Assembly: GCF_002858765.1 (NCBI RefSeq)
Contig: NZ_PJRP01000009.1
Coordinates: forward strand, 124,001 to 188,000
Source: Cupriavidus pauculus
GTDB lineage: Bacteria > Pseudomonadota > Gammaproteobacteria > Burkholderiales > Burkholderiaceae
Direction: 5' to 3'
Length of the DNA stretch: 64,000 bases
Shown: positions 1 to 64,000 of the stretch, in pieces
How the letters are laid out: each line of letters begins with the position of its first letter
How positions within the stretch are numbered: the stretch's first letter is position 1
Made by a program: the position numbers and the translations under genes
Notes under the pieces: model-generated
Told to the model about the DNA's origin: nothing
The model's database searches: none
The model's input: the letters and a program-made list of their open reading frames with translations, nothing else

Positions 1-1
1 T

Positions 2-217
2 GCGCCACGGGGAAACCGTGTCCCCGCCGCCGGGACTACCCCGTGCGTCACGCTGACGTCCATGCTGATCCGGCGTCAGCCGTTCATGCTCGACCTGGTG
101 ACCCTGAACGGCAATACGACGATCGTCGATTTCGAGTACTGGCGTTACGTGGACAGACTGCCCGCCGACGCTGCCGTGCCGGCTGCCGGACGCGCCGTCA
201 ACGCATCCACGGCCTGA
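2..217 (+). CDS. 3' end of an unidentified gene (partial)
   Basis: An open frame enters from the left edge and stops with TGA at 215-217. Its last residues read FEYWRYVDRLPADAAV, then an alanine-rich tail. I do not recognise the family. A histidine-phosphatase-like C-terminus is possible but not supported by any visible catalytic motif. It overlaps the 3' end of the convergent heptosyltransferase gene by about 73 bp, which is long for a real pair, so this may be a chance frame. Confidence 0.3.
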   Translation, partial: APRGNRVPAAGTTPCVTLTSMLIRRQPFMLDLVTLNGNTTIVDFEYWRYVDRLPADAAVPAAGRAVNASTA

Positions 218-1170
218 ACGACGTCCGCCACTTCGGGAATCACGCCCTTGTCCCCCACCGAGATCGAGACGCCGGGGGTCATCACGCCAATATGGCTCGG
301 GTCTACATCGATGAACACCATGACGGTCGGCCGGCGCAGGCTGTCGGCCAGATGCACGAAGCCGGTGTTGGCACCGACGACCAGGTCTGATTCATTCACG
401 CGCTGGGCCAGTTCGGTGATCGACATGGCCGGCAGGATATCGGCGTTGGGAATTTCAGCCGCCAGCGACTTCGCCGTGGCCAGCTCCACCTCGGAGCCCC
501 ATGCCAGCTGTACGCGGAAGCCGCGTGCGGACAGGGCCTGACCGACACCGAGCCAACGGTCCATCGGCCATTTCATCTCGTTCTGCCGACGCGCCTTCGT
601 GTCACGCGAGGTAGCGGGGAACAGAAACGCCCGACGCACGCCATCGGTGTGGAACGGTGCCGGCGGCTTGGGCAGATTCAGTTCGTACTTTTCTTCGCCC
701 TCGACCTTGTAGCCAAGCGCATCGGCCACGACGAGGCGCATCTTGTGACGGCCCGTTGCGTCGCCGTGCGGCCCAAAAATCTCGTTGTACGCGAAGACCG
801 CACCCGGCTCGCCCAGAAATTCGGCGGCATAGCCAAGCTTGCGCGGCGAACGTGCCAGATATGCCGTAATGGCGCTCTTGTACACGCCGTGCACGTCGAT
901 CACCACGTCGTACTTGCGCCTGCGAATCGCCCAGATGGCCTTGGCGATCTGTTTGAAGTCGCCCCAGCTGCGGCTGCGCTTGAAGCGCCGCAAAGGCGCA
1001 TCGATCACGCGATCGACGCCAATCGTCCAGCGGGGGATGTCTGCGCAGTACGAGTCCACGACCCAGTCGATCTTGGCGTCTGGGTACTGGCGGCGAAGAT
1101 CGGCAACCAACGGCAGGGTCTGGGCCATATCGCCAAGCGACGTCAACTTGAGCAGAAGGATATGTTTCAT
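145..1170 (-). CDS. waaC: Lipopolysaccharide heptosyltransferase I
   Basis: A GT9-family glycosyltransferase of 341 residues that adds the first heptose to Kdo of the LPS inner core from ADP-heptose, on the cytoplasmic face of the inner membrane. The N-terminus MKHILLLKLTSLGDM is the typical start of WaaC/RfaC; upstream in-frame starts would add about 25 unlikely residues, so ATG 1170 was chosen. The C-terminal half carries LVVGANTGFVHLA, the family's nucleotide-sugar site (usually GxDTGxxHLA, here with N for D). Length is close to the usual 320-350. WaaC is the best fit from the N-terminus; WaaF is less likely. Confidence 0.88.
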   Translation of the reverse strand: MKHILLLKLTSLGDMAQTLPLVADLRRQYPDAKIDWVVDSYCADIPRWTIGVDRVIDAPLRRFKRSRSWGDFKQIAKAIWAIRRRKYDVVIDVHGVYKSAITAYLARSPRKLGYAAEFLGEPGAVFAYNEIFGPHGDATGRHKMRLVVADALGYKVEGEEKYELNLPKPPAPFHTDGVRRAFLFPATSRDTKARRQNEMKWPMDRWLGVGQALSARGFRVQLAWGSEVELATAKSLAAEIPNADILPAMSITELAQRVNESDLVVGANTGFVHLADSLRRPTVMVFIDVDPSHIGVMTPGVSISVGDKGVIPEVADVVQAVDALTARPAAGTAASAGSLST

Positions 1171-1369
1171 TCCGGGAGCGCGATTTGTGGCAATCAAGGT
1201 GGACAATCCGCGCAGACTTGCACGAACTGACGAGCGAACCAGCATTTCCGACGAACGCAGCTGGTGGAGTCGGGGCTGGGATAGCCCGCTAGTATAGCGG
1301 CATCCCTTTCCCGCTCTGTAACTGTTTGTCGCCTTGGCGGCTCACCAGCCACCGGCCCCGGATGCCGCC

Positions 1370-1984
1370 TCAGGACCAGGCGGAAGTGTCCGCCACCACC
1401 GTCGCAAAGCGGTCGTTCAGCGCGGCCAGCGTGACCCGGTGCAGTTCGGCGGCGCTGAGCGGGTCGCCGCCCAGTGGGTCCGGCAAATCACGTGTGGCGC
1501 AGGCCGCGGCGACCAGCGTCACCCGATACCCATGATCCAGCGCCGACCGCACGGTGGCGCTGATGCACATGTGGGTCTGGAAGCCGGCCACGATCAGTTC
1601 CTTGCGGCCCAGCGCGCCAAGCCGCTCCGCCAGATCGGTGCCCGCAAAGCTGTTGGGCAGGTTCTTGATGACCGTCTGCTCACCATCGACCGGGGTCACG
1701 CCTTCGATAATCGCCGCAAACGGCCCGGACGGGTCAAACGCGCCACCGGGCTTGCCGTGGTGTACCACGTGAATCACGGGCGTGCCGTGCTGGCGCGCCA
1801 GCGACAGCAGCGCGGCGCACTCGGCCACGGCCTCCGGCATGCCAGTCAAGGGCAGCTTGCCATCCACGTACTCGCGCTGGTGATCCACCAGCACCAGTAC
1901 GGCATCTGACCAGGCCGACGGCTGGCGGCTGGCGCCAGCGGCGTCGAGCAGGGTGAAAGGCTTGGCGGCAGGCGTTGCGGGCAT
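1370..1984 (-). CDS. Isochorismatase-family cysteine hydrolase
   Basis: A 204-residue hydrolase of the isochorismatase/nicotinamidase superfamily. The catalytic triad can be read: Asp in LVLVDHQREYVD, Lys in VIKNLPNSF and the nucleophile Cys in THMCISATVRSA. Cytosolic, no signal peptide. ATG 1984 has a good ribosome binding site (GGAGAT); the longer open frame upstream crosses the intergenic region and the start of the divergent LysR gene. The pairing suggests the regulator controls this gene. The substrate cannot be told from sequence; members hydrolyse isochorismate, nicotinamide, ureidoacrylate or carbamoylated compounds. Confidence 0.88.
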   Translation of the reverse strand: MPATPAAKPFTLLDAAGASRQPSAWSDAVLVLVDHQREYVDGKLPLTGMPEAVAECAALLSLARQHGTPVIHVVHHGKPGGAFDPSGPFAAIIEGVTPVDGEQTVIKNLPNSFAGTDLAERLGALGRKELIVAGFQTHMCISATVRSALDHGYRVTLVAAACATRDLPDPLGGDPLSAAELHRVTLAALNDRFATVVADTSAWS

Positions 1985-2072
1985 AGGGATCTCCGTACGA
2001 TGAAAAGTGGCTATGCAGGCATCGTAGAGGTCGGTAAGCTGTACGCCAATTAGCCACCAGATCACAATTACT

Positions 2073-2933
2073 GTGCAAAAAAGCACAATCACCTGGGACG
2101 ACCTGCTGACACTGTCCACGCTGATGCGGGTCGGCAGCTACTCGGCCTGCGCCCGCGAACTCGATATCACCCACGCCACCGCCATCCGGCGCATCCGACG
2201 GCTGGAAACCGCGCTGGGCAAACCCGTGGCCACGCGCACGGACGGAACCTTTGTGCTGACCGCCGCCGGGCGCAATGCATTGGCCGCCGCGCGCGAGATG
2301 GAACAATCCGCCGACCGGCTGCTGCGAGAGATAGAAGGCGCCAGCCCGGGCGTGTCTGGCGTGGTACGGGTCGCCGCAACGGCCTCGCTGGGCAGCCATT
2401 TCCTGACACCACGACTGCCCGCCTTCTACGCGCGCAATCCCGATGTGGAAGTGCGGCTCGAAGTGGATAACCGCGTCACCAGCCTGGCGCGCCGCCGGGC
2501 GCATATCGCCGTACGTCTGGCTCGGCCGCAGGAAGATTCACTGGTCGCGCAGCGCGCCGGCACGATCCGCTTCGGGCTCTATGCCCCCACCGCCATGTCC
2601 GCCGCCATGGCGGAGTCACGCGACACGCCGCTGTGCGGACTGCTCGACGAAGGCTTCTCCCTGCCGGAAGTCGAGTGGCCACAGGCCCTGGGGCGGCGCT
2701 TCTCGTTCCAGTCCAACAGCTTCGTGGCCGTACGCGAAGGCGTGCGCGCCGGGCTTGGCGTGGCGCTGCTGCCCCACTACCTGGCTGCCGCCGAACCCGG
2801 CGTGACGCTGGTCCGCAATGTTCCCGAGGTCATGCGCGAAATCTGGCTTGCCTACCCGCCCGAGTTTCGCGGCGCCTCGCGTTTCAGGCCGGTCATCGAA
2901 TGGCTGGCGCAAGCACTGACAGACTGCCCCTGA
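2073..2933 (+). CDS. LysR-family transcriptional regulator
   Basis: A 286-residue LysR-type regulator. The N-terminal winged helix-turn-helix spans about residues 8-65 (LLTLSTLMRVGSYSACAREL, then ITHATAIRRIRRLE). A periplasmic-binding-protein-like effector domain starts near residue 90. The predicted start is GTG 2073. It is divergent from the isochorismatase-family gene with an 88 bp gap, the usual layout for a LysR regulator and its target. Effector unknown. Confidence 0.9.
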   Translation: MQKSTITWDDLLTLSTLMRVGSYSACARELDITHATAIRRIRRLETALGKPVATRTDGTFVLTAAGRNALAAAREMEQSADRLLREIEGASPGVSGVVRVAATASLGSHFLTPRLPAFYARNPDVEVRLEVDNRVTSLARRRAHIAVRLARPQEDSLVAQRAGTIRFGLYAPTAMSAAMAESRDTPLCGLLDEGFSLPEVEWPQALGRRFSFQSNSFVAVREGVRAGLGVALLPHYLAAAEPGVTLVRNVPEVMREIWLAYPPEFRGASRFRPVIEWLAQALTDCP

Positions 2934-3172
2934 GCCGCACAAGGCACTCACGGTGTCGCGTCGCCACCACGACGCGCCGCATACGCCACCCCATGTGGGA
3001 AGCCGCACGTGTTTCCGCCGCTACTCTCGACGAAAGAAATAGCAGTTCTGCTACGCTTTGAACCGGCTGCCGACGTTGCATCGTCAAGGTGTCTCCAGGA
3101 AATGGGCAGGGTCGTTGCATTGAAGCCCAGGCAACCGGAAAACGGGTCAGTGCGCAGAACAAAAAGAGATTC

Positions 3173-5161
3173 ATGCGGCACTCATTGAAGTATCGAATGG
3201 CAATCGCGGCCGCGACGGTGGTCACGCTGGTATTCGTGGTGCGGGTCGGGTTCTCCCAGGTCTACGCATACACACGCCTGAAGGAAGTCGTTCAGGCCCA
3301 GCAGGACACTCTCGTCAAGCTGGTTGCCGATCAACTCGACGAAAAGCTCGAGTCGCGCGCCGTCGTATTGCGCCGGCTCGCGCGCACGCTCGCGCCTGTG
3401 CTCGACCATCCGCCTGGGCAACTGCGCCAGGTGGCCATCGACACGGTGGACATGCCCGAACACTTCAATGCCACCTTCCTGGCCTCGACCGATGGCACCG
3501 TTGTCTTCAGCACCGCGGTGCCCGACGGCGTGAAGATGAACGTAGGTGATCGCGACTACTTCAGGGCCATCGTCAACGGCGCGGACTTTGCCGTCTCCGA
3601 TCTGCTCCAGGGCAAGCACTCGAGCGCCCCCGGCGTGATCCTGGCCGTGCCGCTGCATGACAGCCATGGGCAACTGCGCGGTGTGGTGGGAGGCGTGCTG
3701 AACCTGTCGGCTGAGAATTTCCTGCGCGAACTGGCGCAACACCGCGTGGGCGTCACCGGCTTCTACTGCCTGGTGTCGGCGGGCCCGAATCCACGCTACG
3801 CGATGCACCCCGACGCGGCAAAGGTGCTCACCCCCGCCCAGGCCGTCGGAGAATCCTGCGGCGCCGAAGCCCCCGAGTCGGAACTGGAATCGTTGTGGCC
3901 ACAACAGCCTGTGGTGGCGCGCTTCCTGCTGGAGTCCAATGGATGGGAAGTGATTACCGTCCTGCCGGCCGCCGAAGCCTACTCGCCGCTGGTCGAAGTC
4001 CGGCACCGGGCCGTTATCCTGGGCTTCGTGACGCTGCTGGCCGCCGCGATACTGATGTGGGCCGTCATCCGGCACCTCCTGGCGCCGCTGGAACACCTGC
4101 ACCGCACTGTGCGTCGCCTTTGCGAGCAGCCAGCCGCCATGGCGGACCTGCCGGTACGCCGCGATGACGAAATCGGCGAACTGGCCGGCGCATTCTCGGA
4201 AGTCATGACCCAGCTGATCGAGCGGGAAGCCGCGCTGAAGGCCGCCAACGGCAACGCAGCCGCCAGCGAGAAGCGCCTGGAAGCGATCGCCAACCACGTC
4301 CCCGACCTGGTGGCCTTTGTCGATGCCAGCGAGCGCTTCGTGTTCGTCAACCACGCCTACGCACGCCATTTCGGCTTGCCGGCCGACCAGATCACCGGGC
4401 TCTCGCTGCGAGAACTGTGGGGCACCCCCGAGTACGTGGCCAACAAGCCATACCTGGAACAGGCATGCGCCGGAGAATCCGTCACCTTCAGCCGCGAAAA
4501 CGCCGAGGGCCGGGCCTGGGAGATGACCTTCCAGCCCGCCTGGAACGATGCGAAGGACGCCGTCACCGGGCTGCACATGTTCGCGCGTGACATTACTGGC
4601 GAACGCCAGAAGCTGCGCTCGCTGGAAGCCCAGACCCTGTCCGATCACCTGACCGGCCTGCTCAACCGCAAGGGCTTCGACCGCCGCCTGCAGGAAACCA
4701 TGGCCCGCGCCGATGCCGGTGGCTATCGCACCGCGCTGCTGCTGGTGGATCTCGACGACTTCAAGGCCGTCAACGACACCTACGGGCACCCGATCGGCGA
4801 CCAGCTGCTGATCGCCTTCGCAGAGCGCCTGCGCGCCTGCGTGCGAACCGGCGACGCCGTGGCACGGATCGGCGGCGACGAATTCGCCATCGTGCTCGAC
4901 AACGTCGGCAACCCCAATACGGTCGAACGCATCGCCCATACGGTCGTCCATGCCGCCATGCGGCCATTCGACATCGACGGACACCGGCTGGTATCCACGG
5001 CCAGCGTGGGCAGCGCCATGCATCGGCCGGACCAGCACACGTCGGTCAGCGAGATATTCATGCGCGCCGACATGGCGCTCTACGATGCCAAGCGGAACGG
5101 CAAGGCCTGCTATGCGTCGACGGGGGCCCATCGAGCCGTCGACACTGAGACGAACGCCTGA
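3173..5161 (+). CDS. Membrane diguanylate cyclase with Cache, HAMP, PAS and GGDEF domains
   Basis: A 662-residue sensor that makes c-di-GMP from two GTP. Order: transmembrane helix at about 12-30, periplasmic Cache-type sensor about 35-280, second helix about 283-303, HAMP, PAS about 370-490 and a GGDEF domain about 500-655. The active-site motif is intact (RIGGDEFAIVL) and an inhibitory I-site, RTGD, lies exactly five residues before it, so product feedback inhibition is expected. ATG 3173 gives a proper N-terminus before helix 1; an upstream in-frame start adds 28 non-conserved residues. Its 3' end overlaps the convergent ATPase gene by 52 bp. Confidence 0.9.
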   Translation: MRHSLKYRMAIAAATVVTLVFVVRVGFSQVYAYTRLKEVVQAQQDTLVKLVADQLDEKLESRAVVLRRLARTLAPVLDHPPGQLRQVAIDTVDMPEHFNATFLASTDGTVVFSTAVPDGVKMNVGDRDYFRAIVNGADFAVSDLLQGKHSSAPGVILAVPLHDSHGQLRGVVGGVLNLSAENFLRELAQHRVGVTGFYCLVSAGPNPRYAMHPDAAKVLTPAQAVGESCGAEAPESELESLWPQQPVVARFLLESNGWEVITVLPAAEAYSPLVEVRHRAVILGFVTLLAAAILMWAVIRHLLAPLEHLHRTVRRLCEQPAAMADLPVRRDDEIGELAGAFSEVMTQLIEREAALKAANGNAAASEKRLEAIANHVPDLVAFVDASERFVFVNHAYARHFGLPADQITGLSLRELWGTPEYVANKPYLEQACAGESVTFSRENAEGRAWEMTFQPAWNDAKDAVTGLHMFARDITGERQKLRSLEAQTLSDHLTGLLNRKGFDRRLQETMARADAGGYRTALLLVDLDDFKAVNDTYGHPIGDQLLIAFAERLRACVRTGDAVARIGGDEFAIVLDNVGNPNTVERIAHTVVHAAMRPFDIDGHRLVSTASVGSAMHRPDQHTSVSEIFMRADMALYDAKRNGKACYASTGAHRAVDTETNA

Positions 5162-6390
5162 CGGCATGTACCGACCCAGAGCGGAAACGTTTCGTCATCG
5201 CCGAAATCGACCGAATCCTCTTCGTATGGGCTGATTCCCGGAATAGGCGGCACGATGTCCAGTAGGCCGGCCCATCGCATGGCCGCTGCCACAACGGGGT
5301 CTTCGAGCATGTAGACGCCCACTGTCGATTTCCACACCAGGCGCTTGTCCGCAAGCACCGTTAGCGCCTGCTCCACGCGATCGACATCGATCTGGCCGTC
5401 CCATCCAGGATCAATGCGGCGAACCACGTCCGAGTAGGCGGACATGGTCGCAGGATCGAAGCCGGCCCGGGTCTTGTCGATGGTCGCCATAACCCGAGCC
5501 ACGGCAGACTCCACTACGGGCAAACGCCCGATGACTTCAAGCAGGTCCATATGCATCTCATTGGACTGCCGGTCGATCGCCCGACGGAGAGTCCTCGTCG
5601 CATCGCCATACTGAAAGCTGCCGCCCGCAATGGCCTCGAGGGTAGCGTCCGCCAATACTTCAGGACGATATCCGGCTCTCCGGAAGAGCAACGCGCAAGC
5701 ATCCGGGCCGAGCGACGCCGGCAGTCCGTGATGCTGGTGGAACCAGTCCAGAAATTCACCATCGAGGGGTGGCAGCGAGATCCGCTTGGAACAGAAAAAC
5801 ACCTTGCTCCTGCCCAGCAGTGTCATCAGCTTGGCCCGATGCGAGCCGGTTGCCATGATCCGCATTCCATCGTGGGAAATATTCAGGGAATCGCGAGCTG
5901 CCTTGAGGACCGTCAGCAAACTGGTGCCACGCTGGGTCGTCAAACATTGCTGGGCTTCGTCCAGAATCAGCACGATGGCCCGCCGCGTCCTGTCGGACAG
6001 GGCCTCGAGTGCCTCCGATAGCCACATCCCATCGGACGTTGGGTGCGACACCAGGAACGACACGCCACCAAAGCCGATGCGTTCGAGACCGACTCGCCTT
6101 GCCAGTTGGGCGATCGCCCCTTCATGCGCCTTGAGCGTTTCGAGCACTGCCTTGGCAATCAGGTCTGCCGGATCGGCATCGGCATTCTTGGCCAGGTCGG
6201 CAACGATGACCACGGCACCCCGCCGCCTCAACGCAGACGCCAGATCATTGTTGAGAAACACCGACTTGCCTGTGCCCCGCGGCGCCGTCCGCACCACGCC
6301 AGAGCGCGCCGTTCTTTTGCCTTCGCTGTCGACAAGCAGCGCCGCAAGCTCGCAAGCCAACGCATGGCGTCTGAAAAAGGGTGGATTCAT
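5110..6390 (-). CDS. Orphan AAA-type ATPase of unknown role
   Basis: A 426-residue P-loop ATPase. Walker A is PRGTGKSVFLN at about residues 38-48 and Walker B is AIVLILDEAQQ at about 140-150, followed by a sensor-1-like segment (GMRIMATGSHRA). The C-terminal 180 residues look like a winged-helix region. This layout resembles STAND/Orc-Cdc6-like or TniB/ExeA-type ATPases, but no transposase, secretion or toxin partner is adjacent. ATG 6390 was chosen over GTG 6399; neither has a strong ribosome binding site. The 52 bp tail-to-tail overlap with the cyclase gene is unusual. Confidence 0.8.
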   Translation of the reverse strand: MNPPFFRRHALACELAALLVDSEGKRTARSGVVRTAPRGTGKSVFLNNDLASALRRRGAVVIVADLAKNADADPADLIAKAVLETLKAHEGAIAQLARRVGLERIGFGGVSFLVSHPTSDGMWLSEALEALSDRTRRAIVLILDEAQQCLTTQRGTSLLTVLKAARDSLNISHDGMRIMATGSHRAKLMTLLGRSKVFFCSKRISLPPLDGEFLDWFHQHHGLPASLGPDACALLFRRAGYRPEVLADATLEAIAGGSFQYGDATRTLRRAIDRQSNEMHMDLLEVIGRLPVVESAVARVMATIDKTRAGFDPATMSAYSDVVRRIDPGWDGQIDVDRVEQALTVLADKRLVWKSTVGVYMLEDPVVAAAMRWAGLLDIVPPIPGISPYEEDSVDFGDDETFPLWVGTCRQAFVSVSTARWAPVDA

Positions 6391-6502
6391 GATGTGCACC
6401 GGTTACCGACGAATTGCCCTCCGCCGATTCTATGGACCCCACCCCCACAGTCCACCCCTCACCCCCGACTGCAACAGCAATGTTCCAATCCTTAACAGAT
6501 CC

Positions 6503-6544
6503 ACAAAAAAATGAAGCGGTGACGCAACACGCGCCACCGCTTCA
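6503..6544 (-). terminator. Rho-independent terminator of the glp importer operon
   Basis: Arms TGAAGCGGTG (6512-6521) and CACCGCTTCA (6535-6544) form a 10 bp stem. On the minus strand it is followed by seven T residues (A-run 6505-6511). It lies about 34 bp past the glpV stop and is correctly oriented to end the glpSTPQ-DUF2160-glpV transcript. Confidence 0.85.
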
Positions 6545-6577
6545 CACTGCAGGCTGAACACCCCGTTCAGGGAGGGA

Positions 6578-8320
6578 TCAGCGAACTCGCCCTTCCTTCC
6601 ACGCCTGCAGCAGCTTGTCGTAGGCGATGGTCTCGCCCTTCGGCTTTTCGTTGTCGAGCTTCTTCCACGGCGCGTGTTCCGACGACAGCCACTTCGACGG
6701 ATCGCTCTTCGGATTCAGCTTCGGTGCGCACTGGGCCATGCCCGCGCGCTGCAGCCGGCCCATCACCTGGTCCATTTCCTCGGCCAGGTTGTCCATCGCG
6801 GCCTGCGGCGTCTTCTCGCCCGTCACCGCCGTGGCCACGTTTTTCCACCAGAGCTGCGCCAGCTTCGGATAGTCGGGCACGTTGTTGCCGGTCGGCGTCC
6901 AGGCCACGCGGGCCGGGCTGCGATAGAACTCGATCAGGCCACCGTACTTGGCCGCGTTCTTGGTCAGGTACTCGTGATGGATGTCGCTGTCGCGGATAAA
7001 GGTCAGGCCGGTCAGCGACTTCTTCAGCGACACCGTCTTCGACGTCACGAACTGCGCGTAGAGCCACGCGGCGGCCAGGCGGTTCGGGTCGGTGTTCTTG
7101 AAGAACGTCCACGAACCCACGTCCTGGTAGCCGTTCTGCATGCCCTGCTTCCAGTACGGGCCGTACGGCGACGGCGCCATGCGCCACTTCGGCGATCCGT
7201 CGGCATTGACCACCGGCAGGCCCTTCTTGGTCATGTCGGCCGTGAAGGCCGTGTACCAGAAGATCTGCTGGGCAACCTGGCCTTGCGCGGGCACCGGACC
7301 GGCCTCGGAGAACGTCATGCCCATGGCCTGCGGCGGGGCGTACTTCTTCATCCAATCGATGTACTTGGTCAGTGCGTAGACGGCAGCCGGGCTGTTGGTG
7401 GCGCCGCCGCGCGACACCGAGGCACCCACCGGCGTGCACTTGTCCTCGGCCACGCGGATGCCCCACTCGTCCACGGGCATGCCGTTGGGCAGGCCCTTGT
7501 CGGCCGAGCCGGCCATCGACAGCCAGGCATCGGTAAAACGCCAGCCCAGCGACGGGTCCTTCTTGCCGTAGTCCATGTGGCCGAAGACCTTCTTGCCGTC
7601 CAGTTCCTTCACGTCGTTGGTGAAGAAGTTGGCGATGTCCTCGTAGGCCGACCAGTTGGTCGGCACGCCCAGGTCATAGCCATACTTGGCCTTGAACTTG
7701 TCCTGCAGGTCCTTGCGCGCGAACCAGTCGGCGCGGAACCAGTACAGGTTGGCAAACTGCTGGTCGGGCAGCTGGTACAGCTTGCCATCCGGCGCCGTGG
7801 TGAACTTGGTGCCGATGAAGTCCTTGACGTCGATGCCGGGGTTGGTGAACTCCTTGCCCGCGCCGTTCATATAGTCGGACAACGGCAGGATGGCGCCGTA
7901 GCGGTAGTGCGTGCCGATCAGGTCGGAGTCCGAAATCCAGCCGTCGTAGATCGACTTGCCGGACTGCATCGACGTCTGCAGCTTCTCGACCACGTCCCCT
8001 TCCTGGATCAGGTCATGATTGACCTTGATGCCGGTGATTTCCTCGAAGGCCTTGGCCAGTGTCTTCGATTCGTACTCGTGCGTGGTGATGGTTTCCGACA
8101 CCACATTGATCTGGGTCACGCCCTTGGACTTGAGCTTGGCGGCGGCGTCGATGAACCACTTCATCTCGGCCTGCTGCTTGTCCTTGGCCAGCGACGACGG
8201 CTGGAATTCGCTGTCGATCCACTTTTTTGCCGCGGCCTCGTCGGCCCACGCGGCATGTCCGCATGTCAGTGCGGCCGCAAAGGCCAGGGCCGACATCCCC
8301 AACTTCATGCGCTCTTTCAT
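6578..8320 (-). CDS. glpV: Glycerol ABC transporter substrate-binding protein
   Basis: A 580-residue periplasmic binding protein that delivers glycerol to GlpPQ. The N-terminus has a Sec signal peptide (basic start, hydrophobic stretch, cleavage likely after GHAAWA). ATG 8320 has a strong ribosome binding site (GAGGAGA). Length fits the large GlpV-type binding proteins, longer than typical sugar-binding proteins. It is the last gene of the minus-strand importer operon and is preceded by a 137 bp leader with a hairpin, which may set its expression apart from the membrane subunits. Assignment rests mainly on operon context with glpR, glpK and glpD. Confidence 0.88.
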   Translation of the reverse strand: MKERMKLGMSALAFAAALTCGHAAWADEAAAKKWIDSEFQPSSLAKDKQQAEMKWFIDAAAKLKSKGVTQINVVSETITTHEYESKTLAKAFEEITGIKVNHDLIQEGDVVEKLQTSMQSGKSIYDGWISDSDLIGTHYRYGAILPLSDYMNGAGKEFTNPGIDVKDFIGTKFTTAPDGKLYQLPDQQFANLYWFRADWFARKDLQDKFKAKYGYDLGVPTNWSAYEDIANFFTNDVKELDGKKVFGHMDYGKKDPSLGWRFTDAWLSMAGSADKGLPNGMPVDEWGIRVAEDKCTPVGASVSRGGATNSPAAVYALTKYIDWMKKYAPPQAMGMTFSEAGPVPAQGQVAQQIFWYTAFTADMTKKGLPVVNADGSPKWRMAPSPYGPYWKQGMQNGYQDVGSWTFFKNTDPNRLAAAWLYAQFVTSKTVSLKKSLTGLTFIRDSDIHHEYLTKNAAKYGGLIEFYRSPARVAWTPTGNNVPDYPKLAQLWWKNVATAVTGEKTPQAAMDNLAEEMDQVMGRLQRAGMAQCAPKLNPKSDPSKWLSSEHAPWKKLDNEKPKGETIAYDKLLQAWKEGRVR

Positions 8321-8338
8321 TCGTTGTCTCCTCAGGTA

Positions 8339-8381
8339 CCCTTCCCCGGTTCTGTCACAGGGTTGCGGCCCCGGGGAAGGG
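8339..8381 (-). repeat. Intercistronic hairpin upstream of glpV
   Basis: A perfect 11 bp inverted repeat, CCCTTCCCCGG (8339-8349) and CCGGGGAAGGG (8371-8381), with a 21 nt loop, sits between the DUF2160 gene and glpV. There is no T-run on the minus strand, so it looks like an mRNA-processing or stabilising element rather than a terminator. Confidence 0.6.
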
Positions 8382-8457
8382 ACAAGATCTCGCAGCCCAT
8401 GCACAGCAACACCAGTTGAAACCCCTGCGGCCTGCTTGCCGGCGCCTTCCAGGCGCC

Positions 8458-8766
8458 TCAGCCCCGGCGCATGACGACCAGCAGCACCACGGCAGAAATG
8501 GCCGCGCTGATCCATACCGACGGCGCCTCCGCCAGCTGGAACCAGCCTTGCATCTTTTCGCCCAGGCCCACCCAGGCCAGGTTGATCCACGCCGCACACA
8601 TCAGCCCGATGAACAGGCGGTCGCCCCGCGTGGTGGCGATCGGCAGGAAGCCCTTGCGCTCCACGGTGGGCGCGCGCACTTCCCAGATCGTCATGCCAAT
8701 CAGCATCACCACCACCAGGGTAAAAAATACCGCCACCGGGGTGGTCCATACCATCCAGTTCAGCAT
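8458..8766 (-). CDS. DUF2160 small membrane protein of the glycerol importer
   Basis: A 102-residue integral membrane protein with about three hydrophobic segments. The N-terminal part (MLNWMVWTTPVAVFF) and its place between glpQ and glpV fit DUF2160, a family found in proteobacterial glycerol ABC importer operons. Molecular role unknown; it may be an accessory membrane subunit. It starts 9 bp after the glpQ stop, so it is surely cotranscribed. Confidence 0.85.
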   Translation of the reverse strand: MLNWMVWTTPVAVFFTLVVVMLIGMTIWEVRAPTVERKGFLPIATTRGDRLFIGLMCAAWINLAWVGLGEKMQGWFQLAEAPSVWISAAISAVVLLVVMRRG

Positions 8767-8775
8767 CGCGACTCC

Positions 8776-9598
8776 TTACACGCGGCCCATCGCGAAACCC
8801 TTCGCGATGTAGTGCCGGACGAACCAGATCACGATCGCGCCTGGCACGATGGTCAGCACGCCGGCCGCGGCCAGCACACCCCAGTCCATGCCCGACGCCG
8901 ATACCGTGCGCGTCATCGTCGCCACGATCGGCTTGGCGTTGACCGATGTCAGCGTGCGCGCCAGCAGCAGCTCTACCCAGCTGAACATGAAGCAGAAGAA
9001 CGCGGCCACGCCCACGCCGGCCTTGATCAGCGGCAGGAAGATCGTCAGGAAGAAGCGCGGGAACGAATAGCCATCCACGTAGGCGGTCTCGTCGATCTCG
9101 CGCGGCACGCCGGACATGAAGCCTTCCAGGATCCACACGGCCAGCGGCACGTTGAACACCAGGTGGGCCAGCGCCACGCCAAGGTGGGTATCCATCAGCC
9201 CCAACGTCGTATAAAGCTGAAAAAAAGGCAGCAGGAACACGGCCGGCGGGGTCATGCGGTTGGTCAGCAGCCAGAAGAACACGTGCTTGTCGCCAATGAA
9301 CTGGTAGCGCGAGAACGCGTAGGCTGCCGGCAGCGCCACGGAGATGGAAATCACCGTGTTGAGCACGACGTAGATCAGCGAATTGATATAGCCGGAGTAC
9401 CACGACGCATCGGTGAAGATCGTCACATAGTGTTCCAGCGTGACCGTCGCGGGCCACAGCGACAGCGAGGACACGATCTCCTCGTTGGTCTTGAACGACA
9501 TGTTCACCATCCAGTAGATCGGGACGATGGCGAACAGCAGGTACAACGTCAGGAAGACCGGACGCCACCGGCCTGGACGGTGGCCTGGGAGCTTTCGA

Positions 9599-9606
<8 letters not shown>
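8776..9606 (-). CDS. glpQ: Glycerol ABC transporter permease GlpQ
   Basis: A 276-residue inner-membrane permease of the MalG/carbohydrate-uptake class with about six transmembrane helices. The EAA loop that docks with the ATPase is visible near residues 185-205 (DETAYVDGYSFPRFFLTIFL). The start overlaps the end of glpP by 8 bp, showing translational coupling. With GlpP it forms the channel of the glycerol importer. This GlpQ is unrelated to the E. coli glycerophosphodiesterase of the same name. Confidence 0.9.
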
Positions 9607-10479
<873 letters not shown>

Positions 10480-10483
<4 letters not shown>

Positions 10484-11580
10484 GGAACCAGTTCCTCGTT
10501 GATGTAGAAGCAGGTGTGACGGTTGAAGACCGACAGCCACGCGGTATCGCCGGGCCGCAATGCGGCGGCCTCGGTGCCCAGCCGGGCCCGGATCGTGGCG
10601 TCTTCGCCATGATTGACCGTCGACGTCATCAGCCAGTAGGTGCCGATGTCCTGCGCGCGCGCCACGCGCACCGGCATGGCTTGCGGGTCGCCTTCCGACG
10701 CCAGTTGCAGGTACTCGGGCCGCACGCCGATCTTGAAGCTGCCGGCGCCCTGCAGCGCCGACAGCGTCTGCGGCGGCAGTTCGGGCAGGTAGCGGCGCCC
10801 CGCCACTTCCACCGCGCCGTCGCGCCACTGACCCGGCAGGAAGTTCATGCCCGGCGAGCCGATGAAGTGCCCCACGAACGTGTGCGCGGGCCGCTCGAAC
10901 AGCGCATCGGCCGACCCCACCTGCACGGCCTTGCCACGCGACATCACCACCACCTGGTCGGCAAAGGTCAGCGCCTCGGTCTGGTCGTGCGTCACGTAGA
11001 TCAGCGTCAGCCGGAATTCGTGATGGATTTCCTTGAGCTTGCGCCGCAACTGCCATTTCAGGTGCGGATCGATCACGGTCAGCGGCTCGTCGAACAGGAT
11101 GGCCGACACGTCCTGGCGCACCAGCCCGCGCCCCAGCGAGATCTTCTGCTTGGCATCGGCGGCCAGCCCGCTGGCGCGGCGGTCAAGCGAGGCCGACAGG
11201 TCTAGCATTTCGGCCACTTTGCCGACCCGCTCCTTGACCTGCGCGGCACTGACACCCCGGTTGCGCAACGGGAAGGCCAGGTTCTCGCCGACCGTCATCG
11301 TGTCGTAGATCACCGGGAACTGGAACACCTGCGCGATATTCCGGGCCTGCGGCGACGCGTCGGTCACGTCGTCGCCGTCGAAGCGGATGGTGCCCTGCGA
11401 CGGTCGCAGCAGCCCCGAAATGCAGTTCAGCAGCGTGGTCTTGCCGCAACCGGACGGGCCCAGCAGCGCATAGGCGCCGCCGTCCTCGAACGTGAAGTTC
11501 AGCGGCAGCAGCGCGTAGTCTTCGTCCTTCTGCGGATCGGCCACATAGGAATGGGCGAGGTCGAGATCGATGCGCGCCAT
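10480..11580 (-). CDS. glpT: Glycerol ABC transporter ATP-binding protein GlpT (degenerate signature motif)
   Basis: A 366-residue ABC ATPase with a C-terminal TOBE-like regulatory domain. Walker A is GPSGCGKT (about residues 40-47), Walker B is ILFDEP and the switch histidine is present in YVTHDQTEAL. The LSGGQ signature is lost: the position reads SGLAADAKQKISLGRG. It should therefore work as a heterodimer with GlpS, which supplies a canonical signature. ATG 11580 is one base from the glpS stop. Not related to the E. coli G3P antiporter GlpT. Confidence 0.9.
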
Positions 11581-11581
11581 G

Positions 11582-12700
11582 TCAGGCTCCCGACTCGGTG
11601 ACGGGCGTGCTGACCACATCGGCCAGGGCGCCCGGGCGGCGCGGCGCATGGATGCGGTCGCCGGCGGCGTTGAACAGATAAAGCTGACCCAGCTCGATAT
11701 GGAGCGACAACGGCGCCCCCAGCTGCAGGTCGAGCACCCCGGCGAACTGCGCCACGAGGTTGCCGGCCGCCGTGTCGATGTGCACGAACGTATCGGACCC
11801 CGACAGTTCCGCCAGGGCTACCTTGCCCGGCACTTCCACCGCCCCCGGCACGGCTTTCAAACGCAGCGCGGCGGCGCGTACGCCCACCGTCACCGGACCG
11901 GCGGGCGCATTCACATCGGGTAGCGGAATGACGATCCCGCCCGGCAGCGTCACGCGGCCGCCCTCCAGCATGCCTTCCAGCAGGTTCATCGGCGGGTCGC
12001 TGAAGGCGCGTGCCACCCGCAGCGAGGCCGGATAGTGGAAGACTTCGGGGGTCGGGCCGTATTGCAGCAGTTCGCCGGCGTCCAGCACGGCAGTGTGGCC
12101 GCCCAGCAACAGAGCCTCGGCGGGCTCCGTGGTGGCGTAGATCACCGTGGCGTCGCCCTGCGCGAACAGGTGGGTCAGCTCTTCGCGCAATTCCTCGCGG
12201 AGCTTGTAGTCCAGGTTGACCAGCGGCTCGTCCAGCAGCATCAACGGCGCATTTTTGGCCAGGGCACGCGCCAGGGCCACGCGCTGCTGCTGGCCGCCGG
12301 ACAGTTCCGACGGGTAGCGTTCCAGCAGATGTTCGATATGCAGGCGGCCCGCCAGGCTGCGCACGCGGGCGTCGATATCCGCGCGGCTGTCGCGCCGCAG
12401 CCGCAGCGGCGATGCGATGTTGTCGAAGACGGTCAGCGACGGGTAGTTGATGAACTGCTGGTACACCATCGACACGTTGCGGTCGCGCACCGGCACGCCG
12501 GTCACGTCCACGCCGTCGACCCGCACGCGGCCGGCCGTGGGCTTGTCGAGCCCGGCCATGACCCGCATCAGCGATGTCTTGCCGGCCTGGGTGGTCCCCA
12601 GCAGGATGGTGACGGCGCCTGGCACGGGCGCCAGCGTCATCGGGTAAAGATAGGCTTGCGACCCCACTTGCTGCGCAATGCCTTCCAGGCTCAGCTGCAT
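11582..12700 (-). CDS. glpS: Glycerol ABC transporter ATP-binding protein GlpS (switch His missing)
   Basis: A 372-residue ABC ATPase and the first gene of the importer operon. Walker A is GTTQAGKT (about 35-42), the Q-loop is MVYQQF, the signature is [15 protein letters not shown] and Walker B is LMLLDEP. The H-loop reads [10 protein letters not shown], with Thr where GlpT has the catalytic His. A TOBE-like domain follows from about residue 240. ATG 12700 has a good ribosome binding site (GGAGAC); upstream in-frame starts run into the divergent promoter region. The gene diverges from glpR. Confidence 0.9.
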
Positions 12701-12790
12701 CCAGTCTCCAATGTTCCTGTGCTTGCTCAGCCACTCCGAAAACCGCGGCCAAGGCGCACTTTTCAAGTCAACCCGCTCGTTTTAGCTCAA

Positions 12791-12835
12791 AAACGAACAT
12801 AAAACAATACTGCAGCGCGTCATTTGTTTTCGTTT
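12791..12835. promoter_or_regulatory. Candidate GlpR operators in the glpS/glpR divergent region
   Basis: Two AT-rich elements face each other in the 149 bp between glpS and glpR: AAACGAACATAAAAC (12791-12805) and TTTGTTTTCGTTT (12823-12835). They are inverted copies around the core AAACGAA and resemble the TTCG/CGAA cores of GlpR/DeoR operators. They lie upstream of both genes, so GlpR could repress the importer operon and itself. Inferred from sequence likeness only. Confidence 0.5.
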
Positions 12836-12849
12836 CTGTTTGAACTAGA

Positions 12850-13629
12850 ATGCCGGACATGACGCTTAATCCCCGCCAGACCGCCCTGCTCGAGGAAGTC
12901 CGCACCCAGGGCTTTGCCTCCATCGACGAACTCGCGCGCAAGTTCGGCGTGACGTTGCAGACCGTGCGGCGCGACGTGAACCTGCTGGCCGAGAACGGCA
13001 TGCTGGCCCGGTTTCATGGCGGGGTACGCATGGAGGGGTCGACCACCGAGAACATTGCCTACCGGCAGCGGCAGGCGCTCAACGCCGACGGCAAGGTGCG
13101 CATCGCGCGCGCCGTAGCGGCGGCGGTACCCGAAGGCTGTTCACTGATCCTGAACATCGGCACGACGGTGGAAGAAGTGGCCCGCGCGCTGATCCATCAT
13201 CGCGGCCTGCGCGTCATCACCAACAACCTGCACGTGGCCAATATCCTGGCCGACAACCCGGACTGCGAGGTCATCGTGGCGGGTGGGGTGCTGCGCTCGC
13301 GCGACCGCGGCATCATCGGCGAGGCCACGGTGGAATTCATCCGCCAGTTCAAGGTGGATATCGGCCTGATCGGCATCTCGGGCATCGAGACCGACGGCAC
13401 GCTGCGCGACTACGATTTTCGGGAAGTGAAGGTGGCGCGCACGATCATGGAACATTCGCGCGAGATATGGCTGGCGGCGGATGCCAGCAAATTCAACCGC
13501 CGTGCCATGGTGGAGCTGGCGCCCCTGACCAGTATCGACCGGCTGTTTACGGACGAACCGCTACACGCGCCGTTCGACACGATGCTGGCGGAAAGCGGAG
13601 TGAAATGTGTGGTCGCGGATGGGGAGTGA
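12850..13629 (+). CDS. glpR: DeoR-family glycerol-3-phosphate regulon repressor
   Basis: A 259-residue DeoR-type repressor. The helix-turn-helix lies at about residues 22-48 (SIDELARKFGVTLQTVRRDV) and the sugar-phosphate sensor domain covers 75-250 with family marks (NIGTTVEEVA, ITNNLHVANIL, GGVLRSRDRGIIGEA, AADASKF). Next to glp genes it is very probably GlpR, relieved by glycerol 3-phosphate. ATG 12850 or 12859 could be used; neither has a clear ribosome binding site. It diverges from glpSTPQ. Confidence 0.9.
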   Translation: MPDMTLNPRQTALLEEVRTQGFASIDELARKFGVTLQTVRRDVNLLAENGMLARFHGGVRMEGSTTENIAYRQRQALNADGKVRIARAVAAAVPEGCSLILNIGTTVEEVARALIHHRGLRVITNNLHVANILADNPDCEVIVAGGVLRSRDRGIIGEATVEFIRQFKVDIGLIGISGIETDGTLRDYDFREVKVARTIMEHSREIWLAADASKFNRRAMVELAPLTSIDRLFTDEPLHAPFDTMLAESGVKCVVADGE

Positions 13630-13637
13630 GCGACGCT

Positions 13638-13689
13638 CGCGCGTCACGCGCCCCTCTCCCGCTTGCGGGAGAGGGGCGCGTGACGCGCG
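13638..13689. repeat. Perfect 25 bp inverted repeat (REP-like hairpin)
   Basis: Bases 13638-13662 pair perfectly with 13665-13689 around a 2 nt centre; the core reads CCCCTCTCCCGC and its complement. It lies between the convergent genes glpR and purU and ends two bases before the purU stop. No T-run follows on either strand, so it is more like a dispersed REP-type palindrome acting as an mRNA end or attenuation element. Confidence 0.85.
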
Positions 13690-13690
13690 C

Positions 13691-14557
13691 TTACTTGAAG
13701 ACGACCGTCTTGTGGCCGTTAAGCAAAATACGATGCTCGGCGTGCCACTTGACCGCACGGGCCAGTGCCACGCATTCGACGTCGCGGCCCACGGCGGTCA
13801 GCTGCTCGGGGTCCATGCTGTGATCCACGCGCTCGATTTCCTGCTCGATGATCGGGCCTTCGTCCAGGTCGGCCGTCACGTAGTGAGCGGTCGCGCCGAT
13901 CAGCTTCACGCCGCGATCGTGCGCCTGGTAGTAAGGCTTGGCGCCCTTGAAGCTGGGCAGGAACGAGTGGTGGATGTTGATCGCCCGGCCTTGCAGCTTG
14001 CGGCACAGGTCGTCGGACAACACCTGCATGTAGCGCGCCAGCACCACGAGGTCGATGTTCTGGTCGCGCACCACTTCAAAGACGCGCGCTTCCTGCGCGG
14101 CCTTCTGCTCGCCCGACGCGTTCATCAGCGGCAGGTGGAAGAACGGCACGTCGTACGACGCAGCCAGCTGGTAGAAATCGCGATGGTTCGACACGATCGC
14201 GGCAATCTCGACCGGCAGGCCGCCGATCTTGGCGCGGAACAGCAGGTCGTTCAGGCAGTGGCCGATCTTCGACACCATGATCATCACGCGCGGCTTCACG
14301 GTGGCGTCGAACACTTCCCACTGCATGCCGAACTGGTCGCCCACGGGCGCGAACGCAGCGCGCAGTTCGGCCAGTTCCGGGCCGCCGGCGGCCGTGCTGA
14401 AATGCACGCGCATGAAGAAGCGGCCGGTGAACGCATCGCCGTACTGGTCAGAATCGACAATATTGCAGCCGTGCTGGAACAGCAGGCCGGAAACGGCGTG
14501 CACGATGCCCGGCTGGTCCGGGCAGGAAAGCGTCAGGATAAATCCGGTGGTGCTCAT
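13691..14557 (-). CDS. purU: Formyltetrahydrofolate deformylase
   Basis: A 288-residue cytosolic enzyme that hydrolyses 10-formyl-THF to THF and formate, balancing one-carbon units. An N-terminal ACT domain (about 5-85, SCPDQPGIVHAVSGLL) is followed by a formyltransferase-fold domain with the motif HHSFLPSFKGAKPYYQA and a DLDEGPIIEQ segment with the catalytic Asp region. ATG 14557 was chosen; a TTG eight codons upstream is possible. It converges on glpR and has no evident link to glycerol. Confidence 0.93.
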   Translation of the reverse strand: MSTTGFILTLSCPDQPGIVHAVSGLLFQHGCNIVDSDQYGDAFTGRFFMRVHFSTAAGGPELAELRAAFAPVGDQFGMQWEVFDATVKPRVMIMVSKIGHCLNDLLFRAKIGGLPVEIAAIVSNHRDFYQLAASYDVPFFHLPLMNASGEQKAAQEARVFEVVRDQNIDLVVLARYMQVLSDDLCRKLQGRAINIHHSFLPSFKGAKPYYQAHDRGVKLIGATAHYVTADLDEGPIIEQEIERVDHSMDPEQLTAVGRDVECVALARAVKWHAEHRILLNGHKTVVFK

Positions 14558-14604
14558 CTTGGGCAAATCGGGGTTAGGCAAGCCTGTGCCGCGATGCGTG
14601 GTGT

Positions 14605-15450
14605 TCAGGTCTGGACGGCAGCCCAGCCGCGTCTGCGGAGGGCATCCAGCGTCACCAGCGTGGCATCGACGGTCATGGCACGGCCCGCCATGATAGCAAG
14701 CAATGCCTCCGGGTCGATATGGCGATGCTCGGCCACTTCGCCATCGCGGTTATGCGGCACGAAGTCCGGCGGCAGCGCCAGGTCATATACATACACGCGT
14801 TCCCACTGCACGCCTTCGGGGATTTCGCGCAGCACATCGATCACACCATGGGCCTCGGCCTGGCCGGCCAGCGCGGGCGGAATGCCCGATTCCTCATCGC
14901 ATTCGCGCACCAGCGTTTCCAGCGGATCGCTGCCCGCAGGCATGCCGCCGGCCACCAGGTTGTCCCACATGCCGGGGTCCACCGCCTTGGCCGGGCTGCG
15001 CCGCGAGATCCACAGCGTCCGCTGCCCGGCCACGATGCCGTTCATGTGCGACGCAAAGGTCAACAGCCCCAGAAAGCGGGCCGCGGCCCGCTCGATCACC
15101 GCGAACGGCGCCGCATCCAGCGCCGGCGTGACGGCAAACAGCTCGTTGCGCCAGCCACGCACATGGCCCGCATCGGCCAGTTGCCGGGCCAGCGCGGCCA
15201 GTGCCGCGCTGCGCGCCGCCACCGTGGCGCAGCCGGGCAGCAGCGTCACGGCGCCCTGCCCGGACGCCTGCCCTGATTGCTCCCAACGCTCCGGCCCCAG
15301 CACGTCGCCCATGGCACGCAGGATGTCGGCATGGCGCCGCGGCAACCAGCCCACCTGCACGCCATCCACCTGCAGCCGCAGGTGCGCGGCGGGATCGAAG
15401 GGGCTGCGCGCGGCAACGCCGGCAATGACTACGCTAACGATATCGGACAT
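14605..15450 (-). CDS. Nudix hydrolase with DUF4743-like N-terminal domain
   Basis: A 281-residue protein. A Nudix domain fills the C-terminal half; the box is largely conserved (REC-DEESGI preceded by GGMPAG), though the early Glu of the G-x5-E motif is Ser here. The N-terminal about 120 residues match the architecture of DUF4743/thiamine-pyrophosphokinase-like Nudix proteins. Probable role is hydrolysis of a damaged nucleotide or thiamine-type diphosphate; substrate unknown. ATG 15450 lies 33 bp from the divergent glpK start. Confidence 0.83.
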
Positions 15451-15483
15451 GGGCAGACACATTCACCGTTACGGATGGACCGC

Positions 15484-17019
<1,536 letters not shown>

Positions 17020-17039
17020 ATCCGACTGTTCAAGAAGCC

Positions 17040-18644
17040 ATGCCAATTTCCGTACCTGCGGTCCAGCCGCCCACCCGCCCCGAACTGCTTGATAGGCTGT
17101 CGCGCACGGCCCGCTGGGACGTCATCGTCATCGGCGGCGGCGCCACGGGCCTGGGCACCGCGCTCGACGCCGCCGCCCGGGGCTACCGCACGCTGCTGCT
17201 CGAAGCCGCCGACTTTGCCAAGGGCACGTCGAGCAAGGCCACCAAGCTCGTACACGGCGGCGTGCGCTATCTGGCCCAGGGCAATATCAGCCTGGTGCGC
17301 GAGGCGCTGCACGAACGCGGCCTGCTGGCCCGCAATGCGCCGCACGTGGTGTGGCCGCTCGGCTTCGTGGTGCCGGCCTACCAGATGTTCGACCAGCCGT
17401 TCTACGGCATCGGCCTGAAGGTTTACGACATGCTGGCCGGCGGGCTGAACCTGTCGGGCAGCCGCTGGCTCAGCCATCGTGAAACGCTGGAAGCCGCGCC
17501 CACCCTGGCCGAACACGTGGGCGGCCGCCCATTGCGCGGCGGCAACCTGTATTTCGATGGCCAGTTCGACGATGCGCGCCTGGCCATGGCGCTGATGCGC
17601 ACGCTGTTCGACGTGGGCGGCACGGCGGTGAACTACATGCGCGTCACGGGCCTGACGCAGCGCAACGGCGTGATCACCGGCCTTACCGCCGAAGACGCGC
17701 TTGGCACCGGCACCTTCCACCTGTGCGCGGACTGCGTGATCAACGCCACCGGCGTGTGGGTCGACGCGGTCCGGCAGATGGAAGACGGCCAGGCCCGCAC
17801 GATGGTGGCGCCCAGCCAGGGGGTCCACCTGACCCTCCCGCGCAGCTTCCTGCCCGGCGACCGTGCCATCCTGATTCCGAAGACCGACGATGGTCGCGTG
17901 CTGTTCCTGGTGCCCTGGAACGGGCACGTGATCGTCGGCACCACCGACACCCCGCGCAAGGACCTGCCGCTGGAGCCGCGCGCCACCGGCGACGATATCG
18001 ACTTCATCCTGGAAACCGCCGCGCGCTACCTGGCGCGCGATCCGTCGCGGGCCGATGTCACCAGCGTCTGGGCCGGGCTGCGGCCGCTGGTCAAGGCCAC
18101 CGGGGAATCGTCCACGGCGTCGCTGTCGCGCGAGCATACGATCGTGGTGTCGAAGGCCGGCCTGATCACGGTCACCGGCGGCAAGTGGACCACCTATCGC
18201 AAGATGGCCGAGGACGTGATCGAGACCGCGATCCAGCGCCAGATGCTGCGCGCCGCGCCCTGCCGCACCGCCGACCTGCCGCTGCATGGCGCGGTGGGCA
18301 TGCCGGACGACCTGCCCCCCGCCAACACCGGCGCGCCCGACCGCTACTACGGCGCGGACCTGTCGCTGGTGCGGGCGCTGCCGGGCGCTGACACCATGGT
18401 CGTGGCCGCATCGGGCCTGACCGAGGCCCACGTCCGCTTCGCGGCCCGCCACGAACTGGCGCGCCGGGTGGAAGACGTGCTGGGCCGGCGCAATCGCGCG
18501 CTGTTCCTGGATGCCAAGGCCGCGCTGGCCGGGGCGCCGCGCGTGGCGCAGATTCTGGCCGAGGAACTGGGCCACGACGCCGCCTGGCAGGCCAGGGAAC
18601 TGGAGGACTTCGCCGTGCTGGCCCGCGGCTACATGCTCGACTGA
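17040..18644 (+). CDS. glpD: Aerobic glycerol-3-phosphate dehydrogenase
   Basis: A 534-residue FAD-dependent dehydrogenase that oxidises glycerol 3-phosphate to dihydroxyacetone phosphate and passes electrons to quinone at the inner membrane. The FAD-binding Rossmann motif is VIVIGGGATGLGTALDAAARG at about residues 29-49, followed by GTSSKATKLVHGGVRYL, the GlpD signature. Further marks are GTTDTPRKDLP and GGKWTTYRKMAEDV. It forms an operon with glpK (20 bp gap) and completes the glycerol pathway. Confidence 0.96.
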   Translation: MPISVPAVQPPTRPELLDRLSRTARWDVIVIGGGATGLGTALDAAARGYRTLLLEAADFAKGTSSKATKLVHGGVRYLAQGNISLVREALHERGLLARNAPHVVWPLGFVVPAYQMFDQPFYGIGLKVYDMLAGGLNLSGSRWLSHRETLEAAPTLAEHVGGRPLRGGNLYFDGQFDDARLAMALMRTLFDVGGTAVNYMRVTGLTQRNGVITGLTAEDALGTGTFHLCADCVINATGVWVDAVRQMEDGQARTMVAPSQGVHLTLPRSFLPGDRAILIPKTDDGRVLFLVPWNGHVIVGTTDTPRKDLPLEPRATGDDIDFILETAARYLARDPSRADVTSVWAGLRPLVKATGESSTASLSREHTIVVSKAGLITVTGGKWTTYRKMAEDVIETAIQRQMLRAAPCRTADLPLHGAVGMPDDLPPANTGAPDRYYGADLSLVRALPGADTMVVAASGLTEAHVRFAARHELARRVEDVLGRRNRALFLDAKAALAGAPRVAQILAEELGHDAAWQARELEDFAVLARGYMLD

Positions 18645-18735
18645 ATCGCCGTGAATGCCCCGGGGCGGCAGCAATTGCGCTGCCTTGGCGCGAGACTTGG
18701 GCGATAATGCCGGCTATTGCATCAGGGAGAACACC

Positions 18736-19137
18736 ATGGACGACATGGATGAGATGGACGAGATTGATGATCTGTCCGATCTGCCGATGCCCCGGTTCAT
18801 CTGGGGCTTCGCCATCACCGCCAGCAAGGGCGGTGAAGTCACGCACGACGAATTCGAGTACCTGACCCACACCCACAACCCGCGCTTCTCGTGCCGCGTC
18901 GTGGAGCTGGAGGACGTGCCTGCCCAAGACAACGAGGCAGACATCGACGGACGCCTGGTTCACTACGACGAACCGGAGCGCCTGTTCTATATCACCGATC
19001 TGGGCATGGCGCTGGTCAACTTCCAGATGTTCGACAAGCTGCCCGACAAGAGCCGGCTCAAGAAGGTCTGCGACGAAGCCATCAAGAACTGGATGCTGCG
19101 GCGCGAATTCCTCGACGACGAGGAAGACGAAGACTGA
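18736..19137 (+). CDS. Conserved acidic protein of unknown function
   Basis: A 133-residue cytosolic protein with strongly acidic ends: an Asp/Glu/Met-rich start (DDMDEMDEIDDLSDLPMP) and a DDEEDED tail. No family is recognised. ATG 18736 has an excellent ribosome binding site (AGGGAGA), and a strong terminator follows the stop within 4 bp, so it is a real gene, probably with its own promoter after glpD. Confidence 0.85.
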   Translation: MDDMDEMDEIDDLSDLPMPRFIWGFAITASKGGEVTHDEFEYLTHTHNPRFSCRVVELEDVPAQDNEADIDGRLVHYDEPERLFYITDLGMALVNFQMFDKLPDKSRLKKVCDEAIKNWMLRREFLDDEEDED

Positions 19138-19140
19138 AGC

Positions 19141-19168
19141 AAAAAAGCACCCCTCGGGGTGCTTTTTT
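19141..19168. terminator. Bidirectional rho-independent terminator
   Basis: GCACCCC (19147-19153) pairs with GGGGTGC (19156-19162). Six A residues precede and six T residues follow, so it can stop transcription from the acidic-protein gene on the plus strand and from the minus-strand gene ending at 19183. Confidence 0.93.
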
Positions 19169-19182
19169 CTTGCCTGGCCTGC

Positions 19183-19419
19183 CTAGATGCCCTTTGCCTC
19201 GTCGGTGACCTCGATCAGGCCCGACGCCACGCGCTCGATCTCGCAATACACGGGCAACGCCTCCAGCGGGCCCGTGCACCCCACGCCGGACGCCTGGTTG
19301 GCATGGGCGCCCGGGGGCAGGAACACGAATGCCATGCCGGGCTGGAAACCCGGATGCCGGCGCAGACTGTCATTCAGGATGTCGAGGTACTGCGAACGCG
19401 AAAAGACCTGCTTGGCCAT
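19183..19419 (-). CDS. Small conserved hypothetical protein
   Basis: A 78-residue soluble protein starting MAKQVFSRSQYLDILNDSL. No recognised domain. The start has a good ribosome binding site (GGAGACTC) and the gene ends just before the bidirectional terminator, which supports its reality. It has one Cys pair (GVGCTG and VYCEIE). Confidence 0.75.
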   Translation of the reverse strand: MAKQVFSRSQYLDILNDSLRRHPGFQPGMAFVFLPPGAHANQASGVGCTGPLEALPVYCEIERVASGLIEVTDEAKGI

Positions 19420-19525
19420 GTCGAGTCTCCGGGTGGTCGGCTGAGCCCGGAAATCCTAGCATGGCCTGGCCACGGCCCGGCACCGCATCGTGAGATTGAC
19501 GGTATCGGACGCGGCCCTCGGCGCC

Positions 19526-19975
19526 TTAGCACTCGCCCTTCTTGGCGTGGCCCGGCGGACAGTGGTAGCCGCGCGGGCCGCCACGATGACGGTCGCCGTC
19601 GTAGTCACCGCGATCGTGGTCGTGACCGTGATAGCGGTCGTAATCGGGGCCACGGTTCCAGCGCTCGGGCTGCATCACCCAGCCGTTGCTGGCGCGCACC
19701 CAGCGCGGTTGCTCATAGACATAGCCCCGACGCTCGGTCACCCAATGGCCCTGCTTCCACGCATGCTTGCGATAGTGGTCGTCCCAGACCCAGTAGCCGG
19801 GCGCCCAGACATAGCCAGGGCGTGCCACCGGCACGGCCTCGTAGATCGGCGCAGGCGGCGGCGTGCCAATGCCGATATTGATATTGACCTGGGCCAGCGC
19901 GGCGGGCGCGAAGGCCGTGGCGGACCAGAGCAGCGCGGCGCCAGCGGCGGCGCGCAGGAAAGCATGGCGATTCAA
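19526..19975 (-). CDS. Exported protein with YxWxxGxW-type repeats
   Basis: A 149-residue protein with a signal peptide (cleavage likely after AALAQ). The mature part carries aromatic repeats of the YXWGXW/BcpO type (PGYVWAPGYWVWDDHY, WKQGHWVTER, PRWVRASNGWV) followed by an Asp/His/Arg-rich tail (RYHGHDHDRGDYDGDRHRGG). Envelope location is likely; function unknown for the family. The ribosome binding site is purine-rich (AGAGGGG). Confidence 0.83.
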   Translation of the reverse strand: MNRHAFLRAAAGAALLWSATAFAPAALAQVNINIGIGTPPPAPIYEAVPVARPGYVWAPGYWVWDDHYRKHAWKQGHWVTERRGYVYEQPRWVRASNGWVMQPERWNRGPDYDRYHGHDHDRGDYDGDRHRGGPRGYHCPPGHAKKGEC

Positions 19976-20106
19976 GGTGACCCCCTCTTCTTTTAGGAAA
20001 ACTACCGTAGACGGATGGGCAGCAGTGTACCCACCGTCCGCACGGTGTGATGTAAGAAAGCGTGTCTGGGCGTTACCGCCCGGGGGGATCGGGGTTGCCG
20101 CCGGAC

Positions 20107-20310
20107 TCAGTGGTCGGCGGCCATGGCTTTCAGTTCGGCCTCGCCGGCCACCCGGGCGGCGTCGGACGTGGTGAAGGTGTCGTCAGACACCATGGTGCGC
20201 CGGATCTGCTGCGCGCCGAAGTCCACCAGCGCGATGACCCACACGTAGCGCCCGGCCTGGGGCGCGGTTTGCACAAAAGCCTTCAGCTGCGGTCTGGATT
20301 CACTCGTCAT
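20107..20310 (-). CDS. Small hypothetical protein
   Basis: A 67-residue protein starting MTSESRPQLKAFVQ. ATG 20310 is preceded by GGAGAT at good spacing; an upstream in-frame start has no such support. No family is recognised. The pattern of charged and hydrophobic residues (RYVWVIALVDFG) looks like a small soluble beta-rich protein. Confidence 0.65.
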   Translation of the reverse strand: MTSESRPQLKAFVQTAPQAGRYVWVIALVDFGAQQIRRTMVSDDTFTTSDAARVAGEAELKAMAADH

Positions 20311-20431
20311 GATGTATCTCCGTTCAAACACGACAGGACAAGACGCTGGCAAGGGCGCGTTGCCAAAAACTCTAGCACATCCATTCCGCCGGCCGGCCTA
20401 GGGCATCTGGCCCGGATGCAGACGCAGGCAT

Positions 20432-21193
20432 TTGTGGCTACAGTTTTTGCAGATCCTGCCGAAACCTCAATGGAGTCTCTCACCCGCCAGTTTTGCCGGT
20501 CCGACCGTGCCTTCGCCCGCCGCCCAATTGCCGCGCTCCGCGTTACGCCCATCTCCCCGTTCCCGCGCCGTGCGCCGCCGTGTACGCCTGGTCCTGCCGG
20601 CGTTCCTGGCGCTGCTGGCGTTGCTGGGTGTATTGCACCCGGCGTCCGCCCAGGCGTCGGCGCCCGCAAGCGCCGCATCCGCCCCCATGACCGCCCTGGC
20701 GCCGCCCGCGCCATCGAGCCCGACCGCGCCGGCAGCGCCCATTTCGCGCCCCGATGCCGTCGCCCGCGTGGTCATGAGCCTGCTCAGCTACGCGCGCTGG
20801 CCGGGCGAGCGCGAAACGGTACGGCTGTGCGTCGACGGTTCGGCACGCTATGCGGGCAAGCTGATGGAAGGCGGCACGCTGTCCACCGGGCGGCTCGTGG
20901 AAGCGCGGCGGGTCGACGCATTGCCTGAATCGCTGGCATCCGAATGCGACGCCCTGTACCTGGGCGCGATGAACGACACCCGCCGCCGGGCGCTGACCGC
21001 CTTCTTTGTCGGCAAACCCGTGCTGGTGATGACCGAAGAAGACTTCGAGTGTGAGGGTGGGAGCATGTTCTGCCTGAGCATCCGCGAGCACCAGGTGTCG
21101 TTCCGCATCAATCTCGATGCCATCGCGCGTAGCGGCATCCATGTTCACCCGGGCGTCCTGCAACTGGGACGCCGCAAGGCGCCGGCATCATGA
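20432..21193 (+). CDS. yfiR: YfiR-family periplasmic repressor of the YfiN cyclase
   Basis: A 253-residue exported protein of the YfiR/DUF4154 family that represses YfiN from the periplasm. An unusually long N-terminal part precedes a hydrophobic signal segment (LVLPAFLALLALLG, then HPASAQA) and an Ala/Pro-rich linker. The YfiR domain covers about residues 105-250 (VMSLLSYARWP, YLGAMN, VLVMTEEDFECEGGSMFCL, VSFRINLDAI). Start uncertain: GTG 20432 or GTG 20507. The stop overlaps the yfiN ATG by 4 bp. First gene of a yfiRNB operon. Confidence 0.85.
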   Translation: MWLQFLQILPKPQWSLSPASFAGPTVPSPAAQLPRSALRPSPRSRAVRRRVRLVLPAFLALLALLGVLHPASAQASAPASAASAPMTALAPPAPSSPTAPAAPISRPDAVARVVMSLLSYARWPGERETVRLCVDGSARYAGKLMEGGTLSTGRLVEARRVDALPESLASECDALYLGAMNDTRRRALTAFFVGKPVLVMTEEDFECEGGSMFCLSIREHQVSFRINLDAIARSGIHVHPGVLQLGRRKAPAS

Positions 21194-22503
21194 ACCTGCC
21201 CGGCCGCCGCTCCGCCGTTCGACCCGCCCAGCCGGGCCAGACCGCCCGGCCAGCCCCGGACGCCCCCGCGCGGCCGACGCTCTATGGCGCGCTGCGCCGC
21301 ATCCACATGGGCGTGGCGCTGATCGCCGTGCTCACGGCCGGTATTTCGCTGACGTTCCTGGGCCTGACGGCGCTGCGCGCCTACGCCGACCACAACCTGC
21401 GGCTGGTGGCGCGGTCCATCGCCTACACGGTCGAGGCCCCGGTGGTGTTCCGCGACGAAGCGGCCGCCGCCGACACGCTGTCGGCCATCGCCGGCGCCGA
21501 GGACCTGGCCGCCGTGGCGGTCTTCGATCGCGACGATCAGCCGCTGGCGTCGTGGCAGCGCCCCGGCCAGGACCGCTTTCCGGCGCTGCGCGCGCTGGCG
21601 GGCGACCTGCTGACATCGGGGCCGGTGGACCAGCCGGTCATCCACGAATCGCAGCAGGTAGGCAGCGTGCGCGTGACCGGCGACCCGATCGCCCTGCTCC
21701 ACTTCCTGCTGCAGGGGGCGCTGGGGCTGGTGGCCTGCCTGCTGCTGACGGCCGTGGGCGCGCACTACATGTCCAGCCGGATGCTGGCCAATATCGTCGA
21801 CCCGCTGCGCAACCTGATGCGCGTGGCCCACGCGGTGCGGTCCGAGCGCGTGTTCGGCCAGCGCATGCCGCCGGCCCGCATCGAGGAACTCAACGCGCTG
21901 TCCGAGGACTTCAATGTGCTGCTGGACGAACTGGAAGCGTGGCAGAAGCAGCTGCAGCACGAGAACCGTTCGCTGGCGCACCGCGCGACACATGACAGCC
22001 TGACAGGATTGCTCAACCGCGCCGCATTTACCGAGGCGCTTGACCTGGCCGTGCGCGCAGCGGCGGCCCGCAACCAATACGCCGCCGTGCTCTATCTGGA
22101 CAGTGACGACTTCAAGGGCATCAACGACCGCCATGGCCACGCCGCCGGGGACGCCGTGCTGATCGGCATCGCCCAGCGCATCCGCGCCTGCCTGCGCGAC
22201 AGCGACTGCGTGGCCCGCCTGGGCGGCGACGAATTCGCGGTGCTGGTTGACGGGCTGCGCCAGCCCGACGATGCCGTGCATATCGCCGAAGGCATCCTGC
22301 ACGCCATGACCAGCCCGATGGGGCTGCCAGACGGCGATTCGATCGTCGCGCCGCTCAGTATCGGCGTGGCCGTGTATCCGCTCCATGCGCGCAACGGCAC
22401 GGCCCTGCTGCACGCCGCCGACGCCGCGATGTACGGCGCCAAGCGGCAGTCGGGCGCCACCTGGCGCAGCGCCGAGGTTGCCCCACCGGAATCCCGCGTC
22501 TAG
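21190..22503 (+). CDS. yfiN: YfiN/TpbB-like membrane diguanylate cyclase
   Basis: A 437-residue inner-membrane cyclase. After a Pro/Ala-rich N-terminus, helix 1 is at about 40-60, a CHASE8-type periplasmic sensor at about 65-165, helix 2 at about 172-195, then HAMP and a GGDEF domain (265-430). The active site is intact (RLGGDEFAVLV) with an I-site RDSD five residues upstream. The ATG overlaps the yfiR stop (ATGA). In known systems YfiR inhibits and YfiB activates it; the gene order fits that. Confidence 0.92.
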   Translation: MNLPGRRSAVRPAQPGQTARPAPDAPARPTLYGALRRIHMGVALIAVLTAGISLTFLGLTALRAYADHNLRLVARSIAYTVEAPVVFRDEAAAADTLSAIAGAEDLAAVAVFDRDDQPLASWQRPGQDRFPALRALAGDLLTSGPVDQPVIHESQQVGSVRVTGDPIALLHFLLQGALGLVACLLLTAVGAHYMSSRMLANIVDPLRNLMRVAHAVRSERVFGQRMPPARIEELNALSEDFNVLLDELEAWQKQLQHENRSLAHRATHDSLTGLLNRAAFTEALDLAVRAAAARNQYAAVLYLDSDDFKGINDRHGHAAGDAVLIGIAQRIRACLRDSDCVARLGGDEFAVLVDGLRQPDDAVHIAEGILHAMTSPMGLPDGDSIVAPLSIGVAVYPLHARNGTALLHAADAAMYGAKRQSGATWRSAEVAPPESRV

Positions 22504-22513
22504 CTGCCCCGGT

Positions 22514-23038
22514 ATGCCGGACTTCGACGCCGCCCGCCGCCTGCACCTGCGCCACGCCGCAGCGGCGACGCTGGCGGCGGCCATGGCGTGTCTGGTCCTT
22601 GCCGGCTGCGCCAGCGCGCCCGCAGCCAGCAAGCTCTCCCCCGCCCAGGTGGCCGTCCTGAAAAGCCAGGGATTCGCGCTGACCGACAGCGGGTGGGAAC
22701 TGGGGCTGCCGCACAAGGTGCTGTTCGGCTTCGACGAAGACGTGATCGCGCCGGATCGCCAGACCGACCTGATGCGCATGGGCCACATGCTGCATGAAGC
22801 CGGCATCGAATCGCTGCGCATCGACGGACACACCGACGACGCCGGCACCGTCGAATACAACCTGCTGCTGTCCAGGCGCCGCGCGGAAGCCGTGGCCCGC
22901 GTGCTGTCGGCCTGCGGCTTTCCGCGCGAACACTTGGAAGTGCGCGGCATGGGCAAGGGGCATCCGGTCGCCGACAATCGCACCGCCGCCGGGCGCGCCG
23001 AAAACCGGCGGGTCGCCATCATCGTGTCGGTGGACTAG
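22514..23038 (+). CDS. yfiB: YfiB-like OmpA-domain lipoprotein
   Basis: A 174-residue lipoprotein with a lipobox LAGC at about residues 31-34 and an OmpA-like peptidoglycan-binding domain at 60-170 (LRIDGHTDDAGTVEYNLLLS, ENRRVAIIV). Expected to be anchored in the outer membrane and to sequester YfiR, releasing YfiN. The start is 10 bp after the yfiN stop, so yfiRNB is complete and cotranscribed. Confidence 0.92.
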   Translation: MPDFDAARRLHLRHAAAATLAAAMACLVLAGCASAPAASKLSPAQVAVLKSQGFALTDSGWELGLPHKVLFGFDEDVIAPDRQTDLMRMGHMLHEAGIESLRIDGHTDDAGTVEYNLLLSRRRAEAVARVLSACGFPREHLEVRGMGKGHPVADNRTAAGRAENRRVAIIVSVD

Positions 23039-23336
23039 CGCGGCTGCGGATACCGAAGAAATCCTCTAATTCGAATTTCCGCGCCCGCCGGCCAAGGCGC
23101 CGGCCATCGCGCCCATCACCGCCCCCATCAACGCACCGACCCTCCCGCCAGCCACAGGGCGCCACACAAGCGGGGCCGATGCCGTTGCAATATCTACAAA
23201 AAGCCGGGCAAACCCTGCCCTTCGGCAGTAGGGATTCGGCCTTACACTCCCGGGGTGCGCGCGGACGGACGGCAATCGAGGGAGCTTGCCGGTAGCGCGC
23301 CACGAATTCCCAAAGATAACGAGAAAGTCAGACAGC
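23039..23336. other. Intergenic region between yfiB and the PAS-GGDEF-EAL gene
   Basis: A 298 bp stretch without a convincing gene or T-run terminator. A minus-strand frame ending at 23066 encodes a Gly/Ala/Met-rich stretch (GALMGAVMGAMAGALAGG) that resembles a glycine zipper, but no credible start was found. The right part should hold the promoter of the downstream gene. Confidence 0.4.
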
Positions 23337-25883
23337 ATGCGTACCCAGGCGCTGGAACAGGCGATCGATGCCGTGGTCGCGGTCAACGCACGCAACCAGG
23401 TCACCCTGTTCAATGCCGCCGCCGAAGCGTTGTGGGGCATCCCGCGATCGGCCGTGCTCGGACAGTGCGCCAGCACCTTGTCGCTCGGCACGCTGAGCGC
23501 GCCGGGCCATGGCAGGACGGAGGCCGCGCGCCAGATCGCCATCGTCCGGCCCGACGACACCAGGCGTCATGTGTGGATCCATACAGCGGCCTTCGCCCCG
23601 CTGGACGGCGATGCCGGGTCGGCCGTGCAGTTTGCCGCCTTCCTGTGCGATCACCAGGACGAACGCGGCGAAACGCTGAGCCCGGCCGGGCTGCGCATGT
23701 TGTCGCTGTGCCTGGATCACGCCGAAAACCCGGTCATGATCACCGATGGGCGCGGCATCATCTGCCACGTCAATGGCGGCTTCGCGCGGCTGCTGGGCTA
23801 TGCCCGGCATCAGGCGGTGGGCCGGCTCTGGCATGAACTGCTGAAACCGCTCAACGCGCGTGCCGACGTGATCGACGCCCTGCTTGCCCCGCTGGCACAG
23901 GGCAAGCCGCTCCAGCATGAATCGCTGGTGGCCGACAAGGCCGGCCAGCCGCGCTGGCTGTCGGTGGCCGTCAGCCCGATCATGGCCCCGGCGCCGTCCG
24001 GCGGCATGACGAATACCGTCAGCGTGCTGACCGACATCACCGCCACCAAGGTTCGCGAATCGATCCAGCACCGCACGCTGGAGGCGCTGGCGCGCGACCT
24101 GCCCACCGCCGACATCATGGCCGACCTGTGCCGCCGCGTGGAACGCATGGCGCCGGGCGCCATCGCCGCCGTGATGCGCGTGGCAGACGGACGCCTGCGG
24201 CACGTGGCGATGCCTTCCGCCGACGCCGCCGCCGTGGCCGCCTTCGACAACATGCCGATCGGCCTGCAATCGGGCTCCTGCGGCGCGGCCGCGTTCCTGG
24301 GCCGACCCGTGGCCGTGGGCGATATCTCGCAGGATCCGCGCTGGGAAACGTTGCGCGACGCGGCGCAGGCCGCCGGCCTGGCCGCAAGCTGGTCAACGCC
24401 GGTACGTGCCGCCGATGGCCGGGTGCTGGGCACCTTCGGCCTGTGCTTCACGGCGCCGCGGCTGCCCGACGCCTTCCACGAGAACCTGGTCGCCGTGGCC
24501 GCCGACCTGTGCGCGCTGGCGCTGTCGCGCGACCTGGCGCAGGAGCGCATCCACCGGCTGGCCTACTACGACGCCCTGACCGGCCTGCCCAACCGCCAGT
24601 TGCTGCTGTCGCGCACCGACGACGCCGTGGCCCGCGCCAATGCCGACGGCACGCCGCTGGCGCTGCTGTTCGTCGATCTCAACGATTTCAAGCGCGTCAA
24701 CGACATCCAGGGCCATGTGGCCGGAGACCGCTTCCTGATCGAAGTGGCCACGCGGCTACAGCATGTGGCGCAGGATCAACATCCTGACGCGATGGTGGGC
24801 CGGCTCTCCGGCGACGAATTCGCCGTGCTGCTGCCGGGCCACGCGCGCGACGCCGCCCTGGCCGCCGCGCAGGATCTGCTGCTGGCGCTGGGCGCCCCGG
24901 TGGGCATCGGCCACGGGCTCAGCCTGTCGCCATCGGCCAGCATCGGCATCAGCCTGCTGGCCGAGCAGGCCCATGACCGCGAAACCTTGCTGCACCACGC
25001 CGATCTGGCCGTCTACCAGGCCAAGCGCCAGCGGCTGCGCGACCCCGGCAACCAGGTTTGCCTGTACGACGCCGCACTGGCCCGCCGCTTGGGCGACCGG
25101 CGCACGCTGGAAGTGGAGTTGCGCGAAGCCATCGCCGATGGCCGGCTGCGCATGCATTACCAGCCGCAGGTTCACCTGGGCACCGGCAATCTCTGGGCCG
25201 TGGAGGCGCTGGCCCGCTGGCCGCATCCGCGCCGCGGCGATGTGTCGCCGTCGGTCTTCATCCCGCTGGCGGAGGAATCAGGGCTGATCGTGGCGCTCGG
25301 CTACTGGGCCGTGCGCGAGGCCTGCGCCCAGCTGGCGCTGTGGCGCAACGCCGGCGCAGCCGTGCCGGCGGTGTCGGTCAACCTGTCGCCGATCTGCATC
25401 CGGGACCCCGGCCTGACTGACGTGGTGGCCCAGGCGCTGGACGCAAACGGGCTGGCGCCCGGCTCGCTGACCATCGAAATTACGGAAGGGGTCTTTCTGG
25501 AACAGACGCCCGAGGCGGAAACCACCATCGGCGCCCTGCGCAAGTTGGGCGTGCGGCTGTCGATCGACGATTTTGGAACGGGGTTTTCGAGCCTGAGCCA
25601 GCTCACACGCCTGCCGGTGGAGGAAATCAAGCTGGATCGCAGCTTCCTGCTGGATCTGGAAACCAGCGAGGCCACGCGCACGCTGGTGGAGGCCGTGATC
25701 CGCATCGGCCGTGCGCGGCAGCTGAATGTGGTGGCCGAAGGGGTGACCAGCGCGTATCAGCGCCAGTTCCTGCTGGACCAGGGCTGCCACGTCGGGCAGG
25801 GATTCCTGTTTGCCCAGCCCTTGCCCGCCAAGGCCATCGAGGGGTGGCAGCCCCAGCCGGCGACAACGGGGCTGCCGTCCTGA
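23337..25883 (+). CDS. PAS-PAS-GAF-GGDEF-EAL protein, probable c-di-GMP phosphodiesterase
   Basis: An 848-residue soluble signalling protein. Two PAS domains (about 5-110 and 120-240), a GAF domain (about 250-405), GGDEF (about 415-580) and EAL (about 595-840). The cyclase motif is changed to LSGDEFAVL and no I-site is seen, so cyclase activity is doubtful. The EAL domain looks intact: VEALARW, the Glu in EITEGVF, IDDFGTGFSSL, EIKLDRSF, VAEGV and the final GQGFLFAQPL. It therefore most likely breaks down c-di-GMP under PAS/GAF control. ATG 23337 chosen. No transmembrane helices. Confidence 0.9.
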   Translation: MRTQALEQAIDAVVAVNARNQVTLFNAAAEALWGIPRSAVLGQCASTLSLGTLSAPGHGRTEAARQIAIVRPDDTRRHVWIHTAAFAPLDGDAGSAVQFAAFLCDHQDERGETLSPAGLRMLSLCLDHAENPVMITDGRGIICHVNGGFARLLGYARHQAVGRLWHELLKPLNARADVIDALLAPLAQGKPLQHESLVADKAGQPRWLSVAVSPIMAPAPSGGMTNTVSVLTDITATKVRESIQHRTLEALARDLPTADIMADLCRRVERMAPGAIAAVMRVADGRLRHVAMPSADAAAVAAFDNMPIGLQSGSCGAAAFLGRPVAVGDISQDPRWETLRDAAQAAGLAASWSTPVRAADGRVLGTFGLCFTAPRLPDAFHENLVAVAADLCALALSRDLAQERIHRLAYYDALTGLPNRQLLLSRTDDAVARANADGTPLALLFVDLNDFKRVNDIQGHVAGDRFLIEVATRLQHVAQDQHPDAMVGRLSGDEFAVLLPGHARDAALAAAQDLLLALGAPVGIGHGLSLSPSASIGISLLAEQAHDRETLLHHADLAVYQAKRQRLRDPGNQVCLYDAALARRLGDRRTLEVELREAIADGRLRMHYQPQVHLGTGNLWAVEALARWPHPRRGDVSPSVFIPLAEESGLIVALGYWAVREACAQLALWRNAGAAVPAVSVNLSPICIRDPGLTDVVAQALDANGLAPGSLTIEITEGVFLEQTPEAETTIGALRKLGVRLSIDDFGTGFSSLSQLTRLPVEEIKLDRSFLLDLETSEATRTLVEAVIRIGRARQLNVVAEGVTSAYQRQFLLDQGCHVGQGFLFAQPLPAKAIEGWQPQPATTGLPS

Positions 25884-25901
25884 AAAAGGTTGGCCGGGGC
25901 T

Positions 25902-26177
25902 TCAGTCGCCGAACGGGTTCGGCACGGAACTGGCCGGATCGTCGACGAGATCGAATTCCTCGCGCACGTCGTCAACCACCGCGCGGATCGACGCCTCGTA
26001 GCCACGCGCATTGCCAAAGCGGGCCATGTCCCAGTTGCGCCCACGGGCATCGCGCTCGTGCGGCACGGGGTCCGGCACCCGAACCGTTGCGCCGTCGTCC
26101 GCGATCTCGTCGATGTCCTGAATCCGCCGGCTCACCTCTTCCTTGATGACACGCCGGCTGCGCTCGAGCTTGGCCAT
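25902..26177 (-). CDS. Small conserved hypothetical protein
   Basis: A 91-residue charged protein starting MAKLERSRRVIKEEVSRRIQ. A near-perfect ribosome binding site (AGGAGG) precedes ATG 26177. No recognised domain. The middle RDARGRNWDMARFGNARGYEA is a striking conserved-looking segment. It converges with the PAS-EAL gene, the stops being about 18 bp apart. Confidence 0.75.
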   Translation of the reverse strand: MAKLERSRRVIKEEVSRRIQDIDEIADDGATVRVPDPVPHERDARGRNWDMARFGNARGYEASIRAVVDDVREEFDLVDDPASSVPNPFGD

Positions 26178-26250
26178 GAGCAGCCTCCTTTTCGGGGGTC
26201 TCCCGCAGCGGCCATCCTAGCACGCACCCATCGCACCGGCGCGGATGTGA

Positions 26251-27099
26251 TTACAGCGCCGCCTTGGCTGCCTGATACGCCGCGTACAGGCGCTGGAAGA
26301 CCGGGCCCGGCTTGCCGTTGCCAATGGTCTTGCCGTCGATCGTCACCACCGGCAGCAGTTCCTTGCTGGCCGACGAGATCATCACTTCATCGGCGCCGAA
26401 CACCTCGTCGCGCGTGATGCGCCGGGCTTCAAACGCGATGTCCATCGCGGCGCACAATTCCTCCATCAGGCCGTAACGGATGCCTTCCAGGATCAGGTTG
26501 TCCTTGGGCGGCGCGGCCATGCGGCCCTGCTTCACCACCCAGACGTTGGACGCCGACGCCTCGGTCAGCATGTCGTCGCGGAACTGGATGGCCTCGGTCA
26601 CGCCGGCTTCGGCGGCCACCTGGGCGGCCAGCACATTGCCCAGCAGCGACGTGGACTTGATCTGGCAGTTCAGCCAGCGGCGGTCGTCCATCGTCACGCA
26701 CGCCACGCCCTGCTCCACCGACGCCGCCGGCGGCAGCGCCATCGGGTTGGTCATGATGAGCACGGTCGGGGTGACGTCCTTCGGGAAGGCATGCGCCCGC
26801 TTGGCCACGCCGCGCGAGACCTGGATGTAGATCATCTGGTCGGACATGCCATTGGCCTGCACCACGCGATCGATCTGCGCCAGCCATTCCGATTCGGCAT
26901 AGGGATTCGGAATGCCGATGGCGGCCAGGCTGCGCGCCAGGCGCGCCAGATGCTGCGCCCCCCGGAACGACTTTCCGTTGTACATCGGAATCACTTCGTA
27001 GATGCCGTCGCCAAAGATGAACCCCCGGTCCAGTACGGGAATGCGGGCTTCGGACAGCGGGAGCAGATCCCCGTTCAGCAAGACGACGGCTTCGGACAT
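26251..27099 (-). CDS. dat: D-amino-acid aminotransferase (class IV)
   Basis: A 282-residue fold-type IV PLP enzyme. The Schiff-base Lys lies in CQIKSTSLLGNVLA, the pattern of D-alanine aminotransferases, with FIFGDGIYEVIP at the start and EASASNVWVV as the phosphate/substrate region. It likely interconverts D-alanine and D-glutamate with 2-oxo acids, feeding peptidoglycan precursors. Branched-chain aminotransferase or aminodeoxychorismate lyase are less likely. ATG 27099 follows a purine-rich AAAGAGA. Divergent from bcsB across a 281 bp region. Confidence 0.88.
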   Translation of the reverse strand: MSEAVVLLNGDLLPLSEARIPVLDRGFIFGDGIYEVIPMYNGKSFRGAQHLARLARSLAAIGIPNPYAESEWLAQIDRVVQANGMSDQMIYIQVSRGVAKRAHAFPKDVTPTVLIMTNPMALPPAASVEQGVACVTMDDRRWLNCQIKSTSLLGNVLAAQVAAEAGVTEAIQFRDDMLTEASASNVWVVKQGRMAAPPKDNLILEGIRYGLMEELCAAMDIAFEARRITRDEVFGADEVMISSASKELLPVVTIDGKTIGNGKPGPVFQRLYAAYQAAKAAL

Positions 27100-27380
27100 G
27101 ATGATTCTCTTTAAAGAAAAGGAGGAGTGACGCCATTTTTTCACATGGCCGACGCTGCCTTTATGCAATTTCGGCATGTCCTACAAGCGCTTCACAAGGC
27201 GCTCGCCAGAAGCAATTGAAAGTTTTTGGATACTGTCAGGCGTATGAATTGAATCTTTCTTAATTCACCGGCCACTTCCCGCAAACCCTTGCTGCAGGCC
27301 GAAAGTGGCGTGCTATATTCGCCACGCAGTATTCCCCGAAAGCAGTGTTTTGCTGAACGACATTCACAGGGCGCCCCGAT
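27100..27380. promoter_or_regulatory. Divergent control region of dat and the bcs operon
   Basis: A 281 bp, locally AT-rich gap that must hold the cellulose operon promoter. A TTGAAA hexamer lies at 27216-27221, but no -10 at standard spacing is convincing (TATGAA at 27243 is too far). No clear operator palindrome was found. Confidence 0.45.
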
Positions 27381-29678
27381 ATGACGGAACTCGTGTCAGG
27401 CCTGCTACGTGGCTGCATGCGGAAGGCCGTGGTGCCAATGGCCTTCGTGCTGGCCTTCCTCACGGCCGCGCTTCCCCAGGAAGCCGCCGCCCAGGCCGCC
27501 GCCCCGGCGGCTTCCGCGGCATCGGATGCCGCAGCGGCGCCGCCCGGGAAAACGCAAACCCTGACCTTCGCCCAGATGGGCGCCAACTACACGATCCCGC
27601 TACGCGGTGTCGATCCCGACCGCACGGTCAACGTCGGCGTCAGGCTGGACGAGGTGGTGACGGCAGCCAAACTGAAGCTCGTCTTCACGTATTCGCCGTC
27701 GCTGGTCTATCCGCTCTCGCACCTGAAGATCCGGCTCAATGACGAAGTAGTAGCCACGCTGCCGCTCGACCAGCAGCATGCCGGCCAGCAGGTTTCGCGC
27801 GAAATCGATCTCGATCCGCGCTTCTTCACCGACTTCAACCGCATCAACGTGCAGATGATCGCGCACTACACGCTCGATCATTGCGAAGACCCGTACCACT
27901 CCAGCCTGTGGACCGACATCAGCCCCACCAGCTCGCTGACGCTGACCAAGTCCACCGTCACCCTGCCCGACAACCTGGCGCTGCTGCCCGCGCCATTCTT
28001 CGACCGCCGCGACAACCGTCGCGTGACCGTGCCGTTCGTGCTGCCGGCCAATGCCGACCCGGTGACGCTGCGCGCGGCCGGGGTGGTCGCATCGTGGCTG
28101 GGCGCGCTGGCGAGCTATCGCGAGTTGCGCTTTCCGGTGACGCGCGCCGTGCCGGCCGATGCCCACGCCATCGCGCTGGTGCTGCCCAACGCGCAGCCTG
28201 ACGGCATCCGCATCGACAAGATCGAAGGCCCCACCGTCAGCGTGCTGCCCAACCCCGCCAACCCGGCGCGCAAGCTGCTGGTGCTGGCCGGCCGCACGCC
28301 GCAGGAACTGGAGGTGGCCGCCAACGCGGTGGTGCTGGGCAAGGCGGGCATGGCCGGCGCCAGCGCCATGGTGAAGACCGTGGACCTGGGCAAGCCGCGC
28401 CGACCCTATGACGCTCCGGCCTGGGCACCGGTCGATCGTCCGGTCATGTTCCGGGAACTCGTGACCGACCCGCAGCAGCTGCAGGTGTCGGGCGCCAGCC
28501 CCGATGCGATCCGCGTGAACCTGAAGGTGCCCGCCGACCTGTTTGGCTGGAACGATCGCGCCGTGCCGATGAACATGAAGTACCGCTACACGGCGCCCTC
28601 CACCTACAACGACTCGGTACTCAGCATCGACGTGAACGACCAGCTCGTGCGGTCGTACCGGCTCAAGCCGCTGACCGTGCAGACCGACGAGAACCTGGTC
28701 AGCGTGCCGCTGCTGTCGGGCGGCAGCGCCAGCGTCAGCAACGAGATCCTGATCCCGGCGTTCCGCGTGGGCAGCAACAACCAGATGCAGTTCCGATTCC
28801 ACATCGATTCGCAGAAGACCGGGCTGTGCTCGTCCAGCGCCGTCAACGTGGCGCGCGCCGCAGTAGACCCCGATTCATCGATCGACTTCAGCGGTTTCCT
28901 GCACTACGCGCAGCTGCCGAACCTGGCGTTCTTCGCCAACAGCGGCTACCCGTTCACGCGCATGGCCGACCTGGCCGATACCGCCGTGGTGATTCCCGAC
29001 GCGCCTAGCGCCATCGACCAGGAAGCCCTGCTGACCGTGCTGGGCCATATGGGCAAATGGACAGGGCTGCCGTCGCTGCGCGTGACCGTGACACCAGCCA
29101 AGGCCATCGATTCGGTCAAGCATCGCGACCTGGTCATCATCGGCACTGGCAGCGCCGCGCAGGTGCTGCAGCAGTGGGGCAAGTCGCTGCCGCTGCTGAT
29201 CGAGCGCGGCAAGACCGAGATTGCGTTGCGCGACCAGCGCGCGCACGCGTGGTCCAACTGGCTGAGCGGCGTGGACACCGACAGCATCTCGCCGGCCGGG
29301 CGCGCAATCCTGACCGCCGACGGGCCACTGGCGGCGCTGATCGGCTTTGAGTCGCCCTATGCCGAACGCCGCAGCGTGGTGGCGCTGACCGCCTCCGCCG
29401 ACGATCGCGTGCGCGATGTGCTCGATGTGCTGGAAGACCCGGGCAAGGTGGCGCAGATCCGTGGCGACCTGACCGTGATCCGCCAGCGCGACCTGGAAGG
29501 CCTGCGGCTGGGCGATACCTACTACGTCGGCAACCTGCCCTGGTACGCGCGCCTGTGGATGCAGATGTCGGCGCACCCCGCCCTGCTGGCGATTGCCGGC
29601 ATCCTGGCCGGTTTGCTCGTGGCGCTGACCCTGTTCTGGGCGCTGAGCCGTCTGGCGGCACGCCGCAACGGAGGCTGA
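27381..29678 (+). CDS. bcsB: Cellulose synthase periplasmic subunit BcsB
   Basis: A 765-residue periplasmic, membrane-anchored partner of BcsA that guides the nascent glucan across the periplasm. A signal peptide (about residues 13-37, ending QEAAAQ) is followed by carbohydrate-binding/flavodoxin-like repeats, and a single C-terminal helix (ALLAIAGILAGLLVALTLFW) reaches the inner membrane. Length fits family norms. It is the first gene of the operon, before bcsZ. Older annotation calls BcsB c-di-GMP-binding; the nucleotide actually binds the PilZ domain of BcsA. Confidence 0.93.
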   Translation: MTELVSGLLRGCMRKAVVPMAFVLAFLTAALPQEAAAQAAAPAASAASDAAAAPPGKTQTLTFAQMGANYTIPLRGVDPDRTVNVGVRLDEVVTAAKLKLVFTYSPSLVYPLSHLKIRLNDEVVATLPLDQQHAGQQVSREIDLDPRFFTDFNRINVQMIAHYTLDHCEDPYHSSLWTDISPTSSLTLTKSTVTLPDNLALLPAPFFDRRDNRRVTVPFVLPANADPVTLRAAGVVASWLGALASYRELRFPVTRAVPADAHAIALVLPNAQPDGIRIDKIEGPTVSVLPNPANPARKLLVLAGRTPQELEVAANAVVLGKAGMAGASAMVKTVDLGKPRRPYDAPAWAPVDRPVMFRELVTDPQQLQVSGASPDAIRVNLKVPADLFGWNDRAVPMNMKYRYTAPSTYNDSVLSIDVNDQLVRSYRLKPLTVQTDENLVSVPLLSGGSASVSNEILIPAFRVGSNNQMQFRFHIDSQKTGLCSSSAVNVARAAVDPDSSIDFSGFLHYAQLPNLAFFANSGYPFTRMADLADTAVVIPDAPSAIDQEALLTVLGHMGKWTGLPSLRVTVTPAKAIDSVKHRDLVIIGTGSAAQVLQQWGKSLPLLIERGKTEIALRDQRAHAWSNWLSGVDTDSISPAGRAILTADGPLAALIGFESPYAERRSVVALTASADDRVRDVLDVLEDPGKVAQIRGDLTVIRQRDLEGLRLGDTYYVGNLPWYARLWMQMSAHPALLAIAGILAGLLVALTLFWALSRLAARRNGG

Positions 29679-29679
29679 C

Positions 29680-30858
29680 ATGCGGCGGGCACGGGCCTGG
29701 CTGCGGCGCGCATCCCTACGCTGCGCCATCGCGTTCGCGATGGGCGGCGTGGCCCTGTCCGCCATGGCGGCCCAATGCCAGTGGACCGATTGGGACGCCT
29801 TCCGCCGCGACACGATCAGTCAGGACGGCCGCGTGATCGATGCCAGCACCAACGAGCAGGCCACGGTGTCCGAAGGGCAATCCTATGCGCTGTTCTTCGC
29901 GCTGGTGGCCAACGACCGCGCCACCTTCGACAAGCTGCTGGCCTGGACCGAGAACAACCTCGCCCAGGGCGATCTGACGGCCCATCTGCCCGCGTGGATC
30001 TGGGGCAAGCGCACCAAGGGCGAGCAGGCCGGCACGTGGGGCGTGATCGACCCGAACCCCGCATCCGATGCCGACCTGTGGATCGCGTACGCGCTGCTGG
30101 AAGCCGGCCGGCTCTGGAACGAGCGGCGCTACACGGCGCTGGGCACACTGGTGGCGCGGCGCGTATTGCGCGAGGAGACGGCCGTGCTGCCAGGCCTGGG
30201 CCGCACGCTGCTGCCCGGCCCGGCTGGCTTTCATCCCGCCCCCGACACCTGGCGGCTCAACCCCAGCTATGTGCCGCTGCCCGTGATGCGCCGGCTGGCG
30301 GCCGTGCTGGGCGCCGAAGACGGCGGCTGGAAGACACTGGTCGATACCTCGGCGCGGCTGATCGTCGATACGGCGCCGAAGGGCTTTTCGCCGGACTGGG
30401 TCCTCTATCGCAAGGGCCACGGCTTCCAGCCCGATACGGAGACCAAGGCCGACGGCGCGTACAACGCGATCCGCGTCTACCTGTGGGCCGGCATGACCGC
30501 GCCACGCGATCCGTCGCGGACGTCGGTCCTGCACGCCTTCCGCCCGATGGCTGACTATGTGGTGGCCCACGGTTATCCGCCCGAGCACGTTGACACGCAG
30601 GCCGGCACCTTCGGCCCGAACGCCGGCAACGCGGGCTTCTCGGCCGCCGTGGCGCCCTACCTGGCCGCGCTGGGCTTGGGCGATGCCGCCCGCGCCCAGG
30701 CCGGCCGTGCCCGCACGCTGGCCACGCAGCCCTCATTCGGCTACTACAGCCAGGTACTGGCGCTGTTCGGCCTGGGCCATCTCGACGGACACTTCCGCTT
30801 CGACGCGGACGGCACGCTGGTGCCGGCCTGGAAAACCACATGCCCCGCAACGCGCTAG
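29680..30858 (+). CDS. bcsZ: Periplasmic endoglucanase BcsZ (GH8)
   Basis: A 392-residue GH8 cellulase that trims glucan during secretion. A signal peptide (to about residue 30, ALSAMAAQ) precedes the catalytic domain. The acid Glu is in VSEGQSYALFFAL and the Asp region in NPASDADLWIAYALL; GHGFQPDTETKADGAYNAIRVYLW is also typical. ATG 29680 is preceded by GGAGG. The 3' end overlaps bcsC by 19 bp. Confidence 0.94.
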   Translation: MRRARAWLRRASLRCAIAFAMGGVALSAMAAQCQWTDWDAFRRDTISQDGRVIDASTNEQATVSEGQSYALFFALVANDRATFDKLLAWTENNLAQGDLTAHLPAWIWGKRTKGEQAGTWGVIDPNPASDADLWIAYALLEAGRLWNERRYTALGTLVARRVLREETAVLPGLGRTLLPGPAGFHPAPDTWRLNPSYVPLPVMRRLAAVLGAEDGGWKTLVDTSARLIVDTAPKGFSPDWVLYRKGHGFQPDTETKADGAYNAIRVYLWAGMTAPRDPSRTSVLHAFRPMADYVVAHGYPPEHVDTQAGTFGPNAGNAGFSAAVAPYLAALGLGDAARAQAGRARTLATQPSFGYYSQVLALFGLGHLDGHFRFDADGTLVPAWKTTCPATR

Positions 30859-33800
30859 CCTCCACGCTGGCGCTGTTGCTGGCCAGTTCCGCCATGCCTG
30901 CCTTTGCCGCAGATCCCGCCCCCGCCACGCGCGCCGCGCCCTCGCCCCAGATGGCGCAACTGCTGGCGTCCGCGCGGATGTGGGAAGCCAGGAACCGGGC
31001 GGACATGGCACGCGGCATCCTGGACAAGGCCCTGCTGATCGACCCGAACCAGCCCGAGGCACTGAAGCTGCTGGGCCTGATCGAAATCCGCTCGAACCGG
31101 CCGGCAGAGGCCGAGAAACAACTCAAGAAGCTGCGTACCGTGGCGCCCGACAGCCCTGAGACGCAAGAGCTTGACGACGCGTACCGCATCGCCACGCGCG
31201 ACAAGCGCGAAATGGCCAATGTCCGGCTGCTGTCGCGCAGCGGTCAGGACGACGAGGCAGTGCAGCGGCTGCAGAAGCTGTTCCCGCGCGGCGCACCGGC
31301 CGGCAGCCTGGCGCGCGACTACTATCGCATCCTGGCCGGCACGCCGGCCGGACGCACGCGGGCCATCGCCGAACTGCGCCAGCGCTCGCGCGCCAACCCG
31401 AACGACATGCAGCTCAAGCTCGCGCTGGGCGACCTGCTGACCGATCGCGAAGGCACGCGCCAGGAAGGCATCGCGCTGCTCTACGAGGTGACGCAGCGCC
31501 CCGAAGGCGACCGCGCCACGGCGCTCGACGTCTGGCGGCGCACGCTGTACCGCGTCAACGAGGATCCCGCCTATTACGTCTGGTTCGAGCGCTACCTGAA
31601 GGAAGCGCCCGACGACAAGGCCGCGCAGGACACGCTGGCCGCACTGGGCAAGAAGGTGGCGGCGCAGAAACAGCTTGAAGCCGATCCGGCCTACCAGGCG
31701 CGGCAGCGCGGACTGGCGCAACTGGAGCGTGGCCAACTCAAGGATGCCGACATCGCGCTGCAACAGGCCTACCAGAAACGCCGCAACGACGCCGAAGTGG
31801 TGGGCGGCCTGGGGCTGGTGCGGCTGCGCGAGGGCCGGCACGACGAGGCCCGCGAACTGTTCACGCGCGCCAACCAGATCGATCCCGGCAACAAATGGCG
31901 CAGCCTGATCGCCACGGCCACGTTCTGGGGCACGGTGGCCAAGGCGCGCGAGGCGAACAAGCAGGGCAAGCCCGCCGAGGCCGAGCAACTGGCGCGCCAG
32001 GCGCTGGCCCAGCAACCGAACAACGAGGACGCGCAGAACATCCTGGCCGAAGCACTGGTGGCCCAGAACAAGAACCGCGAAGCGGAGACACTGCTGCGGC
32101 AGATGCTGGCGCGGCCCAAGCCCGATGTCGGCGCGCTGCGCGCGCTGGTGGGCATCCTGCAGAAGGAAGGCCGCGATGCCGAAGTGGAGCCGCTGATCGC
32201 CAGCCAGGCATCGCGCATGAAGGGCTCGGAGGCCGAGCTGCGCACCATGCGGGCAGACCTGCTGTCGGTACGCGCGGATCAGGCGCTGGCCCAGCAGAAG
32301 CGCAGCCCGGCCATCCGCGACCTGGAAGATGCCATTCGCCTGCGGCCCGACGACCCATGGATGCGGTTCACGCTGGCGCGCGTTTATCGCGACCTGAGCC
32401 TGCCCGCGCTGGGCCGCAGCGTCATGGACGATGGCATGCGCGCCGCTCCCGGCAACGAGATGCGCTATGCCAGCGCGCTCTATCTGAACAGCGTGGACGA
32501 TATCGACGCCGCCGCCACGACACTGGCCGCCGTGCCGCAAGCCAGCCGCTCCGAAGGCATGCACAACCTGGCGCACAACCTGGCCGCCCAGCACATGCTG
32601 CGCGATGCGCGCCAACGCGTGGCCGAGGGCCGTGACGACGAGGCACGCCGGCTGCTGGACCAGGCGGCCGTGGAAGCGAAGGATGATCCGCATATGCTGG
32701 CCTCGATCGGCCGCGAATGGATCGCGCTGGGCGAAGCCGACAAGGGTCTGCGCCTGGTCAGCGACTGGCTGGCCGACCATCCGCAAGCGCCCAATCTCGA
32801 TGTCCGCCTGCGCTACGGCGAACTGCTGGCGGCCGCCGATCGCGACGACGCCCTGCGTCAATGGATCGCCGACTCGACCGCCCTGCCCGGCATCACCGCC
32901 GAACAGCGTGCGGACTTTGCCGACCAGTCGCTGCGGCTGGCGCTGCGCGAGACCGATCGCCAGATCGAAGCCGGCGACCTGCGGCGCGCGCAACAGGTGC
33001 TGTACGCCGTGCCCGCCGGGCAGCAAACGGACCGGCGCTGGCTGCTGGAACTGGCGGACCTGCGCCAGGCCGCAGGCGACTACAAGGGCGCGGCCGACGC
33101 TGCGCGCCAGGTGCTGGCCACGCAGCCACACGACGCCGGCGCCCAGCTCACGCTGGCGCGTCAGTACGAAGGGATGGGCCAGACGGGCCAGGCGCTCGAC
33201 ATCGTGCGCACGGTGCTGGCCGAAACGCCGGAAGACGACATCGACACGCGGCTGTCGGTGGCGCGCCGCTTCACCGCGATGCGGCATGAGGACGAAGCGG
33301 CGCAGGTCGGGGACGACCTGGACGCGCGCTTTCCGAACCGTGCGGACATCACCGTGCAGCGCGGCCGCATCGCCCAGTCGCGCGGCGACTTCGACGAGGC
33401 CGCCGGCATCTATCGCGCCGCCCTGCCGCTGGAACAGCACGAAAGCGTGCTGCCCGGCCCCGAAGGCACGCCCGCCCAACGCGCGCTGGCCGGGCTGGAC
33501 GCGCGACGCCAAGGCGAAGTGGCCACGGCCGTCATGCAGTCGAACAAGTCGGGCGACGCCGGCATCTCGCGGCTGCATGCCACAGAGATTCCGCTCTATG
33601 TGCGCATTCCGCACGGCTACACCGGCCATGCGTTCTTTCATGCCGACACCGTGCTGCTCGATGCCGGCACGCTGCGCGGCGGCGCGCCGGTCGGCAACCT
33701 GGAGTTCGGCAAGATTCCCGCGCTCGGCAATGCCGGGCTGGGCAATATCGGGCAGACCGACAAGGGCCTGGCGCTGGCGGCCGGCTACGAATACGACGGC

Positions 33801-34634
33801 GCCTACAACAAGTGGCGCGCCGATATTGGCACCACGCCGCTCGGCTTCCTGGAAAGCACGGTGGTGGGTGGGCTGCGGTATCGGGCCGACCTGGGCGTGC
33901 AGTCGGTGACCGTGGACGTCTCGCGGCGCGCGCAGACCAGTTCGCTCATCTCGTACGCCGGCGCGCGCGATCCGGTCACGGGCGAGCACTGGGGCGGCAT
34001 CGTGCGCAATGGGGTGCACCTGCGCTACGCGCGCGATGTGGGCCGCCTGGGCCTGTTTGCCGACGTCGGTGCCGGCCTCTACACTGGTGACAACGTCAAG
34101 ACCAACCGCGAAGTGACGCTGCGGACAGGCCTGGATGTGCCGGTCTACGCGAAGCGGGACCAGCGCGTGACCAGCGGCCTGGTCTTCAACTGGTGGCACT
34201 ACTCGGAAAACCAGCGCTTCTACACATTTGGCCACGGCGGCTACTACAGTCCGCAGCGCTATGTTTCGGTCAGCGTGCCGCTGGACTGGACGGGCCGCTA
34301 CGCCAAGTGGTCGTGGCGCCTGCTGGGCTCCGCCGGGTGGTCGTGGACCTTCGAGGACGCCGCGCCGTTCTTTCCGACGCGGCCCGACCTTCAGGCGCTG
34401 AGCGGTAACGCCACCTATGGCGGCGGATCGGGCGGCGGCTTCAGCTACACGCTGGGCGCGACAGTGGAATACACGTTTGCGCCGCACTGGGTGGTGGGCG
34501 CCGGCTTCTCGATCGATCGCTCGCGCGACTATGCGCCGAATCGCGCCATGGCCTGGCTGCGCTACCTGTTCGACAAGCGACAGCTGCCGGTGCCATTCCC
34601 GCCAACGCCGGTGCGGCCATATTCGGCCTATTGA
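30840..34634 (+). CDS. bcsC: Cellulose export protein BcsC (TPR plus outer-membrane barrel)
   Basis: A 1264-residue export protein. A signal peptide (LASTLALLLASSAMPAFA) leads into about 850 residues of TPR repeats that form a periplasmic scaffold, then a C-terminal BcsC barrel from about residue 900 that forms the outer-membrane pore, ending in aromatic PVRPYSAY. Length matches E. coli BcsC (about 1150). ATG 30840 overlaps the bcsZ 3' end, indicating coupling. bcsE begins 8 bp after the stop. Confidence 0.94.
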   Translation: MPRNALASTLALLLASSAMPAFAADPAPATRAAPSPQMAQLLASARMWEARNRADMARGILDKALLIDPNQPEALKLLGLIEIRSNRPAEAEKQLKKLRTVAPDSPETQELDDAYRIATRDKREMANVRLLSRSGQDDEAVQRLQKLFPRGAPAGSLARDYYRILAGTPAGRTRAIAELRQRSRANPNDMQLKLALGDLLTDREGTRQEGIALLYEVTQRPEGDRATALDVWRRTLYRVNEDPAYYVWFERYLKEAPDDKAAQDTLAALGKKVAAQKQLEADPAYQARQRGLAQLERGQLKDADIALQQAYQKRRNDAEVVGGLGLVRLREGRHDEARELFTRANQIDPGNKWRSLIATATFWGTVAKAREANKQGKPAEAEQLARQALAQQPNNEDAQNILAEALVAQNKNREAETLLRQMLARPKPDVGALRALVGILQKEGRDAEVEPLIASQASRMKGSEAELRTMRADLLSVRADQALAQQKRSPAIRDLEDAIRLRPDDPWMRFTLARVYRDLSLPALGRSVMDDGMRAAPGNEMRYASALYLNSVDDIDAAATTLAAVPQASRSEGMHNLAHNLAAQHMLRDARQRVAEGRDDEARRLLDQAAVEAKDDPHMLASIGREWIALGEADKGLRLVSDWLADHPQAPNLDVRLRYGELLAAADRDDALRQWIADSTALPGITAEQRADFADQSLRLALRETDRQIEAGDLRRAQQVLYAVPAGQQTDRRWLLELADLRQAAGDYKGAADAARQVLATQPHDAGAQLTLARQYEGMGQTGQALDIVRTVLAETPEDDIDTRLSVARRFTAMRHEDEAAQVGDDLDARFPNRADITVQRGRIAQSRGDFDEAAGIYRAALPLEQHESVLPGPEGTPAQRALAGLDARRQGEVATAVMQSNKSGDAGISRLHATEIPLYVRIPHGYTGHAFFHADTVLLDAGTLRGGAPVGNLEFGKIPALGNAGLGNIGQTDKGLALAAGYEYDGAYNKWRADIGTTPLGFLESTVVGGLRYRADLGVQSVTVDVSRRAQTSSLISYAGARDPVTGEHWGGIVRNGVHLRYARDVGRLGLFADVGAGLYTGDNVKTNREVTLRTGLDVPVYAKRDQRVTSGLVFNWWHYSENQRFYTFGHGGYYSPQRYVSVSVPLDWTGRYAKWSWRLLGSAGWSWTFEDAAPFFPTRPDLQALSGNATYGGGSGGGFSYTLGATVEYTFAPHWVVGAGFSIDRSRDYAPNRAMAWLRYLFDKRQLPVPFPPTPVRPYSAY

Positions 34635-34642
34635 GCGGCACC

Positions 34643-36460
34643 ATGAGCCAGGGACCCGCGATGAACGACGCCGTACGCACCTCCGCCCCACCCCGCACTG
34701 CACCGCAGCGCGCGCCGCTGACCGCGCGGCTGCACGCGCGAGCAATGCTGGCCATCGAAGGGCTGGCCCCTGCCTTGGCCACGCTGGCGCCGGGCCGCGC
34801 GCACGTGGTCTACGCACAGCCGTCCCCGGCACGCGATGCGCTGTTCTGGCAGACCGCCGCCAGCGTGCTGCGCGCCCCGGCCTGCGTGCTGTCCACCCGT
34901 GACGCCGACAACATTGCCAGTGCGCTGCGCGAGCATGGTCTCGACATCGAGGTGAACCGGGCGCTCCATGCGCGGGCCAACCTGTGCGCGCTGCGCCCAG
35001 CCGCCGGGCGCAGCGGCATCGACGTACTGATCGAAGCGCTGGACGCGCTCGTCGAGCAGTGCGGTGCGCGCGGCACGACCTTTCTTCTGGAAGGCGCGGA
35101 AGCGTTCTTCAACTGGCACGATGCCACGGCGCTGGCTCATGAGGGCGTGCGGCTCAGCGAATGGTGCGCGGGGGAACGCTGCGCGCTGCTGCTGGTGATG
35201 GCACCGCCGGCCGCGGAAGACGGCCAGCCCGCACCGGACCTGCACGGCTTTCACGGCCGCTTTGCCGGCGCGGTGCAACTGTCGCAGCAGCAGGGCCAGT
35301 ACACGTGGGAGGTGGCCTTCTGGCGCGACAACCAGGCCGTGGTGGCTGGCGAGGTACTGCGCCTGCGCTTTGCCCCGAACGAGCATCGCCTGATGGTGGC
35401 ATCGGACACCTATAGCGACGCCATCGAGGAAGCCGGCATGCTGGCGCCCGACGAGCAACGGGTGATCGTCAGCCGCGAGACGGTACTGCGCGAGCGCCAT
35501 ATCCCCGAAGACTGGCGCGTGGTGGACAGCAACGAGGCCGCCGTGGCCACCGCCAGCAAATCGGTGGCCGCCACGGTGATCCTGCACTACGCCGGCACGC
35601 GCGACCTGGAGAAGCTGGCCGGCCAGGTGCACCGGCTGCGCCGCAGTGCCGGGCGCGCCCTCAAGATCGTGATCCGCGAAGACCGCGAAGCCATGCGCCA
35701 ACACTACGAACTGCTGATGCTCAACCTGGGCGCCAACGCCGTGGTGGCGCAGCGCACCCCGTTCGCGCGCATGCAGGCGATGATCGACGGGCTGCAAGGA
35801 CAGGTGTTCTCGCGGCCGATCCTGGCGGACTACCGCAACGCCCTGTCCGCCGTGCTGACCACCACGGCCAGAGGCTATGTCACCGCGTCGACCTTCATCG
35901 CGCTGGTGCGCGACGCGGTCGAGCGCAGCCGCATGATCCGCCTGCCGCACGTGCTGCTGCAACTGCCGCTACTGCCCGAGGTAGCCCATATCGACGTGCT
36001 GCGCGCCTGCCATATGAGCCGCGCGGGCGACCTGTGCACGGCCGGCAGCGACAGCCTCTATGCGTTCTTCTTTGCCTGCCGCATGGACGATGTGGATGCG
36101 GTCTGCCAGCGCGTGTTCAAGCGCCCGATGGCCGATCTGTTCCAGGGCGACCTGCGCAGCGGCGACAACGAGTCGATTGCCGCCGAGCTGTCCCGGTTCG
36201 AGGCCGAGATCGCGGAATCGCCACCGCCCGACTACAGCACGTGGCTGCCGGTGCAGCCGACGCCGCCGGCGCAAGCGGAAGACGGACAACCCGTCCAAGC
36301 CGACACTGCGCCGGCGGACGCCACTGCCGCCGCCATCGCGCCCACCCCGGAGGCGGCATCCGTCACGCTGCCCTTGATGGCACCGAGGCGCGCGAGCCCG
36401 AGCGCGGCGCCGCGCGCGCTGCCGGCGCACCATCCGGTGCCCCTCAAACGTCAGGACTGA
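34643..36460 (+). CDS. bcsE: c-di-GMP-binding cellulose regulator BcsE
   Basis: A 605-residue cytosolic protein of the BcsE (GIL-domain) family that recruits c-di-GMP to the secretion complex. The c-di-GMP motif RxGD is visible (HMSRAGDLCTAGSD) at about residues 455-460, followed by FFFACR and VFKRPMADLFQGD, typical of BcsE. The C-terminal 100 residues are Pro/Ala-rich and probably disordered. Start ambiguous: ATG 34643, ATG 34661 (better ribosome binding site) or TTG 34631. Followed closely by bcsF. Confidence 0.88.
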   Translation: MSQGPAMNDAVRTSAPPRTAPQRAPLTARLHARAMLAIEGLAPALATLAPGRAHVVYAQPSPARDALFWQTAASVLRAPACVLSTRDADNIASALREHGLDIEVNRALHARANLCALRPAAGRSGIDVLIEALDALVEQCGARGTTFLLEGAEAFFNWHDATALAHEGVRLSEWCAGERCALLLVMAPPAAEDGQPAPDLHGFHGRFAGAVQLSQQQGQYTWEVAFWRDNQAVVAGEVLRLRFAPNEHRLMVASDTYSDAIEEAGMLAPDEQRVIVSRETVLRERHIPEDWRVVDSNEAAVATASKSVAATVILHYAGTRDLEKLAGQVHRLRRSAGRALKIVIREDREAMRQHYELLMLNLGANAVVAQRTPFARMQAMIDGLQGQVFSRPILADYRNALSAVLTTTARGYVTASTFIALVRDAVERSRMIRLPHVLLQLPLLPEVAHIDVLRACHMSRAGDLCTAGSDSLYAFFFACRMDDVDAVCQRVFKRPMADLFQGDLRSGDNESIAAELSRFEAEIAESPPPDYSTWLPVQPTPPAQAEDGQPVQADTAPADATAAAIAPTPEAASVTLPLMAPRRASPSAAPRALPAHHPVPLKRQD

Positions 36461-36463
36461 CCC

Positions 36464-36661
36464 ATGGCAACGTTTCTTGGCTATTTCATCTGGGGACTGA
36501 TCCTGGCCGCGCCGCTGGCCTGGCTGACCTGGCGTTTCGACCTGCTGCGCTGGCTGCCGCGCTGGACTGCGCCGCGCCCGCGCCGCGCCGTACGGCTGCC
36601 GCCGCAACTCGATGCGCTGGTAATCCGCGGCAAGCGCCAGTCTGGCGGGGGACGCCGATGA
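36464..36661 (+). CDS. bcsF: Small membrane protein BcsF
   Basis: A 65-residue single-pass protein: one hydrophobic helix (FLGYFIWGLILAAPLAWLTW) then a basic tail rich in Arg and Pro. Size, topology and place next to bcsE fit BcsF, which anchors BcsE at the membrane. It starts 3 bp after bcsE and overlaps bcsQ by 4 bp. Confidence 0.82.
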   Translation: MATFLGYFIWGLILAAPLAWLTWRFDLLRWLPRWTAPRPRRAVRLPPQLDALVIRGKRQSGGGRR

Positions 36662-37488
36662 GTACGCCGATGAACGCGCCAGTAAACGCGGCAATCGACG
36701 CACCGGCAACCTCGCCGGCGTGGGCCGAGGCGGCCACCATCGCCATCGTCTCCACCACTGGCGGCGCGGGTCGCAGCACGCTGACTGCCGAACTGGCGTC
36801 GCTGCTGACGTGGCGCAAGCATGCCGTGCTGGCCGTGGAGTGCGACCCGCGCAACGTGCTGGGCTTCCACTTCGGCATGCGCGATGTCCCGGCCGATGGC
36901 ATCGGCGCGCACTTGCACGATGCCTCGCCATCGGCGTGGGCGGCCAGCGGACAACGCAGCGACGACGGCGTGCTGTTCGTGCCGTGGGGCGACAGCGCCG
37001 AACTGGGCGCAATCGAACGGCTGGCCGCCAACTGGCTGGCGCGCCAGATCGAACAGGTGGACCTGCCGCCGCGCAGCGCCGTGCTGATCGACACCGCGCC
37101 CTGGCCGTCGGCCTATGCCAACCAGGCCATCGACGCCGCCGATCTGGTGCTGGTGCTGGTGCCGGCCCAGCCGGAAACCTGCCTGACGCTGCGGCGCCTG
37201 ACGGACAGCCTGGCGGCGCGCGGCAAGGCCGTGCGCTACCTGGCCACGCGGCTCCAGCCGGCGCGGCAGCTGCACGTCGATATCGTGGCCATGCTGCAGG
37301 CGACGCTGGGCAACGCCATGCTGCCTTATCACGTGCATGAAGACAGCAGCGTGCCCGAAGCGCTGGCGCGCAGCGAGTGCTTCAGCCGCAGCACACCCCA
37401 TTCGCAGGCTGCGCACGACCTGAACGGGCTGGCGTCGTGGCTGTCGGCGTGGCTCGAATCGAACGCGCTGGCCGGGAGCACGGCATGA
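36658..37488 (+). CDS. bcsQ: MinD/ParA-like protein BcsQ with altered P-loop
   Basis: A 276-residue SIMIBI NTPase-like protein associated with cellulose secretion. The deviant Walker A reads STTGGAGRSTLTA: the signature Lys is Thr and the P-loop Lys is Arg, so ATP use may be weak. Walker B-like VLIDTAPWP and the following LVLVLVPAQPE are typical. The ATG overlaps the bcsF stop (ATGA) and the stop overlaps the bcsA ATG, so translation is coupled across three genes. Confidence 0.9.
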   Translation: MSTPMNAPVNAAIDAPATSPAWAEAATIAIVSTTGGAGRSTLTAELASLLTWRKHAVLAVECDPRNVLGFHFGMRDVPADGIGAHLHDASPSAWAASGQRSDDGVLFVPWGDSAELGAIERLAANWLARQIEQVDLPPRSAVLIDTAPWPSAYANQAIDAADLVLVLVPAQPETCLTLRRLTDSLAARGKAVRYLATRLQPARQLHVDIVAMLQATLGNAMLPYHVHEDSSVPEALARSECFSRSTPHSQAAHDLNGLASWLSAWLESNALAGSTA

Positions 37489-40082
37489 GTACGCGCCTGC
37501 CACGACTGCGACAGTGGATGGTGTCGGCCCGCCAGCGGGTGGCACGCGAACTGGGCGTAGGCACCAGCACCGGCACCGGCACCGGCACCGTTCCCCATGC
37601 TGGCGACTGGCTGCTGCGCCTGTTCTTCCGGCCGCCTCGTCCGGGCAAGCCCGATGTTCCTGCGGAATGGGCCTCGCTGATCTACCGGCGTTCGGTGGCA
37701 CGCCTGGGCATCGGCAAGCGTCCTTCTGCCGGCACCTGGGTCTGGCGTCTGTTCGTCCGTCCGCCCAAGCCACGCGTGCGCCTTGCCGCCGACCCGCGCA
37801 AGCAGCGCGCCGCCGTGGAGCCCGAACGCACGGGCTGGCTGCGCCGATGGATGGATCGCGTGCTGGAACCGCTCTGGCATGCCGCGTCGCGGCTGCGGCA
37901 CAAGGCTCTGACGCACCTGCCCCGCCCCGACTGGAATCGCGTGGCCTATGTCACGGAGGCCGTGTCGGCGCGCGTGGGCCGCATTCCGTTCGTGCTGCCG
38001 GTGTCGCTGGTGCTGGCCGCCATTGCCGTCCTGGCCGTCAGCACCACGCCGCTGCGGTTCGAGGACCAGGTCGTGCTGTTCGCGGTGGTCTGGCTCGTGC
38101 TGAGCGTGGTGCGGCGCGTGCCGGGGCACCTGGCGACGATCACGATGATCGCCATCTCCACACTGATGGCGGGCCGCTATATCTGGTGGCGATCGACGCA
38201 GACGCTGCAGTTCGCCAGCGCCATCGAAGCCGCGGTCGGCTACGTGCTGTACGCGGCCGAAATCTACACGTGGATCGTGCTGGCGCTGGGCTATCTGCAG
38301 ACGGCATGGCCGCTGCACCGCAAGCCAAAACCGCTGCCGGTCGACCCCGCGCAATGGCCAACCGTGGATGTCTTCATCCCGACCTACAACGAGTCACTGA
38401 GCGTGATCCAGCCCACCGTCTACGCCGCGCGCAGCATGGACTGGCCGGCGGACAAGCTGCGCGTCTTCATCCTGGACGATGGCCGCCGCCCGCACATCCA
38501 CGAGTTCGCCGAGGCCGCCGGCGTGGGCTACCTGACGCGCACCGACAATCGGCACGCCAAGGCCGGCAACATCAACGCGGCGCTGCCGAAGACCGACGGC
38601 GACTACATCGCCATCTTCGACTGCGATCACATCCCTACCCGCTCGTTCCTGCAAATGACCATGGGCGAGTTCCTGGCCGATCCCAACTGCGCGCTGGTGC
38701 AGACGCCCCATCACTTCTTCTCGCCCGATCCGTTCGAGCGCAACTTCGACACGTTCCGCCGCGTACCCAACGAAGGCAGCCTGTTCTATGGCCTGATCCA
38801 GGACGGCAACGATTTCTGGAACGCCACGTTTTTCTGCGGATCGTGCGCGGTGATCAAGCGCGCCCCGCTACTGGAAATCGGCGGCATCGCCGTGGAGACG
38901 GTGACCGAGGATGCGCACACGGCGCTGAAACTGCACCGGCTTGGCTACAACAGCGCCTACCTGCGCACCGTGCAGGCTGCGGGGCTGGCCACGGAAAGCC
39001 TGTCGGGCCATATCGGCCAGCGCATCCGCTGGGCGCGCGGCATGGCGCAGATCTTCCGGCTCGACAACCCGATGCTGGGCCGTGGCCTGAAATTCTTCCA
39101 GCGGCTGTGCTACAGCAACGCGATGCTGCATTTCTTCTACGGCATCCCCCGGCTGATCTTCCTGACGATGCCGATTGCCTACCTGTACTTCGGCCTGCAC
39201 GTGATCAATACGTCGGCGATGCTGATCATGGCCTACGTGCTGCCGTACCTGCTGATCGCCAACATCACCAACTCGCGCCTGCAGGGGCGCTTCCGCCATT
39301 CGTTCTGGGCCGAGGTCTACGAGTCGGTGCTGGCCTGGTACATCGTGCTGCCCACCACGGTGGCCTTCATCAACCCGCGCGCAGGCAAGTTCAACGTAAC
39401 GGCCAAGGGCGGCCAGATTGCCGACGACTACCTGGACTGGACGATCTCCAAGCCCTACCTGTTCCTGCTGGCGCTGAACGTGATCGGGCTTGGCGCCGGT
39501 ATTGCGCGGCTGCTGTTCTGGGGCACCGAAGAACCCGCCACGGTGCTGATGAACATGGCGTGGGCCCTGTTCAACCTGATGATGCTGGGCGCGGCCGTTG
39601 GCGTGGCACGCGAGGCGCGGCAGGTGCGGGTATCGCATCGCATTCCGATGCGCGTGCCCGCCACGTTGCTGCTGCCCGATGGCCGCACGCTGGCCTGCAA
39701 GACCGAGAACTATTCGATTGGCGGGCTGGGCGTGGTGCTGCCGATCGACGTGCAGCTGCAGGAAGGCGCGCGGGTGGGCGTGTGCCTGTCGCGCGGCCCG
39801 CGCACCTATCACTTTCCTGCCGTGGTCACACGCAACGTGAACCGGCATCTGGGCGTGCGGATGGAAGACCTGACGATGGCGCGCGAGACCCAGCTGATCC
39901 AGTGTACGTTCGGCCGTGCCGATGCTTGGGTCGACTGGCTGGACGACGAGCGCGTGGACGCGCCGCTGCGCAGCCTCAAGGAAGTCATGGAGATGGGCTA
40001 CCAGGGCCTGCTGCGGCTCTACGACGCCCTGATGGACGCAGTGGACCTGGTCATGGCGCGACGCCGCTCGCGCCAGCCCTGA
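37485..40082 (+). CDS. bcsA: Cellulose synthase catalytic subunit BcsA (GT2 plus PilZ)
   Basis: An 865-residue membrane GT2 enzyme that polymerises UDP-glucose into beta-1,4-glucan and threads it across the membrane. Key residues: DCDHIP (DxD), TEDAHTAL (TED, catalytic Asp region) and QRIRWARGM (QxxRW). The C-terminal PilZ domain has RVSHRIPMR and ENYSIGG, the c-di-GMP-binding pair (Asn replaces the usual Asp). An N-terminal extension of about 150 residues holds a Gly-Thr repeat from a DNA hexamer repeat. ATG 37485 overlaps the bcsQ stop. Confidence 0.95.
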   Translation: MSTRLPRLRQWMVSARQRVARELGVGTSTGTGTGTVPHAGDWLLRLFFRPPRPGKPDVPAEWASLIYRRSVARLGIGKRPSAGTWVWRLFVRPPKPRVRLAADPRKQRAAVEPERTGWLRRWMDRVLEPLWHAASRLRHKALTHLPRPDWNRVAYVTEAVSARVGRIPFVLPVSLVLAAIAVLAVSTTPLRFEDQVVLFAVVWLVLSVVRRVPGHLATITMIAISTLMAGRYIWWRSTQTLQFASAIEAAVGYVLYAAEIYTWIVLALGYLQTAWPLHRKPKPLPVDPAQWPTVDVFIPTYNESLSVIQPTVYAARSMDWPADKLRVFILDDGRRPHIHEFAEAAGVGYLTRTDNRHAKAGNINAALPKTDGDYIAIFDCDHIPTRSFLQMTMGEFLADPNCALVQTPHHFFSPDPFERNFDTFRRVPNEGSLFYGLIQDGNDFWNATFFCGSCAVIKRAPLLEIGGIAVETVTEDAHTALKLHRLGYNSAYLRTVQAAGLATESLSGHIGQRIRWARGMAQIFRLDNPMLGRGLKFFQRLCYSNAMLHFFYGIPRLIFLTMPIAYLYFGLHVINTSAMLIMAYVLPYLLIANITNSRLQGRFRHSFWAEVYESVLAWYIVLPTTVAFINPRAGKFNVTAKGGQIADDYLDWTISKPYLFLLALNVIGLGAGIARLLFWGTEEPATVLMNMAWALFNLMMLGAAVGVAREARQVRVSHRIPMRVPATLLLPDGRTLACKTENYSIGGLGVVLPIDVQLQEGARVGVCLSRGPRTYHFPAVVTRNVNRHLGVRMEDLTMARETQLIQCTFGRADAWVDWLDDERVDAPLRSLKEVMEMGYQGLLRLYDALMDAVDLVMARRRSRQP
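37560..37589 (+). repeat. Hexamer repeat GGCACC in the 5' part of bcsA
   Basis: Five tandem hexamers (four GGCACC and one AGCACC) encode Gly-Thr/Ser-Thr pairs at about residues 26-35 of BcsA. Unit changes would stay in frame. Confidence 0.8.
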
Positions 40083-40092
40083 TCGAGACAAC

Positions 40093-41649
40093 ATGGGACT
40101 CTGGAACCTCTACCTCCTCGCCAAGCTCTACCTGTTCCACACCGGGCAGATGAAGCCGATATGGCTCCTGAACATCCTGTTTGCGCTGCTGCTGGTGGCG
40201 CCCATGGAATCGCGCCCGTTGCGGGTAATCCGCCAGGTGCTGGCGATCGGCCTGGGTGCGGCGCTGGCATGGCACGAATCCATGCTGCCGCCGTTCGAGC
40301 GCGTGATCTCGCAGTTCTCGAACATCCGCGCGTTCACGCCTGCCTACCTGATGGAGCTGCTGCAGCGCCTGGTGACGATCCAGATGGTGGTGGCCGTGCT
40401 GCTGGTGCTGGTGATCTTCCTGCTGGTCAACCGCTGGCTGCGTACCACCACGTTCGTGCTGCTCGCGCTGTTCGCGATGCCGTTCTGGTACGGCCTGGGC
40501 GTGACGCTGCCGGGCCGCGGCGCCGCCGTGGCGCAGGCGGCCGACAGCCCGCGCGCGGACATCAACGCCACCAACAACTACGACGCCATCCTGACCGCGT
40601 TCCGCGAGCAGGAAGCCCAGCGCACGGCCACGGTGGCACCGCTGACCGCCAGCCCCGACGCGCAGTTCGATGTCATCGTGCTGCATATCTGTTCGCTGTC
40701 GTGGGATGACCTGGATGCGGCAAAGAGCCTGAACCACCCGCTGCTGTCGCGCTTCGACTACCTGTTCAAGAACTTCAGCTCGGCCGCCAGCTACAGTGGC
40801 CCCGCCGCCATCCGTGTGCTGCGCGGAGCGTGCGGGCAGGAGCCGCACAAGAACCTGTACGATCCGGCCCCGGCCGAATGCCACATCTTCGCCGATCTGG
40901 CCCAGGCCGGCTTCACGCCGCATGTGCTGATGAACCACGACGGCCGTTTCGACAACTTCCGTGGCTACGTGGACAAGGAGATCGGCGTGCAGGGCGTGCA
41001 GCCGGAGGCCACCGACGGCGTGCCGGTGGCGATGCGCGCGTTCGACGATTCGCCGGTGCTGGGCGACTTCGACACGTTCGATCACTGGTACAGGCAGCGC
41101 CTGTCGCAGGACAAGAAGCCGGTGGCGCTGTACTACAACACCGTGACGCTGCACGACGGCAACCGCCTGCCGGGCAAGCGGCTGACCAGCCTGGAGTCGT
41201 ATCCGCTGCGGCTCAAGGCGCTGCTGGACGACGTCGACCGGATCATCGACACCATCGCCAAATCCGGCCGCAAGGCCGTGGTGGTATTCGTGCCCGAGCA
41301 CGGCGCGGCGCTGCGCGGCGACAAGAACCAGATTTCGGGGCTGCGCGAGATTCCCACGCCCAACATCATCCACGTGCCGGTCGGCGTCAAGCTGGTGGGC
41401 CTGCCCGGCACCGAAACGCCGCAACCCGTGACCATCGACGCGCCGATGAGCTTCCTGGGATTGTCGCAACTGGTGTTCAACCTCGTGGCCGACAGCCCGT
41501 TCCGCCAAGGCGCGCCGGGGCTCTCGCACTATTCCGACGACTTGCCGCAGACCCAGATGGTGGGCGAGAACGAGGGCACGGTCACGATGAAGCGTACCGA
41601 GGGCTACGTGGTGCACACGCCCGACGGCGTCTGGGTGGAGCAGAAATGA
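40093..41649 (+). CDS. bcsG: Cellulose phosphoethanolamine transferase BcsG
   Basis: A 518-residue inner-membrane enzyme with about four N-terminal helices and a periplasmic alkaline-phosphatase-fold domain from about residue 165. BcsG transfers phosphoethanolamine from phosphatidylethanolamine to cellulose. The nucleophile Ser lies in FSSAASYSGPAAIRVLRG and metal ligands in HICSLSWDDL and VPEHGAALRGD. Length matches E. coli BcsG (about 559). It starts 10 bp after bcsA, so this organism probably makes pEtN-cellulose. Confidence 0.93.
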   Translation: MGLWNLYLLAKLYLFHTGQMKPIWLLNILFALLLVAPMESRPLRVIRQVLAIGLGAALAWHESMLPPFERVISQFSNIRAFTPAYLMELLQRLVTIQMVVAVLLVLVIFLLVNRWLRTTTFVLLALFAMPFWYGLGVTLPGRGAAVAQAADSPRADINATNNYDAILTAFREQEAQRTATVAPLTASPDAQFDVIVLHICSLSWDDLDAAKSLNHPLLSRFDYLFKNFSSAASYSGPAAIRVLRGACGQEPHKNLYDPAPAECHIFADLAQAGFTPHVLMNHDGRFDNFRGYVDKEIGVQGVQPEATDGVPVAMRAFDDSPVLGDFDTFDHWYRQRLSQDKKPVALYYNTVTLHDGNRLPGKRLTSLESYPLRLKALLDDVDRIIDTIAKSGRKAVVVFVPEHGAALRGDKNQISGLREIPTPNIIHVPVGVKLVGLPGTETPQPVTIDAPMSFLGLSQLVFNLVADSPFRQGAPGLSHYSDDLPQTQMVGENEGTVTMKRTEGYVVHTPDGVWVEQK

Positions 41650-41906
41650 GCGCGCGTGCTGTCGTCAAACCCATTACCAAACCGATTACGTCGCGCAAGG
41701 CGGCCATTGCCTACAACGACATCGACGCCCTGGCCCAGAAGGTCGACGGCTTCGACGGCAGCCACTACTTCGACCAGCAGGGGGAGGTGGAAACGGCCGA
41801 AGCCGCGCAACGCTGGCCACTGCTGGCGCGGGTGATGGGGCTGCCATCGACGCCCCGCCACGCCGCTGCCCCCTCGCTGCGCGCATCGCAAGACGACGGC
41901 GCTTGA
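41646..41906 (+). CDS. bcsR: Cellulose regulator BcsR
   Basis: An 86-residue soluble protein. The core NDIDALAQKVDGFDGSHYFD and EAAQRWPLLARVMGL match the BcsR/BcsP family (E. coli BcsR ends in a similar RWPLLAE motif). The ATG overlaps the bcsG stop by 4 bp, so it is the last gene of the operon. Enteric bcsR instead precedes bcsQ, so this order is different. BcsR partners BcsQ in regulating the complex. Confidence 0.85.
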   Translation: MSARAVVKPITKPITSRKAAIAYNDIDALAQKVDGFDGSHYFDQQGEVETAEAAQRWPLLARVMGLPSTPRHAAAPSLRASQDDGA

Positions 41907-42054
41907 CACCAAATTTCGCGCCGGCTGATCCACTACGACCGCCACCCCTCGCGAGTAGGGCTGCATGCCTTGATTCGCAACGCTTTTCGTCACGGATTCG
42001 ACATAAAGGCCGCCTAGACTCTGGGCCATTTTCCAATTCCGTGCTCGCACCGTC

Positions 42055-43302
42055 ATGTCTGGCTTCCTGGTGGATTCTCCTGCTGCACGACCGCGCTTCC
42101 GGCAGCCATGCGCGGAGGATCTGGCCGTCTCCACGCCGTCGGTCAACACTGACCATACGAACCAGGACGTGCTGGAAGTCTTTGCGATGCACCGGGAGCT
42201 GGCCTGCCTGCCCGTCACCGAGCAAGGCCGGCCCATCGGCCTGATCAACCGGTCGATCTTCCTGTCGCAGATGAGCAAGCCGTACCACCGCGAGCTCTAC
42301 AACCGCAAGAGCTGCATCGCGTTCATGGACAAGGAGCCGCTTGTCGTCGACGCCGAAATGAGTATCGACGCGCTGACGTTCCGCACGGTGGAGTACGGCG
42401 AGAAGGCGCTGGCCGATGGCTTCATCGTGGCGCGTGCCGGCCAGTACATCGGCCTGGGCCACGGCCTGCAGCTGATGCGCGTGGTGGCCGACATGCAGGC
42501 CGAGCGCAACCGCCAGATCATGCACAGCATCGACTACGCCAGCACGATCCAGCGGGCCATGCTGCGCACGTCACGCGAAACGCTCGCCGCCACGTTGGCC
42601 GATGCCGCGCTGGTCTGGGAGCCGCGCGACGTGGTGGGCGGCGACTTCTACCACTTCGCCGCCTTCCAGGACGGCTGGTTTGCCGCGCTGGCCGACTGCA
42701 CGGGCCACGGCGTGCCGGGCGCCTTCATGACGCTGATCGCGTCGTCGCTGCTGAGCCAGGCCCTGGAGCAACTGGGGCCCCGCGACCCTGGCGCGCTGCT
42801 GATGGCCGTGAACCGCGGCATCAAGCAGATGCTGGCCCAGACCGATCGCGAACCGCGGCAGACGCCCGACGCGTCGGAATCGGACGATGGCCTCGACGCC
42901 GCGTTCTTCTGGTTCGACAACACCACGCGGCAACTGACATTTTCCGGCGCGAAGTCGTCGCTGTTCGTGCTGCAGCCCGGCGACGCCGAAGGCGAGATGA
43001 TCAACGGCGCGCGCATGGGCGTGGGCTACGTGGACACGGCCATGGACTACGTCTGGCACAACAGCACCATGCAGACGCAGGCGGGTACGCTGGTCTTCGT
43101 GACCACCGATGGGCTGATCGACCAGATCGGCGGTCCCAAGGAAATTGCGTTCGGCAAGCGTCGCATGCGCGAGGCGATCTGCACGCAGCGCGAGGCATCG
43201 GCCACCCAGATCAGCGACGCCGTGCTGGACGTGCATCGCGCGTGGCAAGGCGAGCAACGCCGCCGCGACGACCTGACATTCTTCTGTTTCCGTGCGCAAT
43301 GA
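42055..43302 (+). CDS. siaA: SiaA-like PP2C/SpoIIE phosphatase with CBS-like N-terminus
   Basis: A 415-residue cytosolic phosphatase. The C-terminal SpoIIE/PP2C domain (about 165-415) has metal-binding motifs VVGGDFYHF, DCTGHGVPGAF, TDGLIDQIGG and RRDDLTFF. In SiaA this domain dephosphorylates SiaC to activate the cyclase. Instead of SiaA's membrane sensor, the first 150 residues look like a CBS pair (LACLPVTEQGRPIGLINRS, then RELYNRKS). It lies 148 bp after bcsR on the same strand and begins the sia-like module. Weak ribosome binding site. Confidence 0.85.
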   Translation: MSGFLVDSPAARPRFRQPCAEDLAVSTPSVNTDHTNQDVLEVFAMHRELACLPVTEQGRPIGLINRSIFLSQMSKPYHRELYNRKSCIAFMDKEPLVVDAEMSIDALTFRTVEYGEKALADGFIVARAGQYIGLGHGLQLMRVVADMQAERNRQIMHSIDYASTIQRAMLRTSRETLAATLADAALVWEPRDVVGGDFYHFAAFQDGWFAALADCTGHGVPGAFMTLIASSLLSQALEQLGPRDPGALLMAVNRGIKQMLAQTDREPRQTPDASESDDGLDAAFFWFDNTTRQLTFSGAKSSLFVLQPGDAEGEMINGARMGVGYVDTAMDYVWHNSTMQTQAGTLVFVTTDGLIDQIGGPKEIAFGKRRMREAICTQREASATQISDAVLDVHRAWQGEQRRRDDLTFFCFRAQ

Positions 43303-43332
43303 CACCCTACCTGCGCACCCAACCGCTTGCCC

Positions 43333-43905
43333 ATGACCGCCGCACATTCGATTGACAAGGAATATGAGCCGTTCTTCCAGATGGCTCGGGAACGCAACGT
43401 GATTTTCTACTACGTCGGCTACTTTTCGCAGAACATCATCGCCGCCATGTCCGATGCGGTGCGACTGCAGCTTACCGTGAGCGGCGTGGATGGCACCACG
43501 CGGCGCAAGCTGTTCTCGTCGTTCGTGGAGATGGCGCAGAACATCGTTCACTATTCGTCCGATTCGCTGACGTCGCCGTCGCAGCCGGACGGGCAACTGC
43601 GCCACGGCTCGGTCTGCATCAGCATGGTGGACGAGCACTACCGCCTGATGTGCTCGAATCCGGTATCCTCGGCCCGCGTCGAGCAGTTGCGCGGCACGCT
43701 GGAGCAAGTGCGGACCATGACCCTGGAAGAAATCAAGCGTGCCTACAAGGAAACCCTGCGCGCCGACGCCCCCGAAGGCAGCAAGGGCGCCGGGCTTGGC
43801 ATCCTGACGATGGCGCGCGATGCGAGCGCGCCCCTGGAGTACAACTTTCAGCCGATCGACACGGACCCGGTCTCGACGATGTTCCAGCTCGTCGCCACCA
43901 TCTGA
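43333..43905 (+). CDS. siaB: SiaB-like kinase/regulator
   Basis: A 190-residue protein of the SiaB (DUF6272) family. The segment FVEMAQNIVHYSS resembles a GHKL N-box and SKGAGLGILTMA a G-box, matching an ATP-binding kinase fold. SiaB phosphorylates SiaC on Thr in Pseudomonas. ATG 43333 chosen over TTG 43327. It lies 30 bp after siaA and 25 bp before siaC. Confidence 0.85.
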   Translation: MTAAHSIDKEYEPFFQMARERNVIFYYVGYFSQNIIAAMSDAVRLQLTVSGVDGTTRRKLFSSFVEMAQNIVHYSSDSLTSPSQPDGQLRHGSVCISMVDEHYRLMCSNPVSSARVEQLRGTLEQVRTMTLEEIKRAYKETLRADAPEGSKGAGLGILTMARDASAPLEYNFQPIDTDPVSTMFQLVATI

Positions 43906-43930
43906 CCCCGACCGATCGCACCGAACCGCC

Positions 43931-44320
43931 ATGGAAAACCTGTTCATCGCCGCCACGCCAAGCTCGCCCGAAGTGAGCTTCGACTTCGCGCGGCACACGC
44001 TCTCGCTCAAGGGCGAGTCCTACCCCGAGAATGCCGCCGTGTTCTACGGCGAGGCGATCAGCCGCCTGCGCAAGTACCTTGCGGAATGCGACGACACGGA
44101 CGTCACCGTGAACGTGGCCCTGACGTACTTCAACAGCTCGAGCACCAAGATGCTGTTCAGCATGTTCGACGCGCTCAGCGAGGCAGCCGAGCGCGGCAAC
44201 CACGTCACCCTGCACTGGTTTCACGATGAAGACGACGACACCATCCTGGAATTTGGCCAGGAACTGCACGACGACTTCCCCGCCATCGACTTCATCGACG
44301 AAGTGACCACCAGCAGTTGA
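43931..44320 (+). CDS. siaC: SiaC-like phosphoprotein
   Basis: A 129-residue protein of the SiaC (DUF1987) family. The phospho-acceptor Thr should be that in FNSSSTKMLFSMFD, like the site in Pseudomonas SiaC. Unphosphorylated SiaC binds and activates SiaD. Gene order A-B-C-D matches the Pseudomonas operon. The stop overlaps a TTG start of the next gene. Confidence 0.88.
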   Translation: MENLFIAATPSSPEVSFDFARHTLSLKGESYPENAAVFYGEAISRLRKYLAECDDTDVTVNVALTYFNSSSTKMLFSMFDALSEAAERGNHVTLHWFHDEDDDTILEFGQELHDDFPAIDFIDEVTTSS

Positions 44321-44334
44321 ACGCGCCGCGCGAC

Positions 44335-45069
44335 ATGCTCCCCGCCGCCGCCATGTCGGAACCCGACCTGTTTGAATCGGAGAACAGCGCCCTGGCCCAC
44401 GCCAAGGCGGTGTTCTGCGACGTGGACGCCGGGGAGGAAGCCTATCGCCATACGCTCGGCCAACTGATCAGCTATTACGAACGGCTGATGCGCGAGACGC
44501 GCCGCCTGATCCGCCGCAGCGACCGCGAAGAGCTGGAGATGAATCGGCTGAACCACCGGCTGCAGGAACTGGCCCAGGAACTGGAGTATCGCGCCACGCA
44601 CGATACGCTGACCGGTGCGCTGAACCGTGGCGCCGTGATCGACCGCGCCACCGCCGCGCTGGCTCGCGGCAGCCTGGCGCTGATCGTGCTCGACATCGAC
44701 TACTTCAAGCGGCTCAACGACGATTTCGGCCATCCGGCCGGCGACACCGTGATCTGCGGCGTCACGGCCTGCCTGAAGGACACGGTTCGTGCCGAAGGCG
44801 CGATCGGCCGCGTGGGCGGCGAGGAATTCGCCGCGCTGCTGCCTGATTTCTCGCTAGACGAGGCGCTGGACCTGGCCGAACGGATGCGCTGCGCCATCGC
44901 CGGCCACGATTTCCCATCGCCCGTGAACCGCCAGGTGACGGCCAGCTTCGGTGTGAGCTGGTCGGCCCAGGGCCGCTCGTTCGAGCACGCCTATGGCCGC
45001 GCCGACGAGGCCCTGTACGAAGCCAAGCGCAGCGGCCGCAACCGCGTGACCCGCGCCCTCGTCGCGTGA
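44335..45069 (+). CDS. siaD: SiaD-like diguanylate cyclase (no I-site)
   Basis: A 244-residue cytosolic cyclase. A helical N-terminal region with coiled-coil character (about residues 20-90, LISYYERLMRETRRLIRRSD) fits SiaC binding; the GGDEF domain is at 90-240. The active site is intact (RVGGEEFAALL). The I-site position reads RAEG rather than RxxD, so feedback inhibition is probably absent. Start uncertain: TTG 44317 (4 bp overlap with siaC), ATG 44335 or ATG 44353. Confidence 0.87.
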   Translation: MLPAAAMSEPDLFESENSALAHAKAVFCDVDAGEEAYRHTLGQLISYYERLMRETRRLIRRSDREELEMNRLNHRLQELAQELEYRATHDTLTGALNRGAVIDRATAALARGSLALIVLDIDYFKRLNDDFGHPAGDTVICGVTACLKDTVRAEGAIGRVGGEEFAALLPDFSLDEALDLAERMRCAIAGHDFPSPVNRQVTASFGVSWSAQGRSFEHAYGRADEALYEAKRSGRNRVTRALVA

Positions 45070-45090
45070 GCCCTCCGCTGCCCTGGCACC

Positions 45091-45115
45091 GGCGGGCCAC
45101 CGCCTGATTTTTCTA
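45091..45115 (+). terminator. Weak candidate terminator after siaD
   Basis: GGCGG (45091-45095) pairs with CCGCC (45100-45104) around a GCCA loop, followed shortly by five T residues (45108-45112). Short stem, so tentative. Confidence 0.4.
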
Positions 45116-45238
45116 TTGTCTGATGCGCTCCGGGTGCGTGGCGTAATACGCCAGCACCAGCGATGCGGTGAACGCCATGCCGGCCACGGCAAAGGCAATC
45201 AGCGTCGGCATGGCAAAACCCCGATTTTCCTTCGACAT
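45113..45238 (-). CDS. 41-residue membrane peptide
   Basis: A short gene with a near-perfect ribosome binding site (AAGGAGG) 5 bp before ATG 45238. The product starts MSKENRGFAMPTL and has one hydrophobic helix (LIAFAVAGMAFTASLVLAYY) and a polar end (ATHPERIRQ). No family recognised. It faces the siaD gene tail to tail. The strong translation signal supports it despite its size. Confidence 0.7.
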   Translation of the reverse strand: MSKENRGFAMPTLIAFAVAGMAFTASLVLAYYATHPERIRQ

Positions 45239-45368
45239 GCGAACCTCCTTGAATGGATGTCCTTGCATGGTAGGCGGCACCGCCGCACTTTGCGAACTGT
45301 CTTATAGCGATCAGCGACGCGATGGCTGACAGTCGAGGTTGAACATTTTTCAACTAGGGGCCTCAGGC

Positions 45369-46236
45369 ATGGCGCCAAGACAGCAAAGACATCGGTCACG
45401 CTCCAAAAGACACCGCAACGTTCGCGACGGCGGAATCCTGCGGGGCGAGTTCGACGCCAACATTCGCCGCCTCGATGACCGAATGAACCGGATGTTCGCC
45501 AAAAGCGACGCACGGATGGAGCAGCGCAGCAAGGAGTACGAGGAACAGGCGGCACAGCGCAGGAAGGAGCACGAGGAACGGCTCGAGCGGCAAAGGCAGG
45601 AATACGAGCAACGTAACGAGCAACGCAGAAAGGAGCACGAGCAACGCGACGAGCAACACAGGAAAGAGCGCGAGAAGCGGGACGAGCAATACAGGAAGGA
45701 ATGCAAAGAACAACGCGGGCAGCAGGAGAAGGAGTACGAGCGACGGCTCGAAGAATCCAACCGGCGGGCCGACGCCCTGTTGAAGGGTATGGACCAGCGA
45801 ATCGCCATCGAACTCAATGGCTTCCGCGAAATGATGGACGTCAATATGCGCAGCATGGACCAGCGCGTCGACGGCATGAAGCATGCATTTCACGGCAATA
45901 CGCGAAGAGATCGTGGAAATCCGCAAGGAATGGAAACTGCTGCGATGGAATATCTGGATCGCGGCCTGCACGACGGTCCTGGGCGTGGCGGGCGCCATGT
46001 CGGCGATGAACTCGGTCATCATCAGCGCGTTCGAGTCGGGGCGGAATGCGACGGTGACGGCGACCGCCCGGCACGCCAAGCCGTCCGCAACACAGACCGG
46101 CCCCGCGCCGATGACGAAGCTGTCACCAGAAGGCGTCGGCAATCCCGATGCGCCGGCGGACGTTAGTGCTCACACGCCCCACCACCGTAGGGAAGACGCC
46201 GAAGATACATTAGAAGACAATCAGTCCCAGTCATGA
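45369..46236 (+). pseudogene. Coiled-coil membrane protein, probably frameshifted
   Basis: From ATG 45369 the frame encodes a basic N-terminus, then about 100 residues of Glu/Lys/Arg/Gln coiled coil (units like RRKEHEQRDEQ), up to QRVDGMKHAFH near 45890. The natural continuation, FTAIREEIVEIRKEWKLLRW followed by one helix (NIWIAACTTVLGVAGAMSAM), is in the next frame and stops at 46236. The original frame instead runs on as Arg/Gly-rich nonsense to 46166. A terminator 24 bp after 46236 supports the second frame as the true end. Alternatively these are two overlapping genes. Confidence 0.6.
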
Positions 46237-46259
46237 TTGACCCCATGACATTTAACCCG

Positions 46260-46292
46260 GCCCGCTCGCCCCCGCGCAGCGGGCATTTTTTT
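46260..46292 (+). terminator. Rho-independent terminator after the coiled-coil gene
   Basis: GCCCGCT (46260-46266) pairs with AGCGGGC (46278-46284), followed by ATTTTTTT (46285-46292). It ends the coiled-coil transcript and isolates the tRNA gene. Confidence 0.82.
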
Positions 46293-46384
46293 GACCGGTC
46301 GACCACCAGGACCACCGTCCCGACGCTGCCCGCAGCATCGCTGCTGGACACCTCCAACGGCTCTGCTATAATCGCGGACTTCCC

Positions 46385-46475
46385 GGAGAGATGGATGAGC
46401 GGTTTAAGTCGCACGCCTGGAAAGCGTGTATAGGTTAATAGCCTATCAGGGGTTCGAATCCCCTTCTCTCCGCCA
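46385..46475 (+). tRNA. tRNA-Ser (anticodon GGA)
   Basis: A 91 nt tRNA including the encoded CCA. Acceptor arms GGAGAGA and TCTCTCC pair; the anticodon loop in GCCTGGAAAGC gives GGA (Ser). The long variable arm (about 46431-46447) is typical of tRNA-Ser, and GGTTCGAATC is the T-loop. Confidence 0.97.
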
Positions 46476-46481
46476 GAATTT

Positions 46482-46511
46482 GATGCCCGCGCCAGCGGGC
46501 ATCGTCGTTTC
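46482..46511 (+). terminator. Terminator-like hairpin after tRNA-Ser
   Basis: GATGCCCGC (46482-46490) pairs with GCGGGCATC (46495-46503) around a GCCA loop, followed by a short T-rich stretch (GTCGTTTC). Confidence 0.6.
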
Positions 46512-46551
46512 TGGAGCAAGGCAAGCCAATTGCCTGGCTTGCGCGGGCGCG

Positions 46552-47448
46552 TCAATTCGGCGCGTAAGCCCTGTCCTTCTCTGACCATCGGTAGCTCCTG
46601 CGCCATGGCCCGTTCCGCTCGCGCAACTGGATGTCCTTGAAGCCGGCGGTGGCCCGCCCGGAAATCACCAGCACATTGCTGCCATCGTAGACATCGTGGT
46701 TGCGGGTGCCGTCCTTGTTCCAATCGCCGGCGATCATCTTCATGTACATCATCGGCGCGGCAAACACGACGCGCAGCGTCTCCCCGTCTTGCATGAACAG
46801 GTACAGCGCCTCGAACGAAGCCCCTCCACCTGCGTAGCCTTCGCTCCAGCCAGCGCGGACGCCGAACGTAGCGTGGCTGTCATTGAGACGGTAGGACGCG
46901 GGATCGAAACGTAGCCAGGTGCCTGGCGATCCCGCATCGCCCAGGTCTTGCGGCGCATCGAGATTGGAATCGCTCCAGTTCGTCGGTGCGGTAACTGGTT
47001 CCGCCGTCCGTGCCAGCAGCCTGGCTTCGCCGCCAGCATGGCGCTCGAATACACCAAACCACGCAGCCCCTGACTCCGTCCGACATTCGCCCGCCCAGTA
47101 TTTGCGCGCGCTGGTCGCCTGTTCCGGTGAGTCCGCCATGCACACCAAGGCCACATATTTGTCTGGATTGCCTGGCCATGGCTTTGCGCCCGCCAGGATC
47201 AATGCCCCCGGATCCGCTTCCGGCACGAGCTGGTGTACGAGCATTGCTGCCGTGAAGCCTTCGGGCAATTGTGTACCGAAGCCATCGGGCAGTGGCGTGC
47301 CTCGGATTTCGCGATCAAACACTGCGCGGCCTTCTGGAGTGCTCAGCTTGCCGGGCACCTTGTCGATGGACCTGGCAGTGCCCGCCGCCCAGGCGAAATT
47401 GGCGATCATTGCGAGGGATGTTGCCAGAGCGAAGAGGCGTACTTGCAT
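46552..47448 (-). CDS. Exported protein of unknown function
   Basis: A 298-residue protein with a clear signal peptide (FALATSLAMIANFAWAAG). No recognised enzyme motif. It has four Cys-poor beta-rich blocks and a segment DWNKDGTRNHDVYDG near the C-terminus that looks like a calcium-binding loop. The N-terminal PLPDGFGTQLPEGFTAAM and internal GTWLRFDPASYRLNDSHAT are distinctive. Periplasmic or surface location expected. No operon partner. Confidence 0.78.
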   Translation of the reverse strand: MQVRLFALATSLAMIANFAWAAGTARSIDKVPGKLSTPEGRAVFDREIRGTPLPDGFGTQLPEGFTAAMLVHQLVPEADPGALILAGAKPWPGNPDKYVALVCMADSPEQATSARKYWAGECRTESGAAWFGVFERHAGGEARLLARTAEPVTAPTNWSDSNLDAPQDLGDAGSPGTWLRFDPASYRLNDSHATFGVRAGWSEGYAGGGASFEALYLFMQDGETLRVVFAAPMMYMKMIAGDWNKDGTRNHDVYDGSNVLVISGRATAGFKDIQLRERNGPWRRSYRWSEKDRAYAPN

Positions 47449-47602
47449 GGATGACTTGGATGAGGGTTCGCGTGGCTGACGTGCCGCCGGCGATGCCAGC
47501 CTTCACTGACACATGTGGCGCGACACGCCGGGGCAGCATTTTTCCCGATGCGATAGCCGGATAGCAATCGTTGGCTCCTTAATTGCAAAGGAGATCACGC
47601 CC

Positions 47603-49654
47603 CTACCCCTTCCGCAAGTAATTCACCAGCCGATCAATCACCGGTGCATTCCTTGGTGTGATCAGGCTGACCAGAATGGCAGCCGCGAAGCCTGCAGGCA
47701 CGCCGAATGCCCCGGAAGCAATGGGGTCCACGCCAAACCATCGGTTGCCGAAGATTCCGGTCATGCGGGTGAAGAACGGGTAGTTCACGAAGATGTAGTA
47801 CACCGCCACGGCGAGGCCGGTGGCCATGCCGGCGACCGCGCCCGCGGCCGTGGTGCGGCGCCAGAAGATGGCCAGCACCAGTACCGGGAAGAAGCTCGAC
47901 GCCGCCAGCGAAAATGCTGCGCCCACCAGGAACAGGATATTGCCGGGCCGCAGCGATGTGACGTACGACGCAAACAGCGCCACGCCCAGCAGCACCACCT
48001 TGGCCGTGGTCACGCGGCGCTGGTGGGTCGCCTGGCGGTCGATCATGTGGTAGTACACGTCGTGCGACAGCGCGTTGGCGATGGTCAGCAGCAGTCCGTC
48101 GGCCGTCGACAGCGCGGCGGCCAGTGCGCCGGCGGCTACCAGCCCCGAAATCACATAGGGTAGTCCGGCAATTTCTGGCGCGGCGAGCACGATCATGTCG
48201 GGCTGGATCAGGATCTCGGCCCATTGCACGATGCCATCCCCGTTCATGTCGCGGATGCCGAACACTGGCGGATCGACCTTGCGCCATTGCACCACCCACT
48301 GCGGTAGTTCCGCGAAGGGTGTGCCCACCAGGTGCTGAAAGAACTCGACCTTGACCAGCGCCGCCAGCGTCGGCGCCGACACATAGAGCAGCGCGATACA
48401 GAACACGGCCCACGCCACGGAATTGCGGCTTTCCTTGACCGATGGCGTCGTGTACAGCCGCGTCAGGATGTGCGGCAGGCTGGCCGTGCCGACCATCAGA
48501 CAGAACACCAGCAGCACAAAATTGAGCCGCCGCGTCTTGCGTTCCTGCTCCGATGCAGCGGGATACGGCTCGGTCGACGGCGTCAAGGGCTGGCTGCGCG
48601 CCAGGGCTTCCTCGCGCTGCTGCGTCCACTGCTGCAACGCCGCCGTGGCATCGGCCGGAAATGCCTGCCGTTCGCGCTCCACCGTCTTGATCTCGCGCAG
48701 CGGCGCATTGCGGGCGCGCAGTTCCAGCAGGCGCGCATCAAGTAGCTGCTGTTCCTCGTTGAACGACATCGGCAGCCGCGCAATACGGGACTGCAGGTCG
48801 ATCGCCTGCTGGCGGAATATCTCCCGCACCTGCTGTTCCGCCGGGTCGCGGTCCAGTTGTTTTTCTGCGGCGTCGATCTGCTGGAGCAGCCGGCCGTAGC
48901 TGATCTGCGGCAGCACCTGGTGGTGATGCTTCCAGGCAATCAGCGAGACCGCCAGCAGAAAGGCCACGATCAGCATGATGTACTGGGCCACCTGCGTCCA
49001 CGTCACCGCGCGCATGCCGCCCAGAAACGAGCACACAAGAATCCCGGCCAACCCGAAGAACACGCCCACGGCGAATTCCACGCCGATGAAGCGCGTGACG
49101 ATCAACCCCACGCCCTGAATCTGGGCTACCAGGTAGACGAACGAACATAGCGACGCCGCCAGTACGGCAATGGCGCGCACGGGGATATTGCCGCCTGGCT
49201 TGCCGTTGCCATAGCGTGCCGCCAGGAAATCGGGAATCGTATATCCGCCATATTTGCGGAGGTACGGCGCCAGCAGGAACGCCACCAGGCAGTAGCCGCC
49301 CGTCCAGCCCATCACATAGGCCAGCCCCTCGTAGCCCGACGCGAAAATGATGCCGGCCAGGCCGATGAACGACGCGGCGCTCATCCAGTCCGCCGCGATG
49401 GCCATGCCGTTGAACATGGCCGGCACGCGTCGGCCGGCCACGTAGTACTCGTTGAGATCCGACGTGCGGCAGATCAGGCCGATGCACGCATAGATCGCGA
49501 TCGTGACGAACAGGAAGACGTAGCCCAGCCAGAGCGCATCGGCGTTGGAATGCTCGAGCAGGCCCATCATCCCGACGAAGCCGAACAGCCCGAGCGTAAA
49601 CAGGCCGTAGTACAGCATCAGCCGACGGCGAAAGCGCGACTGGTTGTCCGGCAT
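47603..49654 (-). CDS. Sodium/solute symporter (SSS family, acetate-permease-like)
   Basis: A 683-residue symporter of the VC_2705/ActP-like subfamily with about 13 transmembrane helices. Typical segments are NEYYVAGRRVPAMFNGMAIAADWMSAASF and ALSTADGLLLTIANALSHDVYY. It has a long hydrophilic insert of about 120 residues (helical, Arg/Glu/Gln-rich) and a canonical EF-hand loop. The neighbouring acs gene suggests monocarboxylate (acetate) uptake. ATG 49654 chosen; upstream frame is Arg/Pro-rich and unlikely. Confidence 0.85.
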   Translation of the reverse strand: MPDNQSRFRRRLMLYYGLFTLGLFGFVGMMGLLEHSNADALWLGYVFLFVTIAIYACIGLICRTSDLNEYYVAGRRVPAMFNGMAIAADWMSAASFIGLAGIIFASGYEGLAYVMGWTGGYCLVAFLLAPYLRKYGGYTIPDFLAARYGNGKPGGNIPVRAIAVLAASLCSFVYLVAQIQGVGLIVTRFIGVEFAVGVFFGLAGILVCSFLGGMRAVTWTQVAQYIMLIVAFLLAVSLIAWKHHHQVLPQISYGRLLQQIDAAEKQLDRDPAEQQVREIFRQQAIDLQSRIARLPMSFNEEQQLLDARLLELRARNAPLREIKTVERERQAFPADATAALQQWTQQREEALARSQPLTPSTEPYPAASEQERKTRRLNFVLLVFCLMVGTASLPHILTRLYTTPSVKESRNSVAWAVFCIALLYVSAPTLAALVKVEFFQHLVGTPFAELPQWVVQWRKVDPPVFGIRDMNGDGIVQWAEILIQPDMIVLAAPEIAGLPYVISGLVAAGALAAALSTADGLLLTIANALSHDVYYHMIDRQATHQRRVTTAKVVLLGVALFASYVTSLRPGNILFLVGAAFSLAASSFFPVLVLAIFWRRTTAAGAVAGMATGLAVAVYYIFVNYPFFTRMTGIFGNRWFGVDPIASGAFGVPAGFAAAILVSLITPRNAPVIDRLVNYLRKG

Positions 49655-49694
49655 CAGTGCAACGAGGAGTGGAATGCGATGTGGAAGAAAGCAT

Positions 49695-49728
49695 TGTGCC
49701 CGCCCCGGGCGGCGCCGGGGCGGGCACA
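49695..49728. repeat. Perfect 14 bp hairpin between acs and the symporter gene
   Basis: TGTGCCCGCCCCGG (49695-49708) pairs fully with CCGGGGCGGGCACA (49715-49728) around a 6 nt loop. No good T-run on either strand, so it may attenuate or stabilise the acs-symporter transcript. Confidence 0.7.
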
Positions 49729-49770
49729 ACGTGGGTCACGCAGCCGGATAGGGCGCATGAACCGGTGGCG

Positions 49771-51753
<1,983 letters not shown>

Positions 51754-52031
51754 GGGTTGTCTCCTGGTTTGGCTTTGACTGCTTTGGGTGCAAGGTACGC
51801 CCGGCGCCTTACTTAAACCTGACGGTCCGCACTGGGGCGATGCTGCAATGCAGCAGGTCTGGCAAGGCACGGCTCGGGAGACTTGGGGCACAAGTGCAGT
51901 CGGCTCTACTAAGTTAGCACAGCTATAATGCGCCGGACCCAAATACCTGAACGCGGCGCACGCCCTTTCAAATGGCTTGCATTGGCTGGGTGGCGGCTTC
52001 CGGCCCATGGCATGCGAAGGCCTCCGCCCGG

Positions 52032-52982
52032 ATGGCCGCACGTGATGCTCTCCATCAGACGAACTTGCCTATCTACGCCCTTTTCCTGATCGCCGCCATG
52101 GCCCTCGTCGGCAGCAATGTCGGGCTAGGAAAATCGATCATTGCCCATGTGCCCGTGCTGCTGTTCGCGCTGATGCGATTCCTGATCGCCATCGCATGCC
52201 TGGCGCCGTGGTACCGGCCGGCGCGCATGCGCATGGTGTCGCGCGGCGAATGGCTGAACCTGTTCCTGATGGCGTTCTTCGGTACGTTCATGTTCACGCT
52301 GCTGATGCTCGGCGGCGTGCGGCTGACCAGCGCGATGGCAGCGGGCGTGATTACCAGCACCATCCCCGCCACGGTGGCCATCCTGTCGTGGCTATGGCTG
52401 CGCGAGCGATTGTCACGCCGCACGGTGTTCTCGGTGTTGCTGGCCGTGGCCGGCATCGCCGTGCTCAATATCGCGCGCGGCGGCGGCCATGACGGCCCCG
52501 GTCTGGGCAGCGGCAACGCACTGCTTGGCAACGTGATGATCCTGGGCGCCGTGGTCTGCGAATCGATCTACGTGATTCTGTCGCGGCGCCTCTCGCAAAC
52601 ACTGGCCGCCATCGAGATCTGCGCCTACACCCACCTGATCGGTGGCGCACTGATGCTGCCGCTGGGCATCGTGCCACTGCTGACCTTCGATTTCGGCAGC
52701 GTGGACGGCACCACCTGGGCCATGCTGGTCTGGTACGCGCTGTCGGCCAGCGTGTTCTCGTTCTGGCTATGGATGAAGGGCATCCGCCATGTGCCCGCGC
52801 ATCTGGCCGGGGTCTTTACCTCGGTGCTGCCGGTGGCGGCGGCGGTCTACGGCATCGTGGTGCTGGGCGAGCGCCCCGGTTGGGCGCACGCGATGGCGCT
52901 GGGCTGCGTGCTGGGCGGCATCGCGATTGCCAGCTGGCCGGGGCCCATGGCACGGCGAGCGCTGAACGGCCGGCCACGCTAA
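52032..52982 (+). CDS. DMT-family (EamA) transporter
   Basis: A 316-residue membrane protein with ten predicted helices in two EamA repeats. Repeat 1 starts near [20 protein letters not shown]; repeat 2 near [21 protein letters not shown] proteins export amino acids or small metabolites; substrate unknown. Start is ATG 52032, or ATG 51972 for a form longer by 20 residues. Divergent from acs across a 278 bp region. Confidence 0.87.
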
Positions 52983-53086
52983 CCAAACGTTACCCGGCCG
53001 CGCTGTCAGGTGTCATGGGGCGCACGGTACAATCGACGCCCACTTCGATTGTCTGCTGACATTGACATCTTCTTCCGGCATCGCCC

Positions 53087-53650
53087 ATGGCCCAACACAC
53101 CCCGCTACGCCCCCTTCGTCCCATTCCCCGCATCATTTTTGCCTCGCGCTGGCTGCAATTGCCGCTGTACCTGGGCCTGATCGTCGCGCAGGGCGTCTAT
53201 GTCTATCACTTCCTGGCCGAGGTCTGGCACCTAGTGTCGCACGTCACCACCTATGACGAAACCAAGATCATGCTGGTGGTGCTGGGCCTGATCGACGTGG
53301 TGATGATTTCGAACCTGCTGATCATGGTGATCGTGGGCGGCTACGAGACCTTCGTGTCGCGCCTGGGCATCGACAACCACCCCGACGAGCCCGAGTGGCT
53401 GGACCACGTGAACGCCGGCGTGCTGAAGGTCAAGCTGTCGATGGCGCTGATCGGCATCTCGTCGATCCACCTGCTGAAGACCTTCATCGACGCCGAGCAA
53501 CGCAGCACGCACACGATCATGTGGCAGGTGATCATCCACGTGGCGTTCCTGGCATCGGCGCTGGCCATGGCCTGGGTGGACCGGATGGTGTCGCATCCGC
53601 ACCCCGCCGCCGGCCACGGCACCGATGGTGCGGCGCAACAGGCACACTAG
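53087..53650 (+). CDS. UPF0114 (YqhA-like) membrane protein
   Basis: A 187-residue inner-membrane protein with four hydrophobic segments and the UPF0114 signature [20 protein letters not shown] at the start and [26 protein letters not shown] in the middle. The tail is His-rich (HPHPAAGHG). Function of the family is unknown. Upstream is the C-rich promoter region after the DMT gene. Confidence 0.88.
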
Positions 53651-53792
53651 GCACCCTTCCCCGCCTAGGTGACTCATTCGCCTCGCAGCAATACCCGACC
53701 AAAGGTGTCGACGGCTGTATGCATCCCGTACAGCCGTCGCCGCCACGGTGTATCATCCCGGGCTGTGTTTCACCGCTGCCCTCCCCCACAAA

Positions 53793-55316
53793 ATGACAGT
53801 CATCAAGCAAGAAGACCTCATCCAGAGCGTCGCCGACTCGCTGCAGTACATCAGCTATTACCACCCGATGGACTACATCACCAGCCTGGGCCGTGCCTAT
53901 GAGCTGGAACAGAGTCCGGCCGCCAAGGACGCGATTGCCCAGATCCTGACCAACAGCCGCATGTGCGCCGAAGGCAAGCGCCCGCTGTGCCAGGACACCG
54001 GCATTGTCACGATCTTCGTCAAGGTGGGGATGGACGTGCGCTGGGATGGCGCCACGATGGGCCTGACCGAGATGATCAACGAAGGCGTGCGCCGCGGTTA
54101 CACGCACCCGGACAACGTGCTGCGCGCGTCGATCGTCAGCCCGCCCGAAGGCGCCCGCAAGAACACCAAGGACAACACCCCGGCCGTGATCCACTATGAA
54201 GTGGTGCCGGGCAACACCGTCGACATCCAGGTCGCCGCCAAGGGCGGTGGCTCGGAAAACAAGTCGAAGTTCGTGATGCTGAACCCGTCCGACTCGATCG
54301 TCGACTGGGTGCTGAAGACCGTGCCGACGATGGGCGCCGGCTGGTGCCCGCCGGGCATGCTCGGCATCGGCATCGGCGGCACCGCCGAAAAGGCGATGGT
54401 GATGGCCAAGGAATCGCTGATGGAATCCATCGACATCCAGGACATCATCGCCCGCGGTCCGAAGGACTGGATCGAGGAAATGCGCGTCGAGCTGTACGAG
54501 AAGGTCAACGCGCTGGGTATTGGCGCGCAAGGCCTGGGCGGCCTGGCCACCGTGCTGGACATCAAGATCATGGCATCGCCGACGCACGCGGCATCGAAGC
54601 CCGTGGCGATGATCCCGAACTGCGCGGCCACCCGCCACGTGCATTTCACGCTGGACGGCAGCGGCCCGGCCAAGCTGGAAGCCCCTGACCTGTCGGCCTG
54701 GCCGCAGGTGGAGTGGGCTCCGAACACCGAAACGTCGAAGCGCGTGGATCTGAACACGCTGACGCCGGAGGAAGTGGCTTCGTGGAAGCCGGGCCAGACG
54801 CTGCTGCTGAACGGCAAGATGCTGACCGGCCGCGACGCCGCGCACAAGCGTATCGCCGACATGCTCGCCAACGGCGAGAAGCTGCCCCTGGACTTCACGA
54901 ACCGCGTGATCTACTACGTGGGCCCCGTGGACCCGGTGCGCGACGAAGTGGTTGGCCCGGCCGGCCCGACGACGGCCACCCGCATGGACAAGTTCACCGA
55001 GACGATGCTGTCGCAGACCGGCCTGATCGCGATGATCGGCAAGGCCGAGCGCGGCCCGGTGGCGATCGAATCGATCCAGAAGCACAAGTCGGCCTACCTG
55101 ATGGCCGTGGGCGGCGCCGCCTACCTGGTGTCGAAGGCAATCCGCGGCGCGAAGGTGCTGGCCTTTGAAGACCTGGGCATGGAAGCCATCTACGAGTTCG
55201 ACGTCAAGGACATGCCGGTGACGGTGGCCGTGGACAGCTCGGGCACGTCGGTTCACAAGACCGGCCCCGCCGAGTGGCAGGCCAAGATCGGCAAGATTCC
55301 GGTCGCAGCAGCCTGA
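53793..55316 (+). CDS. fumA: Class I fumarate hydratase
   Basis: A 507-residue iron-sulfur fumarase interconverting fumarate and malate. Cys residues for the [4Fe-4S] cluster include that in RMCAEGKRPLCQDTGIVTIF; the rest of the alpha-like and beta-like domains follow (GMLGIGIGGTAEK, GPVDPVRDEVVGPAGPTTATR, then KFTETML). ATG 53793 chosen since the upstream frame is not conserved. A strong terminator follows. Confidence 0.93.
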   Translation: MTVIKQEDLIQSVADSLQYISYYHPMDYITSLGRAYELEQSPAAKDAIAQILTNSRMCAEGKRPLCQDTGIVTIFVKVGMDVRWDGATMGLTEMINEGVRRGYTHPDNVLRASIVSPPEGARKNTKDNTPAVIHYEVVPGNTVDIQVAAKGGGSENKSKFVMLNPSDSIVDWVLKTVPTMGAGWCPPGMLGIGIGGTAEKAMVMAKESLMESIDIQDIIARGPKDWIEEMRVELYEKVNALGIGAQGLGGLATVLDIKIMASPTHAASKPVAMIPNCAATRHVHFTLDGSGPAKLEAPDLSAWPQVEWAPNTETSKRVDLNTLTPEEVASWKPGQTLLLNGKMLTGRDAAHKRIADMLANGEKLPLDFTNRVIYYVGPVDPVRDEVVGPAGPTTATRMDKFTETMLSQTGLIAMIGKAERGPVAIESIQKHKSAYLMAVGGAAYLVSKAIRGAKVLAFEDLGMEAIYEFDVKDMPVTVAVDSSGTSVHKTGPAEWQAKIGKIPVAAA

Positions 55317-55341
55317 TCGCCAAGCTGGTCAATTGCAGTGC

Positions 55342-55371
55342 AAAGCCGGACAAATGTTGTCCGGCTTTTTT
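55342..55371 (+). terminator. Rho-independent terminator of the fumarase gene
   Basis: AAAGCCGGACAA (55342-55353) pairs with TTGTCCGGCTTT (55357-55368), with a 3 nt loop and a T-run to 55371. It lies 25 bp after the stop. Confidence 0.92.
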
Positions 55372-55388
55372 CATTCCCGAGTCCTGGC

Positions 55389-56210
55389 GTGAACCCCTCC
55401 CCCATCGGCATCTTCGATTCAGGCCTTGGCGGCCTGTCGGTCCTGCGCGAAGTGCGCGCCATGCTGCCGCACGAGTCGCTGATCTACTTCGCCGATTCCC
55501 GCTACGCGCCATACGGCGACAAGCCCGAGCGTTTTGTCGAAGCCCGCACGCTGCAGGTCTGCGAATGGCTGGTGGCCCAGGGCTGCAAGGCACTGGTGAT
55601 CGCCTGCAACACGGCGACCATGCATGCCGTGCAGACGCTGCGCGAGCGCCTGCACGTGCCGATCATCGGCGTGGAACCGGGGCTCAAACCCGCGGCATTG
55701 TCAAGCCAGAGCAAGGTGGTGGGCGTACTGGCCACCGCCAATACGCTGAAGAGTGCCAAGTTCAACCGCCTGCTGACGTCGCTGGCGGATGAAAGCCAGT
55801 ACCTGTGCGCGGCTGGCCATGGGCTGGTCTCGCTGATCGAACAGGGCGACGTATCGGGCCCGGCGATCCGCGAGAAACTCGACCTCTATCTGCGGCCCAT
55901 GCTGGACGCGGGCGCCGATACCCTGGTGCTGGGCTGCACCCACTATCCTTTCCTATCGGAGACGATTCGCGACATGGTCGGCAACCGACTGACGCTGATC
56001 GACACCGGTACGGCCATCGCTCGCCAGCTCGCCCGCAAGCTGGCCGAATTCGGACTGGCAGCCAGCCCCGACGCGACGCCGGCCATCCGTTACCTGTCGA
56101 CCAAGGACGCCTCGCACCTGCGCGAGATGGCCTGGGCGCTGCTCAACGTGGAAGCCGGCGCCGAGACGGTGGCCATCGAGCCTGCGCCTGCCATCGGGGC
56201 TACTGAATAA
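55389..56210 (+). CDS. murI: Glutamate racemase
   Basis: A 273-residue cofactor-independent racemase making D-glutamate for peptidoglycan. The acid/base Cys pair is seen in VIACNTATMHAVQ and LGCTHYPFL, with the opening IGIFDSGLGGLSVLREV. GTG 55389 was chosen: any earlier start lies inside the fumarase terminator. The 3' end overlaps the convergent ATPase gene by 11 bp. Confidence 0.94.
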   Translation: MNPSPIGIFDSGLGGLSVLREVRAMLPHESLIYFADSRYAPYGDKPERFVEARTLQVCEWLVAQGCKALVIACNTATMHAVQTLRERLHVPIIGVEPGLKPAALSSQSKVVGVLATANTLKSAKFNRLLTSLADESQYLCAAGHGLVSLIEQGDVSGPAIREKLDLYLRPMLDAGADTLVLGCTHYPFLSETIRDMVGNRLTLIDTGTAIARQLARKLAEFGLAASPDATPAIRYLSTKDASHLREMAWALLNVEAGAETVAIEPAPAIGATE

Positions 56211-58515
56211 AGCCTACCGGCTTGTGATGCCGCACCTCGGGCTTCACGGAATGTTCCTGGCGCAGTTGGGCCAGGAATTCGTCAGCGGTCAGCGCCTCGC
56301 CCAGCACCACTGACTGACGCTTCACCGTGGCGAAATCGCCCGGCGTCAGGCAATCCATGCTGTCGAGATCGCGCCGGATGGCATCGGTCATGCGCCCGGC
56401 ATCGCCGTCGAGTGCCTCGTCGACAAACATCGCCTCGCGCTGCGTGGGCTTGAGCGGCAGGAAGCGGATCTTGAACGAGAAACGCCGCAGCGCCGCCTCG
56501 TCGATGCGCTCGAACAGGTTGGTAGTGCAGACGAAAATGCCGTTGAAGCGCTCCATGCCTTGCAGCATTTCGTTGACCTCGGACACCTCGTAGTTGCGCA
56601 CCGCCTGCTGGCGGCTCTGCATGAAGCTGTCCGCCTCGTCGAGCAGCAGCACCGCACCGTCTTCCTCGGCCCGCGCGAACATGGCAGCGATCTGCTGCTC
56701 GGTCTCGCCCACGTACTTGCTCATCAGGTCGGAGGCCCGCCGGATCATCAACGGCAGGTCCAGCGCCGCCGCGATGTGCTCGGCCAGCGCCGTCTTGCCG
56801 GTGCCGGGCGGCCCATAGAAGCACAGTGTGCCGCGCTGGCGCGCACCCAGCGCCTGCACGATCTTTTCCACGGCGTAGCGCGTTTCCAGATTCAGGTTGT
56901 CCAGCCGGTAGTGGGTCACCACCGGGCGAGCTTCGGCCTCGGGGCGCAGACCCATGGCACGGTCGGCATGTTCAAGCTGGCGCAGGATCAGCGCCTCGAC
57001 AGGTTCATCGACATCGGGCCGTGCCAGTTCCACAAAGCGCGCGGCCGACTGCACCTGCGCGGGCGTCAGCGTCTTGCGCGCCGCCAGCGTTGCCACGAAG
57101 GCATCGCTGACCGCCAGGCTGCCAAGGTGCTTGCGGATAATGTTCTCGCGCACCAGAGGTGGTGGAATCTTCAATTCGAGATGAAACTGGAAGCGCCGCA
57201 GATAGGCCGGGTCGATCTGCCGGATCGAATTGGAAATCCAGATCACAGGCACGGGGTTCTGCTCCAGCGTCTGGTTGACCCACGCCTTGCCGTTGACGGA
57301 CGCGCGCGTGTCTTCCTGGCCGAACAGGCTCATCAGTTCGCGCGCGCTGCCCGGAAACACGTCCTCGACCTCGTCGAACAGCAGCGCCGTGCGCGGACGG
57401 CCGCGCAGAAACGCCTGCGACACCTGCAACGACCGGTAGCGGTCCTTGCCCGAGAGGCTGTTGCCATCGCGGTCGAAGCAGTCCACCTCATAGAGTTCGC
57501 AACCGGCTTCGCGCGCCACCAGCCGGGCGAATTCGGTCTTGCCCGTGCCGGGCGGCCCATAGATCAGCACGTTCACGCCGCTGGCGTTCTGGCGCGTGGC
57601 GTTGCCGAGCAAGGCGGTCAGATAGCGGGCATCGGTTTCGACATGTGGATAGTCGGTGGTGCCCAGCGTGGGGGGCGCCGCGGGCCGCGTGAAGACCGCC
57701 ATCATCTCGGCCTCGCTCGCGTAGTTGCCCAGCAGTACGTGCAGCAGGCGGTCGGACAGGCGCATCAGGTCGCCCAGGTCCGTGACACTGTTTTCCGGCA
57801 GCGGCTGCTCGATCAGGTTCAGCGTCTCCAGGCGCGACCCCGGCCGCAGCGACGCCGCGATATCGGCCGGACTGGCCGCGGTCAGGCCGCCCAGGATCTG
57901 GAACGCTTCCTGGCTATGCGCAACCTTGCAGTCGACCATCACCGCCCGCAGGTCGCGCTTGTACTTGGCCAGCGCCGCGTAGAGCAGCAACTTGCGCTCG
58001 TGGTCGGGCAGGTTCAGCACGTGGCTGAGCATGTCGATATTGCGCACCAGCAGCACGCGCTCGCCGTCGAGCCGCGACGCAATCGCGGCCGACGATGCGG
58101 CAAATACCGCGAACATGTCCTTGGCGTGGTGCTTGACGTATTCGTCCAGATAGTAAAACAGCGCGCTTTCGTCGAAGGCGCTGTTCCACTGGCCGTGGCG
58201 CTCTAGGAATTCCTCCGGCGACAGGCGCGAGGCGCCCTTCCACGCAGGCATGTCGGCACAACGCGCGGACAGGAAGCGCTGCACGCGCAGCACCACGCCG
58301 TACGGCCACACCATTTCCTGCGCGCTGACGGTCAGCACGTCATTGATATTGCTACGCAGATTGAAACGCGGTCCAAGCGCGCAGACCACGCGCAGCGCAA
58401 ACTGGGCGCACATCCAGTCGAGGGCCGAAGTGCCCACCGTGCCGGACGACGCGCGCAACAGTGTGCTGCGGTCGTCCATCATGCGGTCGTCTTCAGCAAA
58501 ACGGGTGAAATCCAT
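56200..58515 (-). CDS. Tandem AAA+ ATPase of unknown function
   Basis: A 771-residue protein with two AAA+ modules. Domain 1: Walker A YGPPGTGKTEFA, Walker B ALLFDEVEDVF. Domain 2: Walker A YGPPGTGKTALAEHIAAAL, Walker B VLLLDEADSFMQSR with FVCTTNLFERIDEAALRRF (sensor/arginine finger). About 250 N-terminal residues precede them and carry no known motif. Looks like a Cdc48/spastin-type ATPase of bacteria. ATG 58515 has a good ribosome binding site (AAGGGAA). No partner is adjacent. Confidence 0.85.
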   Translation of the reverse strand: MDFTRFAEDDRMMDDRSTLLRASSGTVGTSALDWMCAQFALRVVCALGPRFNLRSNINDVLTVSAQEMVWPYGVVLRVQRFLSARCADMPAWKGASRLSPEEFLERHGQWNSAFDESALFYYLDEYVKHHAKDMFAVFAASSAAIASRLDGERVLLVRNIDMLSHVLNLPDHERKLLLYAALAKYKRDLRAVMVDCKVAHSQEAFQILGGLTAASPADIAASLRPGSRLETLNLIEQPLPENSVTDLGDLMRLSDRLLHVLLGNYASEAEMMAVFTRPAAPPTLGTTDYPHVETDARYLTALLGNATRQNASGVNVLIYGPPGTGKTEFARLVAREAGCELYEVDCFDRDGNSLSGKDRYRSLQVSQAFLRGRPRTALLFDEVEDVFPGSARELMSLFGQEDTRASVNGKAWVNQTLEQNPVPVIWISNSIRQIDPAYLRRFQFHLELKIPPPLVRENIIRKHLGSLAVSDAFVATLAARKTLTPAQVQSAARFVELARPDVDEPVEALILRQLEHADRAMGLRPEAEARPVVTHYRLDNLNLETRYAVEKIVQALGARQRGTLCFYGPPGTGKTALAEHIAAALDLPLMIRRASDLMSKYVGETEQQIAAMFARAEEDGAVLLLDEADSFMQSRQQAVRNYEVSEVNEMLQGMERFNGIFVCTTNLFERIDEAALRRFSFKIRFLPLKPTQREAMFVDEALDGDAGRMTDAIRRDLDSMDCLTPGDFATVKRQSVVLGEALTADEFLAQLRQEHSVKPEVRHHKPVGFIQ

Positions 58516-58757
58516 GGCTGGTTCCCTTCGCACGGGGCACGGGGCGTCCGGACCGCAGGGACCGCCTGGCCTGTGCCGTGTCTGCCGCTAACTGGGGATT
58601 CCTGTTAATCGTAGCGCGGATTTCCGCGGGTGGGGCATTGGCGGCATGCTGCGGCGCGTGCTGCCCCACGTAGCGCCAGACCGACATCCTGCCCGCATTG
58701 CTGCGGCATGCGCAATGAAGCGTCCGCAGAATATCGTCATGCATTGCACAATGTGCA
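58516..58757. other. Non-coding part before the Fur box
   Basis: Together with the Fur box, this forms a 353 bp gap without a recognised gene between the ATPase and the 21-codon ORF. No terminator or tRNA was seen. GC-rich near the ATPase, AT-rich from about 58735 towards the Fur box. Confidence 0.5.
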
Positions 58758-58776
58758 ACAAATAAGAATCATTATC
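58758..58776 (+). promoter_or_regulatory. Fur box upstream of the tonB region
   Basis: This 19-mer matches the classic Fur consensus at 14 of 19 positions by hand count, including its whole right half AATCATTATC. It precedes the 21-codon ORF and tonB-exbB-exbD, implying iron-repressed expression. Confidence 0.75.
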
Positions 58777-58868
58777 GTTTATACTATCCCGCTGATACGC
58801 TGCCCAAGAGTGGCGCTCCCCCTGTAACCGGTTACTAGTCAGCTGTGTTTCTTTGGAGCGTTATCATC

Positions 58869-58934
58869 ATGGAATTGCTATTGAGCCTGCTGGTCGGATG
58901 TGGCATCTCGCTGATCCTGTTCTACCGCAAGTGA
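58869..58934 (+). CDS. 21-residue membrane peptide in the Fur-controlled leader
   Basis: ATG 58869 to TGA 58934 encodes MELLLSLLVGCGISLILFYRK, one hydrophobic helix with a basic end. GGAGCG lies about 11 nt upstream, a usable ribosome binding site. It starts 93 bp after the Fur box and ends 34 bp before tonB, so it is cotranscribed. Family unknown; could be a small envelope protein or a leader peptide. Confidence 0.6.
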   Translation: MELLLSLLVGCGISLILFYRK

Positions 58935-58968
58935 TTGTGCCGCCAGGCGGACACCTGTCGTTCCTCTC

Positions 58969-59625
58969 ATGTTCGATCAACGATTTTTAAAGATCACCGT
59001 TGCAGTCCTGCTGTTCCATGTCGGACTGCTGTATTTGATCCAGAGCGGGCTGGCCCGCAAGATGACGGAGGCCATCATCGCCCCGGAAATCATCGCCCGC
59101 ATCATCCCGATGGAGCCGCCGCGACAAGCGCCGGCGCCAGAGCCGCCCAAGCAGCAAACCCCGCCCAAGCAGGTCAAGGTCGTGACACCACGCCCGGCGC
59201 CACCGAAGCCGCAACCCACGCCCACGCCTGTGGCATCGCTGCCGCCGTCGCCCACGGCGATCGAAGCGCCGCCCGCTCCGCCTGCGCCACCCGCGCCGGC
59301 ACCGGAGCCCGCTGCGCCGGCCGCACCGGCGAATGCCGCGCCGCGTGCCGTGGGTATCGATGAGATCGAATGTTCACGCGCCCAGCCAGTCTATCCCCGT
59401 CAGTCGCAGCGACTGGGCGAATCTGGCACAACCATTGTGAATCTGACCATCGACGAGAAAGGTAAGATCATCAAGGCAGTGGTCAAGAAATCGAGCGGAT
59501 CCAGCCGGCTGGACGATGCCGCAGTGGAAGCCGTGAAGGCGATGCGCTGCAAGCCATTCATGCTGAACGGCCGGGCGGTGCAAGTAACTCCGGATCAGCC
59601 GATCAACTGGCAAATTGCCAACTGA
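58969..59625 (+). CDS. tonB: TonB energy transducer
   Basis: A 218-residue inner-membrane protein. One N-terminal helix (VAVLLFHVGLLYLIQSGLA) and a long Pro-rich periplasmic spacer (many PAP/APP/PPK units, about 45-125) precede the TonB C-terminal domain (QPVYPRQSQRLGESGTT, then IDEKGKI, AMRCKPFMLNG). Couples proton motive force to outer-membrane receptors with ExbBD. Downstream of a Fur box. Confidence 0.92.
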   Translation: MFDQRFLKITVAVLLFHVGLLYLIQSGLARKMTEAIIAPEIIARIIPMEPPRQAPAPEPPKQQTPPKQVKVVTPRPAPPKPQPTPTPVASLPPSPTAIEAPPAPPAPPAPAPEPAAPAAPANAAPRAVGIDEIECSRAQPVYPRQSQRLGESGTTIVNLTIDEKGKIIKAVVKKSSGSSRLDDAAVEAVKAMRCKPFMLNGRAVQVTPDQPINWQIAN

Positions 59626-59676
59626 TCGACCAGATCCACCAGAATTTTCCTAACACTGACACTTTCAGGAACCACC

Positions 59677-60408
59677 ATGCAGGACCTCGGACTCTCCCAC
59701 CTCTGGTCGCAAGGCGATTTCGTCATGCGCGCGACCGCCATCATTCTGCTGATCATGTCGCTGCTGTCGTGGATCGTGATTCTCACCAAGGCGTGGGATC
59801 TGGTTCGCCTCAAGAAGATGGCGCACGGCGCGGAAAAGCGCTTCTGGCACTCGGACGATTTCGACCACGCGCTCGATACGCTGGGCGCCAGCGACGCCAA
59901 CCCGTTCCGTACGCTGGCCGTGACCGGCAAGGAAGCCGCCCAGCACCATCGCGCCAGCCAGCCGCAGTTGCATGACGCGCTGGACATTTCCGACTGGCTG
60001 ACCCGCTCGCTGAAGAGCTCGATCGACGAAGCGGTTGCCCGCATGCAATCGGGCCTGGCCGTGCTGGCTTCGGTCGGTTCCACCGCACCGTTCGTGGGTC
60101 TGTTCGGTACCGTGTGGGGCATCTATCACGCCCTGATCGGCATCGGCGCCTCGGGCGTGCCGACCATCGACAAGGTAGCCGGCCCCGTGGGCGAGGCCCT
60201 GATCATGACGGCTTTCGGCCTGGCCGTGGCCATCCCCGCCGTGCTGGGCTACAACGCCCTGAGCCGTGGCAACAAGGGCGTGATCAGCAAGCTGAACCGC
60301 TTCGCGCACGACCTGCACGCCTACTTCGTGACCGGCGCACGCGTGCGTCCGACCTCCGCCAATCGCGCTGCCGACGATGCGTCGATGCGCCTGGCCGTCA
60401 AGAACTGA
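59677..60408 (+). CDS. exbB: Biopolymer transport protein ExbB
   Basis: A 243-residue MotA/TolQ/ExbB-family proton channel with three helices. The family segment TAPFVGLFGTVWGIYHALIGI is present, with EALIMTAFGLAVAIPAVLGYN following. AGGAACC lies just before the ATG. Between tonB (51 bp gap) and exbD. Confidence 0.94.
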   Translation: MQDLGLSHLWSQGDFVMRATAIILLIMSLLSWIVILTKAWDLVRLKKMAHGAEKRFWHSDDFDHALDTLGASDANPFRTLAVTGKEAAQHHRASQPQLHDALDISDWLTRSLKSSIDEAVARMQSGLAVLASVGSTAPFVGLFGTVWGIYHALIGIGASGVPTIDKVAGPVGEALIMTAFGLAVAIPAVLGYNALSRGNKGVISKLNRFAHDLHAYFVTGARVRPTSANRAADDASMRLAVKN

Positions 60409-60440
60409 GCGCTGATTCGTAGCGCCTGAAGGAAAGCATC

Positions 60441-60854
<414 letters not shown>

Positions 60855-60880
60855 TCCTCGCAACCGTTCGGTTTAGCGAC

Positions 60881-60908
60881 AAAAAGGGCACCCTAGGGTG
60901 CCCTTTTT
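60881..60908. terminator. Palindromic terminator after exbD
   Basis: The 28 nt AAAAAGGGCACCCT and its exact complement form a perfect palindrome with A-run and T-run, a bidirectional rho-independent terminator. Confidence 0.9.
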
Positions 60909-61005
60909 GCATCTGTAGACAAGCCGATTCGCCGGTTGGAGCCGCATCGCATTCGCCCATCCTCGCAACGATTGCGTCCCAGATGTAACTTCATGACAGG
61001 AGGCT

Positions 61006-61024
61006 TGTAATGATAACGGTTCTC
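61006..61024 (+). promoter_or_regulatory. Fur box upstream of hemP
   Basis: This 19-mer matches the Fur consensus at 13 of 19 positions by hand; it includes ATGATAA and TTCTC arms. A second AT-rich Fur-like stretch (ATGATCATTTTCATC) follows. About 100 bp before the hemP ATG. Confidence 0.65.
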
Positions 61025-61123
61025 ATTTATGATCATTTTCATCGTGATTCGCACCCCGCGAATCGAGCAGTCATCCACCGTCTGTCCTCAGACAGAACAC
61101 CGGAACGTCGAACGGAGAAGACC

Positions 61124-61468
61124 ATGAGCACCCTGAGCCTGCCGCTGTCGCAACCGCGTGAAGTCACGCGTCGCCGCCTGTCCCTGCGCCGCGTGGAGGT
61201 TGCCCCGCAGGCGCGCCGCGACACCGCTGCGTCGTCAGGCGCTTCGTCGACGGCCTCGTCCGCACTGGAATCGGTCAAGTCGGCGGTCGCCGGCCTGCCC
61301 GCTCGCCTGGAAGCGCTGATGCGCCAGACGCCGACCAACAACACCGACACTCCTGCCGTGCCCCTCGAGGCGATCATGCAAGGGGCCACGACGCTGCCCA
61401 TCCTGCATAACGGCGACGTTTATACGCTGCGCGTCACGCGCTACGGCAAGTTGATCCTGACCAAGTAA
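61124..61468 (+). CDS. hemP: HemP-family hemin uptake protein
   Basis: A 114-residue protein. The C-terminal 30 residues match HemP (LPILHNGDVYTLRVTRYGKLILTK-like). The N-terminal part is longer than usual for HemP (about 60) and rich in Ser/Ala/Arg. Ribosome binding site GGAGAAG. In Burkholderiales HemP regulates heme-uptake genes under Fur control. Fur-like boxes lie upstream. Confidence 0.85.
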   Translation: MSTLSLPLSQPREVTRRRLSLRRVEVAPQARRDTAASSGASSTASSALESVKSAVAGLPARLEALMRQTPTNNTDTPAVPLEAIMQGATTLPILHNGDVYTLRVTRYGKLILTK

Positions 61469-61532
61469 CGGCAGAAGCAGGCAAGCAGCCTGCGGCAGCG
61501 CCGGATTCATCTGTAACGACTTTTGTGGGGAC

Positions 61533-61549
61533 CACCCGTCCAACGGGTG
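61533..61549 (+). repeat. Small hairpin in the hemP downstream region
   Basis: CACCCGT and ACGGGTG form a 7 bp stem with a 3 nt loop, in a 248 bp gap between hemP and the next gene. It may belong to the hemP 3' untranslated region or to an RNA ending at the terminator at 61676. Confidence 0.5.
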
Positions 61550-61644
61550 TTCGGCAGTAGTCAGACGATCGGAGTCTCCTGTCAGGCAAACATTCCAGAC
61601 CCTTTGCCCGACCGGCCGATGCCAGCCATGCCATTTTTTATACC

Positions 61645-61676
61645 GCCCCGCAGGCGTTGCGCCTGCGGGGCTTTTT
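61645..61676. terminator. Rho-independent terminator after hemP
   Basis: GCCCCGCAGGC (61645-61655) pairs with GCCTGCGGGGC (61661-61671) around GTTGC, then TTTTT. It also may serve the convergent gene ending at 61717. Confidence 0.9.
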
Positions 61677-61716
61677 GCTTCCTGTCAGCGCTTCAGCGCC
61701 CGGGAGCAACGACGGC

Positions 61717-62124
61717 TCAGATGCCCAGGGCAGCGATGCCGGCGCGCGCAATCTGCGCGTCTTCAGTCGACTTCACGCCCGACACGCCCACGGCACCCAC
61801 CACCTGGTTGTTCACCACGATGGGCACGCCGCCTTCCAGCATGCCTTGCAGCACAGGCGCGGTCATGAACGAGTAGCGGCCATTGTTGATCATGTCTTCG
61901 TAGATCTTGGATTCGCGACGGCCCAGCGAAGCCGTACGCGCCTTTTCCGTGGCGATGTAGGCCGAGATCGGGGCCACGCCATCCAGGCGAATCGAGCCGA
62001 GCGGATGACCACCGTCGTCGACAACCACAATCGTGACAGCCCAGTTGTTTGCCGTGGCTTCGGCCTCGGCGGCGACCAGCACCTTCTTCACGTCGTCAGT
62101 CGTCAGTACGGTCTTTTGCTGCAT
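61717..62124 (-). CDS. GlcG/HbpS-family heme-binding-like protein
   Basis: A 135-residue protein of the GlcG/HbpS/PduO-C family. The core IVVVDDGGHPLGSIRLDGVAPISAYIATEKARTA and GMLEGGVPIVVNNQVVGAVGVSG is typical. Members bind heme or help glycolate metabolism. No signal peptide. The start at 62124 has AGAGAGG. Placed next to hemP, which points to heme handling, but the family is broad. Confidence 0.85.
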   Translation of the reverse strand: MQQKTVLTTDDVKKVLVAAEAEATANNWAVTIVVVDDGGHPLGSIRLDGVAPISAYIATEKARTASLGRRESKIYEDMINNGRYSFMTAPVLQGMLEGGVPIVVNNQVVGAVGVSGVKSTEDAQIARAGIAALGI

Positions 62125-62279
62125 ACCTCTCTCCATCGTTCAGGGTTGAGGCTGCAGTATATCGCGGCCCTTCCCCGCGAAATGACGTAATCCGCGCCTT
62201 ACGGAGGTGAAACTGCTTCACCTTCCCAAAGCTTGACGATCATGTTGCGCCCGGTCCGTTCGGACATCCGAAACGAAAA

Positions 62280-62314
62280 GGCCCGCGGCATCTGGCGATG
62301 CCGCGGGCCTTGCT
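62280..62314 (-). terminator. Strong terminator hairpin
   Basis: GGCCCGCGGCATC (62280-62292) pairs with GATGCCGCGGGCC (62297-62309) around TGGC, a 13 bp stem. The minus strand continues with CTTTTCG, the plus strand with TTGCTT. It lies 3' of the repeat-protein gene ending at 62342. Confidence 0.72.
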
Positions 62315-62341
62315 TATCTGTCGGATTGTCTGCGCCGAGGG

Positions 62342-62608
62342 TCAGGCCCCGTCGCTGAATGCGTCGCGGCGGTCGGTGACCCGCGCTCCGTCCGAATACA
62401 CATCGCGCGAGCCAGTCACGCGTGCTCCATCGGTGTACACATCCCGGTTGCTGATGCGGGCGCCGTCGGTGTAGACATCGCGCGTATCCACAGCCCGTTG
62501 GCCGCCGCTGTAGATGTCGTACTTGACCGGTGCGGCGAAAACCGAAGTCGAGAGCGCGGCGAGCGCGCCGATTGCGGCGACAGCCGCCAGACGTTGTTTG
62601 AGAGCCAT
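62342..62608 (-). CDS. Exported protein made of RDVYTDGAR repeats
   Basis: An 88-residue protein with a signal peptide (AAIGALAALSTSVFAA) and about four tandem copies of a 10-11-residue unit close to RDVYTDGARV (RDVYTDGARIS, RDVYTDGARVTG, RDVYSDGARVTD, RDAFSDGA). The DNA repeats are about 33 bp long and diverged. Ribosome binding site AAGGGGA. Unknown function, likely periplasmic or surface. Confidence 0.8.
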   Translation of the reverse strand: MALKQRLAAVAAIGALAALSTSVFAAPVKYDIYSGGQRAVDTRDVYTDGARISNRDVYTDGARVTGSRDVYSDGARVTDRRDAFSDGA

Positions 62609-62859
62609 GTGAATCCCCTTGTTCTGTTTGTCGACGGGCGCCGCGCCATCAGCATGTGATGGCTGGGAGCGTTGCTGTGGGAGCGGCGTCACGTGAGGCA
62701 GTTTAGGGGGAAACCCCTAGCCGAATGTCCAGATGACTTGAGCGTTCACATCAAAAACTTTGAGCGACGAAATCGCGCGGGAACCAACATGCGCAATCTT
62801 CCGCCAAGTCTTTTGGGAAAAGACGGCCAAGAAGATCGCAATAGGGCGCCCGGCAAAAG

Positions 62860-62886
62860 AAAAAGCCCCATTCCGGGGCTCTTTCT
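62860..62886. terminator. Terminator between the two repeat-protein genes
   Basis: AGCCCC (62864-62869) pairs with GGGGCT (62875-62880) around ATTCC, with A-rich 5' and T-rich 3' flanks. Placed after the minus-strand gene ending at 62925. Confidence 0.65.
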
Positions 62887-62924
62887 AACAAATACCTTTC
62901 AATGACTTCCGAAAGGCACTCGGA

Positions 62925-63269
62925 TCAGTGGTGGTGTCCGTGGCCATGACCGCCACCATAGTAACCGCGGCCATGCCAGCCCGGGCCGTAATAATAACGA
63001 GGACCACCGTAACCGTAGTAGCGCGGGGCACCGTAATAGACCGGGGCCGGGCGAACCACTACCGGCGGCGGGCCGTAATAGACAGGCGCCGGGGCCACAA
63101 CCACCGGCGGCGGCGGGGCGTAGTAGGCAGGTGCCGGCGGATAGTACGCGGGGCCACCCACGACAACGCCCGGAACACCGATCGCCACGTCGACGTTCAC
63201 CCGCGCCATTGCAGCGCCCGACGCCAGCGCGGCGGCTACACCGAATGCTGCGAACAACCAACGTTTCAT
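62925..63269 (-). CDS. Exported Tyr/Pro/Gly-rich protein with His tail
   Basis: A 114-residue protein with a signal peptide (FGVAAALASGAAMA). The mature part has repeated PAPVYYGPPPVVV-like units and a Tyr/Gly-rich stretch, and ends in HGRGYYGGGHGHGHHH, a possible metal-binding tail. Low complexity; envelope location likely. Ribosome binding site AGAGAG. Confidence 0.8.
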   Translation of the reverse strand: MKRWLFAAFGVAAALASGAAMARVNVDVAIGVPGVVVGGPAYYPPAPAYYAPPPPVVVAPAPVYYGPPPVVVRPAPVYYGAPRYYGYGGPRYYYGPGWHGRGYYGGGHGHGHHH

Positions 63270-63450
63270 GATCGTGCTCTCTGTGAGTTAGGAAGAATCC
63301 TGATACTCGCTATTGTACGAGGTCACGAACTTGCAGGTGCAACGGTGGTATCGACATTGTTACCGCCCGTAACAGCCGGATCACATATCGCAGGTGACGT
63401 GTCCAGCTTGCTTCCTGCGGGCGAAGCCACCACAATACCGGGCTTGCCGT

Positions 63451-63537
63451 GCGGCCGTGGAGAAATTGGTAGACTCAGCAGACTTAAAATCTGCCGCCTT
63501 TCCGGGCTTACGGGTTCGAGTCCCGTCGGCCGCACCA
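63451..63537 (+). tRNA. tRNA-Leu (anticodon UAA)
   Basis: An 87 nt tRNA including CCA. Acceptor arms GCGGCCG and CGGCCGC pair; the anticodon stem-loop CAGACTTAAAATCTG gives anticodon TAA (Leu). A variable arm of class II type follows. Confidence 0.97.
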
Positions 63538-63579
63538 GCTTCTCCGCTTATCTCAGCCCTACCAGGCCCCCTTTGCCGT

Positions 63580-64000
63580 TCAAACCAGAACCGCGCAAAG
63601 GCCGGCGCCCACCACCATCAGGAAGACAAACAGCAGGCCAGCCAGTGCCAGCGGCTTGCGGCCAGCGCGCAGCAGGTCGCCGATCCGCGTATGCAGGCCG
63701 ATGGCGAGCATCGCGCAGGCCAGCAGCCAGTTGTCCAGCGCCGTCAGCGCGGGCTTCCAGGCACCGGGCACAAGCGCTGCGGAATTCAGTGCCATCACCG
63801 CGACAAACCCAACCGCAAACCAGGGCACCGAGCGCAGCAGGCCCTTCAGGTTGCGCGAGGCACCCGATTCCTGCGACCAGCTCGTGCGCGGCCACAGGGC
63901 CATCACCAGCAGCAGCGGCCCCAGCGCCAGCACACGGACCATCTTCGCCACCACGGCGGCGTCGGCCGTGGCGTCGCTCACCATCTTGCCCGACGCGATC
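63580..64000 (-). CDS. UPF0324/YeiH-family putative sulfate exporter (partial)
   Basis: The C-terminal part of a UPF0324 (PSE) membrane protein; the frame continues past the right edge without a stop, so the start lies outside the window. Helices include LGPLLLVMALW, WFAVGFVAVMALNSAALV and LLACAMLAIGLHTRIGDLLRAG. Role unknown; family members are annotated as sulfate exporters on weak grounds. Confidence 0.82.
   Translation of the reverse strand, partial: IASGKMVSDATADAAVVAKMVRVLALGPLLLVMALWPRTSWSQESGASRNLKGLLRSVPWFAVGFVAVMALNSAALVPGAWKPALTALDNWLLACAMLAIGLHTRIGDLLRAGRKPLALAGLLFVFLMVVGAGLCAVLV

Follow-up and report, generated by a model that had tools for sequence, protein, structure and literature searches.

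c-di-GMP is the signal that switches on cellulose synthesis. The bcs genes of E. coli are arranged as two operons, and rhizobial celR is one example of a GGDEF gene in cellulose operons. In P. aeruginosa, the sia genes lie in the order A-B-C-D, and the sensor part of SiaA is membrane-bound. According to the available parts of the respective sources, a PAS/GGDEF gene in cellulose operons has been reported for Proteus/Enterobacter operon clades (PMC7112194), P. aeruginosa SiaA is responsive to membrane perturbation (PMC12834913), and P. aeruginosa SiaD has the SiaC-binding motif S82-D-R84-Y-Q86 (PMC8457831). For YfiBNR (TpbB), the available part of PMC10127611 reports that YfiR represses YfiN, that redox stress relieves this repression, and that most YfiN homologues lack an RxxD motif. 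Among the titles and abstracts listed by full-text searches of an open-access library, none describes a bcs-sia locus.

In the window, the whole stretch of 64,000 nucleotides of Cupriavidus pauculus DNA analyzed here, a cellulose operon is flanked by two cyclase modules at one chromosomal site, YfiRNB on one side and a SiaABCD type on the other. As the first-pass annotation had proposed, the operon comprises nine genes on the + strand (27381-41906), eight of which were identified by Pfam: bcsB (27381..29678; PF03170, 727.5 bits), bcsZ for a GH8 cellulase (29680..30858; PF01270), bcsC (30840..34634; PF05420 and TPR), bcsE with two RxGD motifs at residues 464 and 509 (34631..36460; PF10995, TIGR03369), bcsQ (36658..37488; PF06564, TIGR03371), bcsA (37485..40082; GT2 with QxxRW and TED, PilZ with RxxxR at 715 and NxSxxG at 742), bcsG (40093..41649; PF11658, 664 bits), and bcsR (41646..41906; PF10945). 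The 65 aa product of the ninth, bcsF-like gene (36464..36661, + strand) matched no Pfam model, and homologues occupy the equivalent place in relatives; because the assignment relies only on conservation and on the location behind bcsE, it is the weakest of the nine. The presence of bcsE and bcsG alongside bcsA, bcsB, and bcsC identifies the operon as type II. It shares bcsA, B, C, E, G, Q, R, and Z with the E. coli-type system, plus the bcsF-like gene, but forms a single run, bcsBZCEFQAGR, rather than two operons and, unlike that system, is flanked by two c-di-GMP modules.

The siaABCD-like module expected from the first-pass annotation was found 148 bp after bcs: four genes in the order A-B-C-D on the + strand (42055-45069), which is the SiaABCD gene arrangement. 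The SiaABCD assignment itself also held, and all four proteins matched P. aeruginosa Sia structures in a PDB sequence comparison. The siaA-like gene (42055..43302) encodes a PP2C phosphatase carrying one or more CBS domains at its N terminus, plus a long helix (Pfam CBS and SpoIIE/PP2C; 6.5e-47 to SiaA-PP2C, 6k4e). It is followed by genes for a SiaB-family kinase (DUF6272; about 43333..43905; NF038262 with 207.6 bits versus a cut-off of 85; 6.7e-11 to SiaB, 6kko_A), the phosphoprotein SiaC (43931..44320; PF09345; 8e-18 to SiaC, 6kko_C/6k4f), and the diguanylate cyclase SiaD with a GGDEF domain reading GGEEF (44317..45069, the start may be ATG 44335; 1.3e-24 to SiaD, 7e6g, which seven other GGDEF chains outscore). 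The NCBIfam equivalog cut-offs for SiaA, SiaB, SiaC, and SiaD were not reached (187/700, 73/225, 87/150, and 152/290 bits, respectively); thus, this is a homologous module and not the named Sia equivalogs. Compared with P. aeruginosa SiaABCD as described in the available parts of PMC7647112 and PMC8457831, the same four functions are present, with phosphatase, kinase, phosphoprotein, and cyclase matching solved structures, and the module differs in adjoining bcs.

The PP2C residues Asp197, Asp214, Gly217, Asp352, and Gly353 were invariant across 34 SiaA proteins, and these Asp/Gly columns align with the residues named in the available part of PMC7647112. With 415 aa, SiaA consists of CBS, long helix, and PP2C, and it matched the NCBIfam model of 658 positions only from 405 onward; a long N-terminal sensor part as in P. 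aeruginosa SiaA was not found, and no membrane segment is apparent in the predicted SiaA model. Judging by titles, the best 50 Foldseek matches to this model were phosphatases only, with a few titles naming complexes of plants or the stressosome. The CBS assignment therefore rests on Pfam (matched in 30 of the 34 SiaA members), a weak profile match (0.0014), and the fold pattern in the predicted model; the second CBS half gave no Pfam match. SiaA would differ from its P. aeruginosa counterpart in that its input is of the CBS type and a membrane part is not apparent. SiaB aligned with 6kko_A, including a glutamate in the EMxQNxxHY motif that may correspond to Glu61 in the available part of PMC7647112. 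In SiaC, Ser69 takes the place of P. aeruginosa Thr68, and this putatively phosphorylatable Ser was found in 80/80 rows (the window and 79 of 80 loci, the gene caller having fused siaB and siaC at L025). The SiaD stalk contains S68-D-R70-E-E72, with Ser68, Asp69, Arg70, and Glu72 in 75/75 rows (the window and 74 of 80 loci; five loci were without any SiaD match, and at L057 the gene caller missed siaD). The S-D-R of the proximal SiaC-binding motif is aligned and conserved, with Gln86 replaced by Glu72, and no distal SiaC-binding motif was recognized in the alignment to P. aeruginosa SiaD. The I-site RxxD reads RAEG, i.e. the Asp is missing, in contrast to P. aeruginosa SiaD. The SiaD stalk alone as query retrieved no Sia structure, whereas the SiaD family profile did, at rank three.

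Just upstream of bcs lies the YfiRNB c-di-GMP module (20570-23038), which the first-pass annotation had omitted. Its three genes, all on the + strand, are yfiR for the periplasmic repressor of YfiN (20570..21193; PF13689; NF053586 with 159.7 bits versus a cut-off of 85), yfiN/dgcN for a CHASE8-HAMP-GGDEF diguanylate cyclase (21190..22503; NF007423, 494.2 versus 325 bits), and a gene for a YfiB-type OmpA lipoprotein (22514..23038; NF053585, 205.7 versus 128 bits). With all three together and above their NCBIfam equivalog cut-offs, they represent a YfiBNR module. The grouping is common to the YfiBNR (TpbB) system and this locus, but here it adjoins a cellulose operon, and YfiN retains RxxD (RDSD, residue 336), unlike most YfiN homologues according to the available part of PMC10127611. 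Two further genes precede bcs: one for a PAS-GAF-GGDEF-EAL protein (23286..25883, + strand; GGDEF motif SGDEF, EAL motif present), and an aminotransferase class IV gene (26251..27177, − strand; PF01063).

The neighborhood of bcs and sia had been proposed as a fixed adjacency, of which the adjacency stood as a clade trait and the fixation did not. Among 60 Cupriavidus genomes searched, 24 were sia-positive, and 16 of these showed the adjacency, all in a single clade, to which rpoB assigned 15 and the sia genes the remaining one; the 15 rpoB-placed genomes form one clade together with genome G017 (bootstrap 100, SH-aLRT 99). The other eight sia-positive genomes were unlinked, one of them, G017, inside the clade, and no linked genome was found outside the genus in the samples. 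The gene-neighborhood check suggested by the first-pass annotation thus extends the adjacency beyond one strain, and since it is a clade trait, confinement to this strain, named there as a refutation, does not apply; 16 of 24 likewise rules out a one-strain accident. A widespread adjacency was ruled out as well: no linkage within 25 kb was found in 13 other Burkholderiales genomes having both families (in ten, linkage could be masked because the two genes are on different contigs, and in four BcsB matches were weak only), nor any adjacency in a class sample of 370 genomes apart from the window's own (the single other genome with both families had a BcsB match under the cut-off). Around 69 of 80 named SiaC loci, the DNA examined contained no bcs match; sia in Burkholderiales is mostly without bcs, and in other genera it stands in many different contexts. 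BcsB was present in 24/24 sia-positive versus 21/36 sia-negative Cupriavidus genomes (Fisher p 1.4e-4), but this co-occurrence was rejected as evidence because the tree leaves four independent contrasts, with BcsB differing in at most one, and hence no power.

We read the site, with a probability of about 0.6, as a clade-specific c-di-GMP/cellulose locus of Cupriavidus in which SiaA, SiaB, and SiaC would gate the cyclase SiaD, whose c-di-GMP would act on BcsA and BcsE. On the rpoB tree, however, the linkage requires only two changes, one gain and one loss, and is therefore one inherited event and not many. A general-purpose sia module may accordingly have landed once beside bcs and been inherited, serving the cell-wide c-di-GMP pool and other outputs, with an adjacency devoid of function. 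This alternative, which we consider a real though clearly less probable one, agrees with the many contexts of sia in other genera, with the 0/13 linked Burkholderiales genomes (ten of them with the genes on different contigs), and with G017, which retains both c-di-GMP modules around a slot empty of bcs. The type II bcs of G017 is found on a separate contig and branches inside the tree of sia-linked bcs (SH-aLRT 97); hence the adjacency is dispensable. Against it stands the slot before siaA, which at one chromosomal site holds type II bcs in 13 species, bcsQABZC in three, and no bcs in one. The bcsQABZC sites have the same flanks as the type II sites, with the operon 170-239 bp before the siaA ATG, and whichever of the three states applies, the slot is bounded on the left by the aminotransferase class IV gene; no PAS-GAF-GGDEF-EAL gene was found upstream at these three sites, G083, or G036. 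On the other side, the second cyclase module was kept: yfiN was found at 14/15 clade sites versus 0/29 bcs loci examined outside the clade. Slot swap and kept second module are unexpected by chance alone, but recombination through shared flanks could give both. YfiRNB and SiaABCD are the more constant part of the site and the cellulose operon the exchangeable part. Tentatively, the former, with YfiRNB reading the periplasm and SiaABCD, through its CBS-phosphatase, the cytosol, might even be a conserved unit that controls whichever bcs operon fills the slot, a cellulose 'socket' capturing successive non-orthologous effectors in place.

It is improbable that bcs and sia form one transcript with sia as the tail of the bcs operon. 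Both are on the same strand, and the bcsR-to-siaA ATG gaps measure 96-149 bp in nine other type II genomes, but sia persists where the slot is empty or holds another bcs operon, and in the 148 bp region (41907..42054, + strand) there is a G+C-rich inverted repeat as well as a block that linked and unlinked genomes alike conserve upstream of siaA. Retention of this block even without bcs upstream argues for a separate promoter, which sia probably has. Within 41907-42054, neither a consensus sigma-70 site nor a classic terminator was found, the inverted repeat having no T-run; its predicted hairpin was seen in the relatives L030 and L033 and is absent from the window's own predicted fold. Least probable is YfiRNB as the main input to bcs, with sia controlling another adhesin or motility, for although yfiRNB passes all its equivalog cut-offs and the redox-relieved repression of YfiN is described in the available part of PMC10127611, the c-di-GMP module closest to bcs on its strand is sia, and both modules are retained together at 14/15 clade sites.

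For the clade-specific c-di-GMP/cellulose locus speak the Sia family and structure matches, the conserved PP2C, SiaC Ser, and SiaD stalk residues, the BcsA PilZ motifs and BcsE RxGD, the clade-wide adjacency, the swapped bcs type, and yfiN at 14/15 sites; the unreached Sia equivalog cut-offs and the unrecognized distal SiaC-binding motif speak against it. SiaB would phosphorylate SiaC on Ser69, and the CBS-PP2C protein SiaA would dephosphorylate it in response to a ligand inside the cell, perhaps an adenine nucleotide. Unphosphorylated SiaC would then bind the SiaD stalk and turn on c-di-GMP synthesis, and binding of c-di-GMP to the BcsA PilZ domain and BcsE would increase cellulose synthesis. 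YfiN may contribute to the same output in response to signals from the periplasm, and c-di-GMP would act either locally or via a common pool. A local supply to BcsA and BcsE is plausible; the probable sia promoter, the separation in G017, the usual occurrence of sia without bcs, and the single inherited event count against it.

A GGDEF gene with bcs is common to this locus and the cellulose operons with a GGDEF gene in the available part of PMC7112194; the Cupriavidus locus differs in having a four-protein partner-switch module, another module that senses the periplasm, and an exchangeable bcs operon between the two. The CBS-type SiaA suggests a cytosolic input, whereas in P. aeruginosa the sensing described is linked to the membrane. 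Whether a given cyclase locally serves a given c-di-GMP target is an old question. The Cupriavidus site offers a natural comparison series in which the same cyclase modules enclose type II bcs, another bcs type, or no bcs, so that local supply is directly testable in close relatives.

The plus strand of the window carries nine bcs (cellulose) genes at 27381-41906 in the order bcsB, Z, C, E, F, Q, A, G, and R, and 148 bp past their end start siaA, B, C, and D, which reach 45069 on the same strand. The window belongs to a Cupriavidus genome (7.4 Mb, 38 contigs), and the named loci that best match its SiaC are from Cupriavidus too. This arrangement of bcs and sia, proposed in the first-pass annotation, was borne out: eight of the nine bcs genes were backed by Pfam (bcsF was assigned by position and conservation), and the sequence of each Sia protein found a Pseudomonas aeruginosa Sia structure, namely 6k4e for the phosphatase SiaA (6.5e-47), 6kko_A for the kinase SiaB (6.7e-11), 6kko_C/6k4f for the phosphoprotein SiaC (8e-18), and 7e6g for the cyclase SiaD (1.3e-24, outscored by seven other GGDEF chains). 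SiaB exceeded its NCBIfam subfamily cut-off, and none of the four proteins reached an equivalog cut-off. Thus, the module is homologous to SiaABCD, but its proteins are not the named equivalogs.

The module departs from the P. aeruginosa system in several respects. SiaA (415 aa) comprises a CBS match (24.7 bits versus a cut-off of 24), a long helix, and a PP2C domain (structural model with a mean pLDDT of 87.1); compared with the SiaA model of 658 positions, the CBS match and helix replace the long N-terminal part. CBS was detected in 30 of 34 aligned SiaA members (E 0.01). The SiaC phosphosite is Ser in 80/80 aligned rows versus Thr68 in P. aeruginosa. In SiaD, the I-site RxxD, with residues taken from PMC8457831, reads R158-A-E-G161; no Asp occupies the I-site position in any of 75 rows, Arg158 occurs in only six, and Arg189, aligned with Arg201, is retained in 50. 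The stalk residues S68-D-R70-E-E72 align with the proximal SiaC-binding motif S82-D-R84-Y-Q86 of PMC8457831 (alignment chain numbers are those of the paper + 1), and no distal motif as given there was recognised in the window SiaD. At five loci from four Chitinimonas and one Burkholderiales MAG (L043, L044, L048, L063, and L075), the gene order was siaA, siaC, siaB with no match to SiaD; at L043 and L075, the two whose genes were inspected individually, a gene of ~380 aa is next in line and perhaps provides a different output.

A search of gene neighbourhoods, suggested in the first-pass annotation, established that the adjacency extends beyond one strain. Among 60 Cupriavidus genomes, SiaC was found in 24, BcsB in 45 (including G034, whose sole match, G034:C2:697364-697627, is a short remnant with an internal stop), and BcsE in 30. 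Type II bcs, the form bearing bcsE and bcsG, lies immediately before sia in 13 of the 24 SiaC-positive genomes; 11 were read gene by gene, and G004 and G030 were judged by coordinates (BcsE ~8-9 kb from SiaC, same strand). In three others, G005 (C. pampae), G026 (C. plantarum), and G027, a different operon, bcsQABZC, stops 170-239 bp short of the siaA ATG; its BcsB is only 41% identical, and bcsE, F, G, and R had no match in these operons. In the remaining eight, bcs and sia are apart, judged for the heavily fragmented G080 assembly only by separate contigs. Outside the genus, no linkage was observed among the loci and genomes sampled. Of 246 stretches encoding a SiaC relative, the best 80 were kept; bcs lay near SiaC at 11, all from Cupriavidus or one 'Ralstonia'-named strain that falls in Cupriavidus by genome set, and no bcs genes were found in the DNA surrounding the other 69. 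Among 399 Burkholderiales genomes (SiaC in 62, BcsB in 50), 15 had both; two of these are linked Cupriavidus, and none of the other 13 showed linkage (three share a contig, the nearest at 44 kb; 10 have separate contigs). Among 370 genomes of the class (SiaC in 12, BcsB in 26), both occurred only in the genome of the window and in another whose BcsB match was below the threshold.

The linked loci represent one chromosomal site. In an rpoB phylogeny covering 57 genomes (no rpoB match was obtained for three more, including the linked G012), the other 15 linked species and G017 (strain YR651) form one clade (bootstrap 100, SH-aLRT 99); G012 groups by its sia genes with two linked species (100/99). 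Of the 13 type II sites, 12 have the aminotransferase gene (26251-27177, minus strand) on their left; in G009, the left side ends at a contig end and the symporter gene is present on the right. The left flank of the bcsQABZC sites consists of the window's genes, from w8776 or w9599 through the aminotransferase (57-96% identity), and the right flank contains the window's symporter gene, 11-18 kb past siaC compared with 3.3 kb in the window. Since the same flanks and sia enclose different operon types, we read this pattern as a probable exchange of bcs within the slot. In the sia tree, the 24 Cupriavidus rows hold together (100/99), with the three bcsQABZC-linked sets beside the rest of the clade at moderate support (89/95). 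In G017, siaA directly follows the aminotransferase gene with no bcs between; its type II bcs, on another contig, nests within the sia-linked bcs tree (SH-aLRT 97), from which we infer that it probably moved away from the slot. In six genomes that do not belong to the clade (G015, G019, G031, G033, G040, and G042), type II bcs stands by the same left-hand genes, with neither yfiRNB beside it nor SiaC in the genome. Two type II operons were irregular: bcsG of G089 reads as two open frames of 137 and 374 aa (L123:5313-6868), perhaps by a frameshift or sequencing error, and in G023 (L118) bcsF-Q-A-G-R and bcsE run in opposite directions, with BcsB matched as two pieces.

A second c-di-GMP module, yfiR, yfiN, and yfiB (20570-23038, each above its NCBIfam equivalog cut-off), lies upstream of bcs, and a PAS-GAF-GGDEF-EAL gene comes after it. 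Gene calls and tblastn together located yfiN upstream in 14 of the 15 clade sites examined, including the window (10/11 type II, 3/3 bcsQABZC, and G017); it was missing within the 14.4 kb read in G089, and G009 and G012, cut by contig ends, were left out. G036 has yfiR and yfiN and no yfiB. Outside the clade, yfiN was upstream of bcs at 0/16 type II and 0/13 bcsQABZC loci (29 loci, 27 genomes; one covering only 7.2 kb), nor was it beside the bcs that G017 carries on another contig. YfiN (21190-22503) retains RxxD (RDSD) ahead of GGDEF, and the bcs-adjacent SiaD lacks the I-site Asp; inhibition by the product may not be the same in these two enzymes. At some loci, a further gene adjoins siaD: in G006, a second GGDEF protein (L032:12638-13309, 38% identical, opposite strand) is encoded just past siaD, and at L091, L096, and L094 (two Burkholderia-group genomes and Pseudorhodoferax), a same-strand protein after siaD falls in one cluster with the L034 GGDEF-EAL protein, the relative of the window gene at 23286.

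The block upstream of siaA is conserved by alignment in the linked species and G017 and is looser in four of five other unlinked Cupriavidus aligned. This conservation points to a promoter of sia's own, and scanning for consensus sequences upstream of siaA turned up no sigma-70 site and no terminator; on these grounds, co-transcription of bcs and sia is unsupported, although it may still occur. At L125-L127, the bcsC-siaA gap contains G+C-rich inverted repeats of the CCCTCTCCCC type, resembling REP-type elements or terminators.

As established in PMC7647112 and PMC8457831, SiaB and SiaA control whether SiaC is phosphorylated, and SiaC without the phosphate activates SiaD. The same switch would operate at the Cupriavidus locus, would sense an intracellular ligand via CBS, and its c-di-GMP would reach BcsA and BcsE, which carry PilZ and RxGD motifs, respectively. 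Searches of the open-access literature brought up no title or abstract on a bcs-sia locus; a GGDEF gene within cellulose operons is already known from other bacteria (PMC7112194). The strongest objections to a functional link are that the linkage represents one inherited event and one loss (two changes on the rpoB tree), that G017 manages without adjacency, and that sia occurs without nearby bcs at the loci seen outside the genus. Its strongest support is the presence of two cyclase modules, one on each side of a slot in which the cellulose operon changes, and we hypothesize that c-di-GMP may be delivered locally to the cellulose machinery.
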